Below, in pieces: positions 1-64,000 of a DNA stretch of 64,000 nucleotides. A program made the position numbers and the translations under genes. Under the pieces are notes generated by a model. The model had not been told where the DNA came from. It did not search any database and saw only the letters and a list, made by a program, of their open reading frames with translations. The number at the start of each line of letters is the position of its first letter. The first letter of the stretch is position 1. The DNA is taken from positions 1 through 64,000 of the IMG/VR virus record IMGVR_UViG_3300043446_002337. One strand, given 5' to 3'. The DNA is from a virus.

Positions 1-1797
1 GAAATCTATTATATCCGCCGTATTGGTAATCGTAAGAAGGGTGGAGATGTCAAGGTAGACGTATCATTCTGGAAGGAGAATCCAGACGGAACCCACACTT
101 CGTTGAATGGTGAAGACCGCCGGGATACTAATGCTAACATTCGTAATTATGTTGGTAGCTATGAAGATTTCGTACTGACTACTCTCAGTAGTCAGACGGG
201 AAACGCATTGTTTATTGACAAGTCCCACTCTGAACGAAAGGACTTACTCATTCAGTTTATGGGACTGAATGTATTTGATAAGTTATTTGATGAAGCCAAT
301 GAAGAAAGTAAGGAAATCACTGGTGCATTAAAGAAGTTCAAGAAAATTGATTTCGGTCAACTTCTGGCAGAAACACAGACAAAACTTGAAGATACTAAAG
401 TCAATCACCAACGGGTGGAAGGGCTTGTCGATGATATTAAAGAAGAACGGGATATGTTAGATGTCAAGTTACGGGAATGGCAGAGTCAGAAACGTCCAGT
501 CCCGAATATCACATTAGATATTGACATATTGCGGTCTGACCTTCAAAAAGTAAATGCTCTAATTGTCAAGTATACGGAAGAAAAGTTGAAGGCGGAAGGA
601 CGATTAGAAGAAATTAATAATACTGTCAAGGAACAAACTCAAGAAGTGGTAAATGCTAACATCCCAGAACTTCGGAAGTCGGTTGAAGAATACAATAAAC
701 TCAATGATTTATTTAAGAAGGGAACCTCTGCGCTAAAACTTACTACGTCAAAGTTAGCAGAAAAGGAAAGTTTTAAGAGAAAATTAGAAAACTATAAATT
801 CAATCCAACGTGTGACATCTGTGTGTCTAATAATAAATCAGTCATAGATGATATGAAGCAGACTGAAAGTGAAATTCTAGAATTATTGGAAATTCAAGTA
901 AACCAACGAAATGCACTTAGTCAAATTGAGTTTCAGATGATTCCCTTACAAGAAAAGGTCAATCTCTGTACTAACTATGAAAAGTTACAAACTGAAGTCC
1001 AACAACTCCAGAAGAAGGCAAGTGGAATTGAATTGGAAATTCAGAAATTGATTACCACAATTGAAAAGTGCGACCGTACTGCTGAGCAAGCGAAAAAAGA
1101 TATCGAACTCTTCCTAACAAACGAAGAGAATATCAAGCACAATTTAAATATAGACCAACACATCAGTCACATTGAGTACGATATTACAGTTAATAAAAAG
1201 GCAATGGACAAGTTGGAAAAGCAACTTCGGGAACTTCACGGAGAAATCAAGGTATTGGAAGCGTCCAAGACTGATATCCTCAATCAAATTAAGGAAGCCG
1301 AAGAACTGGAAGATACCTATGAGGCTTACAAGTATTATATGGAAGCGGTTGGTCGTGATGGTATTCCGTATGAACTGATGTCGCGTGCTATCCCTGCGAT
1401 TGAGTCTGAAATCAACAACATTCTGACCCAGATTGTAGAGTTCACGATTTCCTTAGAAGTAGACGGAAAGAATATCCTTGGGAAGTTGAATTACGACCAC
1501 GAACGTATCTGGCCGTTGGAAAATTCATCTGGGATGGAACGGTTTATCAGTAGTCTCGCCATTCGGGTGGCATTGTTGAACGCTTCTAACCTCCCGAAAC
1601 CCAATTTTATGATTATTGACGAAGGATTGGGTACGTTGGACCCTGAGAATCTCAGTGCGATGGGAACAATGATGGGTATTTTGAAGTCTCAATTCGATTT
1701 CATTATCCTTATCAGTCACTTGGATACCGCTCGGGATATGGTGGACAAGGTAATTGAAATCAAACGGGAGGACGGATTCTCGTATATTAACGTCTAA
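1..1797 (+). CDS. 46: gp46-like recombination endonuclease subunit (Rad50/SbcC-type ATPase), 5' truncated
   Basis: The frame is open from the first base, so the N-terminus with Walker A lies outside the window. The protein is an SMC-type ATPase: a long charged coiled coil is broken by a Rad50 zinc-hook motif, CDIC, encoded at 811-822. It ends with the signature region SSGMERFISSLAIRVAL and Walker B FMIIDEGLGTLD. In T4, gp46 pairs with the gp47 nuclease to resect DNA ends for recombination-dependent replication and host DNA breakdown. About 600 residues are visible, matching gp46 size. The gp47 partner is presumably upstream, outside the window. A TTG at 103 is an in-frame leucine and not the start, because conserved sequence continues upstream of it. 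The family assignment is firm; the T4 name is by analogy. Confidence 0.9.
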   Translation, partial: EIYYIRRIGNRKKGGDVKVDVSFWKENPDGTHTSLNGEDRRDTNANIRNYVGSYEDFVLTTLSSQTGNALFIDKSHSERKDLLIQFMGLNVFDKLFDEANEESKEITGALKKFKKIDFGQLLAETQTKLEDTKVNHQRVEGLVDDIKEERDMLDVKLREWQSQKRPVPNITLDIDILRSDLQKVNALIVKYTEEKLKAEGRLEEINNTVKEQTQEVVNANIPELRKSVEEYNKLNDLFKKGTSALKLTTSKLAEKESFKRKLENYKFNPTCDICVSNNKSVIDDMKQTESEILELLEIQVNQRNALSQIEFQMIPLQEKVNLCTNYEKLQTEVQQLQKKASGIELEIQKLITTIEKCDRTAEQAKKDIELFLTNEENIKHNLNIDQHISHIEYDITVNKKAMDKLEKQLRELHGEIKVLEASKTDILNQIKEAEELEDTYEAYKYYMEAVGRDGIPYELMSRAIPAIESEINNILTQIVEFTISLEVDGKNILGKLNYDHERIWPLENSSGMERFISSLAIRVALLNASNLPKPNFMIIDEGLGTLDPENLSAMGTMMGILKSQFDFIILISHLDTARDMVDKVIEIKREDGFSYINV

Positions 1798-1803
1798 ATC
1801 AAC

Positions 1804-1811
1804 TATTTATA
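1804..1811 (+). promoter_or_regulatory. candidate phage late promoter element TATTTATA
   Basis: TATTTATA lies 27 bases before the ATG at 1839, in the short gap after the gp46-like gene. The same octamer class recurs at similar distances before other structural operons. Assigning it as a promoter is inference from this recurrence. Confidence 0.4.
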
Positions 1812-1838
1812 TTGAGTTAGGACTTTAAACGAGGATGT

Positions 1839-3650
1839 ATGGCAAAGACCAGAAAGACCTTACAATTAAAGAATTTAGCGAAATATGACGTACTTATTGA
1901 AGATACGTCAGCGTCTTCTATTTATTTTCAAGTAACGAATCTACCACCATCTTTTACTGGTGGTAGAAATTCGTTTTTATTGGCTGGGTCATCTGCCTTA
2001 AAACCTGGAACAAATGTCCAGATAGAAATTCTTGATGCAGAGGGAATCCCTATTTACCAAAACCCAGTACAAAAATATATACAGGGTAATTCAAGACTTA
2101 TTTCTGTAGAGGTCAATGAAAATACCAATGTAGGATTCGCTACAATTATTATATTAGGTCAAGCGACCGTCCTACCAAACGGTGAACCTGTTCCACCAGA
2201 TTGGCAAAATTCTTATAATGTTCGTTGGACTAGAAGAATTTTGGTTGAACCAAATTTAAGAAATACGTCACCGTTAATTTTAGAAAACACACCGATAGTG
2301 TTAGCAGAAGAAACCAGATTGTATGGAGCAGCTACGGCATCTTATACAACGTCAAGTGTTTCTTTTACTGCAAGTTTAACACCAACGCTATATTCCAGTT
2401 TTCAAATTGGATACACTATTAAAGCCGAAGCACCAACATCGTTTTCTGCTGATTACTTTGGTGGATATATCACAGGGTCCATGTTTGTTGACGGGGTAAG
2501 TGCAAGTTTATATCTTCCTATCACCGATGTACTGAACGAAACTACAGCATTTAGTACAGGACAATTGATTAAAACAGAAGATGGTCGTACTGTAGATAAG
2601 TTATATTTGCGTAGTGGTAGCTATACGGCATCACTATTTGGGTCATCTTCTATCATAACGAACACAGCAAAGTTGGTATATAGTAAATTAAATACAATAG
2701 ATACTGGTAGTAAAGTATCATATGGAAAATTAAGAATTGTAAACCTAGATACTGTAAGTGGAGAAATATTTAAATTTAAGGTATACAGTAAGGTCGCAAC
2801 AGATTATTCAGATTATAAATTAATAGCCGATATTCCAGTAACCACATCGGAATTATTAGTTAGTAGTTCTGTTAGAGGGGATTTGTCGATAGGAGACTTT
2901 AATGTTTTACCAACGGCGTCCGCGAATTGGTACGCCGATAGACTAGAAACCAGCTCCAATGCAGTATATACGATATCAGGGTCTACCGCATATTATGACC
3001 CAACAACTACCGTTACTCCATTTGTACTAGCAGTAACAGATGATATATTGATACGTTCGGTTCGTGCACAAATATCGGCATCAGATAATCAAAAATTTAA
3101 TGGATATACCTCTGCTAGTGGGTATTTTATTGGAAATAAAAAGTCATTACGGTTATTCCCAACTACAGAATATACATTAGACTTTGATGCGTATTACAAA
3201 AAAACATCCGCATCGATAAATTTAACTGGTGTTCAACCCAAAGTTGATATTTATCTTATAGGGGTCGAAGGTACTAAAGTTATTGATAATAATCCATTAG
3301 GACAAAAGATTGGTACATTAGAACTACCCACTGGGGCACAAACATATTGGTTCCAAGACCAACAATTTAATTTTACTCCACAATTAGCAGTAGATGGAAA
3401 TGTTGGTATAAGATTTGTCGTTAGTAATGGATTCTGGTACTTCTCAGAAATTTCGTTAAAACCGTCGTCAGACAAGTTATTCTCACCAGACGAAGCACAA
3501 ATTTTAGTACCAAACACAGAATACTATAACGAATATTTACAACATAAAATTGAATTCTTTGATATTAACAATAATTCAACAGACGTATCTGTGGTTTCTA
3601 CTCCAACGTTCTTTACTGGGTCTGTTATAGATTTGGGTACATTACCATGA
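1839..3650 (+). CDS. probable virion structural protein, function unknown
   Basis: A 603-residue protein rich in Ser, Thr, Tyr and beta-forming residues, with no signal peptide or membrane segment. The middle and C-terminus look like beta-sandwich or carbohydrate-binding-type segments (repeated hydrophobic strands, many SGSxx and TASL runs), as in phage adhesins and tail-associated proteins. The start is supported by GAGG upstream of the ATG. It overlaps the next gene by ATGA, so the two are co-translated. I do not recognise a named family. The virion role is inferred from composition, from the candidate late promoter in front, and from the surrounding morphogenesis genes. Confidence 0.6.
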   Translation: MAKTRKTLQLKNLAKYDVLIEDTSASSIYFQVTNLPPSFTGGRNSFLLAGSSALKPGTNVQIEILDAEGIPIYQNPVQKYIQGNSRLISVEVNENTNVGFATIIILGQATVLPNGEPVPPDWQNSYNVRWTRRILVEPNLRNTSPLILENTPIVLAEETRLYGAATASYTTSSVSFTASLTPTLYSSFQIGYTIKAEAPTSFSADYFGGYITGSMFVDGVSASLYLPITDVLNETTAFSTGQLIKTEDGRTVDKLYLRSGSYTASLFGSSSIITNTAKLVYSKLNTIDTGSKVSYGKLRIVNLDTVSGEIFKFKVYSKVATDYSDYKLIADIPVTTSELLVSSSVRGDLSIGDFNVLPTASANWYADRLETSSNAVYTISGSTAYYDPTTTVTPFVLAVTDDILIRSVRAQISASDNQKFNGYTSASGYFIGNKKSLRLFPTTEYTLDFDAYYKKTSASINLTGVQPKVDIYLIGVEGTKVIDNNPLGQKIGTLELPTGAQTYWFQDQQFNFTPQLAVDGNVGIRFVVSNGFWYFSEISLKPSSDKLFSPDEAQILVPNTEYYNEYLQHKIEFFDINNNSTDVSVVSTPTFFTGSVIDLGTLP

Positions 3651-6529
3651 AACGATTAACCAAAGAACAACTTAGTTTTTTATTACAATTCCCAACTGGA
3701 CATAGACTCCAAGTTGGTGCATTGAGCTACATTGAAAATAATAAAATTACCGATGTTGATATTTTGTTTGAAGCAACCCGTGCTACTCAAGATATTATTG
3801 GTGTTTTTAATCAAAAGTTAGAAGTTCTAGATGAAAAGAAGCGTAGGGTTTGTACAATCAACCCAATGGATTCAAAAAAACAAATTAGTAAAAAGTGTAG
3901 ACAAGCATATGCGTGGGGTATACATTACGCACCGATGTGGAACAAATATGTACAACCGGAACCAACAGACATTACCACCGAACCAGAAACAGACACACCC
4001 ACAGTAGATGGTGGAGATGGTGTAAGTGAACGTAAAGGATTGGCGGGTTCTCGTTTTACATATCCGATGTCAAGTGGTCCAGACGACGATTATCAATTAA
4101 AACCAGTAGACGAAGCAGATTCCAGTACGGAACGCGTTCGTCGGTACTATCGTCGTCATCCAGAAAAGGTCAGAAAGTATTTGAAAGATACTGTAAAGGA
4201 CCGTGTAGCACGTAATCGTGACCGTGCAAAAGCAATCAAGAAGTACGGAAAGAAGAAGATGAAGAACCACGATGTGCATCATCCAAATGGCGCACAAAAT
4301 GGTAACTGGAAATTGGCAAAGAAAGACCACGGACGAGATAAAAAAAACGAAAATTATGTATATCTTGAAGAATTACTGGAAGGTAATGTTCCATACGATA
4401 ACTGGATTCTTATCAACGAAGGTGGTGCCGCAGGACATATGGCACATCCATACGAAGATGATGCACTATCATTCCGTGATGTCAAAGAAATGGTTCGTCG
4501 TGGATTAGTTGGTGAACTTGGACAAGAAGAACCAGTCACCGAAAAACTTGACGGACAAAATATTATGTTTACCGTCAAAGATGGTCGTGTATACTTTGCT
4601 CGTAATAAAGGACAAGTTAAAAACAAAGGACAAAATGCTCTTGATGTTGCGGGTATCCGTAATATGTTTGCGGGTCGTGGTGATATTGAAAGAGCATTTA
4701 CTGGAGCGGCAGAGGATTTACAACGAGCAATAGACGCACTACCACCAGAACAACGTGACCAGATGTTCTCTGGTGGGTCAAAATTTATGAATGTGGAAAT
4801 TATTTTCCCAGATACACAAAACGTCATTCCATACAATAAATCTGTATTAGTGTTTCATGGTAGTGTGGAATACGACGACGAAGGTAACGAAATTGGTCGT
4901 TCAGTAGATGATGGTCGTACTTTGTCCGATGAAATGACTAGAGTAAATGCGCAACAACAAAAAACTTTCGGTATTCAAGGACCAAAAACTATTAGTTTTA
5001 GTGACGCACAAACTGTAGAAAACAAAAAAGCATTACAGGATATTGGTAGACGTATCTCTCGTTTACAAGAAATATACGACCTAGATGACAACTCTACTAT
5101 TGAAGACTACAAACTTGCATATTGGGAAAATCGTTTAATAGAAATTAGTCAACAAACTGGTGTAGAGTTTACACAAGATGAATTTGAAGGAATTACTCGT
5201 CGGTGGGCACTGGGAGATAAGTCATTCAAAGTTAGCGACATCGAAGACCCAGAAAAGAAACGGTGGTTCCGTGAGTTTGAAGCAAAAGAATTGAAACGTG
5301 AACAACAACAAGCAACTCGTCCATTAGAACAAATCTTCTTACAAACGGGTGCATTATCACTTCGTCGGGTTACTGATTTATTAGCAGCTAATAATCCTGA
5401 AGCTGCCGCCAAGTTGAAACAAGAAGTTCTTGATGCAATTAAGAAGATAAAAGAAACTGGTGATGCTGATAAATTAGCGGCACTTCAAATCCAAATAGAA
5501 CGTTTGGAATCCGTTGGTATTGATAAAGTTGTACCGTCCGAAGGTATGGTATTTATTTATAACGGAAAACCATATAAGTTTACTGGTGCATTTGCTCCTG
5601 TTAATCAAATTTTGGGAACACTTAAATTTGATAAGGGCGAAGCAGAATTAACAGAACCAGACAAAGATGAAAGAACATCAGAAGAACCACCCGTTGCTCC
5701 ACCACAACCAGAGGGAAAACCACGGGTCGTAGCAGTATTTACAGGTCGTTTCCAACCATTTCATGCGGGTCACTATAGTATCTATCAAGAAATGGTCAAG
5801 AGATTTGGAAAGGAGAATGTATTTATCGCAACCAGTGATAAGACTGAAGCGGGTAAATCTCCTTTTGGATTTAGAGATAAAGAGGAAATCATGACTCGGA
5901 TGTTTGATATTCCAGAAGAAATGGTTGTTCAAGTTAAAAATCCATACGCTCCAGTTGAAGTTTTAGAATCATTACCACCAGGCACAATATATGTTACCGC
6001 GGTCAGTCAGAAAGACGCAGACAGACTATCTGGTGGAAAATATTTCACACCATATGACCCAGAAACATCAAAATCTGGATATGCAGACAAAGGATATTTT
6101 ATCGTCGCTCCAGAAATGCAATTAGATATTGACGGTAAGAATATTAGTGGTACCCAACTTCGTGCAATCTTCGGTAATCCAAATATTACCGATGAAGTCA
6201 AGCAAGAAATATTTACAAAAGTATATGGAAAATTTGATCAAGATATTTTCGACAAAATTGTAAAGACTACAACAAAATCAGAAGAAGAATTAAAAATTAC
6301 ACAACAATTTGGTACAGAACCAGAAAAGACAAAAAAGAAAGCAACACCAGAAGAACCTTCACAACCAAGAAAGAAAAGGGCAGTAGATACAAAACGGTCA
6401 GATGATGCAGGACAATATCAGCCTGGAGAAACGTGGCCCGCAGATGATAAGTTTGGAGCAAAAAATAGTAAGGGAGTTATACGGTATTACAATAAACAAG
6501 ATTCAGCACAACGATTCGCAAAAACGTGA
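3647..6529 (+). CDS. multidomain nucleotidyltransferase: HNH-like motif, ligase-like KxDG domain and NMN-adenylyltransferase-like domain
   Basis: This 960-residue protein seems to join several activities. Residues 1-100 are unrecognised. Residues 190-232 are basic and end in an HNH-like pattern (HDVHHPNG, then KKDHGRDK), probably degenerate. Residues 300-303 (KLDG), 384 (Glu in NVEIIF), 631-635 (EGMVF) and 641-645 (KPYKF) match motifs I, III, IV and V of the covalent nucleotidyltransferase (DNA/RNA ligase) superfamily, in the right order. From about residue 693 there is an HxGH cytidylyltransferase fold: TGRFQPFHAGH at 699-709 and ISGTQLR at 833-839, as in NadM/NadR-type NMN adenylyltransferases. 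The last 90 residues are charged and low-complexity. It starts on the ATGA of the upstream gene. Domain types are seen directly; substrates (RNA ends, DNA ends, NMN) are inference. Confidence 0.7.
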   Translation: MKRLTKEQLSFLLQFPTGHRLQVGALSYIENNKITDVDILFEATRATQDIIGVFNQKLEVLDEKKRRVCTINPMDSKKQISKKCRQAYAWGIHYAPMWNKYVQPEPTDITTEPETDTPTVDGGDGVSERKGLAGSRFTYPMSSGPDDDYQLKPVDEADSSTERVRRYYRRHPEKVRKYLKDTVKDRVARNRDRAKAIKKYGKKKMKNHDVHHPNGAQNGNWKLAKKDHGRDKKNENYVYLEELLEGNVPYDNWILINEGGAAGHMAHPYEDDALSFRDVKEMVRRGLVGELGQEEPVTEKLDGQNIMFTVKDGRVYFARNKGQVKNKGQNALDVAGIRNMFAGRGDIERAFTGAAEDLQRAIDALPPEQRDQMFSGGSKFMNVEIIFPDTQNVIPYNKSVLVFHGSVEYDDEGNEIGRSVDDGRTLSDEMTRVNAQQQKTFGIQGPKTISFSDAQTVENKKALQDIGRRISRLQEIYDLDDNSTIEDYKLAYWENRLIEISQQTGVEFTQDEFEGITRRWALGDKSFKVSDIEDPEKKRWFREFEAKELKREQQQATRPLEQIFLQTGALSLRRVTDLLAANNPEAAAKLKQEVLDAIKKIKETGDADKLAALQIQIERLESVGIDKVVPSEGMVFIYNGKPYKFTGAFAPVNQILGTLKFDKGEAELTEPDKDERTSEEPPVAPPQPEGKPRVVAVFTGRFQPFHAGHYSIYQEMVKRFGKENVFIATSDKTEAGKSPFGFRDKEEIMTRMFDIPEEMVVQVKNPYAPVEVLESLPPGTIYVTAVSQKDADRLSGGKYFTPYDPETSKSGYADKGYFIVAPEMQLDIDGKNISGTQLRAIFGNPNITDEVKQEIFTKVYGKFDQDIFDKIVKTTTKSEEELKITQQFGTEPEKTKKKATPEEPSQPRKKRAVDTKRSDDAGQYQPGETWPADDKFGAKNSKGVIRYYNKQDSAQRFAKT

Positions 6530-6535
6530 GGTTAT

Positions 6536-7180
6536 ATGTTTAAAAATGAAGAAGCTTTAAATGATGTTCGTCGTAAGGTAGCAGAGAAGTTAAATAAAGA
6601 TGGTAATAAATTGGTATTTGGATGGAGAGGAGAAGCAGAACCTACTCGTCAAGAAGGTGATGTGTGGGAAGATGTAAATGGAAAAAAGTGGACAGTAAAG
6701 AACGGTATCCGTCAAACTGTAACTAAGTTAGATGATGCAAAAACACCGTGGTGGTGTCCGAAGTGTAGTAAACCAATGAACCATCGGTTTGATGTTAAAT
6801 TTTGGAGTATGAGAGGTCATTGTTACGATTGTAATATAAAGTTTGAAACTGAGTTACGACGGCAGGGTAAGTGGAACGAATTCCAACACAATATGGGATT
6901 ACGTAATTACATCTCAGCAATAAAGGACAGACTTCAAGAATTACAACATTATTACGACACGTTCAGTAAACCAGAATATTTGTTAATGAACGAGCATGAA
7001 AAAACAGTATTAATGTTTGAAAAGTGGGATGTTGATGTCAATACTGTAAAAAAAGATTTAATGGACGAAATCGAACTATTAAAAAAGAATTTAGCAGAAA
7101 CCATCGAAAAATACGGAACTGGAGAAAACGATGAAAAGGAAAACAAAGTCGTTACTGGAACGGACGAAATTAGTAGCTGA
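6536..7180 (+). CDS. zinc-ribbon phage protein, function unknown
   Basis: A 214-residue protein with two CxxC pairs, CPKC and CYDC, about 25 residues apart in the middle (WWCPKCSKPM and GHCYDCNIKF), which should bind one zinc ion. The sequence before it contains GDVWEDVNGKKWTVKNG, a segment shared by small aquatic-phage proteins. The second half is helical and acidic. GAGG precedes the ATG, and the last 50 bases overlap the next gene. It sits two genes before the terminase, where small-terminase-like genes can occur, but nothing in the sequence shows that role. Confidence 0.6.
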   Translation: MFKNEEALNDVRRKVAEKLNKDGNKLVFGWRGEAEPTRQEGDVWEDVNGKKWTVKNGIRQTVTKLDDAKTPWWCPKCSKPMNHRFDVKFWSMRGHCYDCNIKFETELRRQGKWNEFQHNMGLRNYISAIKDRLQELQHYYDTFSKPEYLLMNEHEKTVLMFEKWDVDVNTVKKDLMDEIELLKKNLAETIEKYGTGENDEKENKVVTGTDEISS

Positions 7181-7799
7181 GACTATTACTGCGGTACTCC
7201 CATTAGCTAAACTTGCACTTGTGGCTGCCGGAGTACTTGGGCTAGTAATGATGCTCAAGCTAAACAAACAAGAAGATGAAATGGATAAATATATTGCAGA
7301 ATACAAGGTATTTCAGGCGAAGGCTGAAGCCGCTACGGAACTAGCAGACAGTTTAGCACAAGAAGTAGTTATCGCAGATAATGAATCCAGAGCGGCAGAA
7401 AGTCGAGCAAAGATACTTGGTCGTCAAGTCAACTCACTAAAAAATGAAACATTGAGTATGGAAGAACGAGCAGAAGTAATGAAGGAAACACTTCTTGACA
7501 CATTAGAATTGGCTCGTCAAGTATTACCACTCAAGGATTCTATTATCGCAAAACAAAAAGAAACTATCACCTTACAATCAACACAAGTAACTGAACTTGA
7601 AAGTGCATTAGGGAAGAAAGACGATGCATTGAAGTTAGCAATGATGCGCGGGGATAGTCTCCAAGCAGTAATCAATTTAATTCCACCCGCACCAAAGAAT
7701 CCTAACCGTATGTTTGGTATCAAGTTACCAAGTAGAAAGGCATCATTTGCAGTTGGGTTAGCGATGGGTATTGGAACTTCAATCTTGGTAATCAAGTAG
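7131..7799 (+). CDS. membrane-anchored coiled-coil protein, unknown
   Basis: A 222-residue protein. A basic N-terminus (MKRKTKS) is followed by one hydrophobic segment at about residues 21-44 (Leu/Val/Ala/Gly-rich). A long charged coiled coil follows at about 47-180, then a second short hydrophobic stretch at about 203-222. The start, inside the previous gene, is supported by GGAG seven bases upstream. This topology (N-terminal anchor plus periplasmic coil) resembles inner-membrane spanins, but the hydrophobic C-terminus and the position next to the terminase gene make that only one possibility. Confidence 0.55.
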   Translation: MKRKTKSLLERTKLVAETITAVLPLAKLALVAAGVLGLVMMLKLNKQEDEMDKYIAEYKVFQAKAEAATELADSLAQEVVIADNESRAAESRAKILGRQVNSLKNETLSMEERAEVMKETLLDTLELARQVLPLKDSIIAKQKETITLQSTQVTELESALGKKDDALKLAMMRGDSLQAVINLIPPAPKNPNRMFGIKLPSRKASFAVGLAMGIGTSILVIK

Positions 7800-7806
7800 A
7801 GGCTTT

Positions 7807-9396
7807 ATGAACGCTACGGCGCAACAGTTACGTGACAAAATCAAAGAAGAATTCAAAAAGTGTGCGTTAGACCCATCATACTTTTTGACACGATACTCAT
7901 ATATCCAACACCCGATTCGTGGTCGGGTGTTGTTTGATTTATATCACTATCAGAAAAATGCATTAAAAGATTTTGAACACAACGACTATAACATTGTTCT
8001 TAAAGGTCGTCAGATTGGTATTTCTACATTAGTCGCAGGATATGCATTGTGGTTGATGTTATTTCATAAAGACAAGAATATTCTTGTTATCGCAACAAAA
8101 CAAGAAACTGCGAAAAACTTAGTTACAAAAGTAAAGTTCATGCATGACAATCTTCCCGTTTGGTTACGAGGAAGTATTGTAACCAACAATAAACTATCAT
8201 TACAGTTTTCCAACGGATCACAGATTAAGGCAGTCGCATCATCACCAGACGCAGGACGTTCTGAAGCACTGTCTCTTCTTATCCTCGACGAAGCGGCGTT
8301 CATTGACAACGCAGACATCATCTGGACCGCAGCATCCAGTACATTATCCACGGGTGGTAAAGCAATCCTTCTCTCTACCCCAAATGGTGTCGGTAACTTC
8401 TTCCACAAGATGTGGCAACAAGCAGAAACTAAAACCAATAATTTCAACCCAATTCTATTAGATTGGAGAGTACATCCAGAACGTGACCAAGCATGGCGAG
8501 ACCGTCAGACAGAATTGATGGGTGAACTACAAGCTATTCAAGAGCATGACGCGTCATTTATCTTTTCTGGTAATACCGTTATACCAGCAGAAATCCTTGA
8601 ATTTTATAAAGCTACCTACGTGCAAGAACCTGTATCAAAGGAGGGATTTGATAGTAACTTATGGGTATGGGAATACCCATCTCCATCTAAATCCTATATT
8701 GTTTGTGCTGACGTTGCCCGTGGAGACGGTGAGGACTATTCAACATTTCACGTAATTGATATTGAAACTTCAACTCAAGTCGCAGAATATAAGGGAAAGG
8801 TAGAAACCAAACAGTTTGGAAATATGTTAGTATCTATTGCGACTCAATATAACGATGCCCTTCTTATCCCCGACAATAGTTCTATTGGGTGGAACGCGAT
8901 ACAACAGATTATTGACCGTAATTATCGTAACCTGTTCTATATGTCCAGAGATTTACAATATGTGGACGTAGAACATCAACTTAATAGAAAGTATTTAAAG
9001 GAAGATAAGATGACCTCGTTGGTACCTGGGTTTATGATTTCTCAAAGAACTCGTCCATTGATTATCGCCAGATTGAAAGAATATATGTTGGATAATTCAT
9101 TTACTATTCGGTCAAGTCGGATGATTGCCGAACTGGAGACGTTTATCTGGAAAAATGGTCGTCCAGAAGCATTGGGTGGGTACAATGATGATTTGGTACT
9201 CGCGTTGTGTATTGGACTCTGGGTACGTGATACCGCCCTCAGATTACGTCAAGAGGGGATAGAATTGACCAAATTAACATTGGATAATACAAAATACCAA
9301 ATGGGAAGTATAGTATATACTAATAAGAATATAACACATAATCCATACGAGATGCAAATAGGTCAAGAAAAAGAAAATTTACGGTGGTTACTGTAA
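7807..9396 (+). CDS. 17: terminase large subunit (gp17)
   Basis: The 529-residue DNA-packaging motor pumps phage DNA into the prohead and cuts it. The ATPase half shows a T4-type Walker A (GRQIGIST, residues 67-74) and Walker B with catalytic Glu (LLILDE, 157-162), followed by a coupling-type segment LLSTPNG at 188. The RNase H-like nuclease half shows Asp301 (CADVARGDGED), Asp355 (LIPDN) and Asp460/461 (YNDDLVLAL). T4 gp17 is 610 residues; this one is compact, lacking much of the T4 N- and C-terminal extensions. AGAGG precedes the start. Confidence 0.95.
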   Translation: MNATAQQLRDKIKEEFKKCALDPSYFLTRYSYIQHPIRGRVLFDLYHYQKNALKDFEHNDYNIVLKGRQIGISTLVAGYALWLMLFHKDKNILVIATKQETAKNLVTKVKFMHDNLPVWLRGSIVTNNKLSLQFSNGSQIKAVASSPDAGRSEALSLLILDEAAFIDNADIIWTAASSTLSTGGKAILLSTPNGVGNFFHKMWQQAETKTNNFNPILLDWRVHPERDQAWRDRQTELMGELQAIQEHDASFIFSGNTVIPAEILEFYKATYVQEPVSKEGFDSNLWVWEYPSPSKSYIVCADVARGDGEDYSTFHVIDIETSTQVAEYKGKVETKQFGNMLVSIATQYNDALLIPDNSSIGWNAIQQIIDRNYRNLFYMSRDLQYVDVEHQLNRKYLKEDKMTSLVPGFMISQRTRPLIIARLKEYMLDNSFTIRSSRMIAELETFIWKNGRPEALGGYNDDLVLALCIGLWVRDTALRLRQEGIELTKLTLDNTKYQMGSIVYTNKNITHNPYEMQIGQEKENLRWLL

Positions 9397-9403
9397 ATAC
9401 ATA

Positions 9404-9414
9404 ATACTTATATA
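9404..9414 (+). promoter_or_regulatory. candidate promoter element ATACTTATATA
   Basis: The 11-mer ATACTTATATA lies 35 bases before the ATG at 9450. The identical 11-mer lies 25 bases before the gene at 26768. It may be a second form of the phage late promoter; this is inference from the repetition. Confidence 0.3.
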
Positions 9415-9449
9415 GTAGTGTCTTTATATACTATTTTTCGGGGTAAGGT

Positions 9450-9785
9450 ATGAAATTAGAAGACTTTAAGAATATGATTCGTGAACTTGTTCGTCAAGAA
9501 CTCACTAACCTTAACAAAAAAGAAGAAATTTGTGAAGGTGAGGGATGTCTTGACGAAAAATCCGTACCCCAACCATATGACCGTAAAAGTGCTCGTAAAA
9601 TGACTAAATCACAAGTTGACCTTCGTAAAAAGATCGGTCAAGCCATGATGCGGGATGAAAAGAAAGTCAGTAAATTCAGAAAGAAATATGGTGATGAATG
9701 GAAAGATTATATTTGGGCAGCAGCATCTTCTGCAGCATTTAGACAAAGTGGTACAACAAAAAGTGACGATAAACGGAAAAAGTAA
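9450..9785 (+). CDS. small charged phage protein, unknown
   Basis: 111 residues, Lys/Glu-rich. The C-terminal half (RKKIGQAMMRDEKKVSKF, then DYIWAAASSAAFR) matches a pattern I know from small proteins of marine T4-like phages, but I know of no function. A Cys pair (CEGEGC) sits near residue 29. A strong Shine-Dalgarno-like GGGGTAAGG precedes the ATG. It is the first gene of a run of small proteins between terminase and portal, and its stop overlaps the next start (TAATG). Confidence 0.55.
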   Translation: MKLEDFKNMIRELVRQELTNLNKKEEICEGEGCLDEKSVPQPYDRKSARKMTKSQVDLRKKIGQAMMRDEKKVSKFRKKYGDEWKDYIWAAASSAAFRQSGTTKSDDKRKK

Positions 9786-10762
9786 TGGAATACAAAAGTT
9801 TTTTTAATTTTGAACGTCATCACCCACACGTTCGTCACGACCCCCACGGGTCTGAAGATGCGGATGTAAATAATGACGGAAAAGTTGATAAGAATGACAA
9901 GTATATTATGGCAAAACGTCGTTTATATAGGCAGTACCAGGCAGCACAACAAAACAAAAAAGAAACAGATTTTTCTACACCGAAGTTGGAGAATAACATG
10001 ATTAGATTAACAGGATTAGTTGACTTGACCCCACTTAAAGAAGAAGAAAAGTGGATTCAAAAGGCAATTGAAAAGCCAGGTGCACTCCACAAGCAACTCG
10101 GTGTACCAGCAGACGAAAAGATACCCGCTGGTAAGTTAGCCGCAGCAGCAGAAAAGGGTGGCAAACTTGGAAAGCGTGCTCGTCTTGCACAAACCTTGAA
10201 GAAACTCAAGGAAATGCAAATGGACCCAGAACAAGAAAAGAAGGTTGATGAACTTCTTGCACAATATGAAGAATTGACTGCAAAACAAAAGCAACTTGAC
10301 GTTGATAAGGATGGTAAGATTGAAGGTGATGACCTTGCCAAACTTCGTGCAGATAAAAAGACTGATGAAGGTATGGGAGAAGACCACGAAGTTTCAATGG
10401 CACAATCCACTCTTGACTCTATCATCAGACACGCAACTGAATTAAAGGGTAAGGTTGGTATGCAAGAAAAAGACCTTCCTGGTTGGATTCAAGACCATAT
10501 CACCAATGCAGAAAATTATATCGACCAAGCAAATACTGGATATCACGAATACGAACAAGAAAAGGAAATGGAAAAGACTGATATGCCAGTTGACCAAGAT
10601 ATGGCAGCAATGAAAGAAATCAATGAAGCCGCACCGGAAGGTTGGGAAAAGACGGTTCTTGCTATGAAAAAGCACAAGGAAATTGATAATCCTTGGGCAC
10701 TTGCACATTGGATGAAGAAGAAGGGATATCACCAACATAAGAAAGAAGAAGGGAAAGAATAA
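9785..10762 (+). CDS. mosaic phage protein with two EF-hand/dockerin-like calcium loops
   Basis: 325 residues. DVNNDGKVDKND at 27-38 and DVDKDGKIEGDD at 172-183 both match the 12-residue EF-hand calcium loop. Between and after them are three segments that recur separately in small aquatic-phage proteins: WIQKAIEKPGALHKQLGV (90-107) with its Lys/Ala-rich tail, WIQDHITNAENYI, and a C-terminal EKTVLAMKKHKEIDNPWALA. It therefore looks like a composite of small modules. No catalytic motif is visible. TAATG overlaps join it to both neighbours, so it is translated with the small-protein operon. A virion or prohead role is plausible from position only. Confidence 0.6.
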   Translation: MEYKSFFNFERHHPHVRHDPHGSEDADVNNDGKVDKNDKYIMAKRRLYRQYQAAQQNKKETDFSTPKLENNMIRLTGLVDLTPLKEEEKWIQKAIEKPGALHKQLGVPADEKIPAGKLAAAAEKGGKLGKRARLAQTLKKLKEMQMDPEQEKKVDELLAQYEELTAKQKQLDVDKDGKIEGDDLAKLRADKKTDEGMGEDHEVSMAQSTLDSIIRHATELKGKVGMQEKDLPGWIQDHITNAENYIDQANTGYHEYEQEKEMEKTDMPVDQDMAAMKEINEAAPEGWEKTVLAMKKHKEIDNPWALAHWMKKKGYHQHKKEEGKE

Positions 10763-11124
10763 TGGAACCCGTTGTCAAGTTCATCTCTATTCTCCTTTCC
10801 AGTAGAGAACAAGCACATATCTTTCATCTCCAAACCCCATCGTATGCCCAACATAAGGCATTACAAGGGTACTACGAAGATATTGTGGACTTAGTGGACA
10901 CATATGTAGAAGCATATCAAGGTCGTTATGGTATCATCAAGGGATATAAGCCAAGTAATACCATCCTTGAAGATGATTCGACCGTAAGTTATTTTATGGG
11001 ACTTCAAAAGTTTGTGGATGAAACCCGTCGTCAACTCCCACAAGACGGTGAATTAAATAATACGATTGACGAAATCTCAGGACTTATTTCTTCGACCATC
11101 TATAAGTTAAAGTTCTTAAAGTAA
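10762..11124 (+). CDS. DUF5856-like phage protein (probably all-helical)
   Basis: 120 residues with the pattern FISILLSSREQAHIFHLQT, then YYEDIVDLVDTYVEAYQG, which I recognise as the phage family annotated DUF5856. It resembles ferritin/Dps-like four-helix proteins in helix pattern and in its early His/Gln residues, but a ferroxidase role is not shown. TAATG overlap with the gene before. Confidence 0.6.
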   Translation: MEPVVKFISILLSSREQAHIFHLQTPSYAQHKALQGYYEDIVDLVDTYVEAYQGRYGIIKGYKPSNTILEDDSTVSYFMGLQKFVDETRRQLPQDGELNNTIDEISGLISSTIYKLKFLK

Positions 11125-11125
11125 T

Positions 11126-11431
11126 ATGAAATACAGAGACTTTTTTCCAGAAGGATATTCTGATGGGGCAGTATTTAACCAAACTAAAAAAGATTTTGGT
11201 CAAGAAGCACCAGAGAAAATGCCTGTTACGGATCCACAAGATTTAGCAATTCGTAGTACACGTATTAGTGATATTTTAGAAAGAAATACTCCAACCAGTC
11301 CCGACAAGTGGGCAAAGGCAAAGGCAGCAGCACGAGCCAAGTTCAAGGTTTATCCATCCGCATACGCTAACTTATGGGCAGCAAAGAAGTACAAGAGTAT
11401 GGGTGGTGGGTGGAAGAAAGGAAAGAAATGA
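11126..11431 (+). CDS. small basic phage protein with PSAYANLWAAK motif
   Basis: 101 residues. The C-terminus AKFKVYPSAYANLWAAKKY followed by Gly-Gly-Gly-Trp-Lys-Lys is a short basic motif repeatedly found in marine T4-like phage proteins of unknown role. The N-terminus is acidic. It lies one base after the DUF5856-like gene. Confidence 0.6.
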   Translation: MKYRDFFPEGYSDGAVFNQTKKDFGQEAPEKMPVTDPQDLAIRSTRISDILERNTPTSPDKWAKAKAAARAKFKVYPSAYANLWAAKKYKSMGGGWKKGKK

Positions 11432-11763
11432 TTAAATTAGTTGATATAATACTTGAAGAAGTAGACTCCGACCAAAAAGAAATGGTTGATGGTATCGTTG
11501 ATATGCTTAATCAAGTCAAAGATATTAACAATAGAAAAGAAATGGCTTTAGATAGATTAAAAGATTTTAAAAAACAAAATATAAAAATTAATACAAAAGA
11601 TTTCTTACAAAAGAGTGGATTGGTTTCTATAGACGAAACCTGGACAAAAGAATATAAAAAATCTATCAACTGCAACAACCCCAAAGGTTTCAGTCAAAGA
11701 GCCCATTGCGCAGGACGAAGAAAACGGAAGCGTGGTGGTAAAACTAAATCTAAACCAGTATGA
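11428..11763 (+). CDS. small phage protein with C-terminal NPKGFSQRAHCAG motif
   Basis: I place the start at the ATG at 11428, which overlaps the upstream stop as ATGA and gives 111 residues. An upstream in-frame ATG at 11374 would run through the coding sequence of the previous gene. The N-terminus is a helical, charged region. The C-terminus has CNNPKGFSQRAHCAGRRKRK, a motif shared by several short aquatic-phage proteins, and is very basic. Two Cys residues flank it and might bind metal. Function unknown. Confidence 0.55.
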   Translation: MIKLVDIILEEVDSDQKEMVDGIVDMLNQVKDINNRKEMALDRLKDFKKQNIKINTKDFLQKSGLVSIDETWTKEYKKSINCNNPKGFSQRAHCAGRRKRKRGGKTKSKPV

Positions 11764-12092
11764 CACGATTCGCAGACTTACTTGTTGAAGTTTCTATCGA
11801 CCTTGACGAAAAATACCAAACCAAGGGTGAACTTGGAAAATGGATTCGTCAAAAGTGGGTAGATATTTCTAGAAAAGACCCAAAGACCGGCAAGCATCCA
11901 CCGTGTGGAGCTTCCGCTGGTAAGAAAGAACGAAAGGGTGGGTCATCAAAGTATCCAAAGTGTAGACCCGCCCGTTCCGCAGCAGCAATGAGTAAGGGTG
12001 AAAAACGGTCAGCAGTCACCAGAAAACGAAAGGCAGGAAATCCAGGCGGAAAACCAACGATGGTTTCGACCTTCAAGAAAAAGGAAGAATAA
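11760..12092 (+). CDS. DUF5872-like small basic phage protein
   Basis: 110 residues, strongly basic. The core WIRQKWVDISRKDPKTGK with PPCGAS, YPKCRPA and MSKGEKRSAVTRKR matches the small phage family usually labelled DUF5872. The two conserved Cys could bind zinc. It starts on an ATGA overlap. It may bind nucleic acid, judged from charge only. Confidence 0.6.
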   Translation: MTRFADLLVEVSIDLDEKYQTKGELGKWIRQKWVDISRKDPKTGKHPPCGASAGKKERKGGSSKYPKCRPARSAAAMSKGEKRSAVTRKRKAGNPGGKPTMVSTFKKKEE

Positions 12093-12093
12093 T

Positions 12094-12510
12094 ATGGAAC
12101 AAATGACTGAAGCATGTTGGGAAGGATATAAGCAAGTTGGAATGAAAGATAAGAGTGGTAAGATGGTTCCAAATTGCGTACCTATCAACGAAGATGATAT
12201 TATTGAAGAATATTGCCCGCGTTGTCTTGCAATGGAAATTATGCGTGCACAAGGTCAACCTCTTCAAGAAGCAGAATATCACGGTCGTAAGGTTCCTCTT
12301 GGTAAACCAATGCGTGGGGACGTAAAGAAGTTCAAAGTATTCGTCAAAGACCCATCATCTGGTAACATCAAAAAGGTCAACTTTGGTGACCCAAATATGA
12401 GAATCAAAAAGTCCAATCCAGCTCGTCGTCGTTCGTTTAGAGCACGTCATAATTGCGATAATCCAGGCCCACGTACCAAAGCTCGTTATTGGTCGTGCAG
12501 GAAGTGGTAA
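12094..12510 (+). CDS. phage protein with EACWEGYKQVGMK and DUF5754-like modules
   Basis: The likely start is the ATG at 12094, immediately after the previous stop, giving 138 residues. An in-frame ATG at 11998 lies within the previous gene and is unlikely. The N-terminus (EACWEGYKQVGMK, VPNCVP) is one small phage module. The C-terminus (VNFGDPNMRIKKSNPARRRS, then NCDNPGPRTKARYWSCRKW) matches a widespread phage segment often seen alone or fused to prohead proteases. Several Cys residues suggest metal binding. Function unknown. Confidence 0.6.
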   Translation: MEQMTEACWEGYKQVGMKDKSGKMVPNCVPINEDDIIEEYCPRCLAMEIMRAQGQPLQEAEYHGRKVPLGKPMRGDVKKFKVFVKDPSSGNIKKVNFGDPNMRIKKSNPARRRSFRARHNCDNPGPRTKARYWSCRKW

Positions 12511-12511
12511 T

Positions 12512-12820
12512 ATGAAAGTTTCCAGAAAGATATCAGACGCTATTATGAAAAAGATGGGATATAAGTTCAGTCCCGACGAATTTCATATGGGTATGAATGT
12601 AGAAATGGAACATCAAGATGTGACTAATGGAAATGTGGTAAAAACCGCAAAAATAGCGGCCGCACACTTGACAGAGAAACCAAACTATTATACATTATTA
12701 AAGAAGTACGTGGAAAAGAAAAAAGATGAACAACTCGTAGGACCTGGTGGAGCAATCAATGCCGCACCAAAACCACAAGATGTTAAAAAAATGCGTAAAG
12801 CATTAGATTCGGAGAAATAA
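12512..12820 (+). CDS. DUF5661-like phage protein
   Basis: 102 residues. FSPDEFHMGMNVEMEHQDVT, then KIAAAHLTEKPNYYTLLKKY, is the conserved pattern of DUF5661, a family of short proteins in phages and bacteria without known function. The conserved His and Glu residues could bind a metal, but this is not established. One-base spacing to the upstream gene. Confidence 0.65.
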   Translation: MKVSRKISDAIMKKMGYKFSPDEFHMGMNVEMEHQDVTNGNVVKTAKIAAAHLTEKPNYYTLLKKYVEKKKDEQLVGPGGAINAAPKPQDVKKMRKALDSEK

Positions 12821-12821
12821 G

Positions 12822-13160
12822 ATGGCTCAATTAAAAGATTTACTCAATGAAGTCACAAGTCAAGTTCCACGTAGAGTTCAATTGATGCGTGTAGAAGCCG
12901 TATTGGAAAATCTCGCACCACAACTAAAAGAAGCAGACCAAAAGAAACTTGCTGAAATTTACGTTGAATTAAAACAATTAGCAGAAATGCTTAATTCTAC
13001 CCCATATACTATTTTTAATGCGGACCAATGGGGTCTATTAGAAATGGTATTGAAGGGGAAGGTAGCAGAATTTAAACTCGTTGCAGAAGATATCGCAGAA
13101 GATAATAAAGATGTCGATTGCTGGCCATTGGCAACAGCACTTGACACCGTACTCATTTAA
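12822..13160 (+). CDS. small helical phage protein, unknown
   Basis: 112 residues, mostly helical (RVQLMRVEAVLENLAPQLKE, KKLAEIYVELKQLAEML), acidic at the C-terminus. No recognised motif. It is the last small gene before the portal, ten bases upstream of it. Confidence 0.5.
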   Translation: MAQLKDLLNEVTSQVPRRVQLMRVEAVLENLAPQLKEADQKKLAEIYVELKQLAEMLNSTPYTIFNADQWGLLEMVLKGKVAEFKLVAEDIAEDNKDVDCWPLATALDTVLI

Positions 13161-13170
13161 GTGAGGGGTT

Positions 13171-15081
13171 ATGGCAGATACTAGTATATACAGTCGCCTA
13201 CGGAAACTGTTTTCTACAAATACAGTTGTTCGAAATGTAGGTGGAAAGAAGTTAAAGGTAACCGATACCGACAATATCCAGTCGTTTATTAATAGACGCG
13301 GTATTGATCGGTTCCATCGTGTTTACTCATCAATGACAGGTGGATATGGTGCAGCGGGTGGTCGTTACGAATCTGCTGCAGCGTTCCAAGGGTCACGATT
13401 ACAATTGTTCCGTGACTATGACATGATGGATAATGACCCAATTATTTCATCTGTAATGGACATCTACGCCGATGAATCAACTGTAAAAGACGAATTCGGT
13501 CAAATACTTAGTATCCGTTCAAAAAACCAACAAATTCAAGATATTCTCCATAATTTATTCTATGATGTATTGAATGTAGAATTCAATCTCTGGCCATGGG
13601 TCAGAAACATGGCTAAGTATGGGGACTTTTTCTTATTCCTAGATATTGACGAACAATACGGAGTAGTAAACGTCATACCTCTTTCTGTATATGAAACTAT
13701 CCGTGTTGAAGGACAAGACCCAGGCAATCCATTTTCAGTTAAATTTAAAGTTGAAAACGATTTCTTAGCCTTAGGTAAAAAAGAATTTGATAATTACGAA
13801 GTAGCACACTTTAGACTTCTTTCTGATACCAACTTCCTTCCATATGGTAAGAGTATGGTCGAAGGTGGTCGTCGTGTTTGGAAGCAACTCCAATTGATGG
13901 AAGATGCGATGTTGATTCATCGTATTATGAGAGCACCAGACAAACGAAAGGTATTAGTAGACGTAGGTAATATTCCACCTGCAGAAATTGATACGCATAT
14001 GCAACGTATCATTGACCGTATGAAAAAGATACCGTTGGTGGACCCAAAGACTGGTGATTATAACCTTCGTTACAATATGATGAACATTACGGAAGATTTC
14101 TATCTTCCAGTTCGTGGTAAGGATTCTGGAACAGATATTACGAATCTTCCAGGCCTTCAATTCAATGCAATCGAAGACATTGAATACCTTCGTAACAAAT
14201 TAATGGCAGCGTTTAAGGTACCGAAGTCATTCCTTGGGTACGAAGAAGATAATAGTGGGAAGGCATCGTTGGCAGCACAAGACGTTCGATTCGCACGTAC
14301 TATTGAACGTATCCAACGTATTATGGTGTCAGAACTTACCAAGATTGCGATCATTCATTTATATGTTCAAGGATTTACTGACGAAGATTTAATTGATTTT
14401 GAACTTGAAATGACTTCACCATCTGTCATTTACGAACAAGAAAAACTCAATCTTTGGAAGGAAAAGATTACCTTGGCGAAGGATATCGCAGACAGTAAGT
14501 TCTTATCACGTGACTGGATTTACCACAACATCCTTCAGGTTGCCGAAGATGATGCAAAGAGAGAACAAGAACTAGTAGTTAAGGATGTTGAATGGATAGG
14601 TAAGGCAGAAGCAGCACAACAACAAGCTTCACAACCACAACAACCACAAGCTGGTCCAGAAGGACAACCAGCAGAACCTAGTGCGGAACAACCAGCAGAA
14701 CCTAGCGCGGAACAACCGACAGATACAGAACCAGAAAAATTAGATACCGTAGATGCGGTGTTGGCGTCTATAGATGATTTACCTACCGAAGATGAATCAG
14801 AAACAACTGATGAAGAATTAGAAGAAGCAAAGATGGGTCGTCCACGTACTGGAATGTCTTACGGTCAAGATAGTCATCCAAGAGGGCGTGACCCACTTGG
14901 TCACAAAGAAAACTTGGGTGCATTAACTGTAAGAAAACTACGTAATGACAAACGAAAGTCATCTTTATCCTTAGAAAACCACGAAGTTTCAACACTTATT
15001 AAACAACTAAACGCTCATAAAATCGCACCAGAAACCTCTAGTATCCTAAACGAAGAAAATATCTTAGACATAGAAAACTAA
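13171..15081 (+). CDS. 20: portal vertex protein (gp20)
   Basis: The 636-residue portal forms the ring at one head vertex through which DNA enters and to which the neck binds. Recognisable T4-like portal regions are RLQLFRDYDMMDNDPIISSV (about residues 85-104), DIYADESTVKDEFG, KYGDFFLFLDI, RAPDKRKVLVDVGNIP, and FKVPKSFLGYEEDNSGKASL with a following ARTIERIQ helix. It is about 110 residues longer than T4 gp20; the extra length is a Gln/Pro/Ala/Glu-rich low-complexity C-terminal tail starting near residue 480. GAGGGG precedes the ATG. Confidence 0.93.
   Translation: MADTSIYSRLRKLFSTNTVVRNVGGKKLKVTDTDNIQSFINRRGIDRFHRVYSSMTGGYGAAGGRYESAAAFQGSRLQLFRDYDMMDNDPIISSVMDIYADESTVKDEFGQILSIRSKNQQIQDILHNLFYDVLNVEFNLWPWVRNMAKYGDFFLFLDIDEQYGVVNVIPLSVYETIRVEGQDPGNPFSVKFKVENDFLALGKKEFDNYEVAHFRLLSDTNFLPYGKSMVEGGRRVWKQLQLMEDAMLIHRIMRAPDKRKVLVDVGNIPPAEIDTHMQRIIDRMKKIPLVDPKTGDYNLRYNMMNITEDFYLPVRGKDSGTDITNLPGLQFNAIEDIEYLRNKLMAAFKVPKSFLGYEEDNSGKASLAAQDVRFARTIERIQRIMVSELTKIAIIHLYVQGFTDEDLIDFELEMTSPSVIYEQEKLNLWKEKITLAKDIADSKFLSRDWIYHNILQVAEDDAKREQELVVKDVEWIGKAEAAQQQASQPQQPQAGPEGQPAEPSAEQPAEPSAEQPTDTEPEKLDTVDAVLASIDDLPTEDESETTDEELEEAKMGRPRTGMSYGQDSHPRGRDPLGHKENLGALTVRKLRNDKRKSSLSLENHEVSTLIKQLNAHKIAPETSSILNEENILDIEN
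14665..14712 (+). repeat. 24-bp tandem duplication in the portal C-terminal tail
   Basis: Two adjacent 24-base units differ at one base and encode QPAEPSAE twice. The duplication is in frame and lies in the disordered tail, so it alters only linker length. Confidence 0.8.
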
Positions 15082-15092
15082 CGAAGTGGGAA

Positions 15093-15118
15093 TTATCATA
15101 CTATTTAATATATGATAA
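15093..15118. repeat. 8-bp perfect inverted repeat upstream of the gene at 15134
   Basis: TTATCATA and TATGATAA flank a 10-base AT-rich spacer. It has no GC-rich stem or U-tract, so it is not a good terminator. It could be a protein-binding site, or melt easily next to the TATTTATT at 15121. Confidence 0.45.
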
Positions 15119-15120
15119 GG

Positions 15121-15128
15121 TATTTATT
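15121..15128 (+). promoter_or_regulatory. candidate phage late promoter element TATTTATT
   Basis: TATTTATT lies only 5 bases before the ATG at 15134. If it is a promoter, the transcript would be nearly leaderless or use the in-frame ATG at 15149. This is the weakest-placed copy of the motif. Confidence 0.3.
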
Positions 15129-15133
15129 CACTT

Positions 15134-16021
15134 ATGGCGGATTATCTTATGAAATCTAGTATTAAGCATAATAAGTTGAGAAACACCGGTATCCTTTTTG
15201 AATTGTTGGTCCGTCAAATCACCTCAGATGTGATGGAAAACAAAAAGGACGGAGCAGCAGTCAGATTAATGCGTGAATTCTTCAATTCCAAGAAAGAATT
15301 GGGGAAGGAATTGATGTTATATCGTGCATTCTTCAACGTCCAAAATTTATCGGAACAAAAGGCATTCCAACTATTAAAGTTAGTCACTGAACAACGAAAG
15401 AATCTTGACCAACACGTGTTGGACACTCAAAAATATCTTTTAATTAAAGAAATTAAAAAGAACTTTGATTTAAAAGAATTCTTCTCAGCTCGTATTCCGT
15501 CGTATAAAATATACGCGTCTATCTACAAGAGTTTTGATGCGGCAGTTAACGGTATCAACGATACTACTACGATTGAAGAACTAGCAAATAGTCAATTTAC
15601 CATTGTAGAACATCTTTCTGGTAAAGTTCTTACAAAAGAAATCAAGGAACATAACGAATTAGCTTCCATCGTTCGTAGTCAAGATGATGATATTCGTTTC
15701 CTTTCATATAAGATTTTAATTGAACGTTTTAATGAAAAGTATAAGGGATTGGACGAAGCTCAAAAGAAACTTCTCCAAGAATACATTTATAATATTTCAA
15801 ATACATCTAAGTTAAAGACATATACCCAAGGTGAAAGTCGCAGATTAGCAAAAGAAATTGCGCAACGTAGTAAGAAAGTTTCAGATAAGGTAGTTCGTAT
15901 TAAGTTATCTGAAGTCGTTTCTCAATTACAAAAGGTACAAACTGCTGTTGTGATTAAAGAAAACCACATGACCGCGATGTTAATCGGGTATGAAATCCTT
16001 AAGGAGCTTAAGTCATTATGA
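15134..16021 (+). CDS. conserved-looking head-operon protein, unknown
   Basis: 295 residues, Lys/Glu-rich and predicted helical, with no Cys clusters, membrane segments or catalytic motifs. It begins MADYLMKSSIKHNKLRNTG; a second ATG at 15149 is an alternative start, and neither has a clear Shine-Dalgarno sequence. Its place between portal and prohead protease, and its ATGA overlap with the next gene, suggest a role in head assembly. I do not recognise the family. Confidence 0.5.
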   Translation: MADYLMKSSIKHNKLRNTGILFELLVRQITSDVMENKKDGAAVRLMREFFNSKKELGKELMLYRAFFNVQNLSEQKAFQLLKLVTEQRKNLDQHVLDTQKYLLIKEIKKNFDLKEFFSARIPSYKIYASIYKSFDAAVNGINDTTTIEELANSQFTIVEHLSGKVLTKEIKEHNELASIVRSQDDDIRFLSYKILIERFNEKYKGLDEAQKKLLQEYIYNISNTSKLKTYTQGESRRLAKEIAQRSKKVSDKVVRIKLSEVVSQLQKVQTAVVIKENHMTAMLIGYEILKELKSL

Positions 16022-16506
16022 CCAACGAAGAAAAACTCCGTGCCCTTGTACGTAAGATATTACAAGAAGAATTAGACGAAATGACCACCACGGGTAACGT
16101 GGCAGGATATAATATCCCTATGGCATTTCAAGGAAATAGTGCAAAAAATAAGGCACGAAAGAAGGGAATTGCAACTCAACTTGGGATGCAACTCACTCCA
16201 CGTGGTCAACAAGACATGAATCGCCCGGCAGATAAATTAGAAAATATTGCAGAAGCTAAGATGCGGTATCACGAATATAAGAAGGATGAAAGTGCATCAC
16301 CAACCCAAAAAATTGCAAAGGCAATCTCAGAAGTTAATCGTAATCTTCAAGAAATGGAACGAGTTATTCGTATGAACACTCGTTTACAAAAAGAATCTGG
16401 AGTTGCAAGTGAAGCCCTTTATAACCGTACTAAACAAGGACTTTTAAAATTGGAAGCACGGTTACTTCACCTCGCCGGAAAAGTTCGGGATATCAGAGGA
16501 AAGTAA
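16018..16506 (+). CDS. helical head-operon protein, unknown
   Basis: 162 residues. The N-terminus is a short charged helix (EEKLRALVRKILQEELDEM), a common start of small marine phage head proteins. A Gly/Asn-rich middle (GNVAGYNIPMAFQGNSAKNK) follows, then a long helix to the end. It overlaps its neighbour by ATGA and lies one base from the gp21 gene. A scaffold or core role is possible but unproven. Confidence 0.5.
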   Translation: MTNEEKLRALVRKILQEELDEMTTTGNVAGYNIPMAFQGNSAKNKARKKGIATQLGMQLTPRGQQDMNRPADKLENIAEAKMRYHEYKKDESASPTQKIAKAISEVNRNLQEMERVIRMNTRLQKESGVASEALYNRTKQGLLKLEARLLHLAGKVRDIRGK

Positions 16507-16507
16507 T

Positions 16508-17095
16508 ATGAAGAATTTATTAGTTGAATATAATGTTATTGAATATGGAAAAGACCTTCTTGCAGAAGCGGCAGATGTTACTAAACCGTTAATGTTAAAG
16601 AATGTTTTACTCCAACGTGCTGAAGCAAAGAATCAAAACGGACGTATTTACCCACGTGAAATTCTTCAACGTGAAGCTGGTTTGTATAAAGAAAACTTTG
16701 TTGCACAACGTAGAGCACTTGGTGAACTTGACCATCCAGAAAGTCCAGTTGTTAACTTAAAGAATGTATGTTGCAATGTTACCGAACTTTGGTTTGAAGG
16801 TCAAGATGTTCGTGGTAATATTGAAATTCTCTCTACACCATCTGGTAACATTGTTCGTGAACTCATCAAGAATAACATTCGTCTTGGTGTATCGTCACGT
16901 GGTATGGGGTCAGTTCGTCAAATGGGTGAAAGTACTGTAGAAGTCCAAGACGATTTTAGTCTTATCTGCTTTGATATCGTCAGTAATCCAAGTACCCACG
17001 GAGCATTCATCAACGAAAGTAAAAAGACACAACTCGTTACTCCGTATTCACGTATCGATTCACTCGTATACGACTTCTTAAGTGAAATAAAATGA
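16508..17095 (+). CDS. 21: prohead core protease (gp21)
   Basis: The 195-residue S80-type serine protease degrades the scaffold and trims head proteins during prohead maturation. Typical features are NGRIYPREIL (44-53), the catalytic-His segment GELDHPESP with His76, and the catalytic-Ser segment LGVSSRGMGS at 126-135, followed by FDIVSNPSTHGAF. Length is close to T4 gp21 (212). It is followed by an ATGA-overlapping metallopeptidase gene, an uncommon neighbour. Confidence 0.92.
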   Translation: MKNLLVEYNVIEYGKDLLAEAADVTKPLMLKNVLLQRAEAKNQNGRIYPREILQREAGLYKENFVAQRRALGELDHPESPVVNLKNVCCNVTELWFEGQDVRGNIEILSTPSGNIVRELIKNNIRLGVSSRGMGSVRQMGESTVEVQDDFSLICFDIVSNPSTHGAFINESKKTQLVTPYSRIDSLVYDFLSEIK

Positions 17096-17655
17096 AATTA
17101 GCGAAGGAATTTGTTAAGTTCACCGTTAAAGAATTAGGATTAAAATCATTACCCAAGAGCATCAAGTTTGAGGGTGATGATTATTCTGCCCAACATTTAA
17201 CATTTGGAACATACAATCCTTCTACTGATGAAATCGTTGTCGTCAAAGGTCAACGTCATCCCATTGATGTCCTTCGTACATTAGCACATGAATTGGTCCA
17301 CCACAAACAACGAGAAGATGGTCAAGAACTTAACGGTGAAGATGGGTCCAATACAGAAAACGAAGCAAATGCAAAAGCGGGTGAATTAATGAGAAAGTTT
17401 AGAACAGTTCGTCCAGAAATATTTAACGTGGGCCCATGGGGATTTCATACCAATATGGAAGGAAAAGTTCAATCTTTATTAAATGTAGCAAAGACAGGAA
17501 CCCCAACAAAGATTGAAGAAACATACATAGACCAATATACAGCAAAATTATTAATCACTGTAGCACACAATTTATCTCCAGAAAATAGAAAGAAATTTTA
17601 TAACGAATCTATCAATAAAATGGTAGAATTAGCATATCAATTAGTTACTCGGTAA
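17092..17655 (+). CDS. zincin-type metallopeptidase (HExxH)
   Basis: 187 residues with the zinc-protease motif HELVHH at 66-71 (AHELVHHKQ). Glu91 in NTENEANAKA, 21 residues after the motif, is a plausible third zinc ligand of a gluzincin. No signal peptide, so it acts in the infected cell or prohead. Co-translation with gp21 and location inside the head operon suggest a processing step in capsid maturation, but a substrate cannot be read from the sequence. Confidence 0.75.
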   Translation: MKLAKEFVKFTVKELGLKSLPKSIKFEGDDYSAQHLTFGTYNPSTDEIVVVKGQRHPIDVLRTLAHELVHHKQREDGQELNGEDGSNTENEANAKAGELMRKFRTVRPEIFNVGPWGFHTNMEGKVQSLLNVAKTGTPTKIEETYIDQYTAKLLITVAHNLSPENRKKFYNESINKMVELAYQLVTR

Positions 17656-17667
17656 AACGGAGGCAGT

Positions 17668-17886
17668 ATGTACGTAGAAGTCAAAGGTGATAAGCAGTCT
17701 GATTTAGAACGAGCACTCCAACAGTTCGTGAAACAAGTCAAGAAGGCCGAATTGATGGAAGATTTAAAGAAGAAAGAATTTTATTTGAAGAAGTCCAAGA
17801 GACTTCAAAAGAAAAGTCAAGATGCCCTCCGTCGTAGAAAACGCGAAGAGAGTAAGGCGCAGAAGAAAAACAATAATACGTTTTAA
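17668..17886 (+). CDS. rpsU: phage-encoded ribosomal protein bS21
   Basis: 72 residues, pI very high. The pattern SDLERALQQFVKQVKKAELM followed by KKKEFYLKKSKRLQKKSQDA and an Arg/Lys-rich tail aligns with the whole of bacterial bS21 (about 70 residues): the ALxxFxR helix, the R/KxxEFY segment and the basic C-terminus. bS21 binds the 30S platform near the anti-Shine-Dalgarno helix, and phage copies are known from pelagiphages and metagenomic phages. A perfect GGAGGCAG leader precedes the ATG, and a hairpin terminator follows. It probably tunes initiation on late phage mRNAs (inference). Confidence 0.88.
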   Translation: MYVEVKGDKQSDLERALQQFVKQVKKAELMEDLKKKEFYLKKSKRLQKKSQDALRRRKREESKAQKKNNNTF

Positions 17887-17932
17887 TTAAAAATTGATGT
17901 TTTTAAAAAAATAGTAATATATATTTAATAGT

Positions 17933-17959
17933 ACACCTCATTTGGGGTGTGATTTTGTT
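17933..17959 (+). terminator. hairpin terminator after bS21
   Basis: ACACCTC, loop ATTT, GGGGTGT (7-bp stem with one G-U pair), followed by GATTTTGTT. It would end the portal-to-bS21 transcript before gp22. Confidence 0.55.
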
Positions 17960-18000
17960 GTATATATACTCTATAGTGACTTGTAATAGTCATTTTAATT

Positions 18001-18011
18001 CTCATAGGAGA
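18001..18011 (+). promoter_or_regulatory. strong ribosome binding site of gp22 (CTCATAGGAGA)
   Basis: The 11-base leader CTCATAGGAGA is identical to that in front of gp23 at 19305-19315. AGGAGA is a near-perfect Shine-Dalgarno sequence. The shared leader suggests both abundant head proteins are translated with the same strong site. Confidence 0.7.
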
Positions 18012-18019
18012 GAAACTTT

Positions 18020-19303
18020 ATGGCAGAGTTCGAATTTACGAACAAACTCCTAAAGGAAGCAATCGCAGACGCAGAAGCAGTTCGTCAAACTGCAATTGAA
18101 AACGCAAAGCTTTCATTAGAAGAAACGTTCACACCCCAAATCAAGTCAATGTTGTCACGCCGTCTTCGCGCAGAAGCAGAAGGTATGGAACATGACGGAG
18201 AAGAAAAGGAAGTAGAAAAGGTAGAAGCACCAGAAGCAGAAAAGGAAGCTCCAAAAGCTCCAAAGGCTCCAGAAGCACCAAAGATGGAAGCAGCAAAGGA
18301 ACTTGACCCACACACAGCAGAACCAGAAGGTGGTCATTTAGCAGCTTCATCAGACATCGGTGCAAGTGATAATAAGGAACCATCACCAGAAGCATTCGAT
18401 TCAGCAGATGATGATGAAAGTGGTGAAGATGCAGGTGAAAGTGAAACTGATTGGTACGAAGATTGGTCAGAAGCAGACTTTGACCTTGATGAAGTAATCA
18501 AGGAATTAGAAGCAGACCTCCAAGAAGTAACTCACGAAGAAGAAAAGGAAGAAGAAAAGGAAGAAGAAAAGGAAGAAATGAAGGAAGGTTGGTCAGAAGG
18601 TATGGAAGGTGAAGAAGAAAAGGAAGACGAAAAGGAAGAAGAAACAGCAGATGAAGCATACCCAGCAGAAGATCCAGAAGCTGGTGTTGCAAAGCCAGAA
18701 ATTCCAGCTAAGTCTTCAGATATTGGAAACGAAGGCGCAGATATGGCAGCCAATGTAAATACTTTCGTCACTGAACCATCAGACGTAAATAAGATGGAAG
18801 GTGAAGAAATGAAGGGTCACGAAGAAGGTGAAGAAGAACTTGATTTAGAAGCAATTCTCAGAGAATTGGAAGCCGAAGATGAAAAGCATAAGGCATCATC
18901 CGAAAAAATGGCATCCCTTGAGAAAGAACTTGCAGAATATCGTCAGGCTGTTAAGCTCCTACGAGGCAAGCTACACGAAGTCAATCTTCTCAACGCAAAA
19001 CTTCTTTATACCAACAAGATCTTCCGTAAGGAAGGTTTGACCAATGAACAAAAGGTAATGGTCGTAGAAAACTTCGATCGTGCAACCACTGTTCGTGAAA
19101 TCAAGATGGTATACACAGTTTTGGTCGAAACATTAACTTCAGCAGCAAAGGTAGTAAAGGCAACAAAGGCACCAAGTAAGGTGGTAACCGAAGGGTTCGC
19201 AAGTAAGGCAACCCCAAGTACCGCTCCAAAGGTTGACGCACCAGAAGTTATCGCAGAAAACTCTGTTGCAAAGCGTCTACAACAACTCGCAGGAATTATC
19301 TAA
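18020..19303 (+). CDS. 22: prohead core scaffolding protein (gp22)
   Basis: 427 residues with an extremely acidic Glu/Lys/Ala-rich middle (about residues 55-290) flanked by conserved helical ends. The N-terminus is FEFTNKLLKEAIADAE and the C-terminus SVAKRLQQLAGII, as in T4 gp22. It fills the prohead as an internal scaffold and is digested by gp21. It is much longer than T4 gp22 (269) because of the low-complexity acidic insert. Its position directly before gp23 is the standard one. Confidence 0.88.
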   Translation: MAEFEFTNKLLKEAIADAEAVRQTAIENAKLSLEETFTPQIKSMLSRRLRAEAEGMEHDGEEKEVEKVEAPEAEKEAPKAPKAPEAPKMEAAKELDPHTAEPEGGHLAASSDIGASDNKEPSPEAFDSADDDESGEDAGESETDWYEDWSEADFDLDEVIKELEADLQEVTHEEEKEEEKEEEKEEMKEGWSEGMEGEEEKEDEKEEETADEAYPAEDPEAGVAKPEIPAKSSDIGNEGADMAANVNTFVTEPSDVNKMEGEEMKGHEEGEEELDLEAILRELEAEDEKHKASSEKMASLEKELAEYRQAVKLLRGKLHEVNLLNAKLLYTNKIFRKEGLTNEQKVMVVENFDRATTVREIKMVYTVLVETLTSAAKVVKATKAPSKVVTEGFASKATPSTAPKVDAPEVIAENSVAKRLQQLAGII

Positions 19304-19304
19304 C

Positions 19305-19315
19305 CTCATAGGAGA
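19305..19315 (+). promoter_or_regulatory. strong ribosome binding site of gp23 (CTCATAGGAGA)
   Basis: Identical to the gp22 leader at 18001. It lies 7 bases before the ATG at 19323 and fits very high expression of the major capsid protein. Confidence 0.7.
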
Positions 19316-19322
19316 ATAACAA

Positions 19323-20906
19323 ATGTCCGATGTAAATTCACTTATCAACGAAGCCGGTTCAGCACACAAGGTTATCGTTGAACAATCCCGCCAATTAGCT
19401 GGCAAGTGGGAAAAGTCAGGCCTTCTTGAAGGCATGAAGGGAGCAGAAAAGCAAGGTATGGCAGTAATGCTTGAAAACCAAGCTTCACAACTCCTCTCAG
19501 AAAACTCATACACCAACCTCGCAGGAACTGCAGGTGAACAATGGGCAGGCGTAGCACTTCCACTCGTTCGTAAGGTGTTCGGTTCAATCGCATCAAAGAA
19601 CTTCGTATCAGTCCAACCAATGAACCTTCCTTCAGGACTTGTGTTCTATATGGACTTCAAGTACGGCACAACTGTAAACGGTAAGACCCAAGGTCGTTCA
19701 CTCTATGGTAACTCATTAAGTACACCATTCGGTGGTTTTGGTAATGATGACACCGGCGGTTTATACGGTGCAGGTCAATTCGCTTACTCAGTAAACGATG
19801 CAACCTTAACCGGTTTAACCACCGCTCCAGCATCTGCATCATTCGCAGACGTAAACTTCAACGCAGATTACGTAGCAACTGGTAGTCTCTCAAAGTACAC
19901 CGTAGCAACCAGTTCATTCAGTAACTTAGACAAGCTTGCAGTACGTTCATTCATTCCTTCAGGTTCAGGAATTGATTTCGCTGCAACTGTTCTTCCAGAA
20001 TTCACCAAGATTTCTGGTGCAAACGTAGTCTTCATCGTAAGTGCAAACGTAGCAGCAGGAAACACAATCAACTCAGTAGCATACAGTAAGCAACCAACCG
20101 ACAGTACCCGTGGTGACTTCGAAGCAACCAGTGATACCGATATCGGAATCCCACAAATCGACCTTGAACTCCGTTCAGAAACCATCGTTGCTAAGACCCG
20201 TAAGTTGAAGGCAGTATGGTCACCAGAACTTGCTCAAGACTTGAATGCTTATCACAGTGTTGATGCAGAAGCTGAATTAACAGCAATGTTAAGTGATTAC
20301 ATCTCAACCGAAATCGACCTCGAAATCCTTGATATGTTAATCGCAGCTGTACCATCACAAACCACTGAATACTGGTCAGCACAAATTGGTACCGTATACA
20401 ACCCAACTTCTGGTGCATTCGCAGCTTCCTCATTCACTGGAACTGCATGGACCAACATGACCTGGTTCCAAACACTCGGTCAAAAGATGCAAAAGGTATC
20501 AAACAAGATTCACCAATTAACCATGCGCGGTGGTGCAAACTTCGCAGTATGTTCACCAACCGTAGCAACCATCCTCGAAACCATCCCAGGCTTCATGGCT
20601 AACACCGATGGTGACAAGATGGAATTCGCAGGTGGCGTAACCAAGGTTGGTTCATTCCAAAACCGTTACACCATCTACAAGAACCCATACATGAAGGAAA
20701 ATGTATTGTTAATGGGCTTCCGTGGAAGTAACTTCCTCGAAACTGGTGCAGTATATGCTCCATACATCCCACTCATCATGACCCCATTGGTCTATGATCC
20801 AAACAACTTCACACCACGCCGTGGTGTAATGACCCGTTACGCAAAGAAGGTAGTACGTCCGGAATTCTTCGGAAAGGTATACATCGACGGATTAAACTTA
20901 ATCTAA
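19323..20906 (+). CDS. 23: major capsid protein (gp23)
   Basis: 527 residues (T4 gp23: 521). Conserved regions include NLAGTAGEQWAGVALPLVRK (65-84), FVSVQPMNLPSGLVFYMDFK, TRKLKAVWSPELAQDLNAYH, and near the end APYIPLIMTPLVYDPNNFTP with RRGVMTRYAKKVVRPEFFG. The gp21 consensus (Ile/Leu-X-Glu) suggests cleavage after Glu60 in LLSENS, close to the T4 site after Glu65; this is inferred. Codon use is noticeably biased to C-ending codons compared with neighbours, as expected for the most expressed gene. A strong terminator follows. Confidence 0.95.
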   Translation: MSDVNSLINEAGSAHKVIVEQSRQLAGKWEKSGLLEGMKGAEKQGMAVMLENQASQLLSENSYTNLAGTAGEQWAGVALPLVRKVFGSIASKNFVSVQPMNLPSGLVFYMDFKYGTTVNGKTQGRSLYGNSLSTPFGGFGNDDTGGLYGAGQFAYSVNDATLTGLTTAPASASFADVNFNADYVATGSLSKYTVATSSFSNLDKLAVRSFIPSGSGIDFAATVLPEFTKISGANVVFIVSANVAAGNTINSVAYSKQPTDSTRGDFEATSDTDIGIPQIDLELRSETIVAKTRKLKAVWSPELAQDLNAYHSVDAEAELTAMLSDYISTEIDLEILDMLIAAVPSQTTEYWSAQIGTVYNPTSGAFAASSFTGTAWTNMTWFQTLGQKMQKVSNKIHQLTMRGGANFAVCSPTVATILETIPGFMANTDGDKMEFAGGVTKVGSFQNRYTIYKNPYMKENVLLMGFRGSNFLETGAVYAPYIPLIMTPLVYDPNNFTPRRGVMTRYAKKVVRPEFFGKVYIDGLNLI

Positions 20907-20933
20907 TCCTCGTCGTAACGGTGGGAATAAATT

Positions 20934-20958
20934 GGGTGGCCGAAAGGTCACCCTTTTT
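20934..20958 (+). terminator. rho-independent terminator after the major capsid gene
   Basis: GGGTGGCC, loop GAAA, GGTCACCC (8-bp stem with one G-U pair and a GNRA tetraloop), then TTTTT. It is a classic intrinsic terminator 28 bases after the gp23 stop. Confidence 0.92.
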
Positions 20959-20997
20959 ATTTCTATTTAAAAATACCACTTAATCATTTAATAAAAC

Positions 20998-21005
20998 TAT
21001 TTATT
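20998..21005 (+). promoter_or_regulatory. candidate phage late promoter element TATTTATT
   Basis: TATTTATT lies 24 bases before the ATG at 21030, just after the gp23 terminator. A new transcript must start about here, which supports a promoter. Confidence 0.45.
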
Positions 21006-21029
21006 CTAAGTCCCTAATTAGAGAGAATT

Positions 21030-22184
21030 ATGGAAACACAAGAACCAATTTTTTACGATGGTTTTCCTAAAAATCCGTTTGGTGTAACTCCGTTTGGATT
21101 TTTTGATAATGATGAAGATTTCCAATTAGACGCTCCAAGAGCAGCAGAATTCGTTGCAAGAAAACTTGGGTGGCCTGTTGTAGAAGTCGAATTGATTGAT
21201 AAACAAATCTATGCATGCTTTGAAGAGGCAATTACCACATATGGTAATCAAGTCAATCAATTCAATGCGCGTGAACATATGATGACCTTACAGGGGTTAC
21301 CAACTGCTACGTCCGCAACACAACGTAATATTGTTGGTTCTGCAATTCCACAAGTCGTAAAACTTGCAACAGATTACGGTGTAGAAGCACAATCTGGTGG
21401 TGATGTAGAAGTTAAACGGGGTTATATCTCCGCGTCAGCTTTTACTCAATCATATGATATTAAGTCACTATGGGCAGACGTAAGTGAAAGTGGGAAGAAA
21501 ATAGAAATTCGTCGTATTTATCACTTTATGCCACCAGCAGTTGCACGTTACTATGACCCATTCGCAACCACGGGTCTTGGGTTAACTAACTTGATGGCAG
21601 AATTCGGGTTTGATGGATATTCACCACCAGTCACCTTCGTGATGATGCCCGCATACGAAGATTTACTCCGTATTCAAGCAATTGAAATCAATGATATGAT
21701 TCGTAAGAGTCAATACGGATTTGAAGTATCTAATAACATCATTAGATTCTCTCCTGTATTTAAAGAATCAAAAATGATTTATTTTGATTATATGGTGGTA
21801 GACGATAAACAACTTAATACATTTCAATCTGGTTCTGATGTAGGAAGTGATTTATCTAATGTACCATACACCCACATATCATATACTAAAACAAATGATA
21901 TGTCACGTACCTGGATATTCAGATACACCCTTGCCTTAGCAAAAGAATTATTGGGTATCATTCGTTCAAAGTTTGAAAACATTCCATATCCAGACGGACA
22001 AATTCGTTTAGACGGTGAAATTCTTCGTCGAGAAGCCGTAGCTGAAAAGGAAGGATTAATTAAAGAACTTCGTGAAACATTAGAAGAAACTGGAATGCAA
22101 GCACAAATGAAAAAACAAATGGAAAACTCTAAAAATATGCAAGAGATGTTCCGTAATATTCCTACTCTCATCTATATAGGTTAA
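21030..22184 (+). CDS. neck/head-completion protein (gp13-like)
   Basis: 384 residues. The segment VARKLGWPVVEVELIDKQIY followed by CFEEAITTYGNQVN resembles the N-terminal region of gp13-type neck proteins of marine T4-like phages, which close the portal after packaging. The rest is mixed alpha/beta with a conserved-looking RIYHFMPPAVARYYDPF segment and a helical C-terminus. The genes after it (gp14- and gp15-like) support the assignment. T4 gp13 is 309 residues, so this is longer. The name is by weak similarity and order. Confidence 0.65.
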   Translation: METQEPIFYDGFPKNPFGVTPFGFFDNDEDFQLDAPRAAEFVARKLGWPVVEVELIDKQIYACFEEAITTYGNQVNQFNAREHMMTLQGLPTATSATQRNIVGSAIPQVVKLATDYGVEAQSGGDVEVKRGYISASAFTQSYDIKSLWADVSESGKKIEIRRIYHFMPPAVARYYDPFATTGLGLTNLMAEFGFDGYSPPVTFVMMPAYEDLLRIQAIEINDMIRKSQYGFEVSNNIIRFSPVFKESKMIYFDYMVVDDKQLNTFQSGSDVGSDLSNVPYTHISYTKTNDMSRTWIFRYTLALAKELLGIIRSKFENIPYPDGQIRLDGEILRREAVAEKEGLIKELRETLEETGMQAQMKKQMENSKNMQEMFRNIPTLIYIG

Positions 22185-22187
22185 TAC

Positions 22188-22646
22188 ATGGCACGCTTTG
22201 TTACACAACGTGATTTTGAATTCATCCAACACATCACTCGGGAATTGATTGATGAGACGATGGATGTCACCGTTATTCTTTATAAGATTATAGTAGAATC
22301 CGCTAAAGTAAACATTTATGGGGAAAGTGTAACTAAACCACGATATACCCCTGTAAAAGTAAATGCGATTATTAAATACGATAAAAATACTTCAGTACGA
22401 GAAGATGGATTTGGTGTAAATCAGGACCAACAAACAGAATTCAGATTTGCGCGTCGCATGCTACAAGACGTAAATACGTACCCAGAAATCGGTGATGTGA
22501 TTGGGTATAACAATCATTTTTACGAAATTCATAATATTACAGAAACACAACTCATCGCAGGTAAGCCAGGGTTTAATACCGCAATCATTTGTATGGCACA
22601 CTTAACTCGTCGTACAAGTATTGATATTGAAGAGGTACAAGTATGA
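22188..22646 (+). CDS. neck protein (gp14-like)
   Basis: 152 residues. LYKIIVESAKVNIYGESVTK followed by PRYTPVKVNAIIKYD and an EFRFARRMLQD, IGDVIGYNNHFYEI sequence has the layout of the head-tail connector proteins that follow gp13 in marine T4-like phages. It is shorter than T4 gp14 (256). Four bases separate it from the gp13-like gene and it overlaps the gp15-like gene by ATGA. Assigned mainly by order. Confidence 0.55.
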   Translation: MARFVTQRDFEFIQHITRELIDETMDVTVILYKIIVESAKVNIYGESVTKPRYTPVKVNAIIKYDKNTSVREDGFGVNQDQQTEFRFARRMLQDVNTYPEIGDVIGYNNHFYEIHNITETQLIAGKPGFNTAIICMAHLTRRTSIDIEEVQV

Positions 22647-23425
22647 CCCACGAACCAGTATTAAAACGGGTAGATTTACAACAAGAAAAGCAGGTTCAAG
22701 ACCGTTCCAGTGATATCCCAACCAATGGTACACCTCCTATTGCGGTAACATTATTTACAATTGATAATGCAATTCTTAAACATATGAATGAACGTATCAA
22801 ACCGCTTGTAACACAAAATAATGTAGCGGTTAAAGTACCTGTCATTTACGGTAGTCCTGAACGCTGGAAGTCTGCACAACGTGATGGTGTCATGCGTGAT
22901 TCTATTGGTAAGATTCAATTACCGATGATTATGATTCGTCGAACTGGAATGAAGAAGTCCATTATCAATTCTCCCGTTAACAAGTATTTAGAACGAACCT
23001 TTGAAACGGGGTGGAATAGACGGACTCCATATGACCAATTTGCGGTAAAAAACAACATCACACCAAGTCGTGAATATTTAGTTACCACACTTCCTGACTA
23101 TTACGAAATAACCTATCGTTGTATGATTTGGACCGAATATATGGAACAAATGAATAATGTGGTAGAAAACGTTTCCTTCGAAACTGACCAATATTGGGGT
23201 GACCAAAACAACTATAAATTCCGTACTTCTGTGAAGTCATTTGAACCTATGACAGAGTTACCAATTACAGAGGATCGCGTGGTACGCACACAATTTGATA
23301 TGACCGTATATGCATATCTCTTACCAGAAACTGCTCTAGATAAAAACAATAACAGAAGTCTTACTTCCAATAAGAGATATTCCATCAAAAAAACGGTTGT
23401 TTTTACTGAAATAGAAAGTGAATAA
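22643..23425 (+). CDS. 15: tail sheath stabilizer / tail terminator (gp15-like)
   Basis: 260 residues (T4 gp15: 272). IDNAILKHMNERIKPLV, VPVIYGSPERWKSAQRDG, LPMIMIRRTGM and LPDYYEITYRCMIWTEYMEQ are typical of gp15, the hexameric cap on the tail that binds the last sheath ring and joins tail to head. Order supports it, with gp13/14-like genes before and the sheath after. Confidence 0.8.
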   Translation: MTHEPVLKRVDLQQEKQVQDRSSDIPTNGTPPIAVTLFTIDNAILKHMNERIKPLVTQNNVAVKVPVIYGSPERWKSAQRDGVMRDSIGKIQLPMIMIRRTGMKKSIINSPVNKYLERTFETGWNRRTPYDQFAVKNNITPSREYLVTTLPDYYEITYRCMIWTEYMEQMNNVVENVSFETDQYWGDQNNYKFRTSVKSFEPMTELPITEDRVVRTQFDMTVYAYLLPETALDKNNNRSLTSNKRYSIKKTVVFTEIESE

Positions 23426-23449
23426 TTGATGTTTAGGTAAAAAAACAGA

Positions 23450-23457
23450 TATTTATT
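23450..23457 (+). promoter_or_regulatory. candidate phage late promoter element TATTTATT
   Basis: TATTTATT lies 33 bases before the ATG at 23491, in the 65-base gap after the gp15-like gene. Confidence 0.4.
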
Positions 23458-23490
23458 ATACGAGTTGTATTGTATTCAAAAGAGGTTATT

Positions 23491-23757
23491 ATGGTAGAAA
23501 TTACTAAGGAAGAATTAGAAGAAATTAGTATTTTAAGAAATAAATTAGCAACGGTAGTCTCTGACTCTGGACAAGTAACGTTACAAATCCAATTACTCCA
23601 GGCAGATATCGTAGAACTAAATGAAAAACTTAGTGAACAAACTAAGTTATTCAAGGGGTTACTAGAAGAAGAACAAGTATTACTTAAACGGTTATCTGAG
23701 AAGTATGGCGCTGGACAAATTAACTTTGAAACCGGCGAATTCACACCAGAGAAATAA
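23491..23757 (+). CDS. small coiled-coil protein, unknown
   Basis: 88 residues from the ATG at 23491, preceded by AAAGAGG at good spacing; an in-frame TTG at 23470 is less likely. Almost entirely heptad-like helix (ILRNKLATVVSDSGQVTLQI, then LQADIVELNEKL). It shares the candidate promoter at 23450 with the sheath gene. A chaperone or minor tail role is possible by position only. Confidence 0.55.
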   Translation: MVEITKEELEEISILRNKLATVVSDSGQVTLQIQLLQADIVELNEKLSEQTKLFKGLLEEEQVLLKRLSEKYGAGQINFETGEFTPEK

Positions 23758-23782
23758 CAAAATTTAGTTTGGAGAATACCGT

Positions 23783-26119
23783 ATGGCAGAAAGAATCGTG
23801 TCGCCTGGTGTCTTTACACAAGAACGCGACCAAACATTCCTCGCACAAGGCGTTGCAGAAATAGGTGCGGCGTTTGTTGGTCCAACTACCAAAGGACCAG
23901 CATTCATAGCTACCCAAGTTCAAGGATTAGATGGATTCGTAACAACCTTCGGTGAACCCGATGGTACCTCGTACATGGGATATACTGTTAAGAACTACCT
24001 TCAAGAAGCAGGTAGTGCAACAGTAGTTCGTGTTCTTGGATTAGCAGGATACACAACTAAAGTAGCGACCGTGTTTGCATCTGGTTCTACTGGAAACAAG
24101 GTATTCGCAATTCTTCATCCAACTGTATCTGGAAGTTCAATTACTAACGTAGCAGTAGGTGGTACTACATCAAGCTTCAGTTTAGTGGTCAGTAGTTCTG
24201 CTAACATCCACTATTCGGCAAGTGCTATTAGTCCAAATGAAACCAACGCTTCATTCATCACTCAAGTATTTGGAACTGATGCACAAGGTAAGAGTTCAAC
24301 AATTCCAGCATATGTGTATGCAGTATTCCCAGATGCAATTAACCAAGTTGGTTCATACGCCGGTGAAGCAATTCACTTTAGTGTAGTTACAAGTAGTCTC
24401 AATCTTGCAACACAATATGATAACGCAACCACACCATGGGTTCGTTCACAAACTATTAGTTCTGCTAAATACAATTTGTTCAAGGTACACACATTAAGTG
24501 ATGGTACTAGTGCAAACAAGGAAATCAAGATTTCTATCACAGGTATCTCACCAAGTACCAACCCAGATAGTGATTATGGTACATTCTCACTTTTAGTTCG
24601 TGACTTCAATGATACTGATAGTTCACCAAACGTACTTGAAAGTTTCAACAACTTAAACTTAGACCCAAGTAGTCAAAACTATATTGCACGTGTAATTGGA
24701 AATGCAGTACCAACATATAATGCATCTACTGGATTAACCAACTACGAAGGTGATTATCCAAACCTTTCAAAGTATATCCGCGTAGAAATGAGTCAAGATG
24801 TAATTCCAGACACAGCAGTACCATACGGATTCGCAGCATTAAATTCAACTGTATCATCAAGTGCAGGTGAAGTACCACTTACCGCATATGTAAACAGTCG
24901 TTGGGTAAGCGCTAGTGTTCCAGGATATAATGCAGATGCAACTGGTCCAAGTACTAGCTACTATGGATTTAATTTTGACGGAGTATATTCTTCTGGTAGT
25001 TACCTTACCGCAGAATCATACCTTGGACCAATTGTTGGTTCAAATACCGTTGGTGGAGAATTCAATATTGAAAACCTTCCAGCAACAGAAGTAAACGGAA
25101 GTGCAATTTCTCTTACTAATCGCGACCACACAACGTATCGTCGCTTCTCTGTTCCATTCCAAGGTGGATTTGATGGATTTAAACCAAATCGTCAAATTGC
25201 ATTAGGTGGAGACATCACAGGAGCAAATACTCAAGGATTCAACCTCAGTGGAGCATCATCGTCTGGTTCAGTTGAATATAAGAGAGCATTAAATCAACTC
25301 AGTAATGCAGACAGTGTAGATTTTAACCTCTTAGTTGTACCTGGTGTCATCTACTCACAACACAGTTATATTGCACAAACTGCAATCGATATCTGTGAAC
25401 AACGTGGTGATTGCTTCTACATCGCTGACCTTGATACACTTGACGCAACTATCAGTTCAGTAACTTCATATGCACAACTTCTTGATACTAACTACGCAGC
25501 TGGTTACTATCCTTGGGTTCGTGTTCTTGACGATATCACTGGTAAGTTCCTCTGGGCACCACCATCAGTAGTACTTCCAGAAGTCTACGCATATAGTGAT
25601 AGTGTTGGAGCAGAATGGTTCGCACCAGCAGGGTTGAACCGTGGTGGAATCCCAGGCGCAGTAGGTGTTAAGACCAGACTCACCCAAGCACAACGTGACG
25701 AATTATACGAATCAAAGGTCAATCCAATCGCACAATTCCCAGGTCAAGGTATCTGCGTCTGGGGACAAAAGACACTTCAACGTCGCGCATCGGCTCTTGA
25801 CCGTGTAAACGTTCGTCGTCTCCTTATCACTGTAAAGAAGTATATCGCAAGTTCAGCACGTTATCTTGTATTCGAACAAAATACAGAAGCAACACGTACT
25901 CGCTTCTTGAACATTGTCAATCCATACCTCGCAGGTATCCAACAACGTTCTGGTTTGAGTGCATTCCGTGTGGTAATGGACGAAACCAATAACACACCAG
26001 ATGTCATTGACCGTAACATCTTGGTTGGTGCAATCTATCTCCAACCAACCCGTACCGCAGAATTCATCAAGTTGGATTTCAATATTCTCCCAACTGGTGC
26101 AACCTTCGATACTATCTAA
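23783..26119 (+). CDS. 18: tail sheath protein (gp18)
   Basis: 778 residues (T4 gp18: 659). The N-terminus IVSPGVFTQERDQTFLAQGV, a Ser/Gly/Thr-rich middle, FQGGFDGFKP, SRYLVFEQN-like and FRVVMDETNNTPDVIDRN segments, and the C-terminal QPTRTAEFIKLDF strand are typical of contractile sheath proteins, whose N- and C-terminal strands interlock neighbours. Extra length lies in the surface-exposed middle domain. GGAG precedes the ATG. Confidence 0.95.
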   Translation: MAERIVSPGVFTQERDQTFLAQGVAEIGAAFVGPTTKGPAFIATQVQGLDGFVTTFGEPDGTSYMGYTVKNYLQEAGSATVVRVLGLAGYTTKVATVFASGSTGNKVFAILHPTVSGSSITNVAVGGTTSSFSLVVSSSANIHYSASAISPNETNASFITQVFGTDAQGKSSTIPAYVYAVFPDAINQVGSYAGEAIHFSVVTSSLNLATQYDNATTPWVRSQTISSAKYNLFKVHTLSDGTSANKEIKISITGISPSTNPDSDYGTFSLLVRDFNDTDSSPNVLESFNNLNLDPSSQNYIARVIGNAVPTYNASTGLTNYEGDYPNLSKYIRVEMSQDVIPDTAVPYGFAALNSTVSSSAGEVPLTAYVNSRWVSASVPGYNADATGPSTSYYGFNFDGVYSSGSYLTAESYLGPIVGSNTVGGEFNIENLPATEVNGSAISLTNRDHTTYRRFSVPFQGGFDGFKPNRQIALGGDITGANTQGFNLSGASSSGSVEYKRALNQLSNADSVDFNLLVVPGVIYSQHSYIAQTAIDICEQRGDCFYIADLDTLDATISSVTSYAQLLDTNYAAGYYPWVRVLDDITGKFLWAPPSVVLPEVYAYSDSVGAEWFAPAGLNRGGIPGAVGVKTRLTQAQRDELYESKVNPIAQFPGQGICVWGQKTLQRRASALDRVNVRRLLITVKKYIASSARYLVFEQNTEATRTRFLNIVNPYLAGIQQRSGLSAFRVVMDETNNTPDVIDRNILVGAIYLQPTRTAEFIKLDFNILPTGATFDTI

Positions 26120-26139
26120 TCAGTTTTTTCAATAACAAC

Positions 26140-26147
26140 TATTTATT
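26140..26147 (+). promoter_or_regulatory. candidate phage late promoter element TATTTATT
   Basis: TATTTATT lies 29 bases before the ATG at 26177 of the tail tube gene. Confidence 0.45.
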
Positions 26148-26176
26148 AAAGTACCAATCTATATCTGGAGAGCCAT

Positions 26177-26665
26177 ATGGCAAATTTGGTCAATGAACAA
26201 GAACTCTTTTTCACCGCATTCGAACCAAAGACTGCGAATCGATATATTATGTCTATCGACGGAATTCCTTCATATCTTATCAAGAAGGCAGACCGTCCAA
26301 AGTTAACCCAAGAAAAGAAGAAGCTTGACCACATCAATCTTCAACGCTATATTAAGGGTAAGACTGTATGGGACGAAATGACCCTTGACTTGTATGACCC
26401 AATTGTTCCTTCTGGTGCACAAGCAGTAATGGAATGGGTTCGTCTTCACCACGAATCAGTCACAGGTCGTGATGGATACGCAGAATTCTACAAGAAGGAC
26501 ATTATTATCAATGTTCTTGGTCCAGTAGGTGATAAGGTTGAAGAATGGATTTTGAAGGGATGTCAAATCACCAAAGTTGAATTCGGTGAAATGAGTTGGG
26601 AAAAGGATGACCCAATGTCAATCTCACTTACTATCCAACCTGACTACTGTATCCTCAACTACTAA
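26177..26665 (+). CDS. 19: tail tube protein (gp19)
   Basis: 162 residues, the length of T4 gp19 (163). TANRYIMSIDGIPSYLIKKA, LDLYDPIVPSGAQAVMEWV, YKKDIIINVLGPVGD and ISLTIQPDYCILNY are typical of gp19, which stacks as hexamers to form the inner tail tube. It follows the sheath gene and ends in an intrinsic terminator. Confidence 0.93.
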   Translation: MANLVNEQELFFTAFEPKTANRYIMSIDGIPSYLIKKADRPKLTQEKKKLDHINLQRYIKGKTVWDEMTLDLYDPIVPSGAQAVMEWVRLHHESVTGRDGYAEFYKKDIIINVLGPVGDKVEEWILKGCQITKVEFGEMSWEKDDPMSISLTIQPDYCILNY

Positions 26666-26683
26666 TAACTTAGTAAGTATAAA

Positions 26684-26710
26684 AACCCCACTCAAAAAGT
26701 GGGGTTTTTT
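26684..26710 (+). terminator. rho-independent terminator after the tail tube gene
   Basis: AACCCCACT, loop CAAAA, AGTGGGGTT followed by TTTT. The 7-bp GC-rich core is extended by A-T pairs. It lies 20 bases after the gp19 stop. Confidence 0.93.
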
Positions 26711-26731
26711 GTTATATACCAATACTTTGTG

Positions 26732-26742
26732 ATACTTATATA
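26732..26742 (+). promoter_or_regulatory. candidate promoter element ATACTTATATA
   Basis: Identical 11-mer to the one at 9404. It lies 25 bases before the ATG at 26768 and directly after a strong terminator, so transcription of the fibre operon must restart near here. Confidence 0.4.
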
Positions 26743-26767
26743 AAGGTGTATTTTTTCGAGGAAAATT

Positions 26768-27106
26768 ATGGCAGAAATTACTGAATTTAATATTGGTCAA
26801 GGAGAAACCTTCAAAATATTGATGACTGTTATTAATGATGAAACTGGTGTGCCGCTAGATATTACCAGTCAATCATTCTCTGGACAAATTCGAGAAAACT
26901 ATAGTACTGAAACTTTAGCAGGAACATTTAATTTTCAAAAAGTAGAACCGTACGCTTCTGGCAGTATTTTCGTATCATTAACCCCCACACAAACGGAAGA
27001 ACTTAGTCAAAGAAAATATGTCTATGATATTCTTATGACCAGTGGTTCGGTTACAAGAAGAATACTAGAAGGATATATGGTAATCAGACCTGCTGCTACG
27101 AGATAA
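26768..27106 (+). CDS. small beta-sandwich adaptor of tail fibres (BppU N-terminus-like)
   Basis: 112 residues. GQGETFKILMTVINDETGVP followed by LDITSQSFSGQIRENY and SIFVSLTPTQTEEL, KYVYDILMTSG has the pattern of the short Ig-like fold found at the N-terminus of baseplate and fibre proteins such as BppU. It is three bases from the first large fibre gene, so it may attach that fibre to the baseplate. The fold is by pattern; the role is inference. Confidence 0.55.
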   Translation: MAEITEFNIGQGETFKILMTVINDETGVPLDITSQSFSGQIRENYSTETLAGTFNFQKVEPYASGSIFVSLTPTQTEELSQRKYVYDILMTSGSVTRRILEGYMVIRPAATR

Positions 27107-27109
27107 TTA

Positions 27110-30100
27110 ATGTCCATAGAATTAGATATTCCCGATATTAAAGTTTTAATACGTACAGATCCAAATTACAATGTTGTCATTCAAAACCCACGGTCATCTG
27201 TATACCGTTCTGGGTCATATGTATCGTTTGCTGAATTAGCATCATCTGCGGTTTCTGCGTCTTTTGCGACAACTGCTTCATATGCGGTATCTTCATCATA
27301 TGCTTCCGCAAATCTATTAACTGCCTCTGTTGCAGGAAATATACTTACATTTACAAAAGGTGACGGACAAAATTTTAGTGTTACCTTAAGTACTGGGTCC
27401 GTTGATAGTGCATCGTTCGCAACTACAGCCTCATACGCACAAACTATTAACAGACAAATTAGTGGGTCAGTAGCTATTACGGGTTCTACCACCATTACAG
27501 ATGATTTAACAGTTCAAGGTATTCTTAGTGCAGAGAAACTATTAGTATCTTCTTCTATCATTTATGAGTCTGGGTCAACAAAGTTTGGTGATTCATTAGA
27601 TGATACACATCAGTTTACAGGGTCGGTATCAATAAAAGGACCACTTTCTGCTTCAAGTGGAATTACAGGGTCATTTAAGGGTGATGGTTCACAACTTACA
27701 GGATTAGTTACAGACCTTAGAATTAGTGGATCTACCGGTAGTGATGTTCTTAACCTACTTACAGATGATTTAATTGTTAGTGGTGTAAATGGTATCACCA
27801 CTGTAGTAAGTAATAATAAGTTAACAATTGATGTACCTGTTGGATTAACTGCGTCATTATATGGCACCGCAAGTGTTGCAGACGGAATTGATGTAGTTAT
27901 TGCTGGCATATATGAAACTGGAAGTGAAGGAGTTATCATTCCTACACCTTCTGGCGGACTGACTTATATCAATAGCGCAAGTTATGCATTAACTGCAAGT
28001 TATCTTAATAATAACGTATGGGAAAATATTTCAAATATACCAGACGGATTACTGTCCAGTTCAGTTCAAGTATATAATCTTCCTGTAGAAAGTGCATCGT
28101 ATGCAACTACTGCAAGTTATGCAAATGCAAATACAGTAACTACAAATCAAAATTATCCATTTCAAGTTTTATTTGTTAGTGAATCTAAATTAGCTGTAGA
28201 TATTGGACCACATTTAGTATTTAATCCATACTCTCACATATTACAAATTAGTGGTGGAACTGGTGTTTTCGGTGGAGTGGCACAACTAACTCCAAGAGGG
28301 CTATCGCTTACATCCGCATCCGCAGTAGAAGTACTCGCATTAAATCATTACGGAATACATATAAAGCACGACGGTAATACGATAGGATTAGCAGCACTAC
28401 CAGTGTCAAGTAGTCCATATATTGCAAATGGTACTCAACCTGGTATATTCGTTACCAGTGGAAGTGAATTTGGAAGTGCATATGTGCCATTAGAATTCCA
28501 AGGTTCGGGAAGTTATACTGATGGTCGTGTAACTGCAAATAGAAAATTTGTTGCAAAGGAAGGAATCGAAGTTACGGGTTCACTTACCATTTCTGGTTCT
28601 TCTACATTAACAAATATCGGACCCGCCGTATTCAGTGGGTCATTAGATGTCACGGATGGAATCACAGGTTCGTTATATGGTACTAGTAGTTGGGCAAATA
28701 CAGCTGTAACCGCTTCATATGTAGTTACCGCAAGTTATGCAATGAATGGTGGTGGCGGTGGTGGTTCTGGAACATCGGGCACCAGTGGTACCTCTGGACA
28801 AAATGGTACCTCTGGTTCTTCTGGTAGCGCAGGAACATCAGGTTCAAGTGGCACCTCTGGAGCAACAGGAGCAAGTGGAAGTTCAGGAACCTCTGGTTCT
28901 ACTGGAAGTTCAGGTACATCTGGACAAAATGGAAGTAGTGGAAGTTCAGGTAGTACAGGAACATCGGGTTCAAGTGGTACTTCTGGAGCAACGGGCGCCA
29001 GCGGAAGTTCAGGAACTTCTGGCAGTAGTGGAACTTCCGGACAAAATGGTACGTCAGGAACAACAGGTAGTAGTGGCACCAGTGGAGAATCTGGAACCAG
29101 TGGTTCATCGGGAACCTCTGGAGAATCTGGTACATCTGGTAGCAGTGGAACTTCAGGTGAATCGGGTTCGTCTGGTACCTCTGGAGAATCTGGAACTAAC
29201 GGTTCTTCTGGTACATCGGGGTCATCTGGTACAAGTGGTGTAAATGGTGATATTTATTCCACCACATCATCTACATCCAATTCAATTGGAACAGGAAACA
29301 AAACGTTTACCGTAAATGACAATGGATTAGCATATACCAACGGACAAACAGTTATTGTTGCAAGAGCAGCAGATTATGCAACACGAATGGAAGGTACTGT
29401 AGTTAGTTATAATGATGGTACCGATACATTAGTCATTAATGTAACATCAACTGTAGGTTCTGGTGGACCGTATACGGATTGGCAAGTCAACGTAGGTGGT
29501 GTCCCGGGACAATCAGGAACTTCTGGTTCTTCTGGAACTTCGGGTAGTAGTGGCACCTCGGGTGAAACTGGACCAGCAGGAACTTCTGGTTCCTCGGGCA
29601 CTTCTGGACAAAATGGTACCTCCGGTACTTCAGGAAGTACAGGAACTAGTGGGTCGTCTGGTACATCGGGTACAGGATTTAATACCATATCAAATCCAGC
29701 AGATAATAGAATATTGACTTCTGATGGAACAACAAATTCCGCCGTAGCAGAATCTAACTTAACATTTAATGGGTCAACCCTTACGGTTACAGGTAATCAA
29801 ATTGTTTCTGGTGCATTGACTGTTACGGGATTACTTACCGTAGCAACAATGTCCACGCAATATGTAACTTCGTCCCAATACAACATTGGGGTAAGTAAAA
29901 TTACATTAAATGATGATGATAATGTTAGATTTGCGGGTATTTCTGTCTATGATTCAGGGTCAACAAACGCATCGGCATCTATTTATTGGGACAGTCAAAA
30001 CCACCATTTCTTATATGAAAATTTAAGTGGGTCTGCATACAAGAGTGCATTAATTATTGCAGGACCAAAGAACACTGGGTCATTAGGACAAGAAGTAGGA

Positions 30101-30805
30101 TTAACTACAGGATATATTCCAGTTGCAACAGGCGATGACCATATCAGTAATTCTATTGTATCACAAAGTGGAACTCAAGTTAGTATTGCAGGAACAGTTC
30201 TCGCAACTAACTTTACAAGTTCTATTGTAAATGGAGTAGGATTCTTTGGTACATCGTCATATGCAGTATCATCATCACACGCAACAACAGCAACAACTGC
30301 AACATCGGTTCTGTCTACACCAGCAACGGCATCATTTGCACTTACCGCGTCATACGCAGCACCGTTGGGATTACCACAAGGACTGGTATCTAGTAGTACA
30401 CAGATTGCAAGTTTTGGTAATATTCGTCTAACGGTGGGTACAAGTAGAGCCAATGCATCGGCGTTCTATTTTAATTCAAACGTAAGAACTGCGGGTGATT
30501 CGGCATCACCTTCCGCAGATACCGCATTTTTAGTTAACTCAACCGGATTGAGTACAGTTACGGTGTATTTACGTCAAGACAATGCAAGTACAAATTCTAC
30601 ATTGGTAGGTATTGCTAAAAATGCAAATGGAGCAGCATTTTCTGGGGCAACATTAATCGCCAGTTCTTCGTTAAACCTAACACAAGATACAATTCAGACA
30701 TATACTTTCTCTGGATTAACACTAAGTCAATTTGATGCAATTCACATATATTGTGACCCAACTAATACACCAGGTTCATTGTTCGGAGTGGTTGTCGTAT
30801 CATAG
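27110..30805 (+). CDS. tail fibre protein with collagen-like Gly-X-Y repeats
   Basis: 1231 residues. The N-terminal half holds fibre modules with repeated SFATTASYA-type motifs (about residues 40-110) and the module [19 protein letters not shown], also present three times in the fibre at 34000. Two Gly-X-Y stretches (28769-29248 and 29498-29677; X and Y mostly Ser/Thr) flank a globular island. The module [20 protein letters not shown], also found in the fibre at 31494, follows. The C-terminal 120 residues form a separate beta-rich domain, probably the tip. No S74 chaperone is present, so trimerisation may depend on other proteins. A fibre role is clear; receptor unknown. Confidence 0.85.
28769..29248 (+). 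repeat. collagen-like (Gly-Thr/Ser-Ser)n repeat, fibre 1 block 1
   Basis: About 53 uninterrupted Gly-X-Y triplets, mostly GTS and GSS with some GQN, GES and GAT, and no proline. The nucleotide sequence is scrambled by synonymous codons, so units are similar but rarely identical. Confidence 0.9.
29498..29677 (+). repeat. collagen-like Gly-X-Y repeat, fibre 1 block 2
   Basis: About 20 Gly-X-Y triplets with two prolines only (GVP, GPA). It ends in GTSGTG before the next globular module. Confidence 0.85.
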
Positions 30806-30811
30806 TCACAC

Positions 30812-30819
30812 TATTTATT
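30812..30819 (+). promoter_or_regulatory. candidate phage late promoter element TATTTATT (copy 1)
   Basis: First of two TATTTATT copies spaced 16 bases apart before the ATG at 30844. It lies 24 bases from the start codon. Confidence 0.4.
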
Positions 30820-30827
30820 AAAGAATT

Positions 30828-30835
30828 TATTTATT
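30828..30835 (+). promoter_or_regulatory. candidate phage late promoter element TATTTATT (copy 2)
   Basis: Second copy, only 8 bases before the ATG. The upstream copy is better placed; this one may be chance in AT-rich DNA. Confidence 0.2.
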
Positions 30836-30843
30836 GAGATAAT

Positions 30844-31443
30844 ATGCCAGCAAATCGTTTTATACCTTTATACAATAGTCAATACGGAGCAGTACCGACC
30901 GCAAGTGCCATGTATGATGGTGAACTTGCGGTTAATATTGCCGATGGTAAGCTATATACCAAGAGTGGGTCTGCGATTGTTGCATTAAATGACACCACCA
31001 ATTTTGTATCCAGTAGTGCACAAGTAGTCGGACTGTTGGTAGATACCACAATTGAACCCGCAATCGTCAAATCTAATGAATTTAGATTAGATGCTGGAAC
31101 GGTTCATATGACCGTTACGGGGTCCACCAATACGGGAATATTTGGGGCAACGGAAGATGTAAAACCCTATATTTCTACTACAGATTATTCAGGAACGACA
31201 ATTGAATATATCGCTCAACGTCCTGGTGCGACCCGTATTGGAATGGTAATGGCAACATGGTCTGGAAGTAGTGTAGTATTTACGGATGTCTCCACCGCCG
31301 ATATTGGGGACACAAAAGACATATCTTTCGGGTTTATTCAATCGGGGAGTTATTTCAAGTTACGAGTAAACAGTAATGGGTCAGGAAGTGGAGCCTGGAC
31401 TGTACAAAGTCTATTTAAATTGTTTCCGAATTTGAATTCTTGA
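30844..31443 (+). CDS. short tail fibre / hinge protein
   Basis: 199 residues. The N-terminus MYDGELAVNIADGKLYTKSG is a common phage-fibre motif. The C-terminal 90 residues (IGMVMATWSGSSVVFTDVST onward, DIGDTKDISFGFI) resemble the C-terminus of the fibre at 31494 (GTVMAVWEAGTTNVEYTDTS, LGNTADIVFTV). The two genes thus share a C-terminal beta domain, probably a trimeric tip. Candidate late promoters lie in front of both. Confidence 0.7.
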   Translation: MPANRFIPLYNSQYGAVPTASAMYDGELAVNIADGKLYTKSGSAIVALNDTTNFVSSSAQVVGLLVDTTIEPAIVKSNEFRLDAGTVHMTVTGSTNTGIFGATEDVKPYISTTDYSGTTIEYIAQRPGATRIGMVMATWSGSSVVFTDVSTADIGDTKDISFGFIQSGSYFKLRVNSNGSGSGAWTVQSLFKLFPNLNS

Positions 31444-31455
31444 TAAAGTATTTAA

Positions 31456-31463
31456 TATTTATA
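31456..31463 (+). promoter_or_regulatory. candidate phage late promoter element TATTTATA
   Basis: TATTTATA lies 30 bases before the ATG at 31494. Confidence 0.4.
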
Positions 31464-31493
31464 TACACTTAATAACCCCGTTGGGAGAACCGT

Positions 31494-33935
31494 ATGGCGA
31501 ATGAATTTATTGCACGTAAGGGGCTGATAGTCCTCAATAACGGTGCAAAAGTCACTGGGTCTTTGTTGGTCCAAGGTGATGTAGAAGCAGTAGGATATAA
31601 TGTAACCGCATCAAACCTGCAATTACTTGGTAGTGCAAGTATAGCGGGTGATTTGACATTAGGTGGAAACCTAACTGTTGGTAATGCAGACATTGATGTT
31701 GTCAAGTTTCTGGCGGAAGTTAGTTCGTCCATTCTTCCTGATGTTAATAACTCGTTTGACCTAGGTTCTCCTACAAAGAACTGGCGTGATTTACACGTAA
31801 GTGGAACTGCACATCTTAACAATATTGAAGCAACAAGCGCAACGGGTTCATTCACTGGTTCATTTACTGGTAATGTCACCGCTACATCATTCGCATTCGA
31901 TATTGATACTTTTGGAAGCGACCTAACGGGTATTACTGTATCAGGAACAGATAAGTTACTCTTGTCTGATTCCGGTACAGACGGACGTATTAACGTCAGT
32001 CAATTATCCACACCACTCGCCGGAACTGGTCTTGAAGCAAATGCTGGTACTATTCGTATCGCAGCAGATGCAGCTGGTGCTGGTTTAACCGGTGGTGCTG
32101 GTTCCGCTCTCGCAGTAGGAGCAGGAAGTGGTATTACCGTAAACGCTGATGATGTAGCACTTAACACGGGTTCGGCACACTTTATCAGTGGTTCTAGAAA
32201 TGTTATAACATTTACTGATACTACTGGTGCTAGTGGTATTGATTTCACATATGTCGCAGGAACAGCTTCCGCAGTACTACAAAATAGTGCAGTTACCGTT
32301 ACCGCAGGTAGTGGTTTAAGTGGTGGTGGTTCTGTATCACTCGGTGGCACCACCACAGTTACACTTGATACCTCATCAGCACACTTTACTGGTGGTGTTA
32401 AGAGTAAGTTAAATACAGATGGTGTGGTCAGTAGTTCTGTACAAATTGACCATAATTCTACAACAAATTATGTAGCAAACCAACACATTGACCACAGCAC
32501 AGTATCAATATCTGCAGGAAGTGGTTTAAGTGGTGGTGGTGATATTACCGCAACCCGTACCTTAACACTAGATACATCATCTGCACACTTTACTGGCGGT
32601 GTTAAGTCCAAGTTAAACCTAGAAGGTGTGGTCAGTAGTTCATCACAAATTGATGTTCGTAACACCACTGGTATCGCAACAATTGCAACCACTGGTTCAA
32701 ATACCTTTACAGGTATTCAAACTATTAGTAATACCACTAATAGCACTAACTATGCAGATGGTGCATTAATTGTACAAGGTGGTGTTGGAATTGCTAAGGA
32801 TGTAAACATTTCTGGTAGTTTGAATGTTACTGGATTACTCAGTGCAGTCAGTATGTCTACTCAATATGTTACATCTTCACAATATGTTGTTGGTGTAAGT
32901 CGTGTAGTAGTTAATGACGACGATAATGTACGATTTGCGGGACTTTCAGTTATTGACTCGGGTTCTAGCTATGGAACAGGGTCACTCCTTTGGGACAGTT
33001 TCAACAATCGTTGGATATATCAAGCAGATGACCAAGCATACAATTCCGCAGTTATCATTGCTGGTCCACAAAACACTGGTTCGCTTGGCGATGAAGTTGG
33101 ATTAATCACCGGTCGTATTCCTGTAGCAGTTGGTGATGACCATATCGATACACGACCCGCAGTTTCACCTCTTCGTGTTGCAGGAACCACTTTACACGCA
33201 GAAGGTAATGTATACGTCACAGGTTCAGTAACCGCATCTGCATTCTCTGGTGATGGTAGTAACCTTACTGGTATCGTCACCAACCTTAACATCAGTGGTT
33301 CAGATGGCGGTACTGGAACAGTTTCACTTAAGACACAAGCATTAACTGTTGATGGTACTAACGGTCTTACCGCAACAGTCAGTGGTCAAACTATCACGAT
33401 TAGTGGTAGTGATGCAACAACTACTACGAAGGGTGTTGCATCATTCACTGGTTCAAACTTCACTGTTACTGGTGGTGAAGTAAGTGCGAAGGCAATCACA
33501 TTCAATAGTGTCCCACTCAATCTTGGTTCTTCATACTCATTCGGTCTTGCTAACATCACTTCACAGGGTGCAACCACTGCAGACCAACTTGTACTCAATG
33601 GTGGAGCAGTTATCCACGGTGTCCTCTACAGTTCAGGTAGTAACACCGATGTAGACACTGGTACTGAAGTAGTTGCATCGGTATCAACTGGTAGTTATGA
33701 CGCAGCATTCTTCGATTATGTCGTGAAGAAGGGTTCAAACTATCGTGCAGGTACCGTGATGGCAGTATGGGAAGCAGGTACCACCAACGTAGAATACACA
33801 GATACATCAACAAACGATTTAGGAAATACCGCAGATATCGTGTTTACTGTTGATATCTTGACCGCAACTGCACGACTAAAGGCAATCGCAGCAACCAACG
33901 ATTGGTACATTAAGACCGCAATTCGCGCATTATAA
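31494..33935 (+). CDS. tail fibre protein without collagen-like repeats
   Basis: 813 residues. It opens with MANEFIARKGLIV, the same start as the fibre at 34000, so these two probably dock to the same baseplate site. The middle contains two copies of a unit (SAGSGLSGGG, then LDTSSAHFTGGVKSKLN) and the shared module [20 protein letters not shown]. The C-terminal domain is the one shared with the 199-residue protein at 30844. The composition is beta-helix-like and Ser/Thr/Gly-rich. C-ending codons are more frequent here than in the neighbouring fibres, suggesting higher expression. Confidence 0.8.
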   Translation: MANEFIARKGLIVLNNGAKVTGSLLVQGDVEAVGYNVTASNLQLLGSASIAGDLTLGGNLTVGNADIDVVKFLAEVSSSILPDVNNSFDLGSPTKNWRDLHVSGTAHLNNIEATSATGSFTGSFTGNVTATSFAFDIDTFGSDLTGITVSGTDKLLLSDSGTDGRINVSQLSTPLAGTGLEANAGTIRIAADAAGAGLTGGAGSALAVGAGSGITVNADDVALNTGSAHFISGSRNVITFTDTTGASGIDFTYVAGTASAVLQNSAVTVTAGSGLSGGGSVSLGGTTTVTLDTSSAHFTGGVKSKLNTDGVVSSSVQIDHNSTTNYVANQHIDHSTVSISAGSGLSGGGDITATRTLTLDTSSAHFTGGVKSKLNLEGVVSSSSQIDVRNTTGIATIATTGSNTFTGIQTISNTTNSTNYADGALIVQGGVGIAKDVNISGSLNVTGLLSAVSMSTQYVTSSQYVVGVSRVVVNDDDNVRFAGLSVIDSGSSYGTGSLLWDSFNNRWIYQADDQAYNSAVIIAGPQNTGSLGDEVGLITGRIPVAVGDDHIDTRPAVSPLRVAGTTLHAEGNVYVTGSVTASAFSGDGSNLTGIVTNLNISGSDGGTGTVSLKTQALTVDGTNGLTATVSGQTITISGSDATTTTKGVASFTGSNFTVTGGEVSAKAITFNSVPLNLGSSYSFGLANITSQGATTADQLVLNGGAVIHGVLYSSGSNTDVDTGTEVVASVSTGSYDAAFFDYVVKKGSNYRAGTVMAVWEAGTTNVEYTDTSTNDLGNTADIVFTVDILTATARLKAIAATNDWYIKTAIRAL

Positions 33936-33999
33936 GTTTAAATAAAAGGTTATTACACAATAGAAACTACTCACCTTTGGATAATGAAGAAGGGGAATT

Positions 34000-36900
34000 A
34001 TGGCAAATGAATTTATAGCCAGAAAGGGACTGATAGTCCCTACTGGTAGTATTAATGTTATATCTGGGGCGGTTACCGCATCTTATTTTAAAGGTGATGG
34101 TAGTCAATTAATCAATCTTCCGGCGACTAGTACTTCGTCGGTTACCATTACCTCAAATACATTTACGGGTAATGGAACACAAACCCAGTTTGACTTAGGT
34201 ACATCATATTACATAGATTCCCTTTTTATTAGTGTTGATGGTTTATTTTACGCACCATTAACAGACTATACGATTTCTGGTTCAATAGTCACCTTTATAT
34301 CCGCACCACCAACAGAATCAATTATTAATGTACGTTCACTCATCAATACTGTTGATGGTGGTGTTGGTACATTTAGTGGTTCATTTATTGGTACAATTTC
34401 ATCTGCGTCATATTCTGTAACATCCAGTTATGCCGAAATAGCAAACTTTGCATTAACCCCATCTGGTACCTCAGGAACATCTGGTACCAGTGGGGTTTCC
34501 GGTACATCTGGAAGTTCGGGTACAACAGGTAGTAGTGGTACTACGGGAACTTCAGGTAGTTCTGGTTCAACCGGTACATCTGGTGAATCTGGTACGAGTG
34601 GGTCATCCGGAACATCAGGTTCGAGTGGTACTTCAGGCTCATCAGGTACAAGTGGTTCTTCTGGGACTGGTGGAAGTTCAGGTACATCAGGAACATCTGG
34701 CTCGTCTGGTGAATCGGGAACCTCAGGTAGCTCAGGCACATCAGGCACTTCTGGTTCTTCTGGAACGAGCGGTAGTTCGGGTACATCAGGTTCATCAGGA
34801 ACAAGTGGTAGTTCTGGAACCGCGGGGTCAAGTGGTACATCAGGTACATTAGCTCTCACAGGGTCTACCGATAATGGATTAATTACATTAAATGGAAGCG
34901 CACCCAATGCTACCGTCGAAAGTAACTTAACGTTTGATGGTAGTTCGTTGGTTGTTATTGGCGATGTTACAGCAAGTAATATCCGTGTAGATGGTACCGC
35001 ATCCATCCGAAGACTTGAAACACAATTTGTCACTTCATCAATAATTTATGAAAGTGGTTCCACGAAATTTGGTGATAGTCTAGACGACACACATCAATTT
35101 ACGGGTTCATTAGATATCACAGGGTCACTCATCATAAATGGGACATCATATACTGCCGCAACGTCAGGAACAGCCGGTACTTCTGGGTCAAGTGGAACTG
35201 CTGGTTCATCAGGAACAAGTGGTAGTTCTGGAACCGCGGGAAGTTCTGGCACATCAGGTAGTTCTGGTACATCTGGTTCGTCTGGTAGTTCCGGAACAAC
35301 AGGTACGAGTGGTTCATCTGGTGTAGATGGTACCTCTGGTAGTTCTGGAACTAGTGGCACATCGGGTAGTTCAGGTTCTACAGGTACGTCCGGTTCGTCT
35401 GGTAGTACGGGTTCGTCTGGAACTTCTGGAAGTTCTGGAACATCAGGTTCTTCTGGGTCCACAGGAACCTCTGGTTCCTCTGGTTCTACCGGAACTTCAG
35501 GTAGTTCTGGAAGTACCGGAACAAGCGGTAGTTCTGGATCTTCGGGAACATCAGGTTCAACAGGAACGAGTGGTAGTTCTGGAAGTACCGGAACCAGTGG
35601 AAGTAGTGGAACTTCAGGTAGTTCTGGAAGTACTGGTACATCGGGTAGTTCTGGTACCAGTGGTTCCTCAGGAACATCTGGTTCATCTGGTACCGCAGGA
35701 AGTTCGGGAACTAGTGGTACAGGATTTACTACTATCTCTGGAGCGGTAAATAATAGAATATTAACCTCAGACGGTTCAGCTAATGCCGCTGTTGCAGAAC
35801 CAAATCTAACATTTGATGGAAGTTCACTAGTAGTTGTTGGAGCAGTTACCGCAAGTAGTTTACGAGTTGACGGTACTGCATCTATCCGAAGACTTGAAAC
35901 ACAGTTTGTCACTTCATCTATTATTTTTGAAAGTGGGTCAACCAAATTTGGTGATAGTTTAGACGACACCCATCAGTTCACAGGGTCAGTAGGAATTACA
36001 GGCTCAACATTAACGGTAACTGGAGTAATCACCACATCTGGTAATATTACCGCAGGAGGCAACCTTATATCCAATAACTCCGCGGGTGATGAAGGTGGAG
36101 AAATTCTATTAGCAAAACCACAAACTAATAATACATTAACTGGTAGTGGCGTAACGATTGACCTTTATCAAAACAGAGTAAGAATATTTGAACAAGGCGG
36201 GGCTGCCCGTGGTGGATATTGGGATATTAGCACATTGGCTGCCGGTGTTGGAACAAACTTCTTAACTGCCGGCTCATCGGGTACCTCCGGTTCTTCCGGA
36301 ACTAGTGGAAGTTCTGGTTCTTCAGGAACCTCTGGCTCCTCTGGTTCAACAGGAACAAGTGGAAGTTCCGGTTCCACAGGAACATCAGGTTCAGCAGGTA
36401 CTTCAGGAACATCAGGTTCAAGTGGTACCGCAGGAACCTCTGGTAGTTCTGGTTCAACTGGTACTTCGGGTTCAAGTGGAACTACGGGAACGTCTGGTTC
36501 CTCTGGTTCAACAGGAACCAGTGGAAGTAGTGGAACTTCAGGTAGTTCTGGTACAACTGGAAGCTCGGGTTCAACAGGAACCAGTGGTAGTTCTGGTACA
36601 ACTGGAACTTCAGGTTCATCTGGTACAACTGGTAGTAGTGGAACCTCTGGTAGTTCCGGTTCTACAGGTACGTCAGGTTCCTCTGGAACTTCAGGATCAT
36701 CAGGTACAACGGGAAGTTCTGGTACAGCTGGTTCGTCGGGAACTTCTGGTACGTTAGCACTCACTGGATCAACTGATAACGGTTTAATTACATTAAATGG
36801 TACTGCTCCTAGTGCAACAGTAGAAAGTAATCTTACATTCAATGGGTCATTGTTAAATGTTATTGGTTCAGTATCTGCATCAACAGGATTTACTGGTTCA

Positions 36901-38403
36901 TTGTTTGGAACAAGTAGTTGGGCAACACAAGCGGCAACTGCATCATACATTTCTGGTGGATTATCAATTCCAGAAGGACTTGATGTTACTGGGTCATTAA
37001 AAGTAACTGGGTCACAAATTCTTACTGGTTCATTAAGTGTACTAGGTAATGTTACTGCAAGTAATTTAAGAATTAACGGTACTGCATCTATTCTACGACT
37101 TGAAACACAATTCGTCACCTCATCAATTATTTATGAAAGTGGGTCTACGAAATTTGGTGATAGTTTTGATGACGTGCATCAACGTACAGGCTCACTTCAA
37201 ATTACGGGTTCACTAGTAATCAACGGTACTTCATACACTGCCGCAACTTCAGGAACGTCAGGTACATCTGGTTCGTCGGGTAGTAGTGGAACAAGTGGTA
37301 GTTCGGGAACATCTGGTAGTTCTGGCACAGCAGGAAGTAGTGGTTCTACTGGAACATCTGGTTCATCAGGAACTAGTGGTACGTCAGGAACCTCAGGTAG
37401 TTCAGGTTCAACAGGTACGTCAGGTTCATCAGGAACATCTGGTTCAAGCGGAACATCTGGAACTAGTGGTAGTTCTGGAAGTTCGGGTACAACTGGAAGT
37501 TCTGGTACATCTGGTAGTAGTGGAACCAGTGGGTCATCGGGGTCAACTGGTACCTCAGGTAGTTCTGGTTCAACTGGCACAAGTGGCAGTGCCGGTACAG
37601 CAGGTAGTTCAGGTACTTCAGGTACTCTTACACTTACTGGAACAAGAGATAATGGTGTAATTACTTTAAATGGTAGTGCACCAAACGCGTCTGTTGAAAA
37701 TAATTTAACATTCGATGGTAGTTCTCTTATTGTAACTGGGTCACTAATTGTATCAAGTAGTGGAATACAATTAACTGGTAGTCAACTCTTTGGTACCGCA
37801 AGTTGGGCAAATAATTCAATATCATCTTCATATGCGTTGACAGCATCGTATGCAGAAAATGGAGGTGGGGGTGGTGGTGCAGTAAGTATTGATACATACG
37901 AGTTTATTGGAAATGGAAGCACCGCAGCATATGTGGTATCTTCATCATACGCAGCAAATTCGTTGTTCATCAGTGTAGACGGATTAGCATATAACACACC
38001 AGGTGATTACACAGTATCGGGTGCAACAATAACATTTACCTCAACTCCACCATCCGAATCGGTCATATACATAAAGGCATTATTAAATACATCACAAAAT
38101 GTCACTGGTTCATTTAGTGGGTCATTCCAAGGTATTATATCATCGGCAAGTTACGCAACTACCGCATCATATGTAAACATTAATTTAGTAGCTGATAATC
38201 ATTTATTTGTCGGTGACGGGTCCACTCTTATCTATACATTATCGCAGTCATACAGTCCATCAATATTAACGGTATCGGTTGATGGTATGGTGAATGCACT
38301 AACTGAAGATTATACGGTGACTACAAATCAATTAACCTTTATTACTGCTCCACCAACTTCGTCAAATATATTGGTGAAGGGTATTAGATTAAGTCTAGGA
38401 TAA
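34000..38403 (+). CDS. giant tail fibre protein with four collagen-like blocks
   Basis: 1467 residues, the largest protein of the window. N-terminus MANEFIARKGLIVPTGS is shared with the fibre at 31494. Next is a module DSLFISVDGLFYAPLTDYTI that recurs twice near the C-terminus (NSLFISVDGLAYNTPGDYTV, SILTVSVDGMVNALTEDYTV). Four Gly-X-Y blocks alternate with globular modules, among them three copies of [22 protein letters not shown] and three or four of DNGLITLNG, VESNLTF. The architecture is a beads-on-a-string fibre that could easily gain or lose units. No S74 chaperone is present. The stop is followed by the promoter-like TATTTATA of the next fibre gene. Confidence 0.85.
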   Translation: MANEFIARKGLIVPTGSINVISGAVTASYFKGDGSQLINLPATSTSSVTITSNTFTGNGTQTQFDLGTSYYIDSLFISVDGLFYAPLTDYTISGSIVTFISAPPTESIINVRSLINTVDGGVGTFSGSFIGTISSASYSVTSSYAEIANFALTPSGTSGTSGTSGVSGTSGSSGTTGSSGTTGTSGSSGSTGTSGESGTSGSSGTSGSSGTSGSSGTSGSSGTGGSSGTSGTSGSSGESGTSGSSGTSGTSGSSGTSGSSGTSGSSGTSGSSGTAGSSGTSGTLALTGSTDNGLITLNGSAPNATVESNLTFDGSSLVVIGDVTASNIRVDGTASIRRLETQFVTSSIIYESGSTKFGDSLDDTHQFTGSLDITGSLIINGTSYTAATSGTAGTSGSSGTAGSSGTSGSSGTAGSSGTSGSSGTSGSSGSSGTTGTSGSSGVDGTSGSSGTSGTSGSSGSTGTSGSSGSTGSSGTSGSSGTSGSSGSTGTSGSSGSTGTSGSSGSTGTSGSSGSSGTSGSTGTSGSSGSTGTSGSSGTSGSSGSTGTSGSSGTSGSSGTSGSSGTAGSSGTSGTGFTTISGAVNNRILTSDGSANAAVAEPNLTFDGSSLVVVGAVTASSLRVDGTASIRRLETQFVTSSIIFESGSTKFGDSLDDTHQFTGSVGITGSTLTVTGVITTSGNITAGGNLISNNSAGDEGGEILLAKPQTNNTLTGSGVTIDLYQNRVRIFEQGGAARGGYWDISTLAAGVGTNFLTAGSSGTSGSSGTSGSSGSSGTSGSSGSTGTSGSSGSTGTSGSAGTSGTSGSSGTAGTSGSSGSTGTSGSSGTTGTSGSSGSTGTSGSSGTSGSSGTTGSSGSTGTSGSSGTTGTSGSSGTTGSSGTSGSSGSTGTSGSSGTSGSSGTTGSSGTAGSSGTSGTLALTGSTDNGLITLNGTAPSATVESNLTFNGSLLNVIGSVSASTGFTGSLFGTSSWATQAATASYISGGLSIPEGLDVTGSLKVTGSQILTGSLSVLGNVTASNLRINGTASILRLETQFVTSSIIYESGSTKFGDSFDDVHQRTGSLQITGSLVINGTSYTAATSGTSGTSGSSGSSGTSGSSGTSGSSGTAGSSGSTGTSGSSGTSGTSGTSGSSGSTGTSGSSGTSGSSGTSGTSGSSGSSGTTGSSGTSGSSGTSGSSGSTGTSGSSGSTGTSGSAGTAGSSGTSGTLTLTGTRDNGVITLNGSAPNASVENNLTFDGSSLIVTGSLIVSSSGIQLTGSQLFGTASWANNSISSSYALTASYAENGGGGGGAVSIDTYEFIGNGSTAAYVVSSSYAANSLFISVDGLAYNTPGDYTVSGATITFTSTPPSESVIYIKALLNTSQNVTGSFSGSFQGIISSASYATTASYVNINLVADNHLFVGDGSTLIYTLSQSYSPSILTVSVDGMVNALTEDYTVTTNQLTFITAPPTSSNILVKGIRLSLG
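34465..34848 (+). repeat. collagen-like Gly-X-Y repeat, giant fibre block A
   Basis: About 42 Gly-X-Y triplets, X and Y almost only Ser, Thr, Ala, Val or Glu; no proline. Confidence 0.9.
35167..35724 (+). repeat. collagen-like Gly-X-Y repeat, giant fibre block B
   Basis: About 62 triplets, the longest block. Dominated by GTS and GSS; no proline; one GVD interruption of the Ser/Thr pattern. Confidence 0.9.
36271..36753 (+). repeat. collagen-like Gly-X-Y repeat, giant fibre block C
   Basis: About 53 triplets of [12 protein letters not shown] and GTA; no proline. Confidence 0.9.
37252..37626 (+). repeat. collagen-like Gly-X-Y repeat, giant fibre block D
   Basis: About 41 triplets of GTS, GSS, GST and GTA; no proline. 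Preceded by a copy of the TSYTAATSGT linker that also precedes block B. Confidence 0.9.
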
Positions 38404-38438
38404 TCAGTAAAAAATTGGTTTTATTAGAGGTTTCTTTA

Positions 38439-38446
38439 TATTTATA
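38439..38446 (+). promoter_or_regulatory. candidate phage late promoter element TATTTATA
   Basis: TATTTATA lies 28 bases before the ATG at 38475. Confidence 0.4.
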
Positions 38447-38474
38447 TCAGATAACTCATTTTTAGAGATTATAC

Positions 38475-40538
38475 ATGGCAACAACACGGCTTACTGGTGT
38501 ACTAATTAGAAGTGGAAGTATTCCAACTACTGCATTAAGTGGTGGAGTTGTTTCCAGTTCTGCCCAAATTACCAACCTCCTACCTACGGGAACGGTTAGT
38601 AGTTCAACACAGTTTAAAACTACATCAGACCCATTTACTGGGTCATTCTTTGGTACCGCGAGTTATGCTACTACTGCAAACTTTGCATTAACTCCAGCAG
38701 GTACATCGGGCACGGCGGGGTCATCAGGTACTAGTGGTTCTTCAGGTACAGCAGGAAGTTCTGGTACTACAGGAACATCTGGTAGCTCTGGTACCACAGG
38801 AACCAGCGGGTCATCAGGAACATCTGGTTCCAGTGGAAGTACAGGAACATCAGGTAGTTCAGGAAGTACAGGAACTTCTGGTAGTTCAGGTACCGTTGGT
38901 AGTTCTGGTACCAGTGGGTCATCGGGAAGTACCGGAACTTCAGGTAGTTCAGGAAGTACAGGAACTTCTGGTTCAGCAGGAACTTCTGGTAGTAGTGGTA
39001 CAGGTGGTTCAGCAGGAACCGCCGGCTCAAGTGGAACGGCTGGTTCTTCTGGAACGTCTGGTACTCTCACACTCACGGGTACTACTGATAACGGACTAAT
39101 CACACTAAACGGAACCGCACCAAACGCTTCTGTTGAAAGTAATTTAACATTTGACGGTTCAACACTAACCGTAGTAGGTAGTAGTGTAGTATCTGGGTCA
39201 CAAACGATTACAGGTAATTTGACAGTATTAGGTTCATCGTCTATCAGTTATGTATCTCAAAGTACACTGAATGTTGCAAGTAACCTCATTACAGTTAACA
39301 ATAATACTCCAAGTGTTCGTCTTGGTGGGTTGGCAGTAATTGATTCAGGTTCATCACCATACCGTAGTGGGTCACTACTCTTTGATTCTACGAACGACCA
39401 ATGGATATTCGTCCACCAAGATGCAGGAAATGGTATAACCTCTTCTGTATTGGTAATGGGGCCACCAACCTTTAATAATGTTGGGAATGAAACACTATTA
39501 ACACAAAATAAATTAATTAAAGCTAATGGATTTGAACACGTAACCGACTCTATTATTACTGATAATGGGTCACAGATTCAAGTTCAAGGTACAGTATCCG
39601 CATCATCCTTTACTAGTTCAATATCAAATGGAGTTGGATTCTTCGGTACCGCTTCATACGCCTTGACTCCTGCGGGAACAGCGGGGTCAAGTGGTACTTC
39701 GGGTACTACTGGAAGTTCTGGTACCGCTGGGTCAAGTGGGTCAACAGGAACATCGGGTTCCTCTGGTAGTACAGGAACGTCAGGTTCCTCGGGAACCTCT
39801 GGTTCCGCAGGCACCTCAGGTAGTTCTGGCTCTACAGGTACCTCGGGTAGTTCAGGAACTACCGGTACATCGGGTTCGTCGGGTACCACAGGATCATCTG
39901 GTAGTACAGGAACTTCTGGTAGTTCAGGTACCACGGGTTCCTCAGGAAGTACAGGTACCTCTGGTTCATCTGGTACAACTGGCAGTTCAGGAACCGCAGG
40001 TAGTGCAGGTACGTCTGGTGCAGGTACCATTAGTGGTGGTGCAGCGAACAGAGTAGCATACTTCTCTGGGGCAACAACTCTCACCAGTAATGCAAACTTT
40101 ACTTATGACGGGACAACACTCCTTGTAACTTCTAGTCTAGGGGTTAGTTCGTCACTTGGGGTAGGTACCGCACCATCAGGCGTTGTTGGTGAAATCCGTG
40201 CGACAAACGAAATTACAGCATACTACGCATCCGATGCTCGTCTAAAGGAAAATGTAGAAGTTATTAAAAATTCACTAGATAGAATTTGTCAGCTTCGCGG
40301 TGTTGAATTTGACTGGACAGCCGATTATATTAAGTATCGTGGTGGTGAAGATGGTTATTTCGTACGCAAACATCAATACGGAGTAATTGCGCAAGAAGTT
40401 GCAGAAGTGTTCCCAGACTTGGTAAATACAAGACCAAATGGACAACTGGTAGTGGATTATCAACACTTCAGTGCTGTCTTAATTGAGGCAATTAAGGAAC
40501 TAAAAGCACAAATTGATGAATTAAAAAATAAAGGTTAG
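38475..40538 (+). CDS. collagen-like tail fibre with C-terminal S74 intramolecular chaperone
   Basis: 687 residues. After an N-terminal attachment region come two Gly-X-Y blocks (38700-39065, 39675-40025). Between them are the shared DNGLITLNG module and a diverged copy of the VRLGGLAVIDSGSS module. The last 102 residues, from Ser586 (encoded at 40230), are a Peptidase_S74/intramolecular chaperone domain: SDARLKENVEVI, HQYGVIAQEVAEVFPDLV, VDYQHFSAVLIEAIKELK. In this family the domain folds the trimer and then cuts itself off just before the Ser of SDARLKEN. So the mature fibre should end at about residue 585. Confidence 0.92.
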   Translation: MATTRLTGVLIRSGSIPTTALSGGVVSSSAQITNLLPTGTVSSSTQFKTTSDPFTGSFFGTASYATTANFALTPAGTSGTAGSSGTSGSSGTAGSSGTTGTSGSSGTTGTSGSSGTSGSSGSTGTSGSSGSTGTSGSSGTVGSSGTSGSSGSTGTSGSSGSTGTSGSAGTSGSSGTGGSAGTAGSSGTAGSSGTSGTLTLTGTTDNGLITLNGTAPNASVESNLTFDGSTLTVVGSSVVSGSQTITGNLTVLGSSSISYVSQSTLNVASNLITVNNNTPSVRLGGLAVIDSGSSPYRSGSLLFDSTNDQWIFVHQDAGNGITSSVLVMGPPTFNNVGNETLLTQNKLIKANGFEHVTDSIITDNGSQIQVQGTVSASSFTSSISNGVGFFGTASYALTPAGTAGSSGTSGTTGSSGTAGSSGSTGTSGSSGSTGTSGSSGTSGSAGTSGSSGSTGTSGSSGTTGTSGSSGTTGSSGSTGTSGSSGTTGSSGSTGTSGSSGTTGSSGTAGSAGTSGAGTISGGAANRVAYFSGATTLTSNANFTYDGTTLLVTSSLGVSSSLGVGTAPSGVVGEIRATNEITAYYASDARLKENVEVIKNSLDRICQLRGVEFDWTADYIKYRGGEDGYFVRKHQYGVIAQEVAEVFPDLVNTRPNGQLVVDYQHFSAVLIEAIKELKAQIDELKNKG
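38700..39065 (+). repeat. collagen-like Gly-X-Y repeat, S74 fibre block E
   Basis: About 40 triplets ([15 protein letters not shown]); no proline. Confidence 0.9.
39675..40025 (+). repeat. collagen-like Gly-X-Y repeat, S74 fibre block F
   Basis: About 39 triplets ([15 protein letters not shown]); no proline. Ends at GAGT, about 200 bases before the S74 domain. Confidence 0.9.
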
Positions 40539-40550
40539 TAGGTACACGCC

Positions 40551-40727
40551 ATGGGAATAATACCAGCAACCGGGTCGGAAATAGCAATGGGACGGGTAAG
40601 AAACGCATACGGATTGGTCGGAGCCGCCAGATTACGTGCAGATTTAGGTGCACAAATTGGTAAAACGACAGGTGCAGTTCGTTTATCTATCGATTTTGGT
40701 GGAAGAACAACACCAAATATATATTAA
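40551..40727 (+). CDS. 58-residue tail-tip-like protein
   Basis: A short frame that starts with ATG 13 bases after the S74 fibre and ends TAA. It has the pattern GSEIAMGRVRNAYGL, LRADLGAQIG, AVRLSIDFGGRTTPNIY. This layout of short 'I-x-M/L-x-x-V' segments ending in a Gly-rich tail resembles very short phage structural proteins and the ends of some fibre or tip proteins. The reading is supported by regular codon use and position; no clear ribosome binding site except GGTACACG. Likely a small virion part; function unknown. Confidence 0.55.
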   Translation: MGIIPATGSEIAMGRVRNAYGLVGAARLRADLGAQIGKTTGAVRLSIDFGGRTTPNIY

Positions 40728-40736
40728 TATAGGGAC

Positions 40737-40765
40737 TTGACAAAAATTATAGTCTAATATATATT
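40737..40765 (+). promoter_or_regulatory. sigma70-type promoter of the accessory module
   Basis: A perfect -35 TTGACA (40737-40742) is separated by 17 bases from a -10 TATATT (40760-40765), 33 bases before the ATG at 40799. It differs from the TATTTATW elements in front of structural genes and fits host RNA polymerase. Confidence 0.75.
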
Positions 40766-40798
40766 TAAAAATGGTTATAAACTAAGAGGTTATATTTT

Positions 40799-41257
40799 AT
40801 GAGTGAAATAACATTTGAAACATTATTGGCAGCAGTAAATACTAACCCATCGGACTACGAAGAAAGGTATGTCCGATGGGTTTCTATTGGTTATGACAAA
40901 AAAGTTCTTTGTGAATTATTGTATGAATTACAATATCTGAAGGAAAAGAATGAATGGCCAGAACGTATTACATTTCTAGAAACCGTATTGGCTCAGCACA
41001 GTCCACAACATTTATTGAATTTATTAAATAACGAACCACAAACCGCACGATTTGCAATGATTGAAAAATGGGCAAGACATGCGGCGATGGAAATACTCAT
41101 ATTTGATAAATACAGTATTGAAACGTTGAATACGGTGACGCAGTTTCCTCTAGCGGATTATCAACTGTTTGTAAAACGAGTATACGAAATAACAGCTATG
41201 ATTCGTGATATTACCACACAAGCATCGGCTCTTGCCTCTGGGGTCGCTGGACTATGA
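40799..41257 (+). CDS. first gene of accessory module, helical protein of unknown function
   Basis: 152 residues, all-helical by composition, with no recognised motif. AGAGG lies upstream of the ATG. The coding sequence contains a perfect 12-bp inverted repeat 45 bases after the start. ATGA overlap ties it to the glycosyltransferase gene that follows. Confidence 0.55.
   Translation: MSEITFETLLAAVNTNPSDYEERYVRWVSIGYDKKVLCELLYELQYLKEKNEWPERITFLETVLAQHSPQHLLNLLNNEPQTARFAMIEKWARHAAMEILIFDKYSIETLNTVTQFPLADYQLFVKRVYEITAMIRDITTQASALASGVAGL
40844..40882 (+). repeat. 12-bp perfect inverted repeat inside the first accessory gene
   Basis: AACCCATCGGAC and GTCCGATGGGTT flank a 15-base spacer, forming a stable RNA hairpin shortly after the start codon of the leading cistron. 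There is no U-tract after it, so it is not a standard terminator. Confidence 0.7.
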
Positions 41258-41949
41258 AAAATATCTATGATTTGAGTATTTGGCAAACTAGACCAACTAA
41301 ATTAGCAATCCTTATTCCTTGTAGAGAATCAGTATATAGTTTATTTACTGCTTCATTGGTTGAATTGGTAAAAACTACGACAATGGCAGGAATTGATGTA
41401 CACGTAGTATATGACCAAAGTACTATATTATTAACTCAACGGGAACGATTGGCACAACAAGCATTAGCTATGAAAGCCGATTACGCACTATGGCTCGACT
41501 CAGATATGATGTTCCCAAGCACTACTGCAATGCGGTTGATGGGACATAATGTAGACATCGTATGTTCCAATTATATGAAACGGTCAGTTCCACTCCAAAC
41601 GGTCGCATATCCAGAACGTGGTAATTGGGAAAATTGGTTACCATTGGAAGCAGACCAAGAACTTCAAGAAGTGGAAGGTGTGGGTATGGGGTGTATGTTG
41701 ATGAAAACAGAAGTATTAAATAAAATTGTCCCACCGTATTTTGCGTTTGAATATAAAGATAAAGAATGGCACGGTGAAGATTTCTTCTTCCAAAATAAAT
41801 TACGAAACGCTGGATATAAAATACTGATTGATATGAATCTTAGTTTCCAAGTTCGTCACGTTGGACAGTGGGCGTTTGGTCCAAGTATTGGAACAAACGA
41901 AGAACAAAGAATTAAGAGACATACAAAAAAGGTAAAGAAAAATGGTTAA
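41254..41949 (+). CDS. GT-A fold glycosyltransferase (GT2-like)
   Basis: 231 residues. The N-terminus KLAILIPCRESVYSLFTASL, then the metal/nucleotide-sugar motif LWLDSDMMFP (DxD at 82-84), and the acceptor/base segment EYKDKEWHGEDFFFQNKLRN with a final QVRHVG, are typical of small family-2-like glycosyltransferases of phages and bacteria. No membrane anchor. It should transfer a sugar from an NDP-sugar to an unknown acceptor. It starts by ATGA overlap and its end overlaps the next gene. Confidence 0.8.
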   Translation: MKNIYDLSIWQTRPTKLAILIPCRESVYSLFTASLVELVKTTTMAGIDVHVVYDQSTILLTQRERLAQQALAMKADYALWLDSDMMFPSTTAMRLMGHNVDIVCSNYMKRSVPLQTVAYPERGNWENWLPLEADQELQEVEGVGMGCMLMKTEVLNKIVPPYFAFEYKDKEWHGEDFFFQNKLRNAGYKILIDMNLSFQVRHVGQWAFGPSIGTNEEQRIKRHTKKVKKNG

Positions 41950-43063
41950 TAATGAAACGTGGTTGGCACATAGTGATTTATTTAAGAAATATTGGGTTGT
42001 AGAAACTCGTCCGTGGGTCCGAAGTCTTGGGTGGTTTACCGATTATATGGAAACAGTCAAAGACGCTGATGGATGGGCACAGGCAGGTGAAAAAGAACTA
42101 AGTGTATTTGATTACGTACAGATTGTTGATACACCGTTAGCAGAAAAGAAACTGTATCGGTGTGTGAACGGAGTTACGTGGGAACATATTACCGGACCTG
42201 TACTTTTTGTCGTTCGTAAGGATGCAGAGCAAGTATTCATTGCAGGGTGGGCAGGAGAAAGGAAGATAATTGAAAAGATGAAGAAGGAAAGTGATGACCC
42301 TTGGAAATGGTCAGAAAAGATGATTGTGGAAGTGAATCCAGAATCCGCCGTCAGAACTGTATCTGTTATTCGTAAACCAAGAGCAACAGACATTCCTGTA
42401 TTCTTCATCAGTAATGGTGAGGCAAATGCAGATAAGAATTGGTCACATCTAACAAACCTGTATTCAAAGGCGATTCGTATCGATGGTATTGATGGACGAA
42501 GAAAGGCGTTCCATCGGTGTGTGGACTTAGCCGGAGAAGCTCGCCAATTCTTTGTAATCACAGGAAAAAACTATCTCACAGATGTGACGGCGTTTAACTA
42601 TCCTGTACATGCTATTCCTGATGCACACGTAGTGTTTCAAGCAAAAAATATGAGTAACCGATTAGAATACGGTCATATGGGTATCGTATGTTATAATACC
42701 AATCTTGTACTGAATACTCCTGCGAACTTCGGATTAGATTTCACACAATATAGTAAAACGGTATCTATCCCACTTACAGTAAGTGAAGCACACTTTGCAA
42801 CTTCACCGTATGAAGCATGGAGAACTGCGTTCCGTGAAACGGTGAAGTTAACATTACAATATTCCACCGATGCACATCTCTGGTTACAACGATGGTTGGC
42901 GTTTGCAGAAGGTGAGAATGCTGAATGGGTACTGAAGGGTGCGAAAGACGGTCACGAATACGCACAACAACACGAAAAGAATCCAGAAGCACTTCGTAAT
43001 ACGGTTGATTGGCACTGGTTAGAACAACACTTTGAAGAAATGTACGGTGAGGGTAAACTATGA
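41942..43063 (+). CDS. glycosyltransferase-like protein of the aquatic-phage type
   Basis: 373 residues. The central segment VFFISNGEANADKNWSHLTN, KAIRIDGIDGRRKAFHRCVD, FFVITGKNYLTD resembles a family seen in T4-like cyanophages. There, two such halves recognise a 'F-x-S-x-x-E-x-N-A-D' pattern and a 'D-G-D' or 'G-K/N' site, and the proteins are annotated as glycosyltransferase-like. Here the expected acidic DxD is replaced by TGKNY, so catalytic competence is uncertain. N-terminal 150 residues contain a weaker version of the same fold. No membrane segment. Confidence 0.55.
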   Translation: MVNNETWLAHSDLFKKYWVVETRPWVRSLGWFTDYMETVKDADGWAQAGEKELSVFDYVQIVDTPLAEKKLYRCVNGVTWEHITGPVLFVVRKDAEQVFIAGWAGERKIIEKMKKESDDPWKWSEKMIVEVNPESAVRTVSVIRKPRATDIPVFFISNGEANADKNWSHLTNLYSKAIRIDGIDGRRKAFHRCVDLAGEARQFFVITGKNYLTDVTAFNYPVHAIPDAHVVFQAKNMSNRLEYGHMGIVCYNTNLVLNTPANFGLDFTQYSKTVSIPLTVSEAHFATSPYEAWRTAFRETVKLTLQYSTDAHLWLQRWLAFAEGENAEWVLKGAKDGHEYAQQHEKNPEALRNTVDWHWLEQHFEEMYGEGKL

Positions 43064-43170
43064 AATTATTAGATAAAATAGTAGATGTACTGTTACTCTA
43101 CTTGACAAAGTATAAGACAAAAAGAAAGTTACAAGAACTTAAGAAACGTGACCCATTTATTTACCACTAA
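43060..43170 (+). CDS. 36-residue basic peptide
   Basis: A very short frame with ATGA overlap to the previous gene: MKLLDKIVDVLLLYLTKYKT followed by a Lys/Arg-rich helix. An amphipathic N-terminal helix plus a basic tail could bind membrane or nucleic acid. The perfect overlap and full use of the gap before 43177 argue that it is translated. Confidence 0.5.
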   Translation: MKLLDKIVDVLLLYLTKYKTKRKLQELKKRDPFIYH

Positions 43171-43176
43171 AATAAT

Positions 43177-43803
43177 ATGACTACCATATCAGATACTATT
43201 CAAATAAATTCATCTAGAATAATAGCATGGATGAATGTACTACGTGACGAAAAGCAAGAAACACAACATAGACTACTAGAAAATTTTTGGGACAGTCAAA
43301 TTAGAAGTAAGGCGTGGTTAATAAATGCAGTTCAACATTATTTTCCAAATACACGCGGAAGAATCTATATTTTAGGTGGTTGGTATGGATTGATGGCACA
43401 ACTAATGGTTGATAATTTTCCAAATATTAATCGTGTATACAGTATTGATAATGACCCAAAATGTATAGAATATGGAAAATCATTATCAAACGGTGATTCT
43501 AAAATAATGTTTTTAGCGAGAGGAATGGAAACATTTGACAGTTATGTAAATCCGCAGTTAATAATAAACACAAGTACAGAACATATTACGGAAGAATCAT
43601 ATACGTCATGGTGGTCAGTAATACCAGCAGGTACTCCAATAGTACTACAAGGTAATAATTTGTTTGACTGTGCAGAACACATTCGTTGTAACAAAAGTTT
43701 GGATGAGTTTAATAAAAATAATCCGATAGATGATATCATATTTACCGGCCAATTAAGTTGCGGACACTTTGACAGATATATGACACTAGGATACAAGCGA
43801 TGA
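43177..43803 (+). CDS. SAM-dependent methyltransferase-like protein
   Basis: 208 residues with a class I Rossmann layout: motif I is IYILGGWYG (residues 63-71, a GG-W-YG form seen in phage methyltransferases), motif II VYSIDNDP (87-94), a later LIINTSTEHI strand in place of the usual D-P-P-Y/W motif, and a strand-rich C-terminus. It probably methylates a small molecule or sugar of the module. The unusual motif IV leaves the substrate open. It overlaps the radical SAM gene by ATGA. Confidence 0.7.
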   Translation: MTTISDTIQINSSRIIAWMNVLRDEKQETQHRLLENFWDSQIRSKAWLINAVQHYFPNTRGRIYILGGWYGLMAQLMVDNFPNINRVYSIDNDPKCIEYGKSLSNGDSKIMFLARGMETFDSYVNPQLIINTSTEHITEESYTSWWSVIPAGTPIVLQGNNLFDCAEHIRCNKSLDEFNKNNPIDDIIFTGQLSCGHFDRYMTLGYKR

Positions 43804-45248
43804 TTAAAGACCATTATATAAATGCTAAAAGAAAATTGGATGTCATAAGTCCTACATTGTGTATGGCTAAATGGCACCAAGTAACACTACATTTAGGAAC
43901 TGGAACGAATCACAGTTGTCACCATCCTATGCCACATCATATTCCAGTAGAAGAACTGAAAAATAATCCATCGGCTATTCATAATACACAATTTAAGAAA
44001 GAACAACGAAAATTAATGTTGGACGGTAAACGTCCGTCTGAATGTGATTATTGTTGGAGAGTTGAAGATGCACAGAACGAAAAAATAAGAGAAGGTCAGT
44101 CGGATATATTCAGTGATAGAATAACAAAAAGTAGTGAACCATGGGCAATGGATAAGATTAGCACCATAGCAAAAATGCCATGGGATTCTAATATAAATCC
44201 ATCCTATATAGAAGTAGACTTTGATACTACATGCAATTTTAAATGTATGTACTGTTCACCGTCATATTCTACCACATGGATGCAGGAAATTAAACAACAT
44301 GGTCCGTATAATCTGCCTGGTTTCTCATTTAATAGTGTTGACCACTTAAAGACGGGCACAGGATTACCAATTCTTCAAAACGAAGAAAACCCATATATTG
44401 ATGCATTCTGGAAATGGTGGCCCGATGCAGTACATGATTTACATACATTTAGAATTACTGGTGGGGAGCCTCTCTTAAGTAAACATACTTTTAAGATGTT
44501 AGATTATTTGATTGATAATCCGCAACCACAATTAGAATTTAGTGTTAATTCTAACTTGGGAGCACCAAAAGAAATTATTGATAAATTTATTGAAAAGATG
44601 TGTATTATCGCAGATAATAAAAGTGTTAAGAATTTTAAGTTGTTTACCAGTAATGAGGCACATGGTAAAAAAGCAGAGTATATCCGATTCGGATTAAATT
44701 ATAATGAATGGTTTAATAACGTGGACAGAGTACTTGCAGAAATACCAGACAGTCGTGTAACAATTATGAGTACGTACAACATCCTTTCAGTAACATCATA
44801 TACAGACTTCTTAAAGGATATGTTAGCACTTAAGTTAGAGTACAGTCACCCAGACCATAGACAATTACCATTATCGGTAGATATTCCCTATTTACGTCAC
44901 CCACAATTTTTAGCGGCATGGGTGTTAACAGAAAACTTCCTACATGAATATGTACGAGATACAGTTACTTTCATGTATAAAAACCAAGAATATTCTGGTT
45001 GGTATCCACTAGCAACAAAGGGGTTCTATGATTACGAAATTCATCGTATGGAACGTTTATACTATACGTTGTTACACTCACTAGGAGTGAACAAACCAGA
45101 AAATATTCAGGGACGAATTAATTTTTACAATTATATTATGGAATATGACCGTAGAAGAGGAACAGATTTTAAGAGTACATTCCCAGAATTAGAAGGATTC
45201 TTTATGTTCTGTAGAGACACGGCAGAAAAAACAAAACTTAATGTTTAA
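43800..45248 (+). CDS. radical SAM protein with N-terminal twitch-type auxiliary-cluster region (paralog 1)
   Basis: 482 residues. The N-terminal region has Cys21, Cys40, Cys82 and Cys85 in the order seen in twitch-domain radical SAM proteins (C-x-A-K-W, SCHHPMPHHI, PSECDYC). The radical SAM core follows with the CxxxCxxC motif CNFKCMYC at residues 145-152 and the SAM-binding GGEP motif (ITGGEPLLS). C-terminal sequence binds no recognised cluster. A close relative follows immediately. Such proteins cleave SAM to a 5'-deoxyadenosyl radical. Reaction unknown; in a sugar module it may be epimerisation, dehydration or peptide modification. Confidence 0.85.
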   Translation: MIKDHYINAKRKLDVISPTLCMAKWHQVTLHLGTGTNHSCHHPMPHHIPVEELKNNPSAIHNTQFKKEQRKLMLDGKRPSECDYCWRVEDAQNEKIREGQSDIFSDRITKSSEPWAMDKISTIAKMPWDSNINPSYIEVDFDTTCNFKCMYCSPSYSTTWMQEIKQHGPYNLPGFSFNSVDHLKTGTGLPILQNEENPYIDAFWKWWPDAVHDLHTFRITGGEPLLSKHTFKMLDYLIDNPQPQLEFSVNSNLGAPKEIIDKFIEKMCIIADNKSVKNFKLFTSNEAHGKKAEYIRFGLNYNEWFNNVDRVLAEIPDSRVTIMSTYNILSVTSYTDFLKDMLALKLEYSHPDHRQLPLSVDIPYLRHPQFLAAWVLTENFLHEYVRDTVTFMYKNQEYSGWYPLATKGFYDYEIHRMERLYYTLLHSLGVNKPENIQGRINFYNYIMEYDRRRGTDFKSTFPELEGFFMFCRDTAEKTKLNV

Positions 45249-45250
45249 TT

Positions 45251-46699
45251 ATGGACCACCCACACTTAATAGATTGGCGAGAAAAACATTTAAATAGTAT
45301 TGGTCGTGGATTTTGTGCTGCGAAGTGGTTTAACGCCAGTATTTACTTGGGGCATGGATTTAACGGTTCATGTCACCTTCCGCTACCACATCCTATTGAC
45401 GTAGAGGAAATAAAAACAAATCCATCCGCGATACATAACACTGCCCATAAAAAAGAAGTTAGAAAAATGATGTTAAGTGGGACTAGACCAGCAGAGTGTT
45501 CCTACTGTTGGAAGATAGAAGATATTGGTAGAAACAATATTTCTGACCGTGTATTTAAAAGTATGATTTATGACGGTGGTGAGATTGCCTCGTTGAAAAA
45601 CCTATCGGGTGATGAAGATGTACTGTTAAAAACAGTAGAAATTAGTTTTGACAGAACTTGTAATTTTGCTTGTAGTTATTGTAATGCCGGATATAGTACA
45701 ACTTGGGCAAAAGAAATTAATACATTTGGTCCATACCAGCGTTTAATATCAGATAGTAAAGGAGCCTATCAATCCGATGGCTCTTGGGCAGAACCTTACG
45801 GCAAACACTCAGAGGACAATCCGTATGTCAAAGCGTTCCTAGAGTGGTGGCCTGAATTGTCTAAGAGTCTAATAGAAGTTAGAGTTACGGGGGGAGAACC
45901 GTTACTTAGCCATAACTTTTGGAAGTTTGTAGAAACCGTAAAGCAATATGATTCTACTAATATGCGGTTTGCGATTAATTCAAACATGGGAATGGAACGC
46001 GACGTATTAGATAAATTGGTAAGACTAACACACGAACTTCCTGTCAAAGAATTTTTTCTTTTTACTAGTAACGAAGCATATGGAAATCAAGCAGAATATA
46101 TTCGTGACGGACTAGACTATCAAAAGTGGAAAAATAATTTAATCTATTTTATAGAAAATGCTAGTAGTAAGGCAAGTGTAGTAACAATAATGATGACAAT
46201 TAATAGTTTGTGTCTGTTCAGTATTACAGATTTTCTTCAAGATATGATGGAACTAAAGAAAAAATATGGACACGTAAAACCTCATCTTGACTTTAATATT
46301 TTACGTTGGCCTGGATTTATGAGTCCGTTGGCGCTACCAGACCATCTAAAAAAGACAGTAAGAGATAATTTAGTGTCGTGGTATAGTAACTATAGATACA
46401 CCAGTGATTTGTTGGACAGTGGGGAGAAAAGTCAAATAGATAGATTAATTGATTACATTGAAGTTGTAGAAAAAGGACATAATTTCGTATCAGATGATAA
46501 ACAATATTTACATCACGATTTTAAAAGTTTTTATACACAATATGATTTTAGAAGAAGAAAAGATTTTAAAACCACATTTCCGCAATCTCTTGTTGATTGG
46601 TATAATACAATAGAAGTTCGTCGTGATTTGCCAATCGTGGATACTTTATGGGATGGTGCCATAACTCATTATGAAAGAGGGGAATATGACGCAAAATAA
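45251..46699 (+). CDS. radical SAM protein with N-terminal twitch-type auxiliary-cluster region (paralog 2)
   Basis: 482 residues, the same length as its upstream neighbour, and similar all along it. Auxiliary Cys22, Cys41, Cys83 and Cys86; core CNFACSYC at 137-144; GGEP in VTGGEPLLS. Two base pairs separate it from paralog 1, so the pair looks like an old tandem duplication that has diverged strongly but kept every cluster Cys. This suggests both remain active, perhaps on related substrates or as a heterodimer. Confidence 0.85.
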   Translation: MDHPHLIDWREKHLNSIGRGFCAAKWFNASIYLGHGFNGSCHLPLPHPIDVEEIKTNPSAIHNTAHKKEVRKMMLSGTRPAECSYCWKIEDIGRNNISDRVFKSMIYDGGEIASLKNLSGDEDVLLKTVEISFDRTCNFACSYCNAGYSTTWAKEINTFGPYQRLISDSKGAYQSDGSWAEPYGKHSEDNPYVKAFLEWWPELSKSLIEVRVTGGEPLLSHNFWKFVETVKQYDSTNMRFAINSNMGMERDVLDKLVRLTHELPVKEFFLFTSNEAYGNQAEYIRDGLDYQKWKNNLIYFIENASSKASVVTIMMTINSLCLFSITDFLQDMMELKKKYGHVKPHLDFNILRWPGFMSPLALPDHLKKTVRDNLVSWYSNYRYTSDLLDSGEKSQIDRLIDYIEVVEKGHNFVSDDKQYLHHDFKSFYTQYDFRRRKDFKTTFPQSLVDWYNTIEVRRDLPIVDTLWDGAITHYERGEYDAK

Positions 46700-47477
46700 A
46701 AGATGTTTTGCATTTGGTTGTAGTTACACTAAATATAGATGGCCTACCTGGGCAGATGTTATAGGCGAAAATTTTCATTTTTATAAAAACTATGGTCGTG
46801 GTGGGGCATCTAACCTTTACATACTACAAAAATTTATTCAAGCTAACGACTTGTATAAATTTACGAAAGATGATGTTATACTTGTAATGTTAACTGGGTT
46901 TGGACGTTTTACTTATTATGAAAATAACGCCTTACATACTCATGGAGAAATTAGAAGTTGGTACCACAGTACACAAAATCCGTCGATGGGTAAGTTTTTA
47001 GATAGTGGAATATGGACAGAAGATTTAGGTGCAACAAACTCATATATAGCCGCTAAGACTATAAAAGAATTATTAACTCATATAGGATGTGAGTATAAAA
47101 TTCATTTAGCGATAGATAACTCACATTTCATAAAACACCCATCCAGATTTTTACAAACAGAAATAGCTTTACATTTTGCTGAGAAGTTTTATAGTGTCTT
47201 AGACATTACTTGGTCAATGGATGAGTGGATGAAACAACGATATAATGATGATGATTATTATAAATTTGATGATGAACCACACGACCATCATCCAACAATT
47301 GATATGGCAGAAAATTATGTTATGGAGTATTTTCCAAAATATTATACGGAAACGTCCAAACAGTTTATAAACACAGAGAAAAATCAAATTATATGGGCAA
47401 GTCATTCAAAGCAAGGACACGTATACTCTGAAAGACAGTTGGAGCGATGGGGTAAAGATGAGGTACAGGTATGGTAA
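46686..47477 (+). CDS. SGNH/GDSL hydrolase-like protein (copy 1)
   Basis: I chose the ATG at 46686, preceded by AGAGGGG, giving 263 residues; an in-frame ATG at 46671 lies before this site. FAFGCSYTKY (Ser13) is the block I Ser of the SGNH family, YGRGGASN carries a block II Gly and possibly the block III Asn, and DEPHDHHPT near the end carries the Asp-x-x-His. No signal peptide. SGNH proteins add or remove acyl groups on sugars. Confidence 0.65.
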   Translation: MTQNKRCFAFGCSYTKYRWPTWADVIGENFHFYKNYGRGGASNLYILQKFIQANDLYKFTKDDVILVMLTGFGRFTYYENNALHTHGEIRSWYHSTQNPSMGKFLDSGIWTEDLGATNSYIAAKTIKELLTHIGCEYKIHLAIDNSHFIKHPSRFLQTEIALHFAEKFYSVLDITWSMDEWMKQRYNDDDYYKFDDEPHDHHPTIDMAENYVMEYFPKYYTETSKQFINTEKNQIIWASHSKQGHVYSERQLERWGKDEVQVW

Positions 47478-48928
47478 CAAAACTTTCTATTCCATTTTTA
47501 TATGACTACGTTTTCCCGAATTTTATATTACCAAATGCTCTAATGCTGGAATATGGAATCGTAAATTATTTACATACTATGTACGATAACAGACTTAGTA
47601 TGAACAGTTTTTTTGAAGAAAAGTTAGTAAAAAATGATAAATATGAAACCGCGGTACCTCATGTGTATGGAAATGCGTTAGGATTATGGCCAAATAGTCT
47701 TAGACATAATGGTTCTCATATGAAAGCAGCAATGTATGAAACAAAGGTTAATATTATTGAAGAATCATTATATTTAGGGAAAACAAAATACCAACGATAT
47801 ATTTATCCCATAAAAGTTCCGCCACATTTTGATAAATTTACTGGATACAATATATCCGATTGTCCTAGATTAAACGGAGAATATTTTTGGAAGCATATGT
47901 CCGCAGAGGCATTGGCTGACGCTCGGAGTGGAAAAGCTATAATCTTTTTAGATTACGCTCAAGAAAACTCTATTGAAAAAATGGATTATGACCGTTTACA
48001 TGCTGCCCTAGAGTTTTCATACATACCTGCAAAAAACATCATATTAGCATTCAACAGCTTTAATGCTAAGGAAGTTTATGAATCGTGGTATAAACCAGAA
48101 TACAGACGATTGGAAGTCTGGAACTGGCCATTTATGACCACAAACTCATCTTATCATTATAAACATCATATTCAATCAAATGGACAAGCAGTAGTAAGCA
48201 CGCATGAATTTAAACAATCCGCTTTAAAGTTACGAAAAAACCACTTGTTATTCAAAATTCGTAGACGGCGTGACCATCGTATGGCATTATTGTATAAGTT
48301 TGTATCCGATGGTTTACTAGATAAAATAGATTGGTCATGTCTAGAAGAACATCAATTTGAAGAAAACACGGTTCGTAGGGTAGCAGAACGATACGGACTT
48401 GAAAATAATATAGACGCCGTTCGTACTCTGTATGAAACTGTAGGTATTCCACATTTTCTTCAAAGTGAGCAAGAAGAAGATAAGAATTATCATAGTATAC
48501 ATGGTTGGACCCCGTGGGATGGTCAAGCGCACAAAGAATCGTATGTATACCTATGTACGGAAACAGTAACAGACACACCGTATAAAGCAATAACAGAAAA
48601 GGTATTCAAACCTCTTGCCAATTTCATGCCACTTATATTCTTTGGTCCTCCGAATACACTAACACTTTTACGAGAACTAGGATTTAAAACATTTTTTCCG
48701 TGGATTGATGAAAGTTATGATGTGGAATTAGACGATAGAAAAAGAGCACAAATGATATACACAGAAATAAAACGTTTGTGTTCTATGAATTTAGAAGATT
48801 TACATAAGTGGTATTGGGAGATGGAAGATATTTTACTTCACAACAGAGAAGTGATACAAGTATTATATGAGCAAGAAAAAGAAAGTATAAAATTAATAGA
48901 ATATCTATACAGTAGAGTTACACAATGA
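47471..48928 (+). CDS. putative GT-B glycosyltransferase, family 'EKxF-GFKTF-DESYD' (copy 1)
   Basis: 485 residues. The C-terminal third has ITEKVFKPLANFMPLIFFGP, LRELGFKTFFPWIDESYD, and a final helix LHKWYWEMEDILLHNREVI. The proteins at 52738 and 54122 have the same three parts. The E-K-x-F/W signature followed by a Pro-rich strand resembles GT10 fucosyltransferases and exostosin-like GT-B enzymes, where it binds the nucleotide-sugar. The N-terminal half is unique. GAGG precedes the start, which overlaps the SGNH gene by 7 bases. Confidence 0.6.
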   Translation: MVTKLSIPFLYDYVFPNFILPNALMLEYGIVNYLHTMYDNRLSMNSFFEEKLVKNDKYETAVPHVYGNALGLWPNSLRHNGSHMKAAMYETKVNIIEESLYLGKTKYQRYIYPIKVPPHFDKFTGYNISDCPRLNGEYFWKHMSAEALADARSGKAIIFLDYAQENSIEKMDYDRLHAALEFSYIPAKNIILAFNSFNAKEVYESWYKPEYRRLEVWNWPFMTTNSSYHYKHHIQSNGQAVVSTHEFKQSALKLRKNHLLFKIRRRRDHRMALLYKFVSDGLLDKIDWSCLEEHQFEENTVRRVAERYGLENNIDAVRTLYETVGIPHFLQSEQEEDKNYHSIHGWTPWDGQAHKESYVYLCTETVTDTPYKAITEKVFKPLANFMPLIFFGPPNTLTLLRELGFKTFFPWIDESYDVELDDRKRAQMIYTEIKRLCSMNLEDLHKWYWEMEDILLHNREVIQVLYEQEKESIKLIEYLYSRVTQ

Positions 48929-49482
48929 ACTATAAACATACCCGATGGAATGAGTTTGATGTAAAACCATCAATAGTGTTCGGTGACCAAGTTCCAATGT
49001 TTTCTCCAACATCTTATCAGGAATTTCGTGGGGAAATATGGACAAGTTATCATACAAAGTATCATCCCGTTAATCAATATATCAATTATATGAAAGATGT
49101 AACCGTACACAATAGACATTCACGGTCATATAAAGGTGTACTACGTGGATTACATTATGATAACAAAACATGGAAACTGGTTCAAGCTATTGTTGGTCAT
49201 ATATACTTGGTTGTTTTGGATGTTAGAGAAGATTCATTAACTTATGGAAAGTGGGAGTCCTATATAATATCTGAAGCAAATAAGATGCAAGTATTAATTC
49301 CACCTGGGTTTGCGAATGGGCATTTTGCATTAACGGATTGCATATTTAGTTATAATTTATTTTATGAAGGTGACTTTGTGGACGTAGACAGACAATCTGT
49401 AATTAAGTGGAATGATTCAAGATTTAATATGGACTGGCCTACATCGTCGCCCGTACTACAAAAGAGAGATGCAGATGGTTAA
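48925..49482 (+). CDS. dTDP-4-dehydrorhamnose 3,5-epimerase-like protein (RmlC family)
   Basis: 185 residues (RmlC usually 180-185). GVLRGLHYD at 71-79 holds the RGLH with catalytic His77, YLVVLDVRED lines the beta-barrel, and VLIPPGFANGHFAL (124-136) is the PxGFAHGF-type segment with His in place. A Tyr-containing strand (SYNLFYEG) may supply the acid. It should epimerise a 4-keto-6-deoxy NDP-hexose. No RmlA, RmlB or RmlD is recognised beside it, but three SDR-type epimerase/dehydratases follow in the module. Confidence 0.85.
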   Translation: MNYKHTRWNEFDVKPSIVFGDQVPMFSPTSYQEFRGEIWTSYHTKYHPVNQYINYMKDVTVHNRHSRSYKGVLRGLHYDNKTWKLVQAIVGHIYLVVLDVREDSLTYGKWESYIISEANKMQVLIPPGFANGHFALTDCIFSYNLFYEGDFVDVDRQSVIKWNDSRFNMDWPTSSPVLQKRDADG

Positions 49483-50104
49483 AAACTTAGAGAGATATCC
49501 AATAATACGAAGTATATCTTATACCGCCGAAGATTTAAAAACATTTGAATCTTTAATTGTATCACATTGGGAAAATGCTAAAATTAGAGGTCCAATCCAT
49601 TTATCAGATGGGAATGAACAGCAGTTGATTGAGATTTTCAGTCGTATATCCCCCAACGACTGGGTATTTTCTACGTGGCGGTCACATTATCACGCACTAC
49701 TGAAAGGAATAACGCCAACGTGGTTAGAAAATGAAATTTTAGCTGGAAAATCTATAACAATTTGTGATATAGACAATCAATTTTATTCCTCTGCAATAGT
49801 TGGTGGTACGTTGTCTATAGCGTTAGGTGTTGCAATGGGACTAAAAGAAAACAATAGCACACAAAAAGTTTGGTGTTTTATTGGTGATATGAGTTTTGAG
49901 AGTGGTATATTTTATGAGGTTCATAAATATGCAAGAAACTTTGAGTTACCATTATACTTTGTTGTGGAAGATAATGCAGTATCTACGTATACACCTACGG
50001 AAGCTACATGGAATAAAAAAAGAACTATTCCTGATGATGTAATACATTACACGTACAAATCAAAGTATCCACATTATGGTACCGGTAAATGGATAGCGTT
50101 TTAG
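49475..50104 (+). CDS. ThDP-binding (PP) domain protein, E1-alpha-like
   Basis: I chose the ATG at 49475, with AGAGAG at correct spacing; ATGs at 49412 and 49469 are in frame. 209 residues against about 330-370 in 2-oxoacid dehydrogenase E1-alpha. VFSTWRSHYHALLKGIT and AIVGGTLSIALGVAMGL match E1-alpha, and the thiamine-diphosphate motif is GD at 137-138 (FIGDMSFESG) with the ED-N ending at Asn167 (VVEDNAVSTY). The matching Pyr half is 12 kb away at 61540. It probably works with that protein as a two-subunit enzyme; substrate unknown. Confidence 0.75.
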   Translation: MVKNLERYPIIRSISYTAEDLKTFESLIVSHWENAKIRGPIHLSDGNEQQLIEIFSRISPNDWVFSTWRSHYHALLKGITPTWLENEILAGKSITICDIDNQFYSSAIVGGTLSIALGVAMGLKENNSTQKVWCFIGDMSFESGIFYEVHKYARNFELPLYFVVEDNAVSTYTPTEATWNKKRTIPDDVIHYTYKSKYPHYGTGKWIAF

Positions 50105-50108
50105 ATAT

Positions 50109-51308
50109 ATGAAGTATAATGACCAAGAACATAATTTTAAAAAGTTTATATCTGAATGGGATATAAACTCGGAATATGTTTTGTTTGGAGCAAGTAAAGA
50201 ATGTGTTCAGTTTATACGAAGTTTGGATATTTTATTGGGTGAGGGATGCTTAAAAATAAAATATATCGTTGACCATGACATAAAAGATACAACTACTGTA
50301 AGTAATATTAATCAAATAAGTTCGTTTTATAGGCAGTCAAAGCAAGTAGATAACAATAGAAAAAATTTAAAATTAGTACACATAGACAACTTTGATGAGG
50401 TTGATACGAAAGTCATAATCACATCAGATGAATTTAGGAACCAATATAAGCAATACCTACAATCAAAAAACATAAAATATACTTGGTATAAAAATATAGC
50501 TTCCATTTGGCCATTTGAGTACGAGAAAAAAACACATATATTCCAAACAGATATACTGGTCACAGAAAAATGTAATTTAAACTGTTCGCATTGTAATATG
50601 TTTATTCCACACTATGAAGCACCTAGTCACCGAAGTGTTAATACTATAATAAACGATGTAGATTTATTCTTTCAGAAAGTTGATTATGTTAGTATACTTC
50701 ATTTAGTTGGTGGAGAACCATTTTTATATCCTAATATAGATGATATAATTACGCATATCACACGTAATTATGTAGAGAGAATAGATAAATTTATAATCAC
50801 AACTAATGGTACTGCAACTCCAAAAGATACAACAATACAATTACTACAAAATAGTAATATTATCTTAAGTGTAAGTAACTACTCGGATAAGTTACCCAAG
50901 TTACGCGCTAAGATAACTAAAACAATAGAATACTACGAACTCAATAATATACGACATTATGTTAGAAGTAATATTGAATGGTATGATTTTGGTGATTTAC
51001 GGATAAAAAAACATTTAGAAGAAAACGAACTGATACAACATTTTGATAGTTGTACTGCTCCATTTAGAGGATTAAATAATGGTAAGTTTTATTATTGTCA
51101 TCTTAATACTAGTGCGGTATTAACAAAGTTATTCCCATTAAGTTCAAATGATTACATAGATTTAGAGTCTACAACGAGCGAGGCTCTTATAAAATTTGAT
51201 TTAGGATACACAGGGTTAGGATACATAACATTTTGTGACAATTGTAACGGATGTAACACTGGAATAAAGATACCGGTAAGTTATGAAAAGCAAGGTGTTA
51301 GAATATGA
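50109..51308 (+). CDS. radical SAM protein with N-terminal Rossmann-like domain and C-terminal SPASM-like Cys
   Basis: 399 residues. N-terminal 130 residues start with EYVLFGASKE, like a small Rossmann fold of sugar-modifying proteins. The core has TEKCNLNCSHC (Cys155, 159, 162) and the GGEP of HLVGGEPFLYP. The C-terminus has DSCTAPFRGLNNGKFYYCHL and TFCDNCNGCNTG, fitting one auxiliary iron-sulfur cluster of the SPASM type. It is unrelated in detail to the tandem pair at 43800. The gene starts four bases after the E1-alpha-like gene. Confidence 0.85.
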   Translation: MKYNDQEHNFKKFISEWDINSEYVLFGASKECVQFIRSLDILLGEGCLKIKYIVDHDIKDTTTVSNINQISSFYRQSKQVDNNRKNLKLVHIDNFDEVDTKVIITSDEFRNQYKQYLQSKNIKYTWYKNIASIWPFEYEKKTHIFQTDILVTEKCNLNCSHCNMFIPHYEAPSHRSVNTIINDVDLFFQKVDYVSILHLVGGEPFLYPNIDDIITHITRNYVERIDKFIITTNGTATPKDTTIQLLQNSNIILSVSNYSDKLPKLRAKITKTIEYYELNNIRHYVRSNIEWYDFGDLRIKKHLEENELIQHFDSCTAPFRGLNNGKFYYCHLNTSAVLTKLFPLSSNDYIDLESTTSEALIKFDLGYTGLGYITFCDNCNGCNTGIKIPVSYEKQGVRI

Positions 51309-51778
51309 TTATCATAGTTGATATTGATAGTACTCTTTGTATTCATGAAAAGAGACAACACATTGCCACGGATATTAATGGTAAATTGGATTGGGATATT
51401 TTTTATGCGTATGAAAATATTATTACTGACGAACCTATTTGGGAAACGATAAATAATGTACGCCGATATAAAGATAAAAACTTTAGAATAGTAATCTTTA
51501 CTTCTAGACCAGAAATAACGCGAAATGCTACAGAAACTTGGTTACGTAAGTATGAAATACCGTATGATTCGTTACACATGCGAAGTGTTGAAGAACACAA
51601 AATACCTGCTGTAGAATTAAAAAAGAAAATGTATGACACGATTATTGACGATAAAGTTTTTTGCGCATTTGAAGACAAGGAAGAAATAGTTGATTTGTGG
51701 TTATCGTTGGGGATACCAACATTTAAGGTAGAATATGAACACCATAGAACGTCAGATAAAATTATTATTAAAAAATAA
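51305..51778 (+). CDS. HAD-superfamily phosphatase-like protein
   Basis: 157 residues. VDIDSTLCIH (Asp6, Asp8) is HAD motif I, IVIFTSRPE motif II and TIIDDKV a motif IV-like acidic pair. It resembles the small phage HAD group related to polynucleotide-kinase 3'-phosphatases and to sugar-phosphate phosphatases. In this module a sugar-phosphate substrate is more likely. ATGA overlap before, 44-base overlap after. Confidence 0.75.
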   Translation: MIIIVDIDSTLCIHEKRQHIATDINGKLDWDIFYAYENIITDEPIWETINNVRRYKDKNFRIVIFTSRPEITRNATETWLRKYEIPYDSLHMRSVEEHKIPAVELKKKMYDTIIDDKVFCAFEDKEEIVDLWLSLGIPTFKVEYEHHRTSDKIIIKK

Positions 51779-52733
51779 AAGTTGGCAGTATCCTAATTCT
51801 TTTGAGGAATTAGGGTACATTTATTTTGGACCATTGTTATTTAATTTTTTTGTATGGTTGATGAACGAAGTAAAATATTCAGATAAGGTGTTGTTTAATT
51901 CCAGAGAAGGATTTTTCTTAGAAAAAATATATAAGATTTTTCAAGAGAAATATACGTTACCTCAATCAGTTTATTTCAAAACATCAAGAAAAATTTCATC
52001 GTTGGCGTCATTTAAAACAGAACGTGATATCTACGATACATTTAAATTACATAGATATCACGGAACTCTATCTAGTTTATTGCGTGATAGATTTGGTATA
52101 TGCCCACGTATTGAGCAGGATTATTTAATAGACACGGTGAACCAGATTCCAAATATAGATTACTATTTGGAAGAGATTTTAATAAAATCAAATCGTATTA
52201 GGAATGAGTATGGTGAGTATGTTAACGATATAGTCGGTGCTTCCAATAATATCTCAATGGTGGACAGTGGGTATCAAGGTACAACACAATATTATCTAGA
52301 AAAAACCTACCAACTAAGATTCAAAGGTAGGTATATCACATTTAAGGGTAATAAAAGTTTGCATGACGTAGTAGGATTTTATAATTTTACAACCACGAAC
52401 TTTCAAAAAAATATAATATTTTTTGAATCTGTGTTTACCGATAGTGTAGGAACATATGTTGATATTAAGGCGGACTCATTTATAAATGAAGAAATTGATA
52501 CGTCCACACATTTCTTCAACAAAAAACAGAAGATAGTTCTCGGTATAGAAACATTTATACGTGAAATGTTAAGTCATGACTTAGACATAGAAAGTACGTG
52601 TCCAGAGTACTCTGATTATATTTTTAATCTTATGTGTACAAAAGATTTTGTAAAGAACTATGAATTACTTGATATTTTTTATCATGACAATTACTACACC
52701 CGAAACATAACTAAAAAAATAGTAGGAAATTAA
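51735..52733 (+). CDS. HAD-like/COG5610-type protein of glycan clusters
   Basis: 332 residues. SDKVLFNSREGFFLEKIYKI, then YFKTSRKISSLASF and MVDSGYQGTTQYYLEK, fit the pattern of large HAD-like proteins found in O-antigen and capsule clusters (predicted hydrolase COG5610: 'SRDG..L...Y....SRR', 'DIGW.G..Q'). The first Asp of the HAD motif is replaced by Asn (LFNSREG), so it may not be a phosphatase. AAGG precedes the ATG, which overlaps the previous gene by 44 bases. Confidence 0.55.
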   Translation: MNTIERQIKLLLKNKSWQYPNSFEELGYIYFGPLLFNFFVWLMNEVKYSDKVLFNSREGFFLEKIYKIFQEKYTLPQSVYFKTSRKISSLASFKTERDIYDTFKLHRYHGTLSSLLRDRFGICPRIEQDYLIDTVNQIPNIDYYLEEILIKSNRIRNEYGEYVNDIVGASNNISMVDSGYQGTTQYYLEKTYQLRFKGRYITFKGNKSLHDVVGFYNFTTTNFQKNIIFFESVFTDSVGTYVDIKADSFINEEIDTSTHFFNKKQKIVLGIETFIREMLSHDLDIESTCPEYSDYIFNLMCTKDFVKNYELLDIFYHDNYYTRNITKKIVGN

Positions 52734-52737
52734 ATAT

Positions 52738-54138
52738 ATGAAAACTACACACGGTTCAAAATTTAAATTAGTATACTCTGATTGGCACTTTGTTGGTGAT
52801 ACACTACGACCAATTGGTAACGGGATACACCCCGCAGCAAAACAGGTTATAGAACATATTCGTAAAAATAATTTAAATATTGACTATACCGAATTTTTAC
52901 AACATAGAAACGAACGTAAAGTTATAAAATTTGACCACTCAGAACTTATAAATTATTTTACTAGAAATTATCCTCAAAATATAGTACCGATTAACGAAAT
53001 ATATGATGATGGTTTTATTTATATCTACCCATTAGAAATAAAGGATACATTGGAAGCGTTGGTACATACAAATACATTCATACTAGACAGTGAAACATAT
53101 AGTTGGTGTTTAACAGACATACTACCAGTAGAATTACTTCCACATTTTAAAACTGGTAAGGTAAAAATTTTAATAAATATGGTTCATGACCCAAATTACG
53201 ATGATGTAAATATACGAGCGTTTGAACTTAAAATGAACGAGTTAGGGATTGATGGGGAAAACATAATCATTCTGTCCGGATGTAAGTTTGATAAGTATTA
53301 TGAAATTCACCCAGACAGTAAAATAAAAATGTACACGGGTCATCTTTTTCTTCAACAAAGCTCTATTACAATGAAACAATTTCCAGCTATCGGTCAGTTG
53401 GGATATATGTCGGAGTTTGTGGAAGAAACTGACTTGTCATCAGATATTATTAGACCGCATAAGTTTTTATGCTGTAATAGAACGATGCACAAACCACACC
53501 GTTCTGGGTTGGCATACTTGACTGTAAAGTATAACTTATTGACAGATGGATTGTTTTCATTTATTCAAAAACTACCAATAAATTCATTGAGAACGATTAT
53601 ACGCGAAGTAATAGAAGAACCCAACGAGGATTATATAACGAAAATAGTATCTATAGTACCATACGAATTGGATACACAACACTTACCAGAATCAAAAAAA
53701 TCTGGATTTGGGGTGTCAAACAATAAAAAGGAATGGTATATAAATACGTACATTAACATTGTTACGGAAACCTTTTTTGGTACCGATGTATTTTTATCTG
53801 AGAAAGTTTTTAGACCTATATCCAACTATCAACCATTTATACTTCTAGGCGATTATGGGTCGTTGAAAGAATTAAAACGACTTGGATTTAAAACATTTGA
53901 ACCATTTATAGATGAAAGTTATGATATGGAACAAAATCCGAAAAAAAGATTTAAAAAAATTGAAATAGAACTAGCAAAGTTAAAAAATAAATCTATACAA
54001 GAAATACATGATTGGTACTACTCAATAAAGGATATATTGGTGTACAATAGAAATCATCTATATTACTATTATGACGGGTACGAATGTTTTGAACCAATAT
54101 TTGAACAACTAAAGATAGATTATGAACTATCAAAGTAA
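52738..54138 (+). CDS. putative GT-B glycosyltransferase, family 'EKxF-GFKTF-DESYD' (copy 2)
   Basis: 466 residues. Three motifs shared with its neighbour at 54122: an early LINMVHDPNYDD segment; FLCCNRTMHKPHRSGLAYL followed by YNLLTDGLFSF; and the C-terminal YINIVTETFFG, LSEKVFRPISNYQPFILLG, LGFKTFEPFIDESYD. The 'N-R-x-x-R/K-x-H-R' segment with the E-K-V-F strand is what I take as a sugar-nucleotide site; this is inference. No membrane segment. Confidence 0.6.
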   Translation: MKTTHGSKFKLVYSDWHFVGDTLRPIGNGIHPAAKQVIEHIRKNNLNIDYTEFLQHRNERKVIKFDHSELINYFTRNYPQNIVPINEIYDDGFIYIYPLEIKDTLEALVHTNTFILDSETYSWCLTDILPVELLPHFKTGKVKILINMVHDPNYDDVNIRAFELKMNELGIDGENIIILSGCKFDKYYEIHPDSKIKMYTGHLFLQQSSITMKQFPAIGQLGYMSEFVEETDLSSDIIRPHKFLCCNRTMHKPHRSGLAYLTVKYNLLTDGLFSFIQKLPINSLRTIIREVIEEPNEDYITKIVSIVPYELDTQHLPESKKSGFGVSNNKKEWYINTYINIVTETFFGTDVFLSEKVFRPISNYQPFILLGDYGSLKELKRLGFKTFEPFIDESYDMEQNPKKRFKKIEIELAKLKNKSIQEIHDWYYSIKDILVYNRNHLYYYYDGYECFEPIFEQLKIDYELSK

Positions 54139-55453
54139 GTTACCATTTAAAAGTATCTACACACATTTCTATAAACGGTCTGGTATTAAGTACCCATTAC
54201 CTAATGGATTACACCCAAATTTACTAAGCTTTTTAAAGGACAATTTAGAACTAAATACTGACGCATCGATAGAAGATTATGAGACAGGTAGATTCCCATT
54301 TAACCATGGTGATTTTTATCATTATTTTCAAAAACTATGCGGAGAAGAGAGTAACATTTTTCTAGATGAGATAGAAACAAGTTTAGACGAAAATTTTATA
54401 TACATTTTTCCTTTAGAAGTAAGAACTACCTTAGAAAGTGTACGGTCTGACATTATATGTGAATTTAACAACAAGACTCATGTTTACAATGTAATTGCGT
54501 CACTACCAGATAAAATTATTGACTTACTACAAAAGAAAAAAATATACCTATTACTTACACTTATACATGACCCTGTATATGAAGAAGATGTTCTAAACAC
54601 CGCATACAGTTTACAACAACATGGTATAGAATCCGACAGGGTGCATATAATATCCGCTCGTAGTGGTAAAATAGATACGTGTGATGCAAAGATGTACCGT
54701 GGAATCATACCATTAACAAAAGTAGCTAACGAAATAGGGTATCCACCAAAAATAGGTGGGTTGGGATACCTGTCAGAATATATGGATGTCAGTGATTTAG
54801 ATAGTTCTATTTTACGAAGTAAAAAGTTTATATCATTTAATAGAAGTGCAAGAAATCATAGAATTTGGTTATTGAATATGTTGGCAAAATACAACTTGTT
54901 GGATGAGGGATATTTTAGTTTCATTTTCCCACACGTACCCTCGGGTATGATTGCACCAGAGTTACTACAAGTATTACCCTATGAATTAGACACACATCAC
55001 TTATCCATAAAAGAAAAAGGTGAATTTGCGACAAATAACAATAATAAGAAACTCTATAAAGATAGTTATATTCATATAGTAACAGAAACTTCGTTTCAAG
55101 AACCTAACGTATGTTTTACAGAGAAAATATTCCGACCGATTGCTAACTTACAACCATTTATTGTGATAGGCAATTCATTTTCTTTAAAGGAACTACGAGA
55201 ACTAGGATTCAAGACATTTCACCCGTTCATTAATGAAGAATATGATACTGTCATTGACTCGTCGAGAAGATTAACTCTTATTGAAGAAGAATTACTACGT
55301 TTAAGTAAAATGAACCTAAGAGAAGTACACACATTATATTATTCATTGAGAAATATACTGATACACAATAAAAATCATTTAGTAACATATAAAGATGATA
55401 ACCCATTTCATATTCCACTACAAAATATGAAAACTACTATATTACGAGGATAA
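54122..55453 (+). CDS. putative GT-B glycosyltransferase, family 'EKxF-GFKTF-DESYD' (copy 3)
   Basis: 443 residues, about the same architecture as the gene before it: TLIHDPVYEED, FISFNRSARNHRIWLLNMLA, YNLLDEGYFSF, then TEKIFRPIANLQPFIVIGNS, LGFKTFHPFINEEYD. It overlaps copy 2 by 17 bases and likely arose by tandem duplication. The sequences have diverged well outside the motifs, suggesting different sugars or acceptors. Confidence 0.6.
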   Translation: MNYQSKLPFKSIYTHFYKRSGIKYPLPNGLHPNLLSFLKDNLELNTDASIEDYETGRFPFNHGDFYHYFQKLCGEESNIFLDEIETSLDENFIYIFPLEVRTTLESVRSDIICEFNNKTHVYNVIASLPDKIIDLLQKKKIYLLLTLIHDPVYEEDVLNTAYSLQQHGIESDRVHIISARSGKIDTCDAKMYRGIIPLTKVANEIGYPPKIGGLGYLSEYMDVSDLDSSILRSKKFISFNRSARNHRIWLLNMLAKYNLLDEGYFSFIFPHVPSGMIAPELLQVLPYELDTHHLSIKEKGEFATNNNNKKLYKDSYIHIVTETSFQEPNVCFTEKIFRPIANLQPFIVIGNSFSLKELRELGFKTFHPFINEEYDTVIDSSRRLTLIEEELLRLSKMNLREVHTLYYSLRNILIHNKNHLVTYKDDNPFHIPLQNMKTTILRG

Positions 55454-55454
55454 C

Positions 55455-56459
55455 ATGGAATTCAGAGGAAAAACGGTTTTAGTAACTGGAGCAAACGGTC
55501 TTGTGGGGCACCCAACTGTAAAAAAGTGTTTAGAGGAAGGTGTAAGCACTATATACGCGGTAGACCTAAAATTTTCAGAAGAATTAACCAAACTTGCGGA
55601 AACCGACGATAGATTAAAACTTATACAAACAGACTTAACGTACCTTCATAACTGTGAAAATCTGTTTAAGGGAAGTGTTATAGACATAGTTTTACATATT
55701 GCAGGTGTGAAGGGTTCACCATTACGTTCTTCTACGATGCCTGCGGATTATTTGTTTCCTATGTTGATGTTTAACACAAATATGATTAAGGCTGCGTTTG
55801 ATGCGAAGGTCGGTTGGTTTGTGTATCTTTCATCTGTTGGTGTGTACAAACCCGCAGATATTATGAATGAAGAGGATACGTGGAATAGAGAAGAAACATG
55901 GGCATCGACACCATCAAAAAATGATTGGCATCCTGGGTGGTCAAAACGTATGGGTGAATTAACATTAGATTCTCTTAAAGTGCAATATGGATGGGATAAT
56001 TGGACCGTGCTTCGCCCATCCAACATTTATGGAACGCATGATAATTTCGCACCAGACGCAACCGTTATCAGTACCAACATTTGGAAATTATTCAATGTTG
56101 AGGGTGATGAGATGGTATGTTGGGGTGACGGTTCTCCCCGTAGAGATTTCGTGTTTGGTGATGATGTCGCGCAGGCAACAATTGATGTAGTTAAAAAGGA
56201 AGTACGAGATGTTATTAATTTTGGATGTGGTGACGCAGTAACTATTAAAGAAACTATAGAAACTATAGTAGAACAATATAAGAATATTACTGGAAAAACC
56301 AAACGGATTGTATGGGATACAACAAAAATGAACGGGGATGCAATCAGGTGTTTAGGTTCGCATAAACAAAAAAAATACGATATTTTACCACGTACAAATC
56401 TTGCTGATGGAATTAAGGAAACAATTAAAGTTTACATGCATAACAACAATATTTTATAA
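55455..56459 (+). CDS. NAD-dependent epimerase/dehydratase (extended SDR) lacking the catalytic Tyr
   Basis: 334 residues. Rossmann motif TGANGLVGH (Gly12, 15, 18), DLKF acidic end of beta2, YLSSVGVY with the catalytic Ser/Thr, and LRPSNIYGTHDNF are typical of sugar-nucleotide epimerases and dehydratases. The usual Tyr-x-x-x-Lys is PGWSK (160-164), so Tyr is replaced by Pro, while Lys164 is kept. Either the enzyme uses another residue or it has a changed activity. The 3' region contains the expected VINFGCGDAV segment. Confidence 0.75.
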   Translation: MEFRGKTVLVTGANGLVGHPTVKKCLEEGVSTIYAVDLKFSEELTKLAETDDRLKLIQTDLTYLHNCENLFKGSVIDIVLHIAGVKGSPLRSSTMPADYLFPMLMFNTNMIKAAFDAKVGWFVYLSSVGVYKPADIMNEEDTWNREETWASTPSKNDWHPGWSKRMGELTLDSLKVQYGWDNWTVLRPSNIYGTHDNFAPDATVISTNIWKLFNVEGDEMVCWGDGSPRRDFVFGDDVAQATIDVVKKEVRDVINFGCGDAVTIKETIETIVEQYKNITGKTKRIVWDTTKMNGDAIRCLGSHKQKKYDILPRTNLADGIKETIKVYMHNNNIL

Positions 56460-56474
56460 CGGGGAGAAAGTAAC

Positions 56475-57203
56475 ATGGAAACTATTCTAGGTAATCTACC
56501 AGACTCAGAACGGTCTGTTTTATTTAATGAAGGAGTATATGTAGGTAATATATTCAACTTTATAAAACAAGATGAAGTAGAAATATTTGAGAGACTTACA
56601 AAAGATTTACAAAACTATATCGTACATAATCGCGATAGCTTAGTGTGTAGATATGACTATGAACGTACTACGGAAGAAATAAACTCTGATATACCGTGGA
56701 AACATGCGATACCTTTAGCAGAAGTTCCGGAAAGAGATAAATTTGTAAAAGAAAACAATAGATTTGTTCAACAAATATTTCTTGAATTTGGTCATGATAC
56801 AGTACCACCACAACACGAAGATGTTAAGTTTGTTATGGAAGTATATAAGAGAATAGTAGAATTTTTCTACCCACATATGGAAATACACTATCCAGAAAAA
56901 CCTATGTTCATGTTATACGAAGATGGGCACTTTATAAGTGAACACAGAGATGGTAAAAATCCAGGTAGAGTTTGTGTTTTGATATTCTATTTATCTGACG
57001 AAAAAGATTATAACAACGGTGGTGGAGAATTGATTTCTATAACAAACTCGGGAAAACGTATAGAAACCAAACCAGTATTTAGTACATTTAGTATGATGGA
57101 CTTTACTGCAAATGACCCAATGCATTCGGTCAATATGGTAAAAAATGGTTTTAAACGATTATCATCTATATTCTTCCTTTACGAAAAGGATAAACAACAA
57201 TAA
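56475..57203 (+). CDS. 2-oxoglutarate/Fe(II)-dependent oxygenase (prolyl-4-hydroxylase-like)
   Basis: 242 residues. A double-stranded beta-helix with HRD (His157, Asp159), distal MHSV (His217) and FKR (Arg228) gives the iron- and oxoglutarate-binding triad plus Arg. GGGEL (182-186) is the hinge before the second half. T4-like cyanophages carry related genes. The proline-free fibres make collagen proline an unlikely substrate; a sugar, another side chain or a small molecule is more likely. A strong GGGGAGAAAG leader precedes the ATG. Confidence 0.8.
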   Translation: METILGNLPDSERSVLFNEGVYVGNIFNFIKQDEVEIFERLTKDLQNYIVHNRDSLVCRYDYERTTEEINSDIPWKHAIPLAEVPERDKFVKENNRFVQQIFLEFGHDTVPPQHEDVKFVMEVYKRIVEFFYPHMEIHYPEKPMFMLYEDGHFISEHRDGKNPGRVCVLIFYLSDEKDYNNGGGELISITNSGKRIETKPVFSTFSMMDFTANDPMHSVNMVKNGFKRLSSIFFLYEKDKQQ

Positions 57204-57215
57204 TACACAACATAT

Positions 57216-58376
57216 ATGAAAATAGGTATACGATTTAGTGGTAAAGGTCCATCTGGATATAATGATATTTTTTATTTTCTACATACTTTACAAGCAGGAA
57301 AAGTAAAAGAAATATCTACAGAATATTTAGGGTGTGAAATACAGTACAGAGACAATACGTATTTATTTTCGGCAAAGGAACTTGAAGATGATTGTGATAT
57401 CAAGGTGTTTGCCGCCCACGACACACAGTATATTCACTCATGCATAGAGTCAGATACCGAGTATCAACGTATAAGAAATACATATGATACTATAGTACTG
57501 TTTAGTCCGGGTGAAGCGTTGGTCACACGTATTTCTGATGAAATGTTACAAAAATTTTTAGATGAAGGTAATTTTTATGTAACAGGAACTACCAACATAT
57601 CATTTGAACACAAAAACCTATTCATAGATAAATTTATGGGGCCAAAGTTTTTGTACTATCAGTTAGGATTTAATTACATTAACTTTTATCAGAATACAAA
57701 AACAAAACGTAGTCTAGTGGGTGTGTACCACCGGACACAATACATTAATGATGTTGTACGTTCCTTACCATGTAAAAAGTCAACAATACGTAATGAGGTA
57801 GTAAACAAATTAAAAGAATTATTAGATACGGACTTGACAATCTATGAAAATAACCATATATTACACCCAGAGATTTTAGAGCCTTATAATTTTTTAGGAC
57901 TATGGGTTACAAATCATATATCTGGATATTCTGACTATGCCACAAGTGTATGTAATTTGATTTTTGAAAGTTTTGCTCCACATGAAGATTCACCAAGAGC
58001 TAGTCTTAGTGAAAAAACTATAAAAGCAATTATCTTTGGTAAAGAAAACATATTCTTCATGTGGCACGGACCAGATGATTTATTCATATATCTAAAAAAT
58101 TTGGGATTTTGGTTTTTAAATATGGAGTTCTATGATTTCAAAACTCCCAACAGAGATGAAATGACGGTATCGGTTATACGAACTATTGAATACTTAAAAC
58201 ATCTACAGACACAATTTAAAACGAATGACGAATTGTTTCAATATTTATATGATAGACACGGTGAAAAATTACTTACAAATTATTATAAATTCAAAGAACA
58301 ACTAATAGATACGTCTATTGGAAATAATATACTTACTTCTTTACATAATTTCAGCAGGGGGAACAATGAGGTTTGA
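57216..58376 (+). CDS. diverged GT-B-like protein related to the 'EKxF' family
   Basis: 386 residues. It contains YCNLIFESFAPHEDSPRASL-like and LSEKTIKAIIFGKENIFFMW, LKNLGFWFLNMEFYD in place of the EKxF, GFKTF and DESYD motifs of copies 1-3. The order and spacing match, but the residues are weaker. It may be a fourth, more distant glycosyltransferase. The middle contains KRSLVGVYHRTQYIND where the other copies have the N-R-x-x-R segment. Confidence 0.45.
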   Translation: MKIGIRFSGKGPSGYNDIFYFLHTLQAGKVKEISTEYLGCEIQYRDNTYLFSAKELEDDCDIKVFAAHDTQYIHSCIESDTEYQRIRNTYDTIVLFSPGEALVTRISDEMLQKFLDEGNFYVTGTTNISFEHKNLFIDKFMGPKFLYYQLGFNYINFYQNTKTKRSLVGVYHRTQYINDVVRSLPCKKSTIRNEVVNKLKELLDTDLTIYENNHILHPEILEPYNFLGLWVTNHISGYSDYATSVCNLIFESFAPHEDSPRASLSEKTIKAIIFGKENIFFMWHGPDDLFIYLKNLGFWFLNMEFYDFKTPNRDEMTVSVIRTIEYLKHLQTQFKTNDELFQYLYDRHGEKLLTNYYKFKEQLIDTSIGNNILTSLHNFSRGNNEV

Positions 58377-59358
58377 TGATAAAATTTTAGTTACTGGTGC
58401 TAGTGGTTTTATAGGTTCTCATGTTTTACGGTTACTTTTTAAAAAAGGATACATGAATCTTAGAGCAGCGGTACATAGTAGAGATTTACGAGGAGACTTC
58501 AAAGGTTCTCAAAACATTGAAACGTTTAAAGGTGACCTTCGTGACGCAGAGTTTTGTTCAAAAGTAACCGAAGGTGTTGACATAGTAATACACTGTGCAG
58601 CTAATACTTCTAACGCATTAGATACTAAGTTTAATCCACTTCTTCATGTTACCCCTAACATTGAGATGACAGTAAACTTATTAGAACAGAGTTGGAAAAA
58701 TAAGGTCAAAAAAGTTTTATACGTGTCGTCCAACACAGTATATCCTGATATGCAAGAAGATGACTGCGCAGAATGGATGGATGTGCATTCCACACCATTA
58801 ATTCCAGTATACAAGGGTGTAGGTGGAATGAAACGGTACTGTGAACTATTATGTGATTTCTTCTCAAATCAAATACACAACCCCATGCAGTGTATTATAG
58901 TTCGGCCATCAAATGCATTCGGACCAAACGACAAGTTTGATTACGAAAAATGTCACGTAACCCCCGCAAATATTAGAAAGGTAGCGGATGAACTCAATCC
59001 GATTCCCGTATGGGGAGATGGAACCGAGGTTCGGGACTTATTACACGTAGAAGATATGGCAGAGGGATTCATCTATATCATGGAGAAGTGTGATAAGTAC
59101 GACATTTATAACGTTGCTTATGGTCAAGCTTATTCGGTAAATGAAGTACTACAATGGTTGAAGGAACTTGAAAATAATGAAAATCCAATTTCTTACGTGA
59201 ATAATAAAGCTCCGATGATTCCGATACGAAAATTATCAAGTAAAAAGGTAAATGCGTTAGGGTGGGTACCTAAACGTGAGTTAAAGGAAGCATTGAAAGA
59301 GACTATAGACTGGTATAAATCCAACAAACATTTATACAACCCAGATTCAACACCATAA
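58366..59358 (+). CDS. NAD-dependent epimerase/dehydratase (extended SDR), atypical active site
   Basis: Start at the ATG at 58366, preceded by AGGGGGA and overlapping the previous gene by 11 bases; 330 residues. TGASGFIGSH (Gly11, 14, 17), DLRD, VLYVSSNTVYP and IVRPSNAFGPNDKFD are typical. The Tyr-x-x-x-Lys is VGGMK (152-156), with Val in the Tyr position and a Tyr three residues earlier (Tyr149). WGDGTEVRDLLHVEDMAEGF is the usual C-terminal signature. It probably acts on an NDP-sugar of the module. Confidence 0.75.
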   Translation: MRFDDKILVTGASGFIGSHVLRLLFKKGYMNLRAAVHSRDLRGDFKGSQNIETFKGDLRDAEFCSKVTEGVDIVIHCAANTSNALDTKFNPLLHVTPNIEMTVNLLEQSWKNKVKKVLYVSSNTVYPDMQEDDCAEWMDVHSTPLIPVYKGVGGMKRYCELLCDFFSNQIHNPMQCIIVRPSNAFGPNDKFDYEKCHVTPANIRKVADELNPIPVWGDGTEVRDLLHVEDMAEGFIYIMEKCDKYDIYNVAYGQAYSVNEVLQWLKELENNENPISYVNNKAPMIPIRKLSSKKVNALGWVPKRELKEALKETIDWYKSNKHLYNPDSTP

Positions 59359-59365
59359 TACTTCC

Positions 59366-60304
59366 ATGAAAAAAGTATTGATTACAGGTGGCGCAGGATA
59401 TTTAGGGTCAACAATAACCGAACATTTGTTAACACAAGGATACTCAGTAACAGTTCTAGATAACTTAATGTATAAACAATTATCACTGTTACATTTATTT
59501 AAACACACATCCTTTAATTTTGTGTTAGGAGATGTTCGAGATGTAACCTTATTACAAAACCTGGTACAAGCTCACGATATTATAATACCACTTGCAGCTA
59601 TAGTAGGAATGCCTGCTTGTAAAAATAATCCGCAATTAACAATAGACACGAATTATCGTCAAATACAAAATATTTTATCGGTGATAACTGATAAACAAAA
59701 ATTAATATTACCCAATACGAATAGTCAGTATGGGTCATCGGAAACGATTATTACTGAGGATAGTCCGTTTAAACCACTATCTTTATACGCAGAAACAAAA
59801 TGCGATGCGGAAAACGCCATGTTAGCTCATGGTAACGGAGTATCATTACGTCTCGCCACAGTTTTCGGTGTATCACCACGGATGCGACAAGATTTATTGG
59901 TGAATGACTTTGTATATAAAAGTGTAGTAGATGGATATCTGGTTCTGTTTGAAGGACACTTTAAACGAAATTATATTCATGTACAAGACATAGCACGTAC
60001 CTTTCAATTTGTTATTGAAAACTATGAAAAATGTAAAGGACACGCGTTCAACGTCGGATTGTCTACAGCAAATTTAAGTAAGTTAGAGTTGGCAGAACGG
60101 ATTAAAACCTATATACCTTCGTTAGTTATAAAGCAGGATGAATTTAAAGAAGATTTTGATAAACGAAATTATATAGTATCTAATGAGAAACTGGAGAGAT
60201 TAGGTTGGTATCCGATATATGATTTAGATTATGGGATACAACAGTTGATAAATGCATACAAATTTGTTATTATTCATAATAATAGAAATTTTACAAATCT
60301 ATAA
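59366..60304 (+). CDS. NAD-dependent epimerase/dehydratase (extended SDR), typical active site
   Basis: 312 residues. TGGAGYLGS (Gly8, 11, 14), LDNLMY, GDVRDV, LPNTNSQYG and the intact catalytic pair YAETK (Tyr141, Lys145). The catalytic Ser/Thr before it is in NTNSQYGSS. It resembles GalE/RmlB-type 4-epimerases or 4,6-dehydratases. Unlike its two SDR neighbours it keeps the catalytic Tyr, so it may be the one that does the 4-keto chemistry of the pathway. Confidence 0.82.
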   Translation: MKKVLITGGAGYLGSTITEHLLTQGYSVTVLDNLMYKQLSLLHLFKHTSFNFVLGDVRDVTLLQNLVQAHDIIIPLAAIVGMPACKNNPQLTIDTNYRQIQNILSVITDKQKLILPNTNSQYGSSETIITEDSPFKPLSLYAETKCDAENAMLAHGNGVSLRLATVFGVSPRMRQDLLVNDFVYKSVVDGYLVLFEGHFKRNYIHVQDIARTFQFVIENYEKCKGHAFNVGLSTANLSKLELAERIKTYIPSLVIKQDEFKEDFDKRNYIVSNEKLERLGWYPIYDLDYGIQQLINAYKFVIIHNNRNFTNL

Positions 60305-60307
60305 TCC

Positions 60308-60541
60308 ATGACACAGGATATTAGGGAAGATAAAAAAAGAACAATGTTAAAAACAGTTACGTGGCGTATCGTAGCAGTATTTAATTCGTGGATAATATTA
60401 TCAATTGGTATTGGTAACACAAATTTACAAAAAGCATTGTTGATGAATAGTACTGGATTTTTTGTATTTTATTTTTTTGAAAGAGTGTGGAGTAAAATAA
60501 ATTATGGTAGATATGTTATGGGGGATACTGTAAATGAGTAA
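60308..60541 (+). CDS. DUF2061 membrane protein
   Basis: 77 residues. KKRTMLKTVTWRIVAVFNSW followed by a second hydrophobic segment and FFERVWSKINYGR matches the DUF2061 family, small proteins with two membrane helices, sometimes fused to adenylylsulfate kinase in cyanophages. It should sit in the host inner membrane with both ends in the cytoplasm. Function unknown; here it lies between an epimerase and an SGNH-like gene. Confidence 0.8.
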   Translation: MTQDIREDKKRTMLKTVTWRIVAVFNSWIILSIGIGNTNLQKALLMNSTGFFVFYFFERVWSKINYGRYVMGDTVNE

Positions 60542-61538
60542 TTGGAAAGATAAAGTGGAATCCGAAAAAATTAATTTGAACATAGACAAGTCTAATTTCA
60601 TAAAACAATCTTATAATGTCCATGTTACTAAAGACCACCCACACTATCCATGGCTTTTAGAAAAAAGAAATTGGAGAGTAGCGAATGATTATCCATGGAA
60701 AAAATCTCCATTAGAAAAACGCAAAGTTCAAGGTATTGCATTTTTAGGATGTTCTTTCACGTGGGGACAAGGATTATATTTCTATAGTAACTTAGATTCG
60801 TTACGAGAACCAGAATATTGTCGTTATGATTCATTATTAGTTAAACCAAGTCATGTAAAATACGCAGAGTCAGTAAGGTTTAGTAGAACGGTAGCCAATC
60901 ATTTTAACACATTTGATATGGCAGTACCGAGTAATGGAGGAACTAATCAAACAATAATTAGATGGTTTATTGATGATGTACTGAACATACCAAACAGTTC
61001 AAACTTTGGTGGTACATACGCTCCGTGCGAATTCAGCGACTTTTCACACATAGTTTTTCAAATGACCGAATGGTCGCGCAAAAGATTTTATATAACTGTA
61101 GATGGTACACGATATGAGTTATTGAACAATAACCATAAACATGACACTAAAATCTCTTCTATATTTGACAAGTTTTTATTAGAAAATGGTATTACTATTG
61201 ATGAGTTTGAACAATTTATGGTTGAATCAAATTTTCAAGATGTAAAAGATTTTCTACAATTTGTTGAACAAAATGGAGTAAAAACATATGTTATGACTTG
61301 GCCTGACGCATATGTATCATTAATAAAAAATGATGAATTTATGAATGAAAGGTTTATACAATTTTCTTATAAAGATACACACTTTGATTCAATAACTGAG
61401 CTAATGAATCAACACAAGGAAATGGTCATCATGTATGATTATGAAGAATTTGTTGATACACCGAAAGATATGCATCCGTCACTAAAATGTCATCAAGTCA
61501 TAGCGAATTCAATTATCAAAAAAATGGAAAAGGTGTAA
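60534..61538 (+). CDS. SGNH/GDSL hydrolase-like protein (copy 2)
   Basis: 334 residues. GIAFLGCSFTWGQG (Ser74 in block I), AVPSNGGTNQTIIRW (Gly/Asn of blocks II and III) and DMHPSLKCHQ near the C-terminus (Asp-x-His) give a complete SGNH set. The N-terminal 65 residues are a separate charged region. The start overlaps the DUF2061 gene by 8 bases. Confidence 0.7.
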   Translation: MSNWKDKVESEKINLNIDKSNFIKQSYNVHVTKDHPHYPWLLEKRNWRVANDYPWKKSPLEKRKVQGIAFLGCSFTWGQGLYFYSNLDSLREPEYCRYDSLLVKPSHVKYAESVRFSRTVANHFNTFDMAVPSNGGTNQTIIRWFIDDVLNIPNSSNFGGTYAPCEFSDFSHIVFQMTEWSRKRFYITVDGTRYELLNNNHKHDTKISSIFDKFLLENGITIDEFEQFMVESNFQDVKDFLQFVEQNGVKTYVMTWPDAYVSLIKNDEFMNERFIQFSYKDTHFDSITELMNQHKEMVIMYDYEEFVDTPKDMHPSLKCHQVIANSIIKKMEKV

Positions 61539-61539
61539 T

Positions 61540-62079
61540 ATGAGTAAACCGAGCATGAGTCCTTATAAAGATTCTTTAACGGACATAATGACAACGTTAG
61601 CACAAGACGAAAATACTATATTTATCGGACAACAGATAGTATATGCCGGTAATCCTATGAGTACTACACTAGGTAATGTACCCAAAGAAAAAATGATAGA
61701 AGTTCCCGTTATGGAAGAAACACAAATGGGAATGACGTTGGGGTTAGCTATAACTGGAAAAACTGTAGTTTCTTTTTACCCACGTTGGGATTTTATAGTT
61801 TCCGCAACAAATCAATTGGTAAATCATGTTGATAAGTATGAGTTAATGACCGGTAAAAAAGTTAATATATTAATTCGTTTAGGAAAGGGTAGTGATGTAC
61901 CACTTGACCCAGGACACCAACACAAAAACGACTACCTCACAGAATTTTCTTCTATGTGTAAAAACATAACGTTCCACAATTTATCAGATGTAACAAAAAT
62001 AAAACCTGCATACCAATCTGCTATAGAAAACGGTGGCATACATATACTCGTAGAATATCCACAATTATATTTTGTATGA
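61540..62079 (+). CDS. ThDP Pyr-domain protein, E1-beta-like, lacking the C-terminal domain
   Basis: 179 residues against about 325 for E1-beta. IFIGQQIVYAGNPMSTTLGN, VPVMEETQMGMTLGLAITG (catalytic Glu59 or Glu60) and SFYPRWDFIVSATNQLVNHV match the Pyr domain of E1-beta subunits; a C-terminal transketolase C domain is absent. Its PP-domain partner is at 49475, about 11 kb upstream. Together they could make a minimal two-subunit ThDP enzyme, resembling in size the alpha/beta ThDP decarboxylases; the reaction is unknown. Confidence 0.75.
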   Translation: MSKPSMSPYKDSLTDIMTTLAQDENTIFIGQQIVYAGNPMSTTLGNVPKEKMIEVPVMEETQMGMTLGLAITGKTVVSFYPRWDFIVSATNQLVNHVDKYELMTGKKVNILIRLGKGSDVPLDPGHQHKNDYLTEFSSMCKNITFHNLSDVTKIKPAYQSAIENGGIHILVEYPQLYFV

Positions 62080-62879
62080 AAAAGAAACTTCTAATAACAC
62101 TAGGATGTTCGTTTACTGAGGGAGTGGGTTGTTATGACCCACTGTTATTAGATACAAATGGTAAACCTATATACGACGAGGGGTTGGTTTACAATTCAAG
62201 TGTAGACAGATTTCATACATTAGGTTGGCCAGCTAAACTACAAAAAAAATTACAATATGATTGTTTGTGGAACCTAGGGCATGGGGCAGCTTCTAATTCT
62301 GAAAATGTTAAACGATGGACAGAGATATTCTCAACAAAAAAGATTTCAGACGAGTACGATGTATTAGTAATATGGATGCTTACATTTTCTGGTAGGATAA
62401 GTTTTTATAAAGATGGTAAAATTCGCAGTGTACTACCAGGAAGTAAAAATCCGACAGATGTAAATCATATCTTCTATAACAGTTATCTAAATTTTCTTGG
62501 AGATAACTTTAATAAAGATATGATACTAGAGATGTATTTTTATGTTAATATAATAAAAACAATATGTGAACTATCAAATTACAAGTTTTTATATATTAAT
62601 ACGAGTAATAGTGAAGGAAGAGATTTAGATTTACTAACAAAGAGCACCAACAGCTTAAACTTTGCATACAAAACACTATATCCAGAATATAATAGTGTGT
62701 TAGATAGAAATGATTACGCAAAGTATTCTGCGTTTTGTGGTCACCCAAACGAAAATGGTTACGAACTTATTGCAGAACGGTTATTCCAGATGATATTACA
62801 CGAACACAAATATTTAGTAAACAATAATACACCAGAAACATACGACATGCTATATTTGGGAGAACCCAGACAGTGGTAA
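62076..62879 (+). CDS. SGNH/GDSL hydrolase-like protein (copy 3)
   Basis: 267 residues. LITLGCSFTEGVG (Ser12), NLGHGAASNSENVK (Gly/Asn) and AFCGHPNENGYELIAERL (His with Gly in place of the usual Asp). It overlaps the E1-beta-like gene by ATGA. The missing Asp may make this copy a non-catalytic or altered version. Confidence 0.65.
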   Translation: MKKKLLITLGCSFTEGVGCYDPLLLDTNGKPIYDEGLVYNSSVDRFHTLGWPAKLQKKLQYDCLWNLGHGAASNSENVKRWTEIFSTKKISDEYDVLVIWMLTFSGRISFYKDGKIRSVLPGSKNPTDVNHIFYNSYLNFLGDNFNKDMILEMYFYVNIIKTICELSNYKFLYINTSNSEGRDLDLLTKSTNSLNFAYKTLYPEYNSVLDRNDYAKYSAFCGHPNENGYELIAERLFQMILHEHKYLVNNNTPETYDMLYLGEPRQW

Positions 62880-64000
62880 TTTGGGGAATTTCAGCAAATA
62901 GTCATGATGCTGCCATCACGGTGATTGAAGATAAAGAAATCTTGTTTGCATCACAATCCGAAAGATACTCAGGTGTGAAGAATGATGCTCATTTAAATTC
63001 TGGTATTGTTATTGATGCAAAAAGATATGGAGAGCCAGATTTAGTTGTATGGTATGAAACACCATGGTTAAAATCATTACGACAACTACGGTCTGGTCAG
63101 GGGTGGATATCCAATAATGTTAGAAAATATCTAAATCAATATAACATCTCCGCACCATTTACTACTGTAGGTCATCATCACAGTCATGCAGCAGGAGGAT
63201 ACTACACCTCTAACTTTGATGAAGCCGCCATCTTGGTGATTGATGCCATTGGTGAGTTTGATACCACAACCATTTGGTATGGAAAGGGAACCAAGTTGGA
63301 AAAGAAGTTTTCCATTAAATATCCTCATAGTTTGGGATTATGGTATTCTGCCATGACGCAACGTGTAGGATTGAAACCAAACGAAGAAGAATACATTCTC
63401 ATGGGTATGGCGGCATATGGCGACCCATTTAAATATGCACCTACGATGTTAGAGGATTTCTTTGACAGTAAACATATGTTGAAGTTGAATCATAATCTTC
63501 ATCGGGGATGTATGTGGTGGCGTCCTGAATTAAACACGGAACAGGACAAATATGATATTGCTGCCGCCACACAATTCATCTATGAAATGATGTTCCATGA
63601 TTTACTGGATGAAGCCAAGAAACTCACAGGAAGTAAAAACTTAGTGCTAGGCGGTGGGTGTGCCTTGAATTGTGTCGCTAACAGCATCGCCTTTCAGTAT
63701 TTTGAACGTGTCTGGATTATGCCAAACCCAGGTGATGCCGGAAATAGTTTAGGTGCTGTGTTGGGATATACAAACGAACATATATCATTTATATCACCGT
63801 TTTTAGGATATGATATAAAAGGAGAATATCCAATAGAGGGATTGACTTCTGAGTTAAAAAATGTTAAAATAGTAGGTGTAGCGAACGGGAAAGCGGAATT
63901 CGGTCCTAGAGCGTTGGGTAATCGTAGTTTATTAGCAGACCCACGTGGTACTGGAGTCAAGGATAAAGTAAATGAAATTAAACGTAGACAAAAATTCCGT
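62873..64000 (+). CDS. carbamoyltransferase (NodU/CmcH/TobZ family), 3' truncated by the window
   Basis: A GTG start at 62873, inside the end of the previous gene and after GGGAG, opens a frame that runs to the last base (376 codons; usual length 550-600). Typical segments are GISANSHDAA, ASQSERYSG, VGHHHSHAAGGYY, LWYSAMTQRVGLKPNEEEY with MGMAAYGDP, LVLGGGCALNCVANS, MPNPGDAGNSLGAVLGY and FGPRALGNRSLLADPR. These enzymes transfer carbamoyl from carbamoyl phosphate to a hydroxyl of sugars or antibiotics via carbamoyl adenylate. It would decorate the sugar made by this module. Confidence 0.88.
   Translation, partial: MVIWGISANSHDAAITVIEDKEILFASQSERYSGVKNDAHLNSGIVIDAKRYGEPDLVVWYETPWLKSLRQLRSGQGWISNNVRKYLNQYNISAPFTTVGHHHSHAAGGYYTSNFDEAAILVIDAIGEFDTTTIWYGKGTKLEKKFSIKYPHSLGLWYSAMTQRVGLKPNEEEYILMGMAAYGDPFKYAPTMLEDFFDSKHMLKLNHNLHRGCMWWRPELNTEQDKYDIAAATQFIYEMMFHDLLDEAKKLTGSKNLVLGGGCALNCVANSIAFQYFERVWIMPNPGDAGNSLGAVLGYTNEHISFISPFLGYDIKGEYPIEGLTSELKNVKIVGVANGKAEFGPRALGNRSLLADPRGTGVKDKVNEIKRRQKFR

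Follow-up and report, generated by a model that had tools for sequence, protein, structure and literature searches.

The window, the whole 64,000-nucleotide stretch analyzed here, comes from an 83.8-kb virus record of a T4-superfamily myovirus, a large aquatic virus of bacteria. Between collagen-like tail fibre genes and further tail genes lies a module of genes that are all on the + strand, starting at 40,799 with 23 tightly packed genes (40799-62879) and continuing with a carbamoyltransferase gene that runs off the window. The fibre genes and the genes of the module are as follows:

34000-38403 and 38475-40538, +: collagen-like tail fibre genes with a G-[ST]-[ST] repeat (PHROG tail fibre families, 7e-78; Pfam Collagen); the second encodes a C-terminal endosialidase-type chaperone (Pfam Peptidase_S74)
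40799-41257, +: 152-aa ORF, first gene of the module; no match in Pfam and PHROG searches; 84% homologue at the equivalent place in a related record (G037)
41254-41949, +: GT-A-type glycosyltransferase-like protein, Anp1/GT2-like (Anp1, 3e-6, just below cut-off; PHROG glycosyltransferase, 3e-5)
41942-43063, +: likely GT-A-like protein; homologous domains in 25 of the loci
43177-43803, +: methyltransferase-like by motif; no Pfam match
43800-45248, +: twitch-domain radical SAM protein 1 (NCBIfam NF033640, 5.5e-92)
45251-46699, +: twitch-domain radical SAM protein 2 (NCBIfam NF033640, 1.6e-82)
46671-47477, +: SGNH-like by motif (GCSYT); no profile match
47471-48928, +: GT-B family member, with 52738 and 54122 (phmmer family overlap)
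48925-49482, +: RmlC-like sugar epimerase (PF00908, 3e-33)
49475-50104, +: ThDP enzyme, diphosphate-binding (E1-alpha-like) subunit, ~209 aa (E1_dh, 2e-13)
50109-51308, +: radical SAM protein with an N-terminal extension (PF04055, 1.6e-12)
51305-51778, +: HAD-type phosphatase-like protein, PNKP phosphatase domain family (PF25109, 8e-18)
51735-52733, +: 332-aa protein of unknown function, found together with the two preceding genes
52738-54138, +: predicted GT-B glycosyltransferase, family representative (top Foldseek matches are GT-B enzymes)
54122-55453, +: GT-B family paralogue (phmmer family overlap)
55455-56459, +: extended SDR, GDP-fucose-synthase-like; canonical YxxxK Tyr absent
56475-57203, +: 2OG-Fe(II) oxygenase (PF13640, 1e-7)
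57216-58376, +: probable second GT-like family, distinct from the GT-B family; no profile match
58360-59358, +: extended SDR; canonical YxxxK Tyr displaced
59366-60304, +: putative Cj1427-like GDP-heptose C4-dehydrogenase (PDB 6vo6, E 1e-98)
60534-61538, +: SGNH-like by motif (GCSFT), recurrent in the cassette
61540-62079, +: ThDP enzyme, pyrimidine-binding (E1-beta-like) subunit (Transket_pyr, 2e-6)
62076-62879, +: SGNH-like by motif
62873-64000, on to record position 64,324, +: NodU/TobZ-type carbamoyltransferase (PF02543, 1e-39; NodU family, 2e-40)

A sequence-only reading had described these genes as a phage-borne module for the biosynthesis and transfer of a glycan, a description supported by the profile matches and by a recurring core, and had asked whether the module goes on past 64 kb. 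It does: the carbamoyltransferase ends at 64,324, and accessory genes extend to about 68.5 kb of the record, where additional fibre-like genes and a gene for a UvsW-like helicase follow. All the ORFs listed in that reading exist, and profile searches bore out the RmlC-like epimerase, the two-part ThDP enzyme, the three SDRs (55455, 58360 and 59366; E ≤ 5e-34), the three radical SAM proteins, the oxygenase and the carbamoyltransferase. The methyltransferase (43177) and the SGNH proteins (46671, 60534 and 62076) are plausible by motif but lack profile support. Absent from its list were the HAD phosphatase-like gene at 51305 and a conserved 138-aa protein encoded beyond the window, a four-helix bundle with no fold match in a structure search.

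The best-identified enzyme of the module is the SDR encoded at 59366, which is 52% identical over 310 columns, along its whole length, to Campylobacter Cj1427 (PDB 6vo6, 1e-98), the next-best PDB match reaching only 4e-23. With the Y..K and surrounding motifs conserved, this strong homology argues for a GDP-heptose C4-dehydrogenase of the Cj1427 type. The RmlC-like protein scored higher against GDP-4-keto-heptose epimerases (136 bits) than against the best dTDP-RmlC (89 bits); its closest relatives are the GDP-4-keto-heptose 3-/3,5-epimerases of C. jejuni, and its catalytic His and Asp regions are conserved. The other two SDRs, at 55455 and 58360, are Fcl-like and lack the canonical catalytic Tyr. 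Both subunits of the ThDP enzyme are minimal (~209 and 179 aa), unfused and encoded 11 kb apart; the GD(M/G)..N motif of the alpha subunit and the catalytic Glu of the beta subunit are conserved. The alpha subunit, whose ORF opens at 49412 and whose start is more probably 49475, as in most relatives, has no close characterized relative, its best PDB match being PDH E1 alpha (3e-18). The gene orders of relatives place a counterpart of the radical SAM gene at 50109 ahead of counterparts of 51305 and 51735.

Bacterial gene neighborhoods are consistent with a heptose substrate. In each of the three bacterial contigs examined, an HddA-like heptose kinase gene is adjacent or close to the Cj1427-like gene, and an HddC-like guanylyltransferase occurs in two of the three, these assignments scoring below the strict equivalog cut-offs. 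Likewise, a SAR11 surface-polysaccharide cluster carries consecutive genes for ThDP alpha, ThDP beta, SDR and RmlC, along with an HddA-like kinase gene. Together, the core enzymes point to a putative GDP-heptose-type 4-keto-sugar pathway. A phage-made GDP-D-glycero-D-manno-heptose, which would involve GmhA, HddA and HddC, is not supported by searches for the GmhA and HddC types: SIS_2 (GmhA-type) was detected in only 2 of 28 cassette records, both times distant from the cassette, and NTP_transferase (HddC-type) in none of the 28. Since the cassette phages mostly lack genes of these two types, a heptose precursor must be supplied by the host. GDP-mannose is the commoner host sugar, which counts against the heptose reading.

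The six glycosyltransferases of the sequence-only reading fared unevenly. Those at 47471, 52738 and 54122 form one family that has no Pfam or PDB sequence match, and an AlphaFold2 model of 52738 (pLDDT 94) predicts a GT-B fold, whereas 41254 is weakly Anp1-like and falls below the cut-off. We rejected an assignment of the GT-B family to GT10, for which there was no Pfam or PDB profile support; among the Foldseek matches, fucosyltransferases have low TM-scores and are outranked by trehalose-phosphate-synthase-type enzymes and SdgB. A search for related loci with 54122 as the query returned none. The domains of the 41942 type carry a DGDN motif in the 25 loci, degenerate in the copy of the window.

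The core, namely the RmlC-like epimerase, the split ThDP enzyme, the three SDRs, the GT-B family and the twitch radical SAM proteins, recurs as a set in up to 77 of the 80 IMG/VR loci fetched, and this recurrence in dozens of contigs shows that the module is not a chance assembly. The carbamoylation, oxygenase and SGNH genes form a variable periphery, the carbamoyltransferase being found in 15 of the 80 loci. Cassette contigs bearing a capsid gene belong to at least four T4-superfamily lineages that are only distantly related to one another. The closest cultured relatives of these lineages have very different bacterial hosts, and the distribution of the cassette is patchy even between closely related phages. 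The core was absent from 50,697 deposited phage genomes, which yielded only distant homologues of single enzymes, and a megablast of the module gave no matches. Purifying selection on the core is strong: dN/dS lies at about 0.1 for core and peripheral genes alike, with medians of 0.05-0.13 in every gene tested, and the core and its catalytic residues are conserved across lineages. A "Pelagibacterales" MAG contig (L185) does not count here as evidence that the cassette resides in bacteria: in gene order and sequence identities it matches the phage cassette, and it probably represents a phage contig that was binned with the MAG.

In the three lineages examined, the insertion sites differ yet adjoin tail-fibre or large virion genes, and the cassette occupies a variable island with glycosyltransferases beside tail fibres, inside the virion gene block. 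Sister phages without the cassette have this same island occupied by other glycosyltransferase sets, PF11397 among them. The collagen-like fibres at 34000-40538, immediately upstream of the module, are candidate acceptors. Their G-[ST]-[ST] repeats do not qualify as a universal acceptor: they occur in the lineage of the window, in one other record (G040) and in two records in which no ThDP alpha was found, and are absent from most cassette records.

The many glycan genes of large aquatic phages may serve host O-chain change or virion coating, or may be stuffer DNA. We favor, with a probability of roughly one half for the explanation as a whole, a glycan cassette in the tail-fibre region that has spread horizontally among T4-superfamily myoviruses and remodels a host GDP-heptose-type sugar, most likely for the virion fibres. 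A possible but less probable reading is that the cassette builds or modifies the O-antigen or capsule of the host during infection, excluding competitor phages or preventing progeny from re-binding debris. Such a role has been published for the glycosyltransferases that pelagimyophages carry in their host recognition cluster (PMC7029224); the core resembles the SAR11 surface-polysaccharide cluster, and soluble enzymes could modify a host lipid-linked glycan for export by host machinery. Against it stand the position inside the virion gene block, the sharing of the cassette by lineages with such different likely hosts, the few membrane-spanning proteins encoded and the missing flippases: neither Wzx (PF01943; matched in 13 of 14 positive controls) nor GtrA (PF04138; 7 of 14) was detected in the 28 related virus records, an absence that is no proof because most of these records are fragments.

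Phage carbamoyltransferases and glycosyltransferases are known from DNA hypermodification pathways, and attachment of the sugar to modified bases of phage DNA, known from T4 and from TET-glycosyltransferase-carbamoyltransferase pathways, would also accommodate a 2OG-Fe(II) oxygenase. We consider this unlikely: the oxygenase is of the PF13640 type, Tet_JBP (PF12851) was found in none of the 28 records in a search run without a positive control, and such a pathway accounts poorly for the many glycosyltransferases, the sugar enzymes and the location beside the fibres. Non-functional passenger DNA, which Sullivan et al. left open for cyanophage LPS clusters (PMC3037559), would suit the patchy distribution. 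Purifying selection on every gene tested and a core conserved with its catalytic residues across lineages largely refute it for this cassette, and we regard it as highly improbable.

Our working model for virion glycosylation begins with a GDP-sugar provided by the host, probably GDP-D-glycero-D-manno-heptose or a close GDP-mannose-type relative. Its C4 would be oxidized by the Cj1427-like SDR, as strong homology suggests, and the RmlC-like enzyme, by good homology, would epimerize C3 and/or C5 of the 4-keto sugar. The two-subunit ThDP enzyme might then use the keto sugar as its substrate and perhaps attach a two-carbon branch to C4, the reaction proposed for AviB1/AviB2 and Pau11/Pau12; the neighboring 4-keto-forming enzyme prompts this idea. 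The Fcl-like SDRs would complete the sugar, which soluble GT-B and GT-A enzymes may transfer in the cytoplasm and which the carbamoyltransferase, oxygenase and other genes may decorate. The acceptor would most likely be a virion protein, above all the neighboring tail fibres, because of the position, the absence of a flippase and the retention of the cassette across lineages with different probable hosts. More speculatively, unrelated large aquatic phage groups could share one exchangeable pathway in which host GDP-heptose becomes a new sugar, probably branched at C4, that an undescribed GT-B family attaches to their own tail fibres by O-glycosylation. Such a pathway would amount to a virus "serotype" locus, similar to the O-antigen loci of bacteria. 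The role of such genes becomes directly testable through the conserved core, for which a candidate first enzyme can be named, the new GT-B family and the repeated fibre-side position; if virion glycosylation is right, phages would own an exchangeable surface-sugar locus, with consequences for adsorption and defence.

The sequence-only reading knew of no described phage pathway with this combination. The general kind has been described, namely T4-like phages with glycan genes in their tail-fibre region (pelagimyophages and cyanophages; PMC7029224, PMC3037559), whereas we found no description of this conserved core within the reach of our literature search. The C. jejuni GDP-heptose pathway (Cj1427, Cj1430, Cj1428; PMC10680097) shares the C4-dehydrogenase, the epimerase family and Fcl-like SDRs; it differs in being a chromosomal capsule locus that makes its own GDP-heptose, and no ThDP enzyme is mentioned ("thiamin" appears nowhere in the paper). 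AviB1/AviB2 and Pau11/Pau12 (PMC4753412) are likewise two-subunit enzymes, likened here by description; their substrate differs, and the subunits of the module are minimal, unfused and far apart. Mycobacteriophages also modify virion proteins with phage-encoded glycosyltransferases (Freeman et al. 2023, cited in PMC12619734), but on the capsid and tail tube of siphoviruses, and the consulted part of PMC12619734 describes no comparable sugar-making cassette.

The LPS clusters of the T4-like cyanophages S-SM2, P-SSM2 and S-SSM7 (PMC3037559) and of P-TIM68 also combine nucleotide-sugar enzymes with glycosyltransferases, and the ThDP enzyme of S-SM2 and P-TIM68 is 40-44% identical to the alpha subunit of the module. 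In these clusters, however, a single gene encodes both ThDP halves and is accompanied by heptose-forming genes and one for an alcohol dehydrogenase, there is no strong match to the Cj1427-like SDR, the GT-B family or the 138-aa protein, and the location is near hli03, tRNA or nrd genes instead of fibres. The pelagimyophage host recognition cluster resembles the cassette in forming a large variable island among the structural genes of T4-like phages, where tail fibre genes and several glycosyltransferase genes lie, and the available text of PMC7029224 describes no conserved sugar pathway of this kind. The position of the cassette differs by lineage, with no VrlC or gp14 identified; the pelagimyophage cluster lies between these two genes. 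The phage of the window and the jumbo lineages belong to other clades, and here the core enzymes and a likely substrate can be named.

The window covers positions 1-64000 of a virus record of 83,768 bases. Profile searches placed T4-superfamily virion genes (terminase, portal, gp23 capsid and sheath) upstream of the module, a tight run of + strand genes that starts at 40799 and crosses the window end. These searches upheld the gene list of the sequence-only reading, except for its methyltransferase and three SGNH-like proteins, which gained no profile support; the continuation past 64 kb that it had raised is borne out by accessory genes reaching ~68.5 kb of the record.

34000-40538, + strand: two collagen-like tail-fibre genes directly before the module, with very long G-[ST]-[ST] repeats
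stop at record position 64,324, + strand: carbamoyltransferase, spanning the window end
after the carbamoyltransferase, to ~68.5 kb of the record: in order, DUF2061, 138-aa conserved protein, kinase-like, nucleotidyltransferase-like, QueC-like PP-loop, subtilase, sulfotransferase-like
beyond ~68.5 kb of the record: fibre-like genes, UvsW-like helicase, T4-type baseplate genes

Most of the module has a G+C content of 29-38%, versus 36-45% upstream. Besides the window clade, virus record G040 has fibres with G-[ST]-[ST] repeats, as do two capsid relatives in which no ThDP core was detected. The QueC-like, subtilase and sulfotransferase-like genes (L002:2951-5756, in the window's own record) also recur in stretches L039, L066 and L068 and in records G008 and G037, with the sulfotransferase-like member in several of those loci; they lie together near the cassette and possibly form a second exchangeable unit.

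IMG/VR holds at least 199 relatives of the ThDP alpha subunit. Among the best 80 of these loci, taken with 10-kb flanks and including some near-identical contigs, window module proteins were matched as follows: RmlC-like epimerase in 77, GT-B glycosyltransferase in 74, Cj1427-like SDR in 70, twitch radical SAM and two other SDRs in 69 each, ThDP beta in 61, glycosyltransferase 47471 in 59, the 138-aa protein in 35 and the carbamoyltransferase in 15, all lower bounds because the flanks are short. In the gene orders, the RmlC-like gene mostly adjoins ThDP alpha, and a radical SAM/HAD/332-aa trio travels as a unit. The 138-aa protein (L002:1758-2174, record 64557-64973) mostly adjoins the Cj1427-like SDR, is 74-91% identical among at least three phage lineages and is modeled as a four-helix bundle for which a fold search returned no match. 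Glycan clusters in T4-like phages are already known; as far as searched, the new part consists of this core together with the GT-B family and the 138-aa protein, which are absent as such from 50,697 deposited phage genomes and for which the literature searched yielded no describing paper. A 23-kb contig from a Pelagibacterales MAG (L185, VHCC01000006.1) also carries the cassette and looks like a phage contig binned into the MAG.

Of 44 cassette records, 20 yielded the gp23 capsid protein, which separates the window's own clade, immuto-like phages (56-58% identity to the window capsid), jumbo phages (66-68% to PA5oct, Vibrio 2.275.O and Sinorhizobium Phosso-like phages) and pelagic phages (66-67% to Melnitz/HTVC008M-like phages). 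The best cultured match of the window capsid is Flavobacterium phage immuto (54.7%), nearest to which the immuto-like clade was placed by shared type. Jumbo and pelagic capsids share only ~33% identity with the window capsid over the aligned part, but the ThDP subunit remains at 67-80% identity, which argues that the cassette most likely moved from one phage lineage to another. Within lineages, a tree of the concatenated core genes agrees with the backbone and recovers the immuto-like group and the window group as one clade apiece (support 100/99).

Collagen-like fibres precede the cassette in the window clade. Among jumbo phages, the preceding genes are fibre-like ones and one for a protein of 2,910-5,315 aa, of which the 2,910-aa version matches a virion structural family. 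In immuto-like phages the cassette lies between homologs of 1839-3650 and 3647-6529, two genes that abut in the window; of the two, the former is of tail-fibre/baseplate type there. In the sister phages G045 and G046 (L238-L241; 73% capsid identity), no ThDP core was detected, and the same island before UvsW holds other glycosyltransferase genes, including PF11397; in one of the two, the island includes a different set of SDRs and two carbamoyltransferases as well. We read the island as an exchangeable glycan locus tied to the fibre region.

SDR 59366 is 52% identical to Cj1427 (PDB entry 6vo6), and the closest matches of the RmlC-like epimerase are C. jejuni GDP-4-keto-heptose epimerases. The reaction of Cj1427 is C4 oxidation of GDP-D-glycero-D-manno-heptose, in which alpha-ketoglutarate serves as the final oxidant (PMC10680097). 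In bacterial genomes with ThDP homologs, Cj1427-like genes cluster with HddA-like and HddC-like genes, assignments that fall short of the curated cut-offs for equivalogs. One SAR11 cluster carries genes for ThDP alpha, ThDP beta, an SDR and RmlC consecutively, plus an HddA-like kinase, and ABC-transporter and GroEL genes adjoin it. Together, these enzymes and neighborhoods make a GDP-heptose-type route the best reading (about 65%). Heptose-supply genes are mostly absent from cassette phages, so a GDP-heptose-type precursor would have to come from the host. The ThDP pair keeps its cofactor motifs. For the two-subunit complexes AviB1/AviB2 and Pau11/Pau12, the proposed role is attachment of a two-carbon branch at C4 (PMC4753412), and by analogy the phage enzyme might, rather doubtfully, branch the 4-keto heptose there. 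Two Fcl-like SDRs (55455-56459 and 58360-59358) lack the canonical YxxxK Tyr across 51 and 41 homologs, respectively, and are otherwise highly conserved.

Three of the glycosyltransferase candidates (47471, 52738 and 54122) form one family, with invariant E355-K356 and R255 and no sequence-family match in Pfam or PDB. The AF2 model of 52738 (pLDDT 94, pTM 0.90) has structural matches among GT-B enzymes (trehalose-phosphate synthases, SdgB, BshA, WaaG and fucosyltransferases; E down to 7.5e-5) with TM-scores near 0.3, which supports a predicted GT-B fold class and not a donor. A GT-A-like domain at 41942-43063, which in the window clade has a degenerate DxD motif, is found again as part of larger proteins, 578-1,227 aa long, at the cassette's other end in jumbo lineages.

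As to the acceptor, the main rival is modification of the host O-chain, the published preference for pelagimyophage glycan genes (PMC7029224). A profile search of 28 related virus records found no Wzx or GtrA family proteins, membrane proteins are few in the cassettes, and the cassette is fibre-side in three lineages; from this we infer that the sugar would be transferred in the cytoplasm to virion proteins, most likely fibres. PF11397, a family that includes cytoplasmic protein GlcNAc-transferases, hints at protein acceptors, short of proof. That the module serves DNA modification, or is stuffer DNA, is less likely; dN/dS medians (Nei-Gojobori, pairs with dS 0.05-1.5) are 0.05-0.13 in core and periphery alike, low values which show the genes to be in use.

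Two further features lie outside the module. The large gene near the terminase (3647-6529) encodes, towards the C-terminal end, a cytidyltransferase domain (PHROG 395) that is N-terminal in the immuto-like homolog, and L003:1012-2550, among baseplate genes at the record end, encodes RCC1-repeat-like repeats of the LWSWGxNxxGELGLG type.
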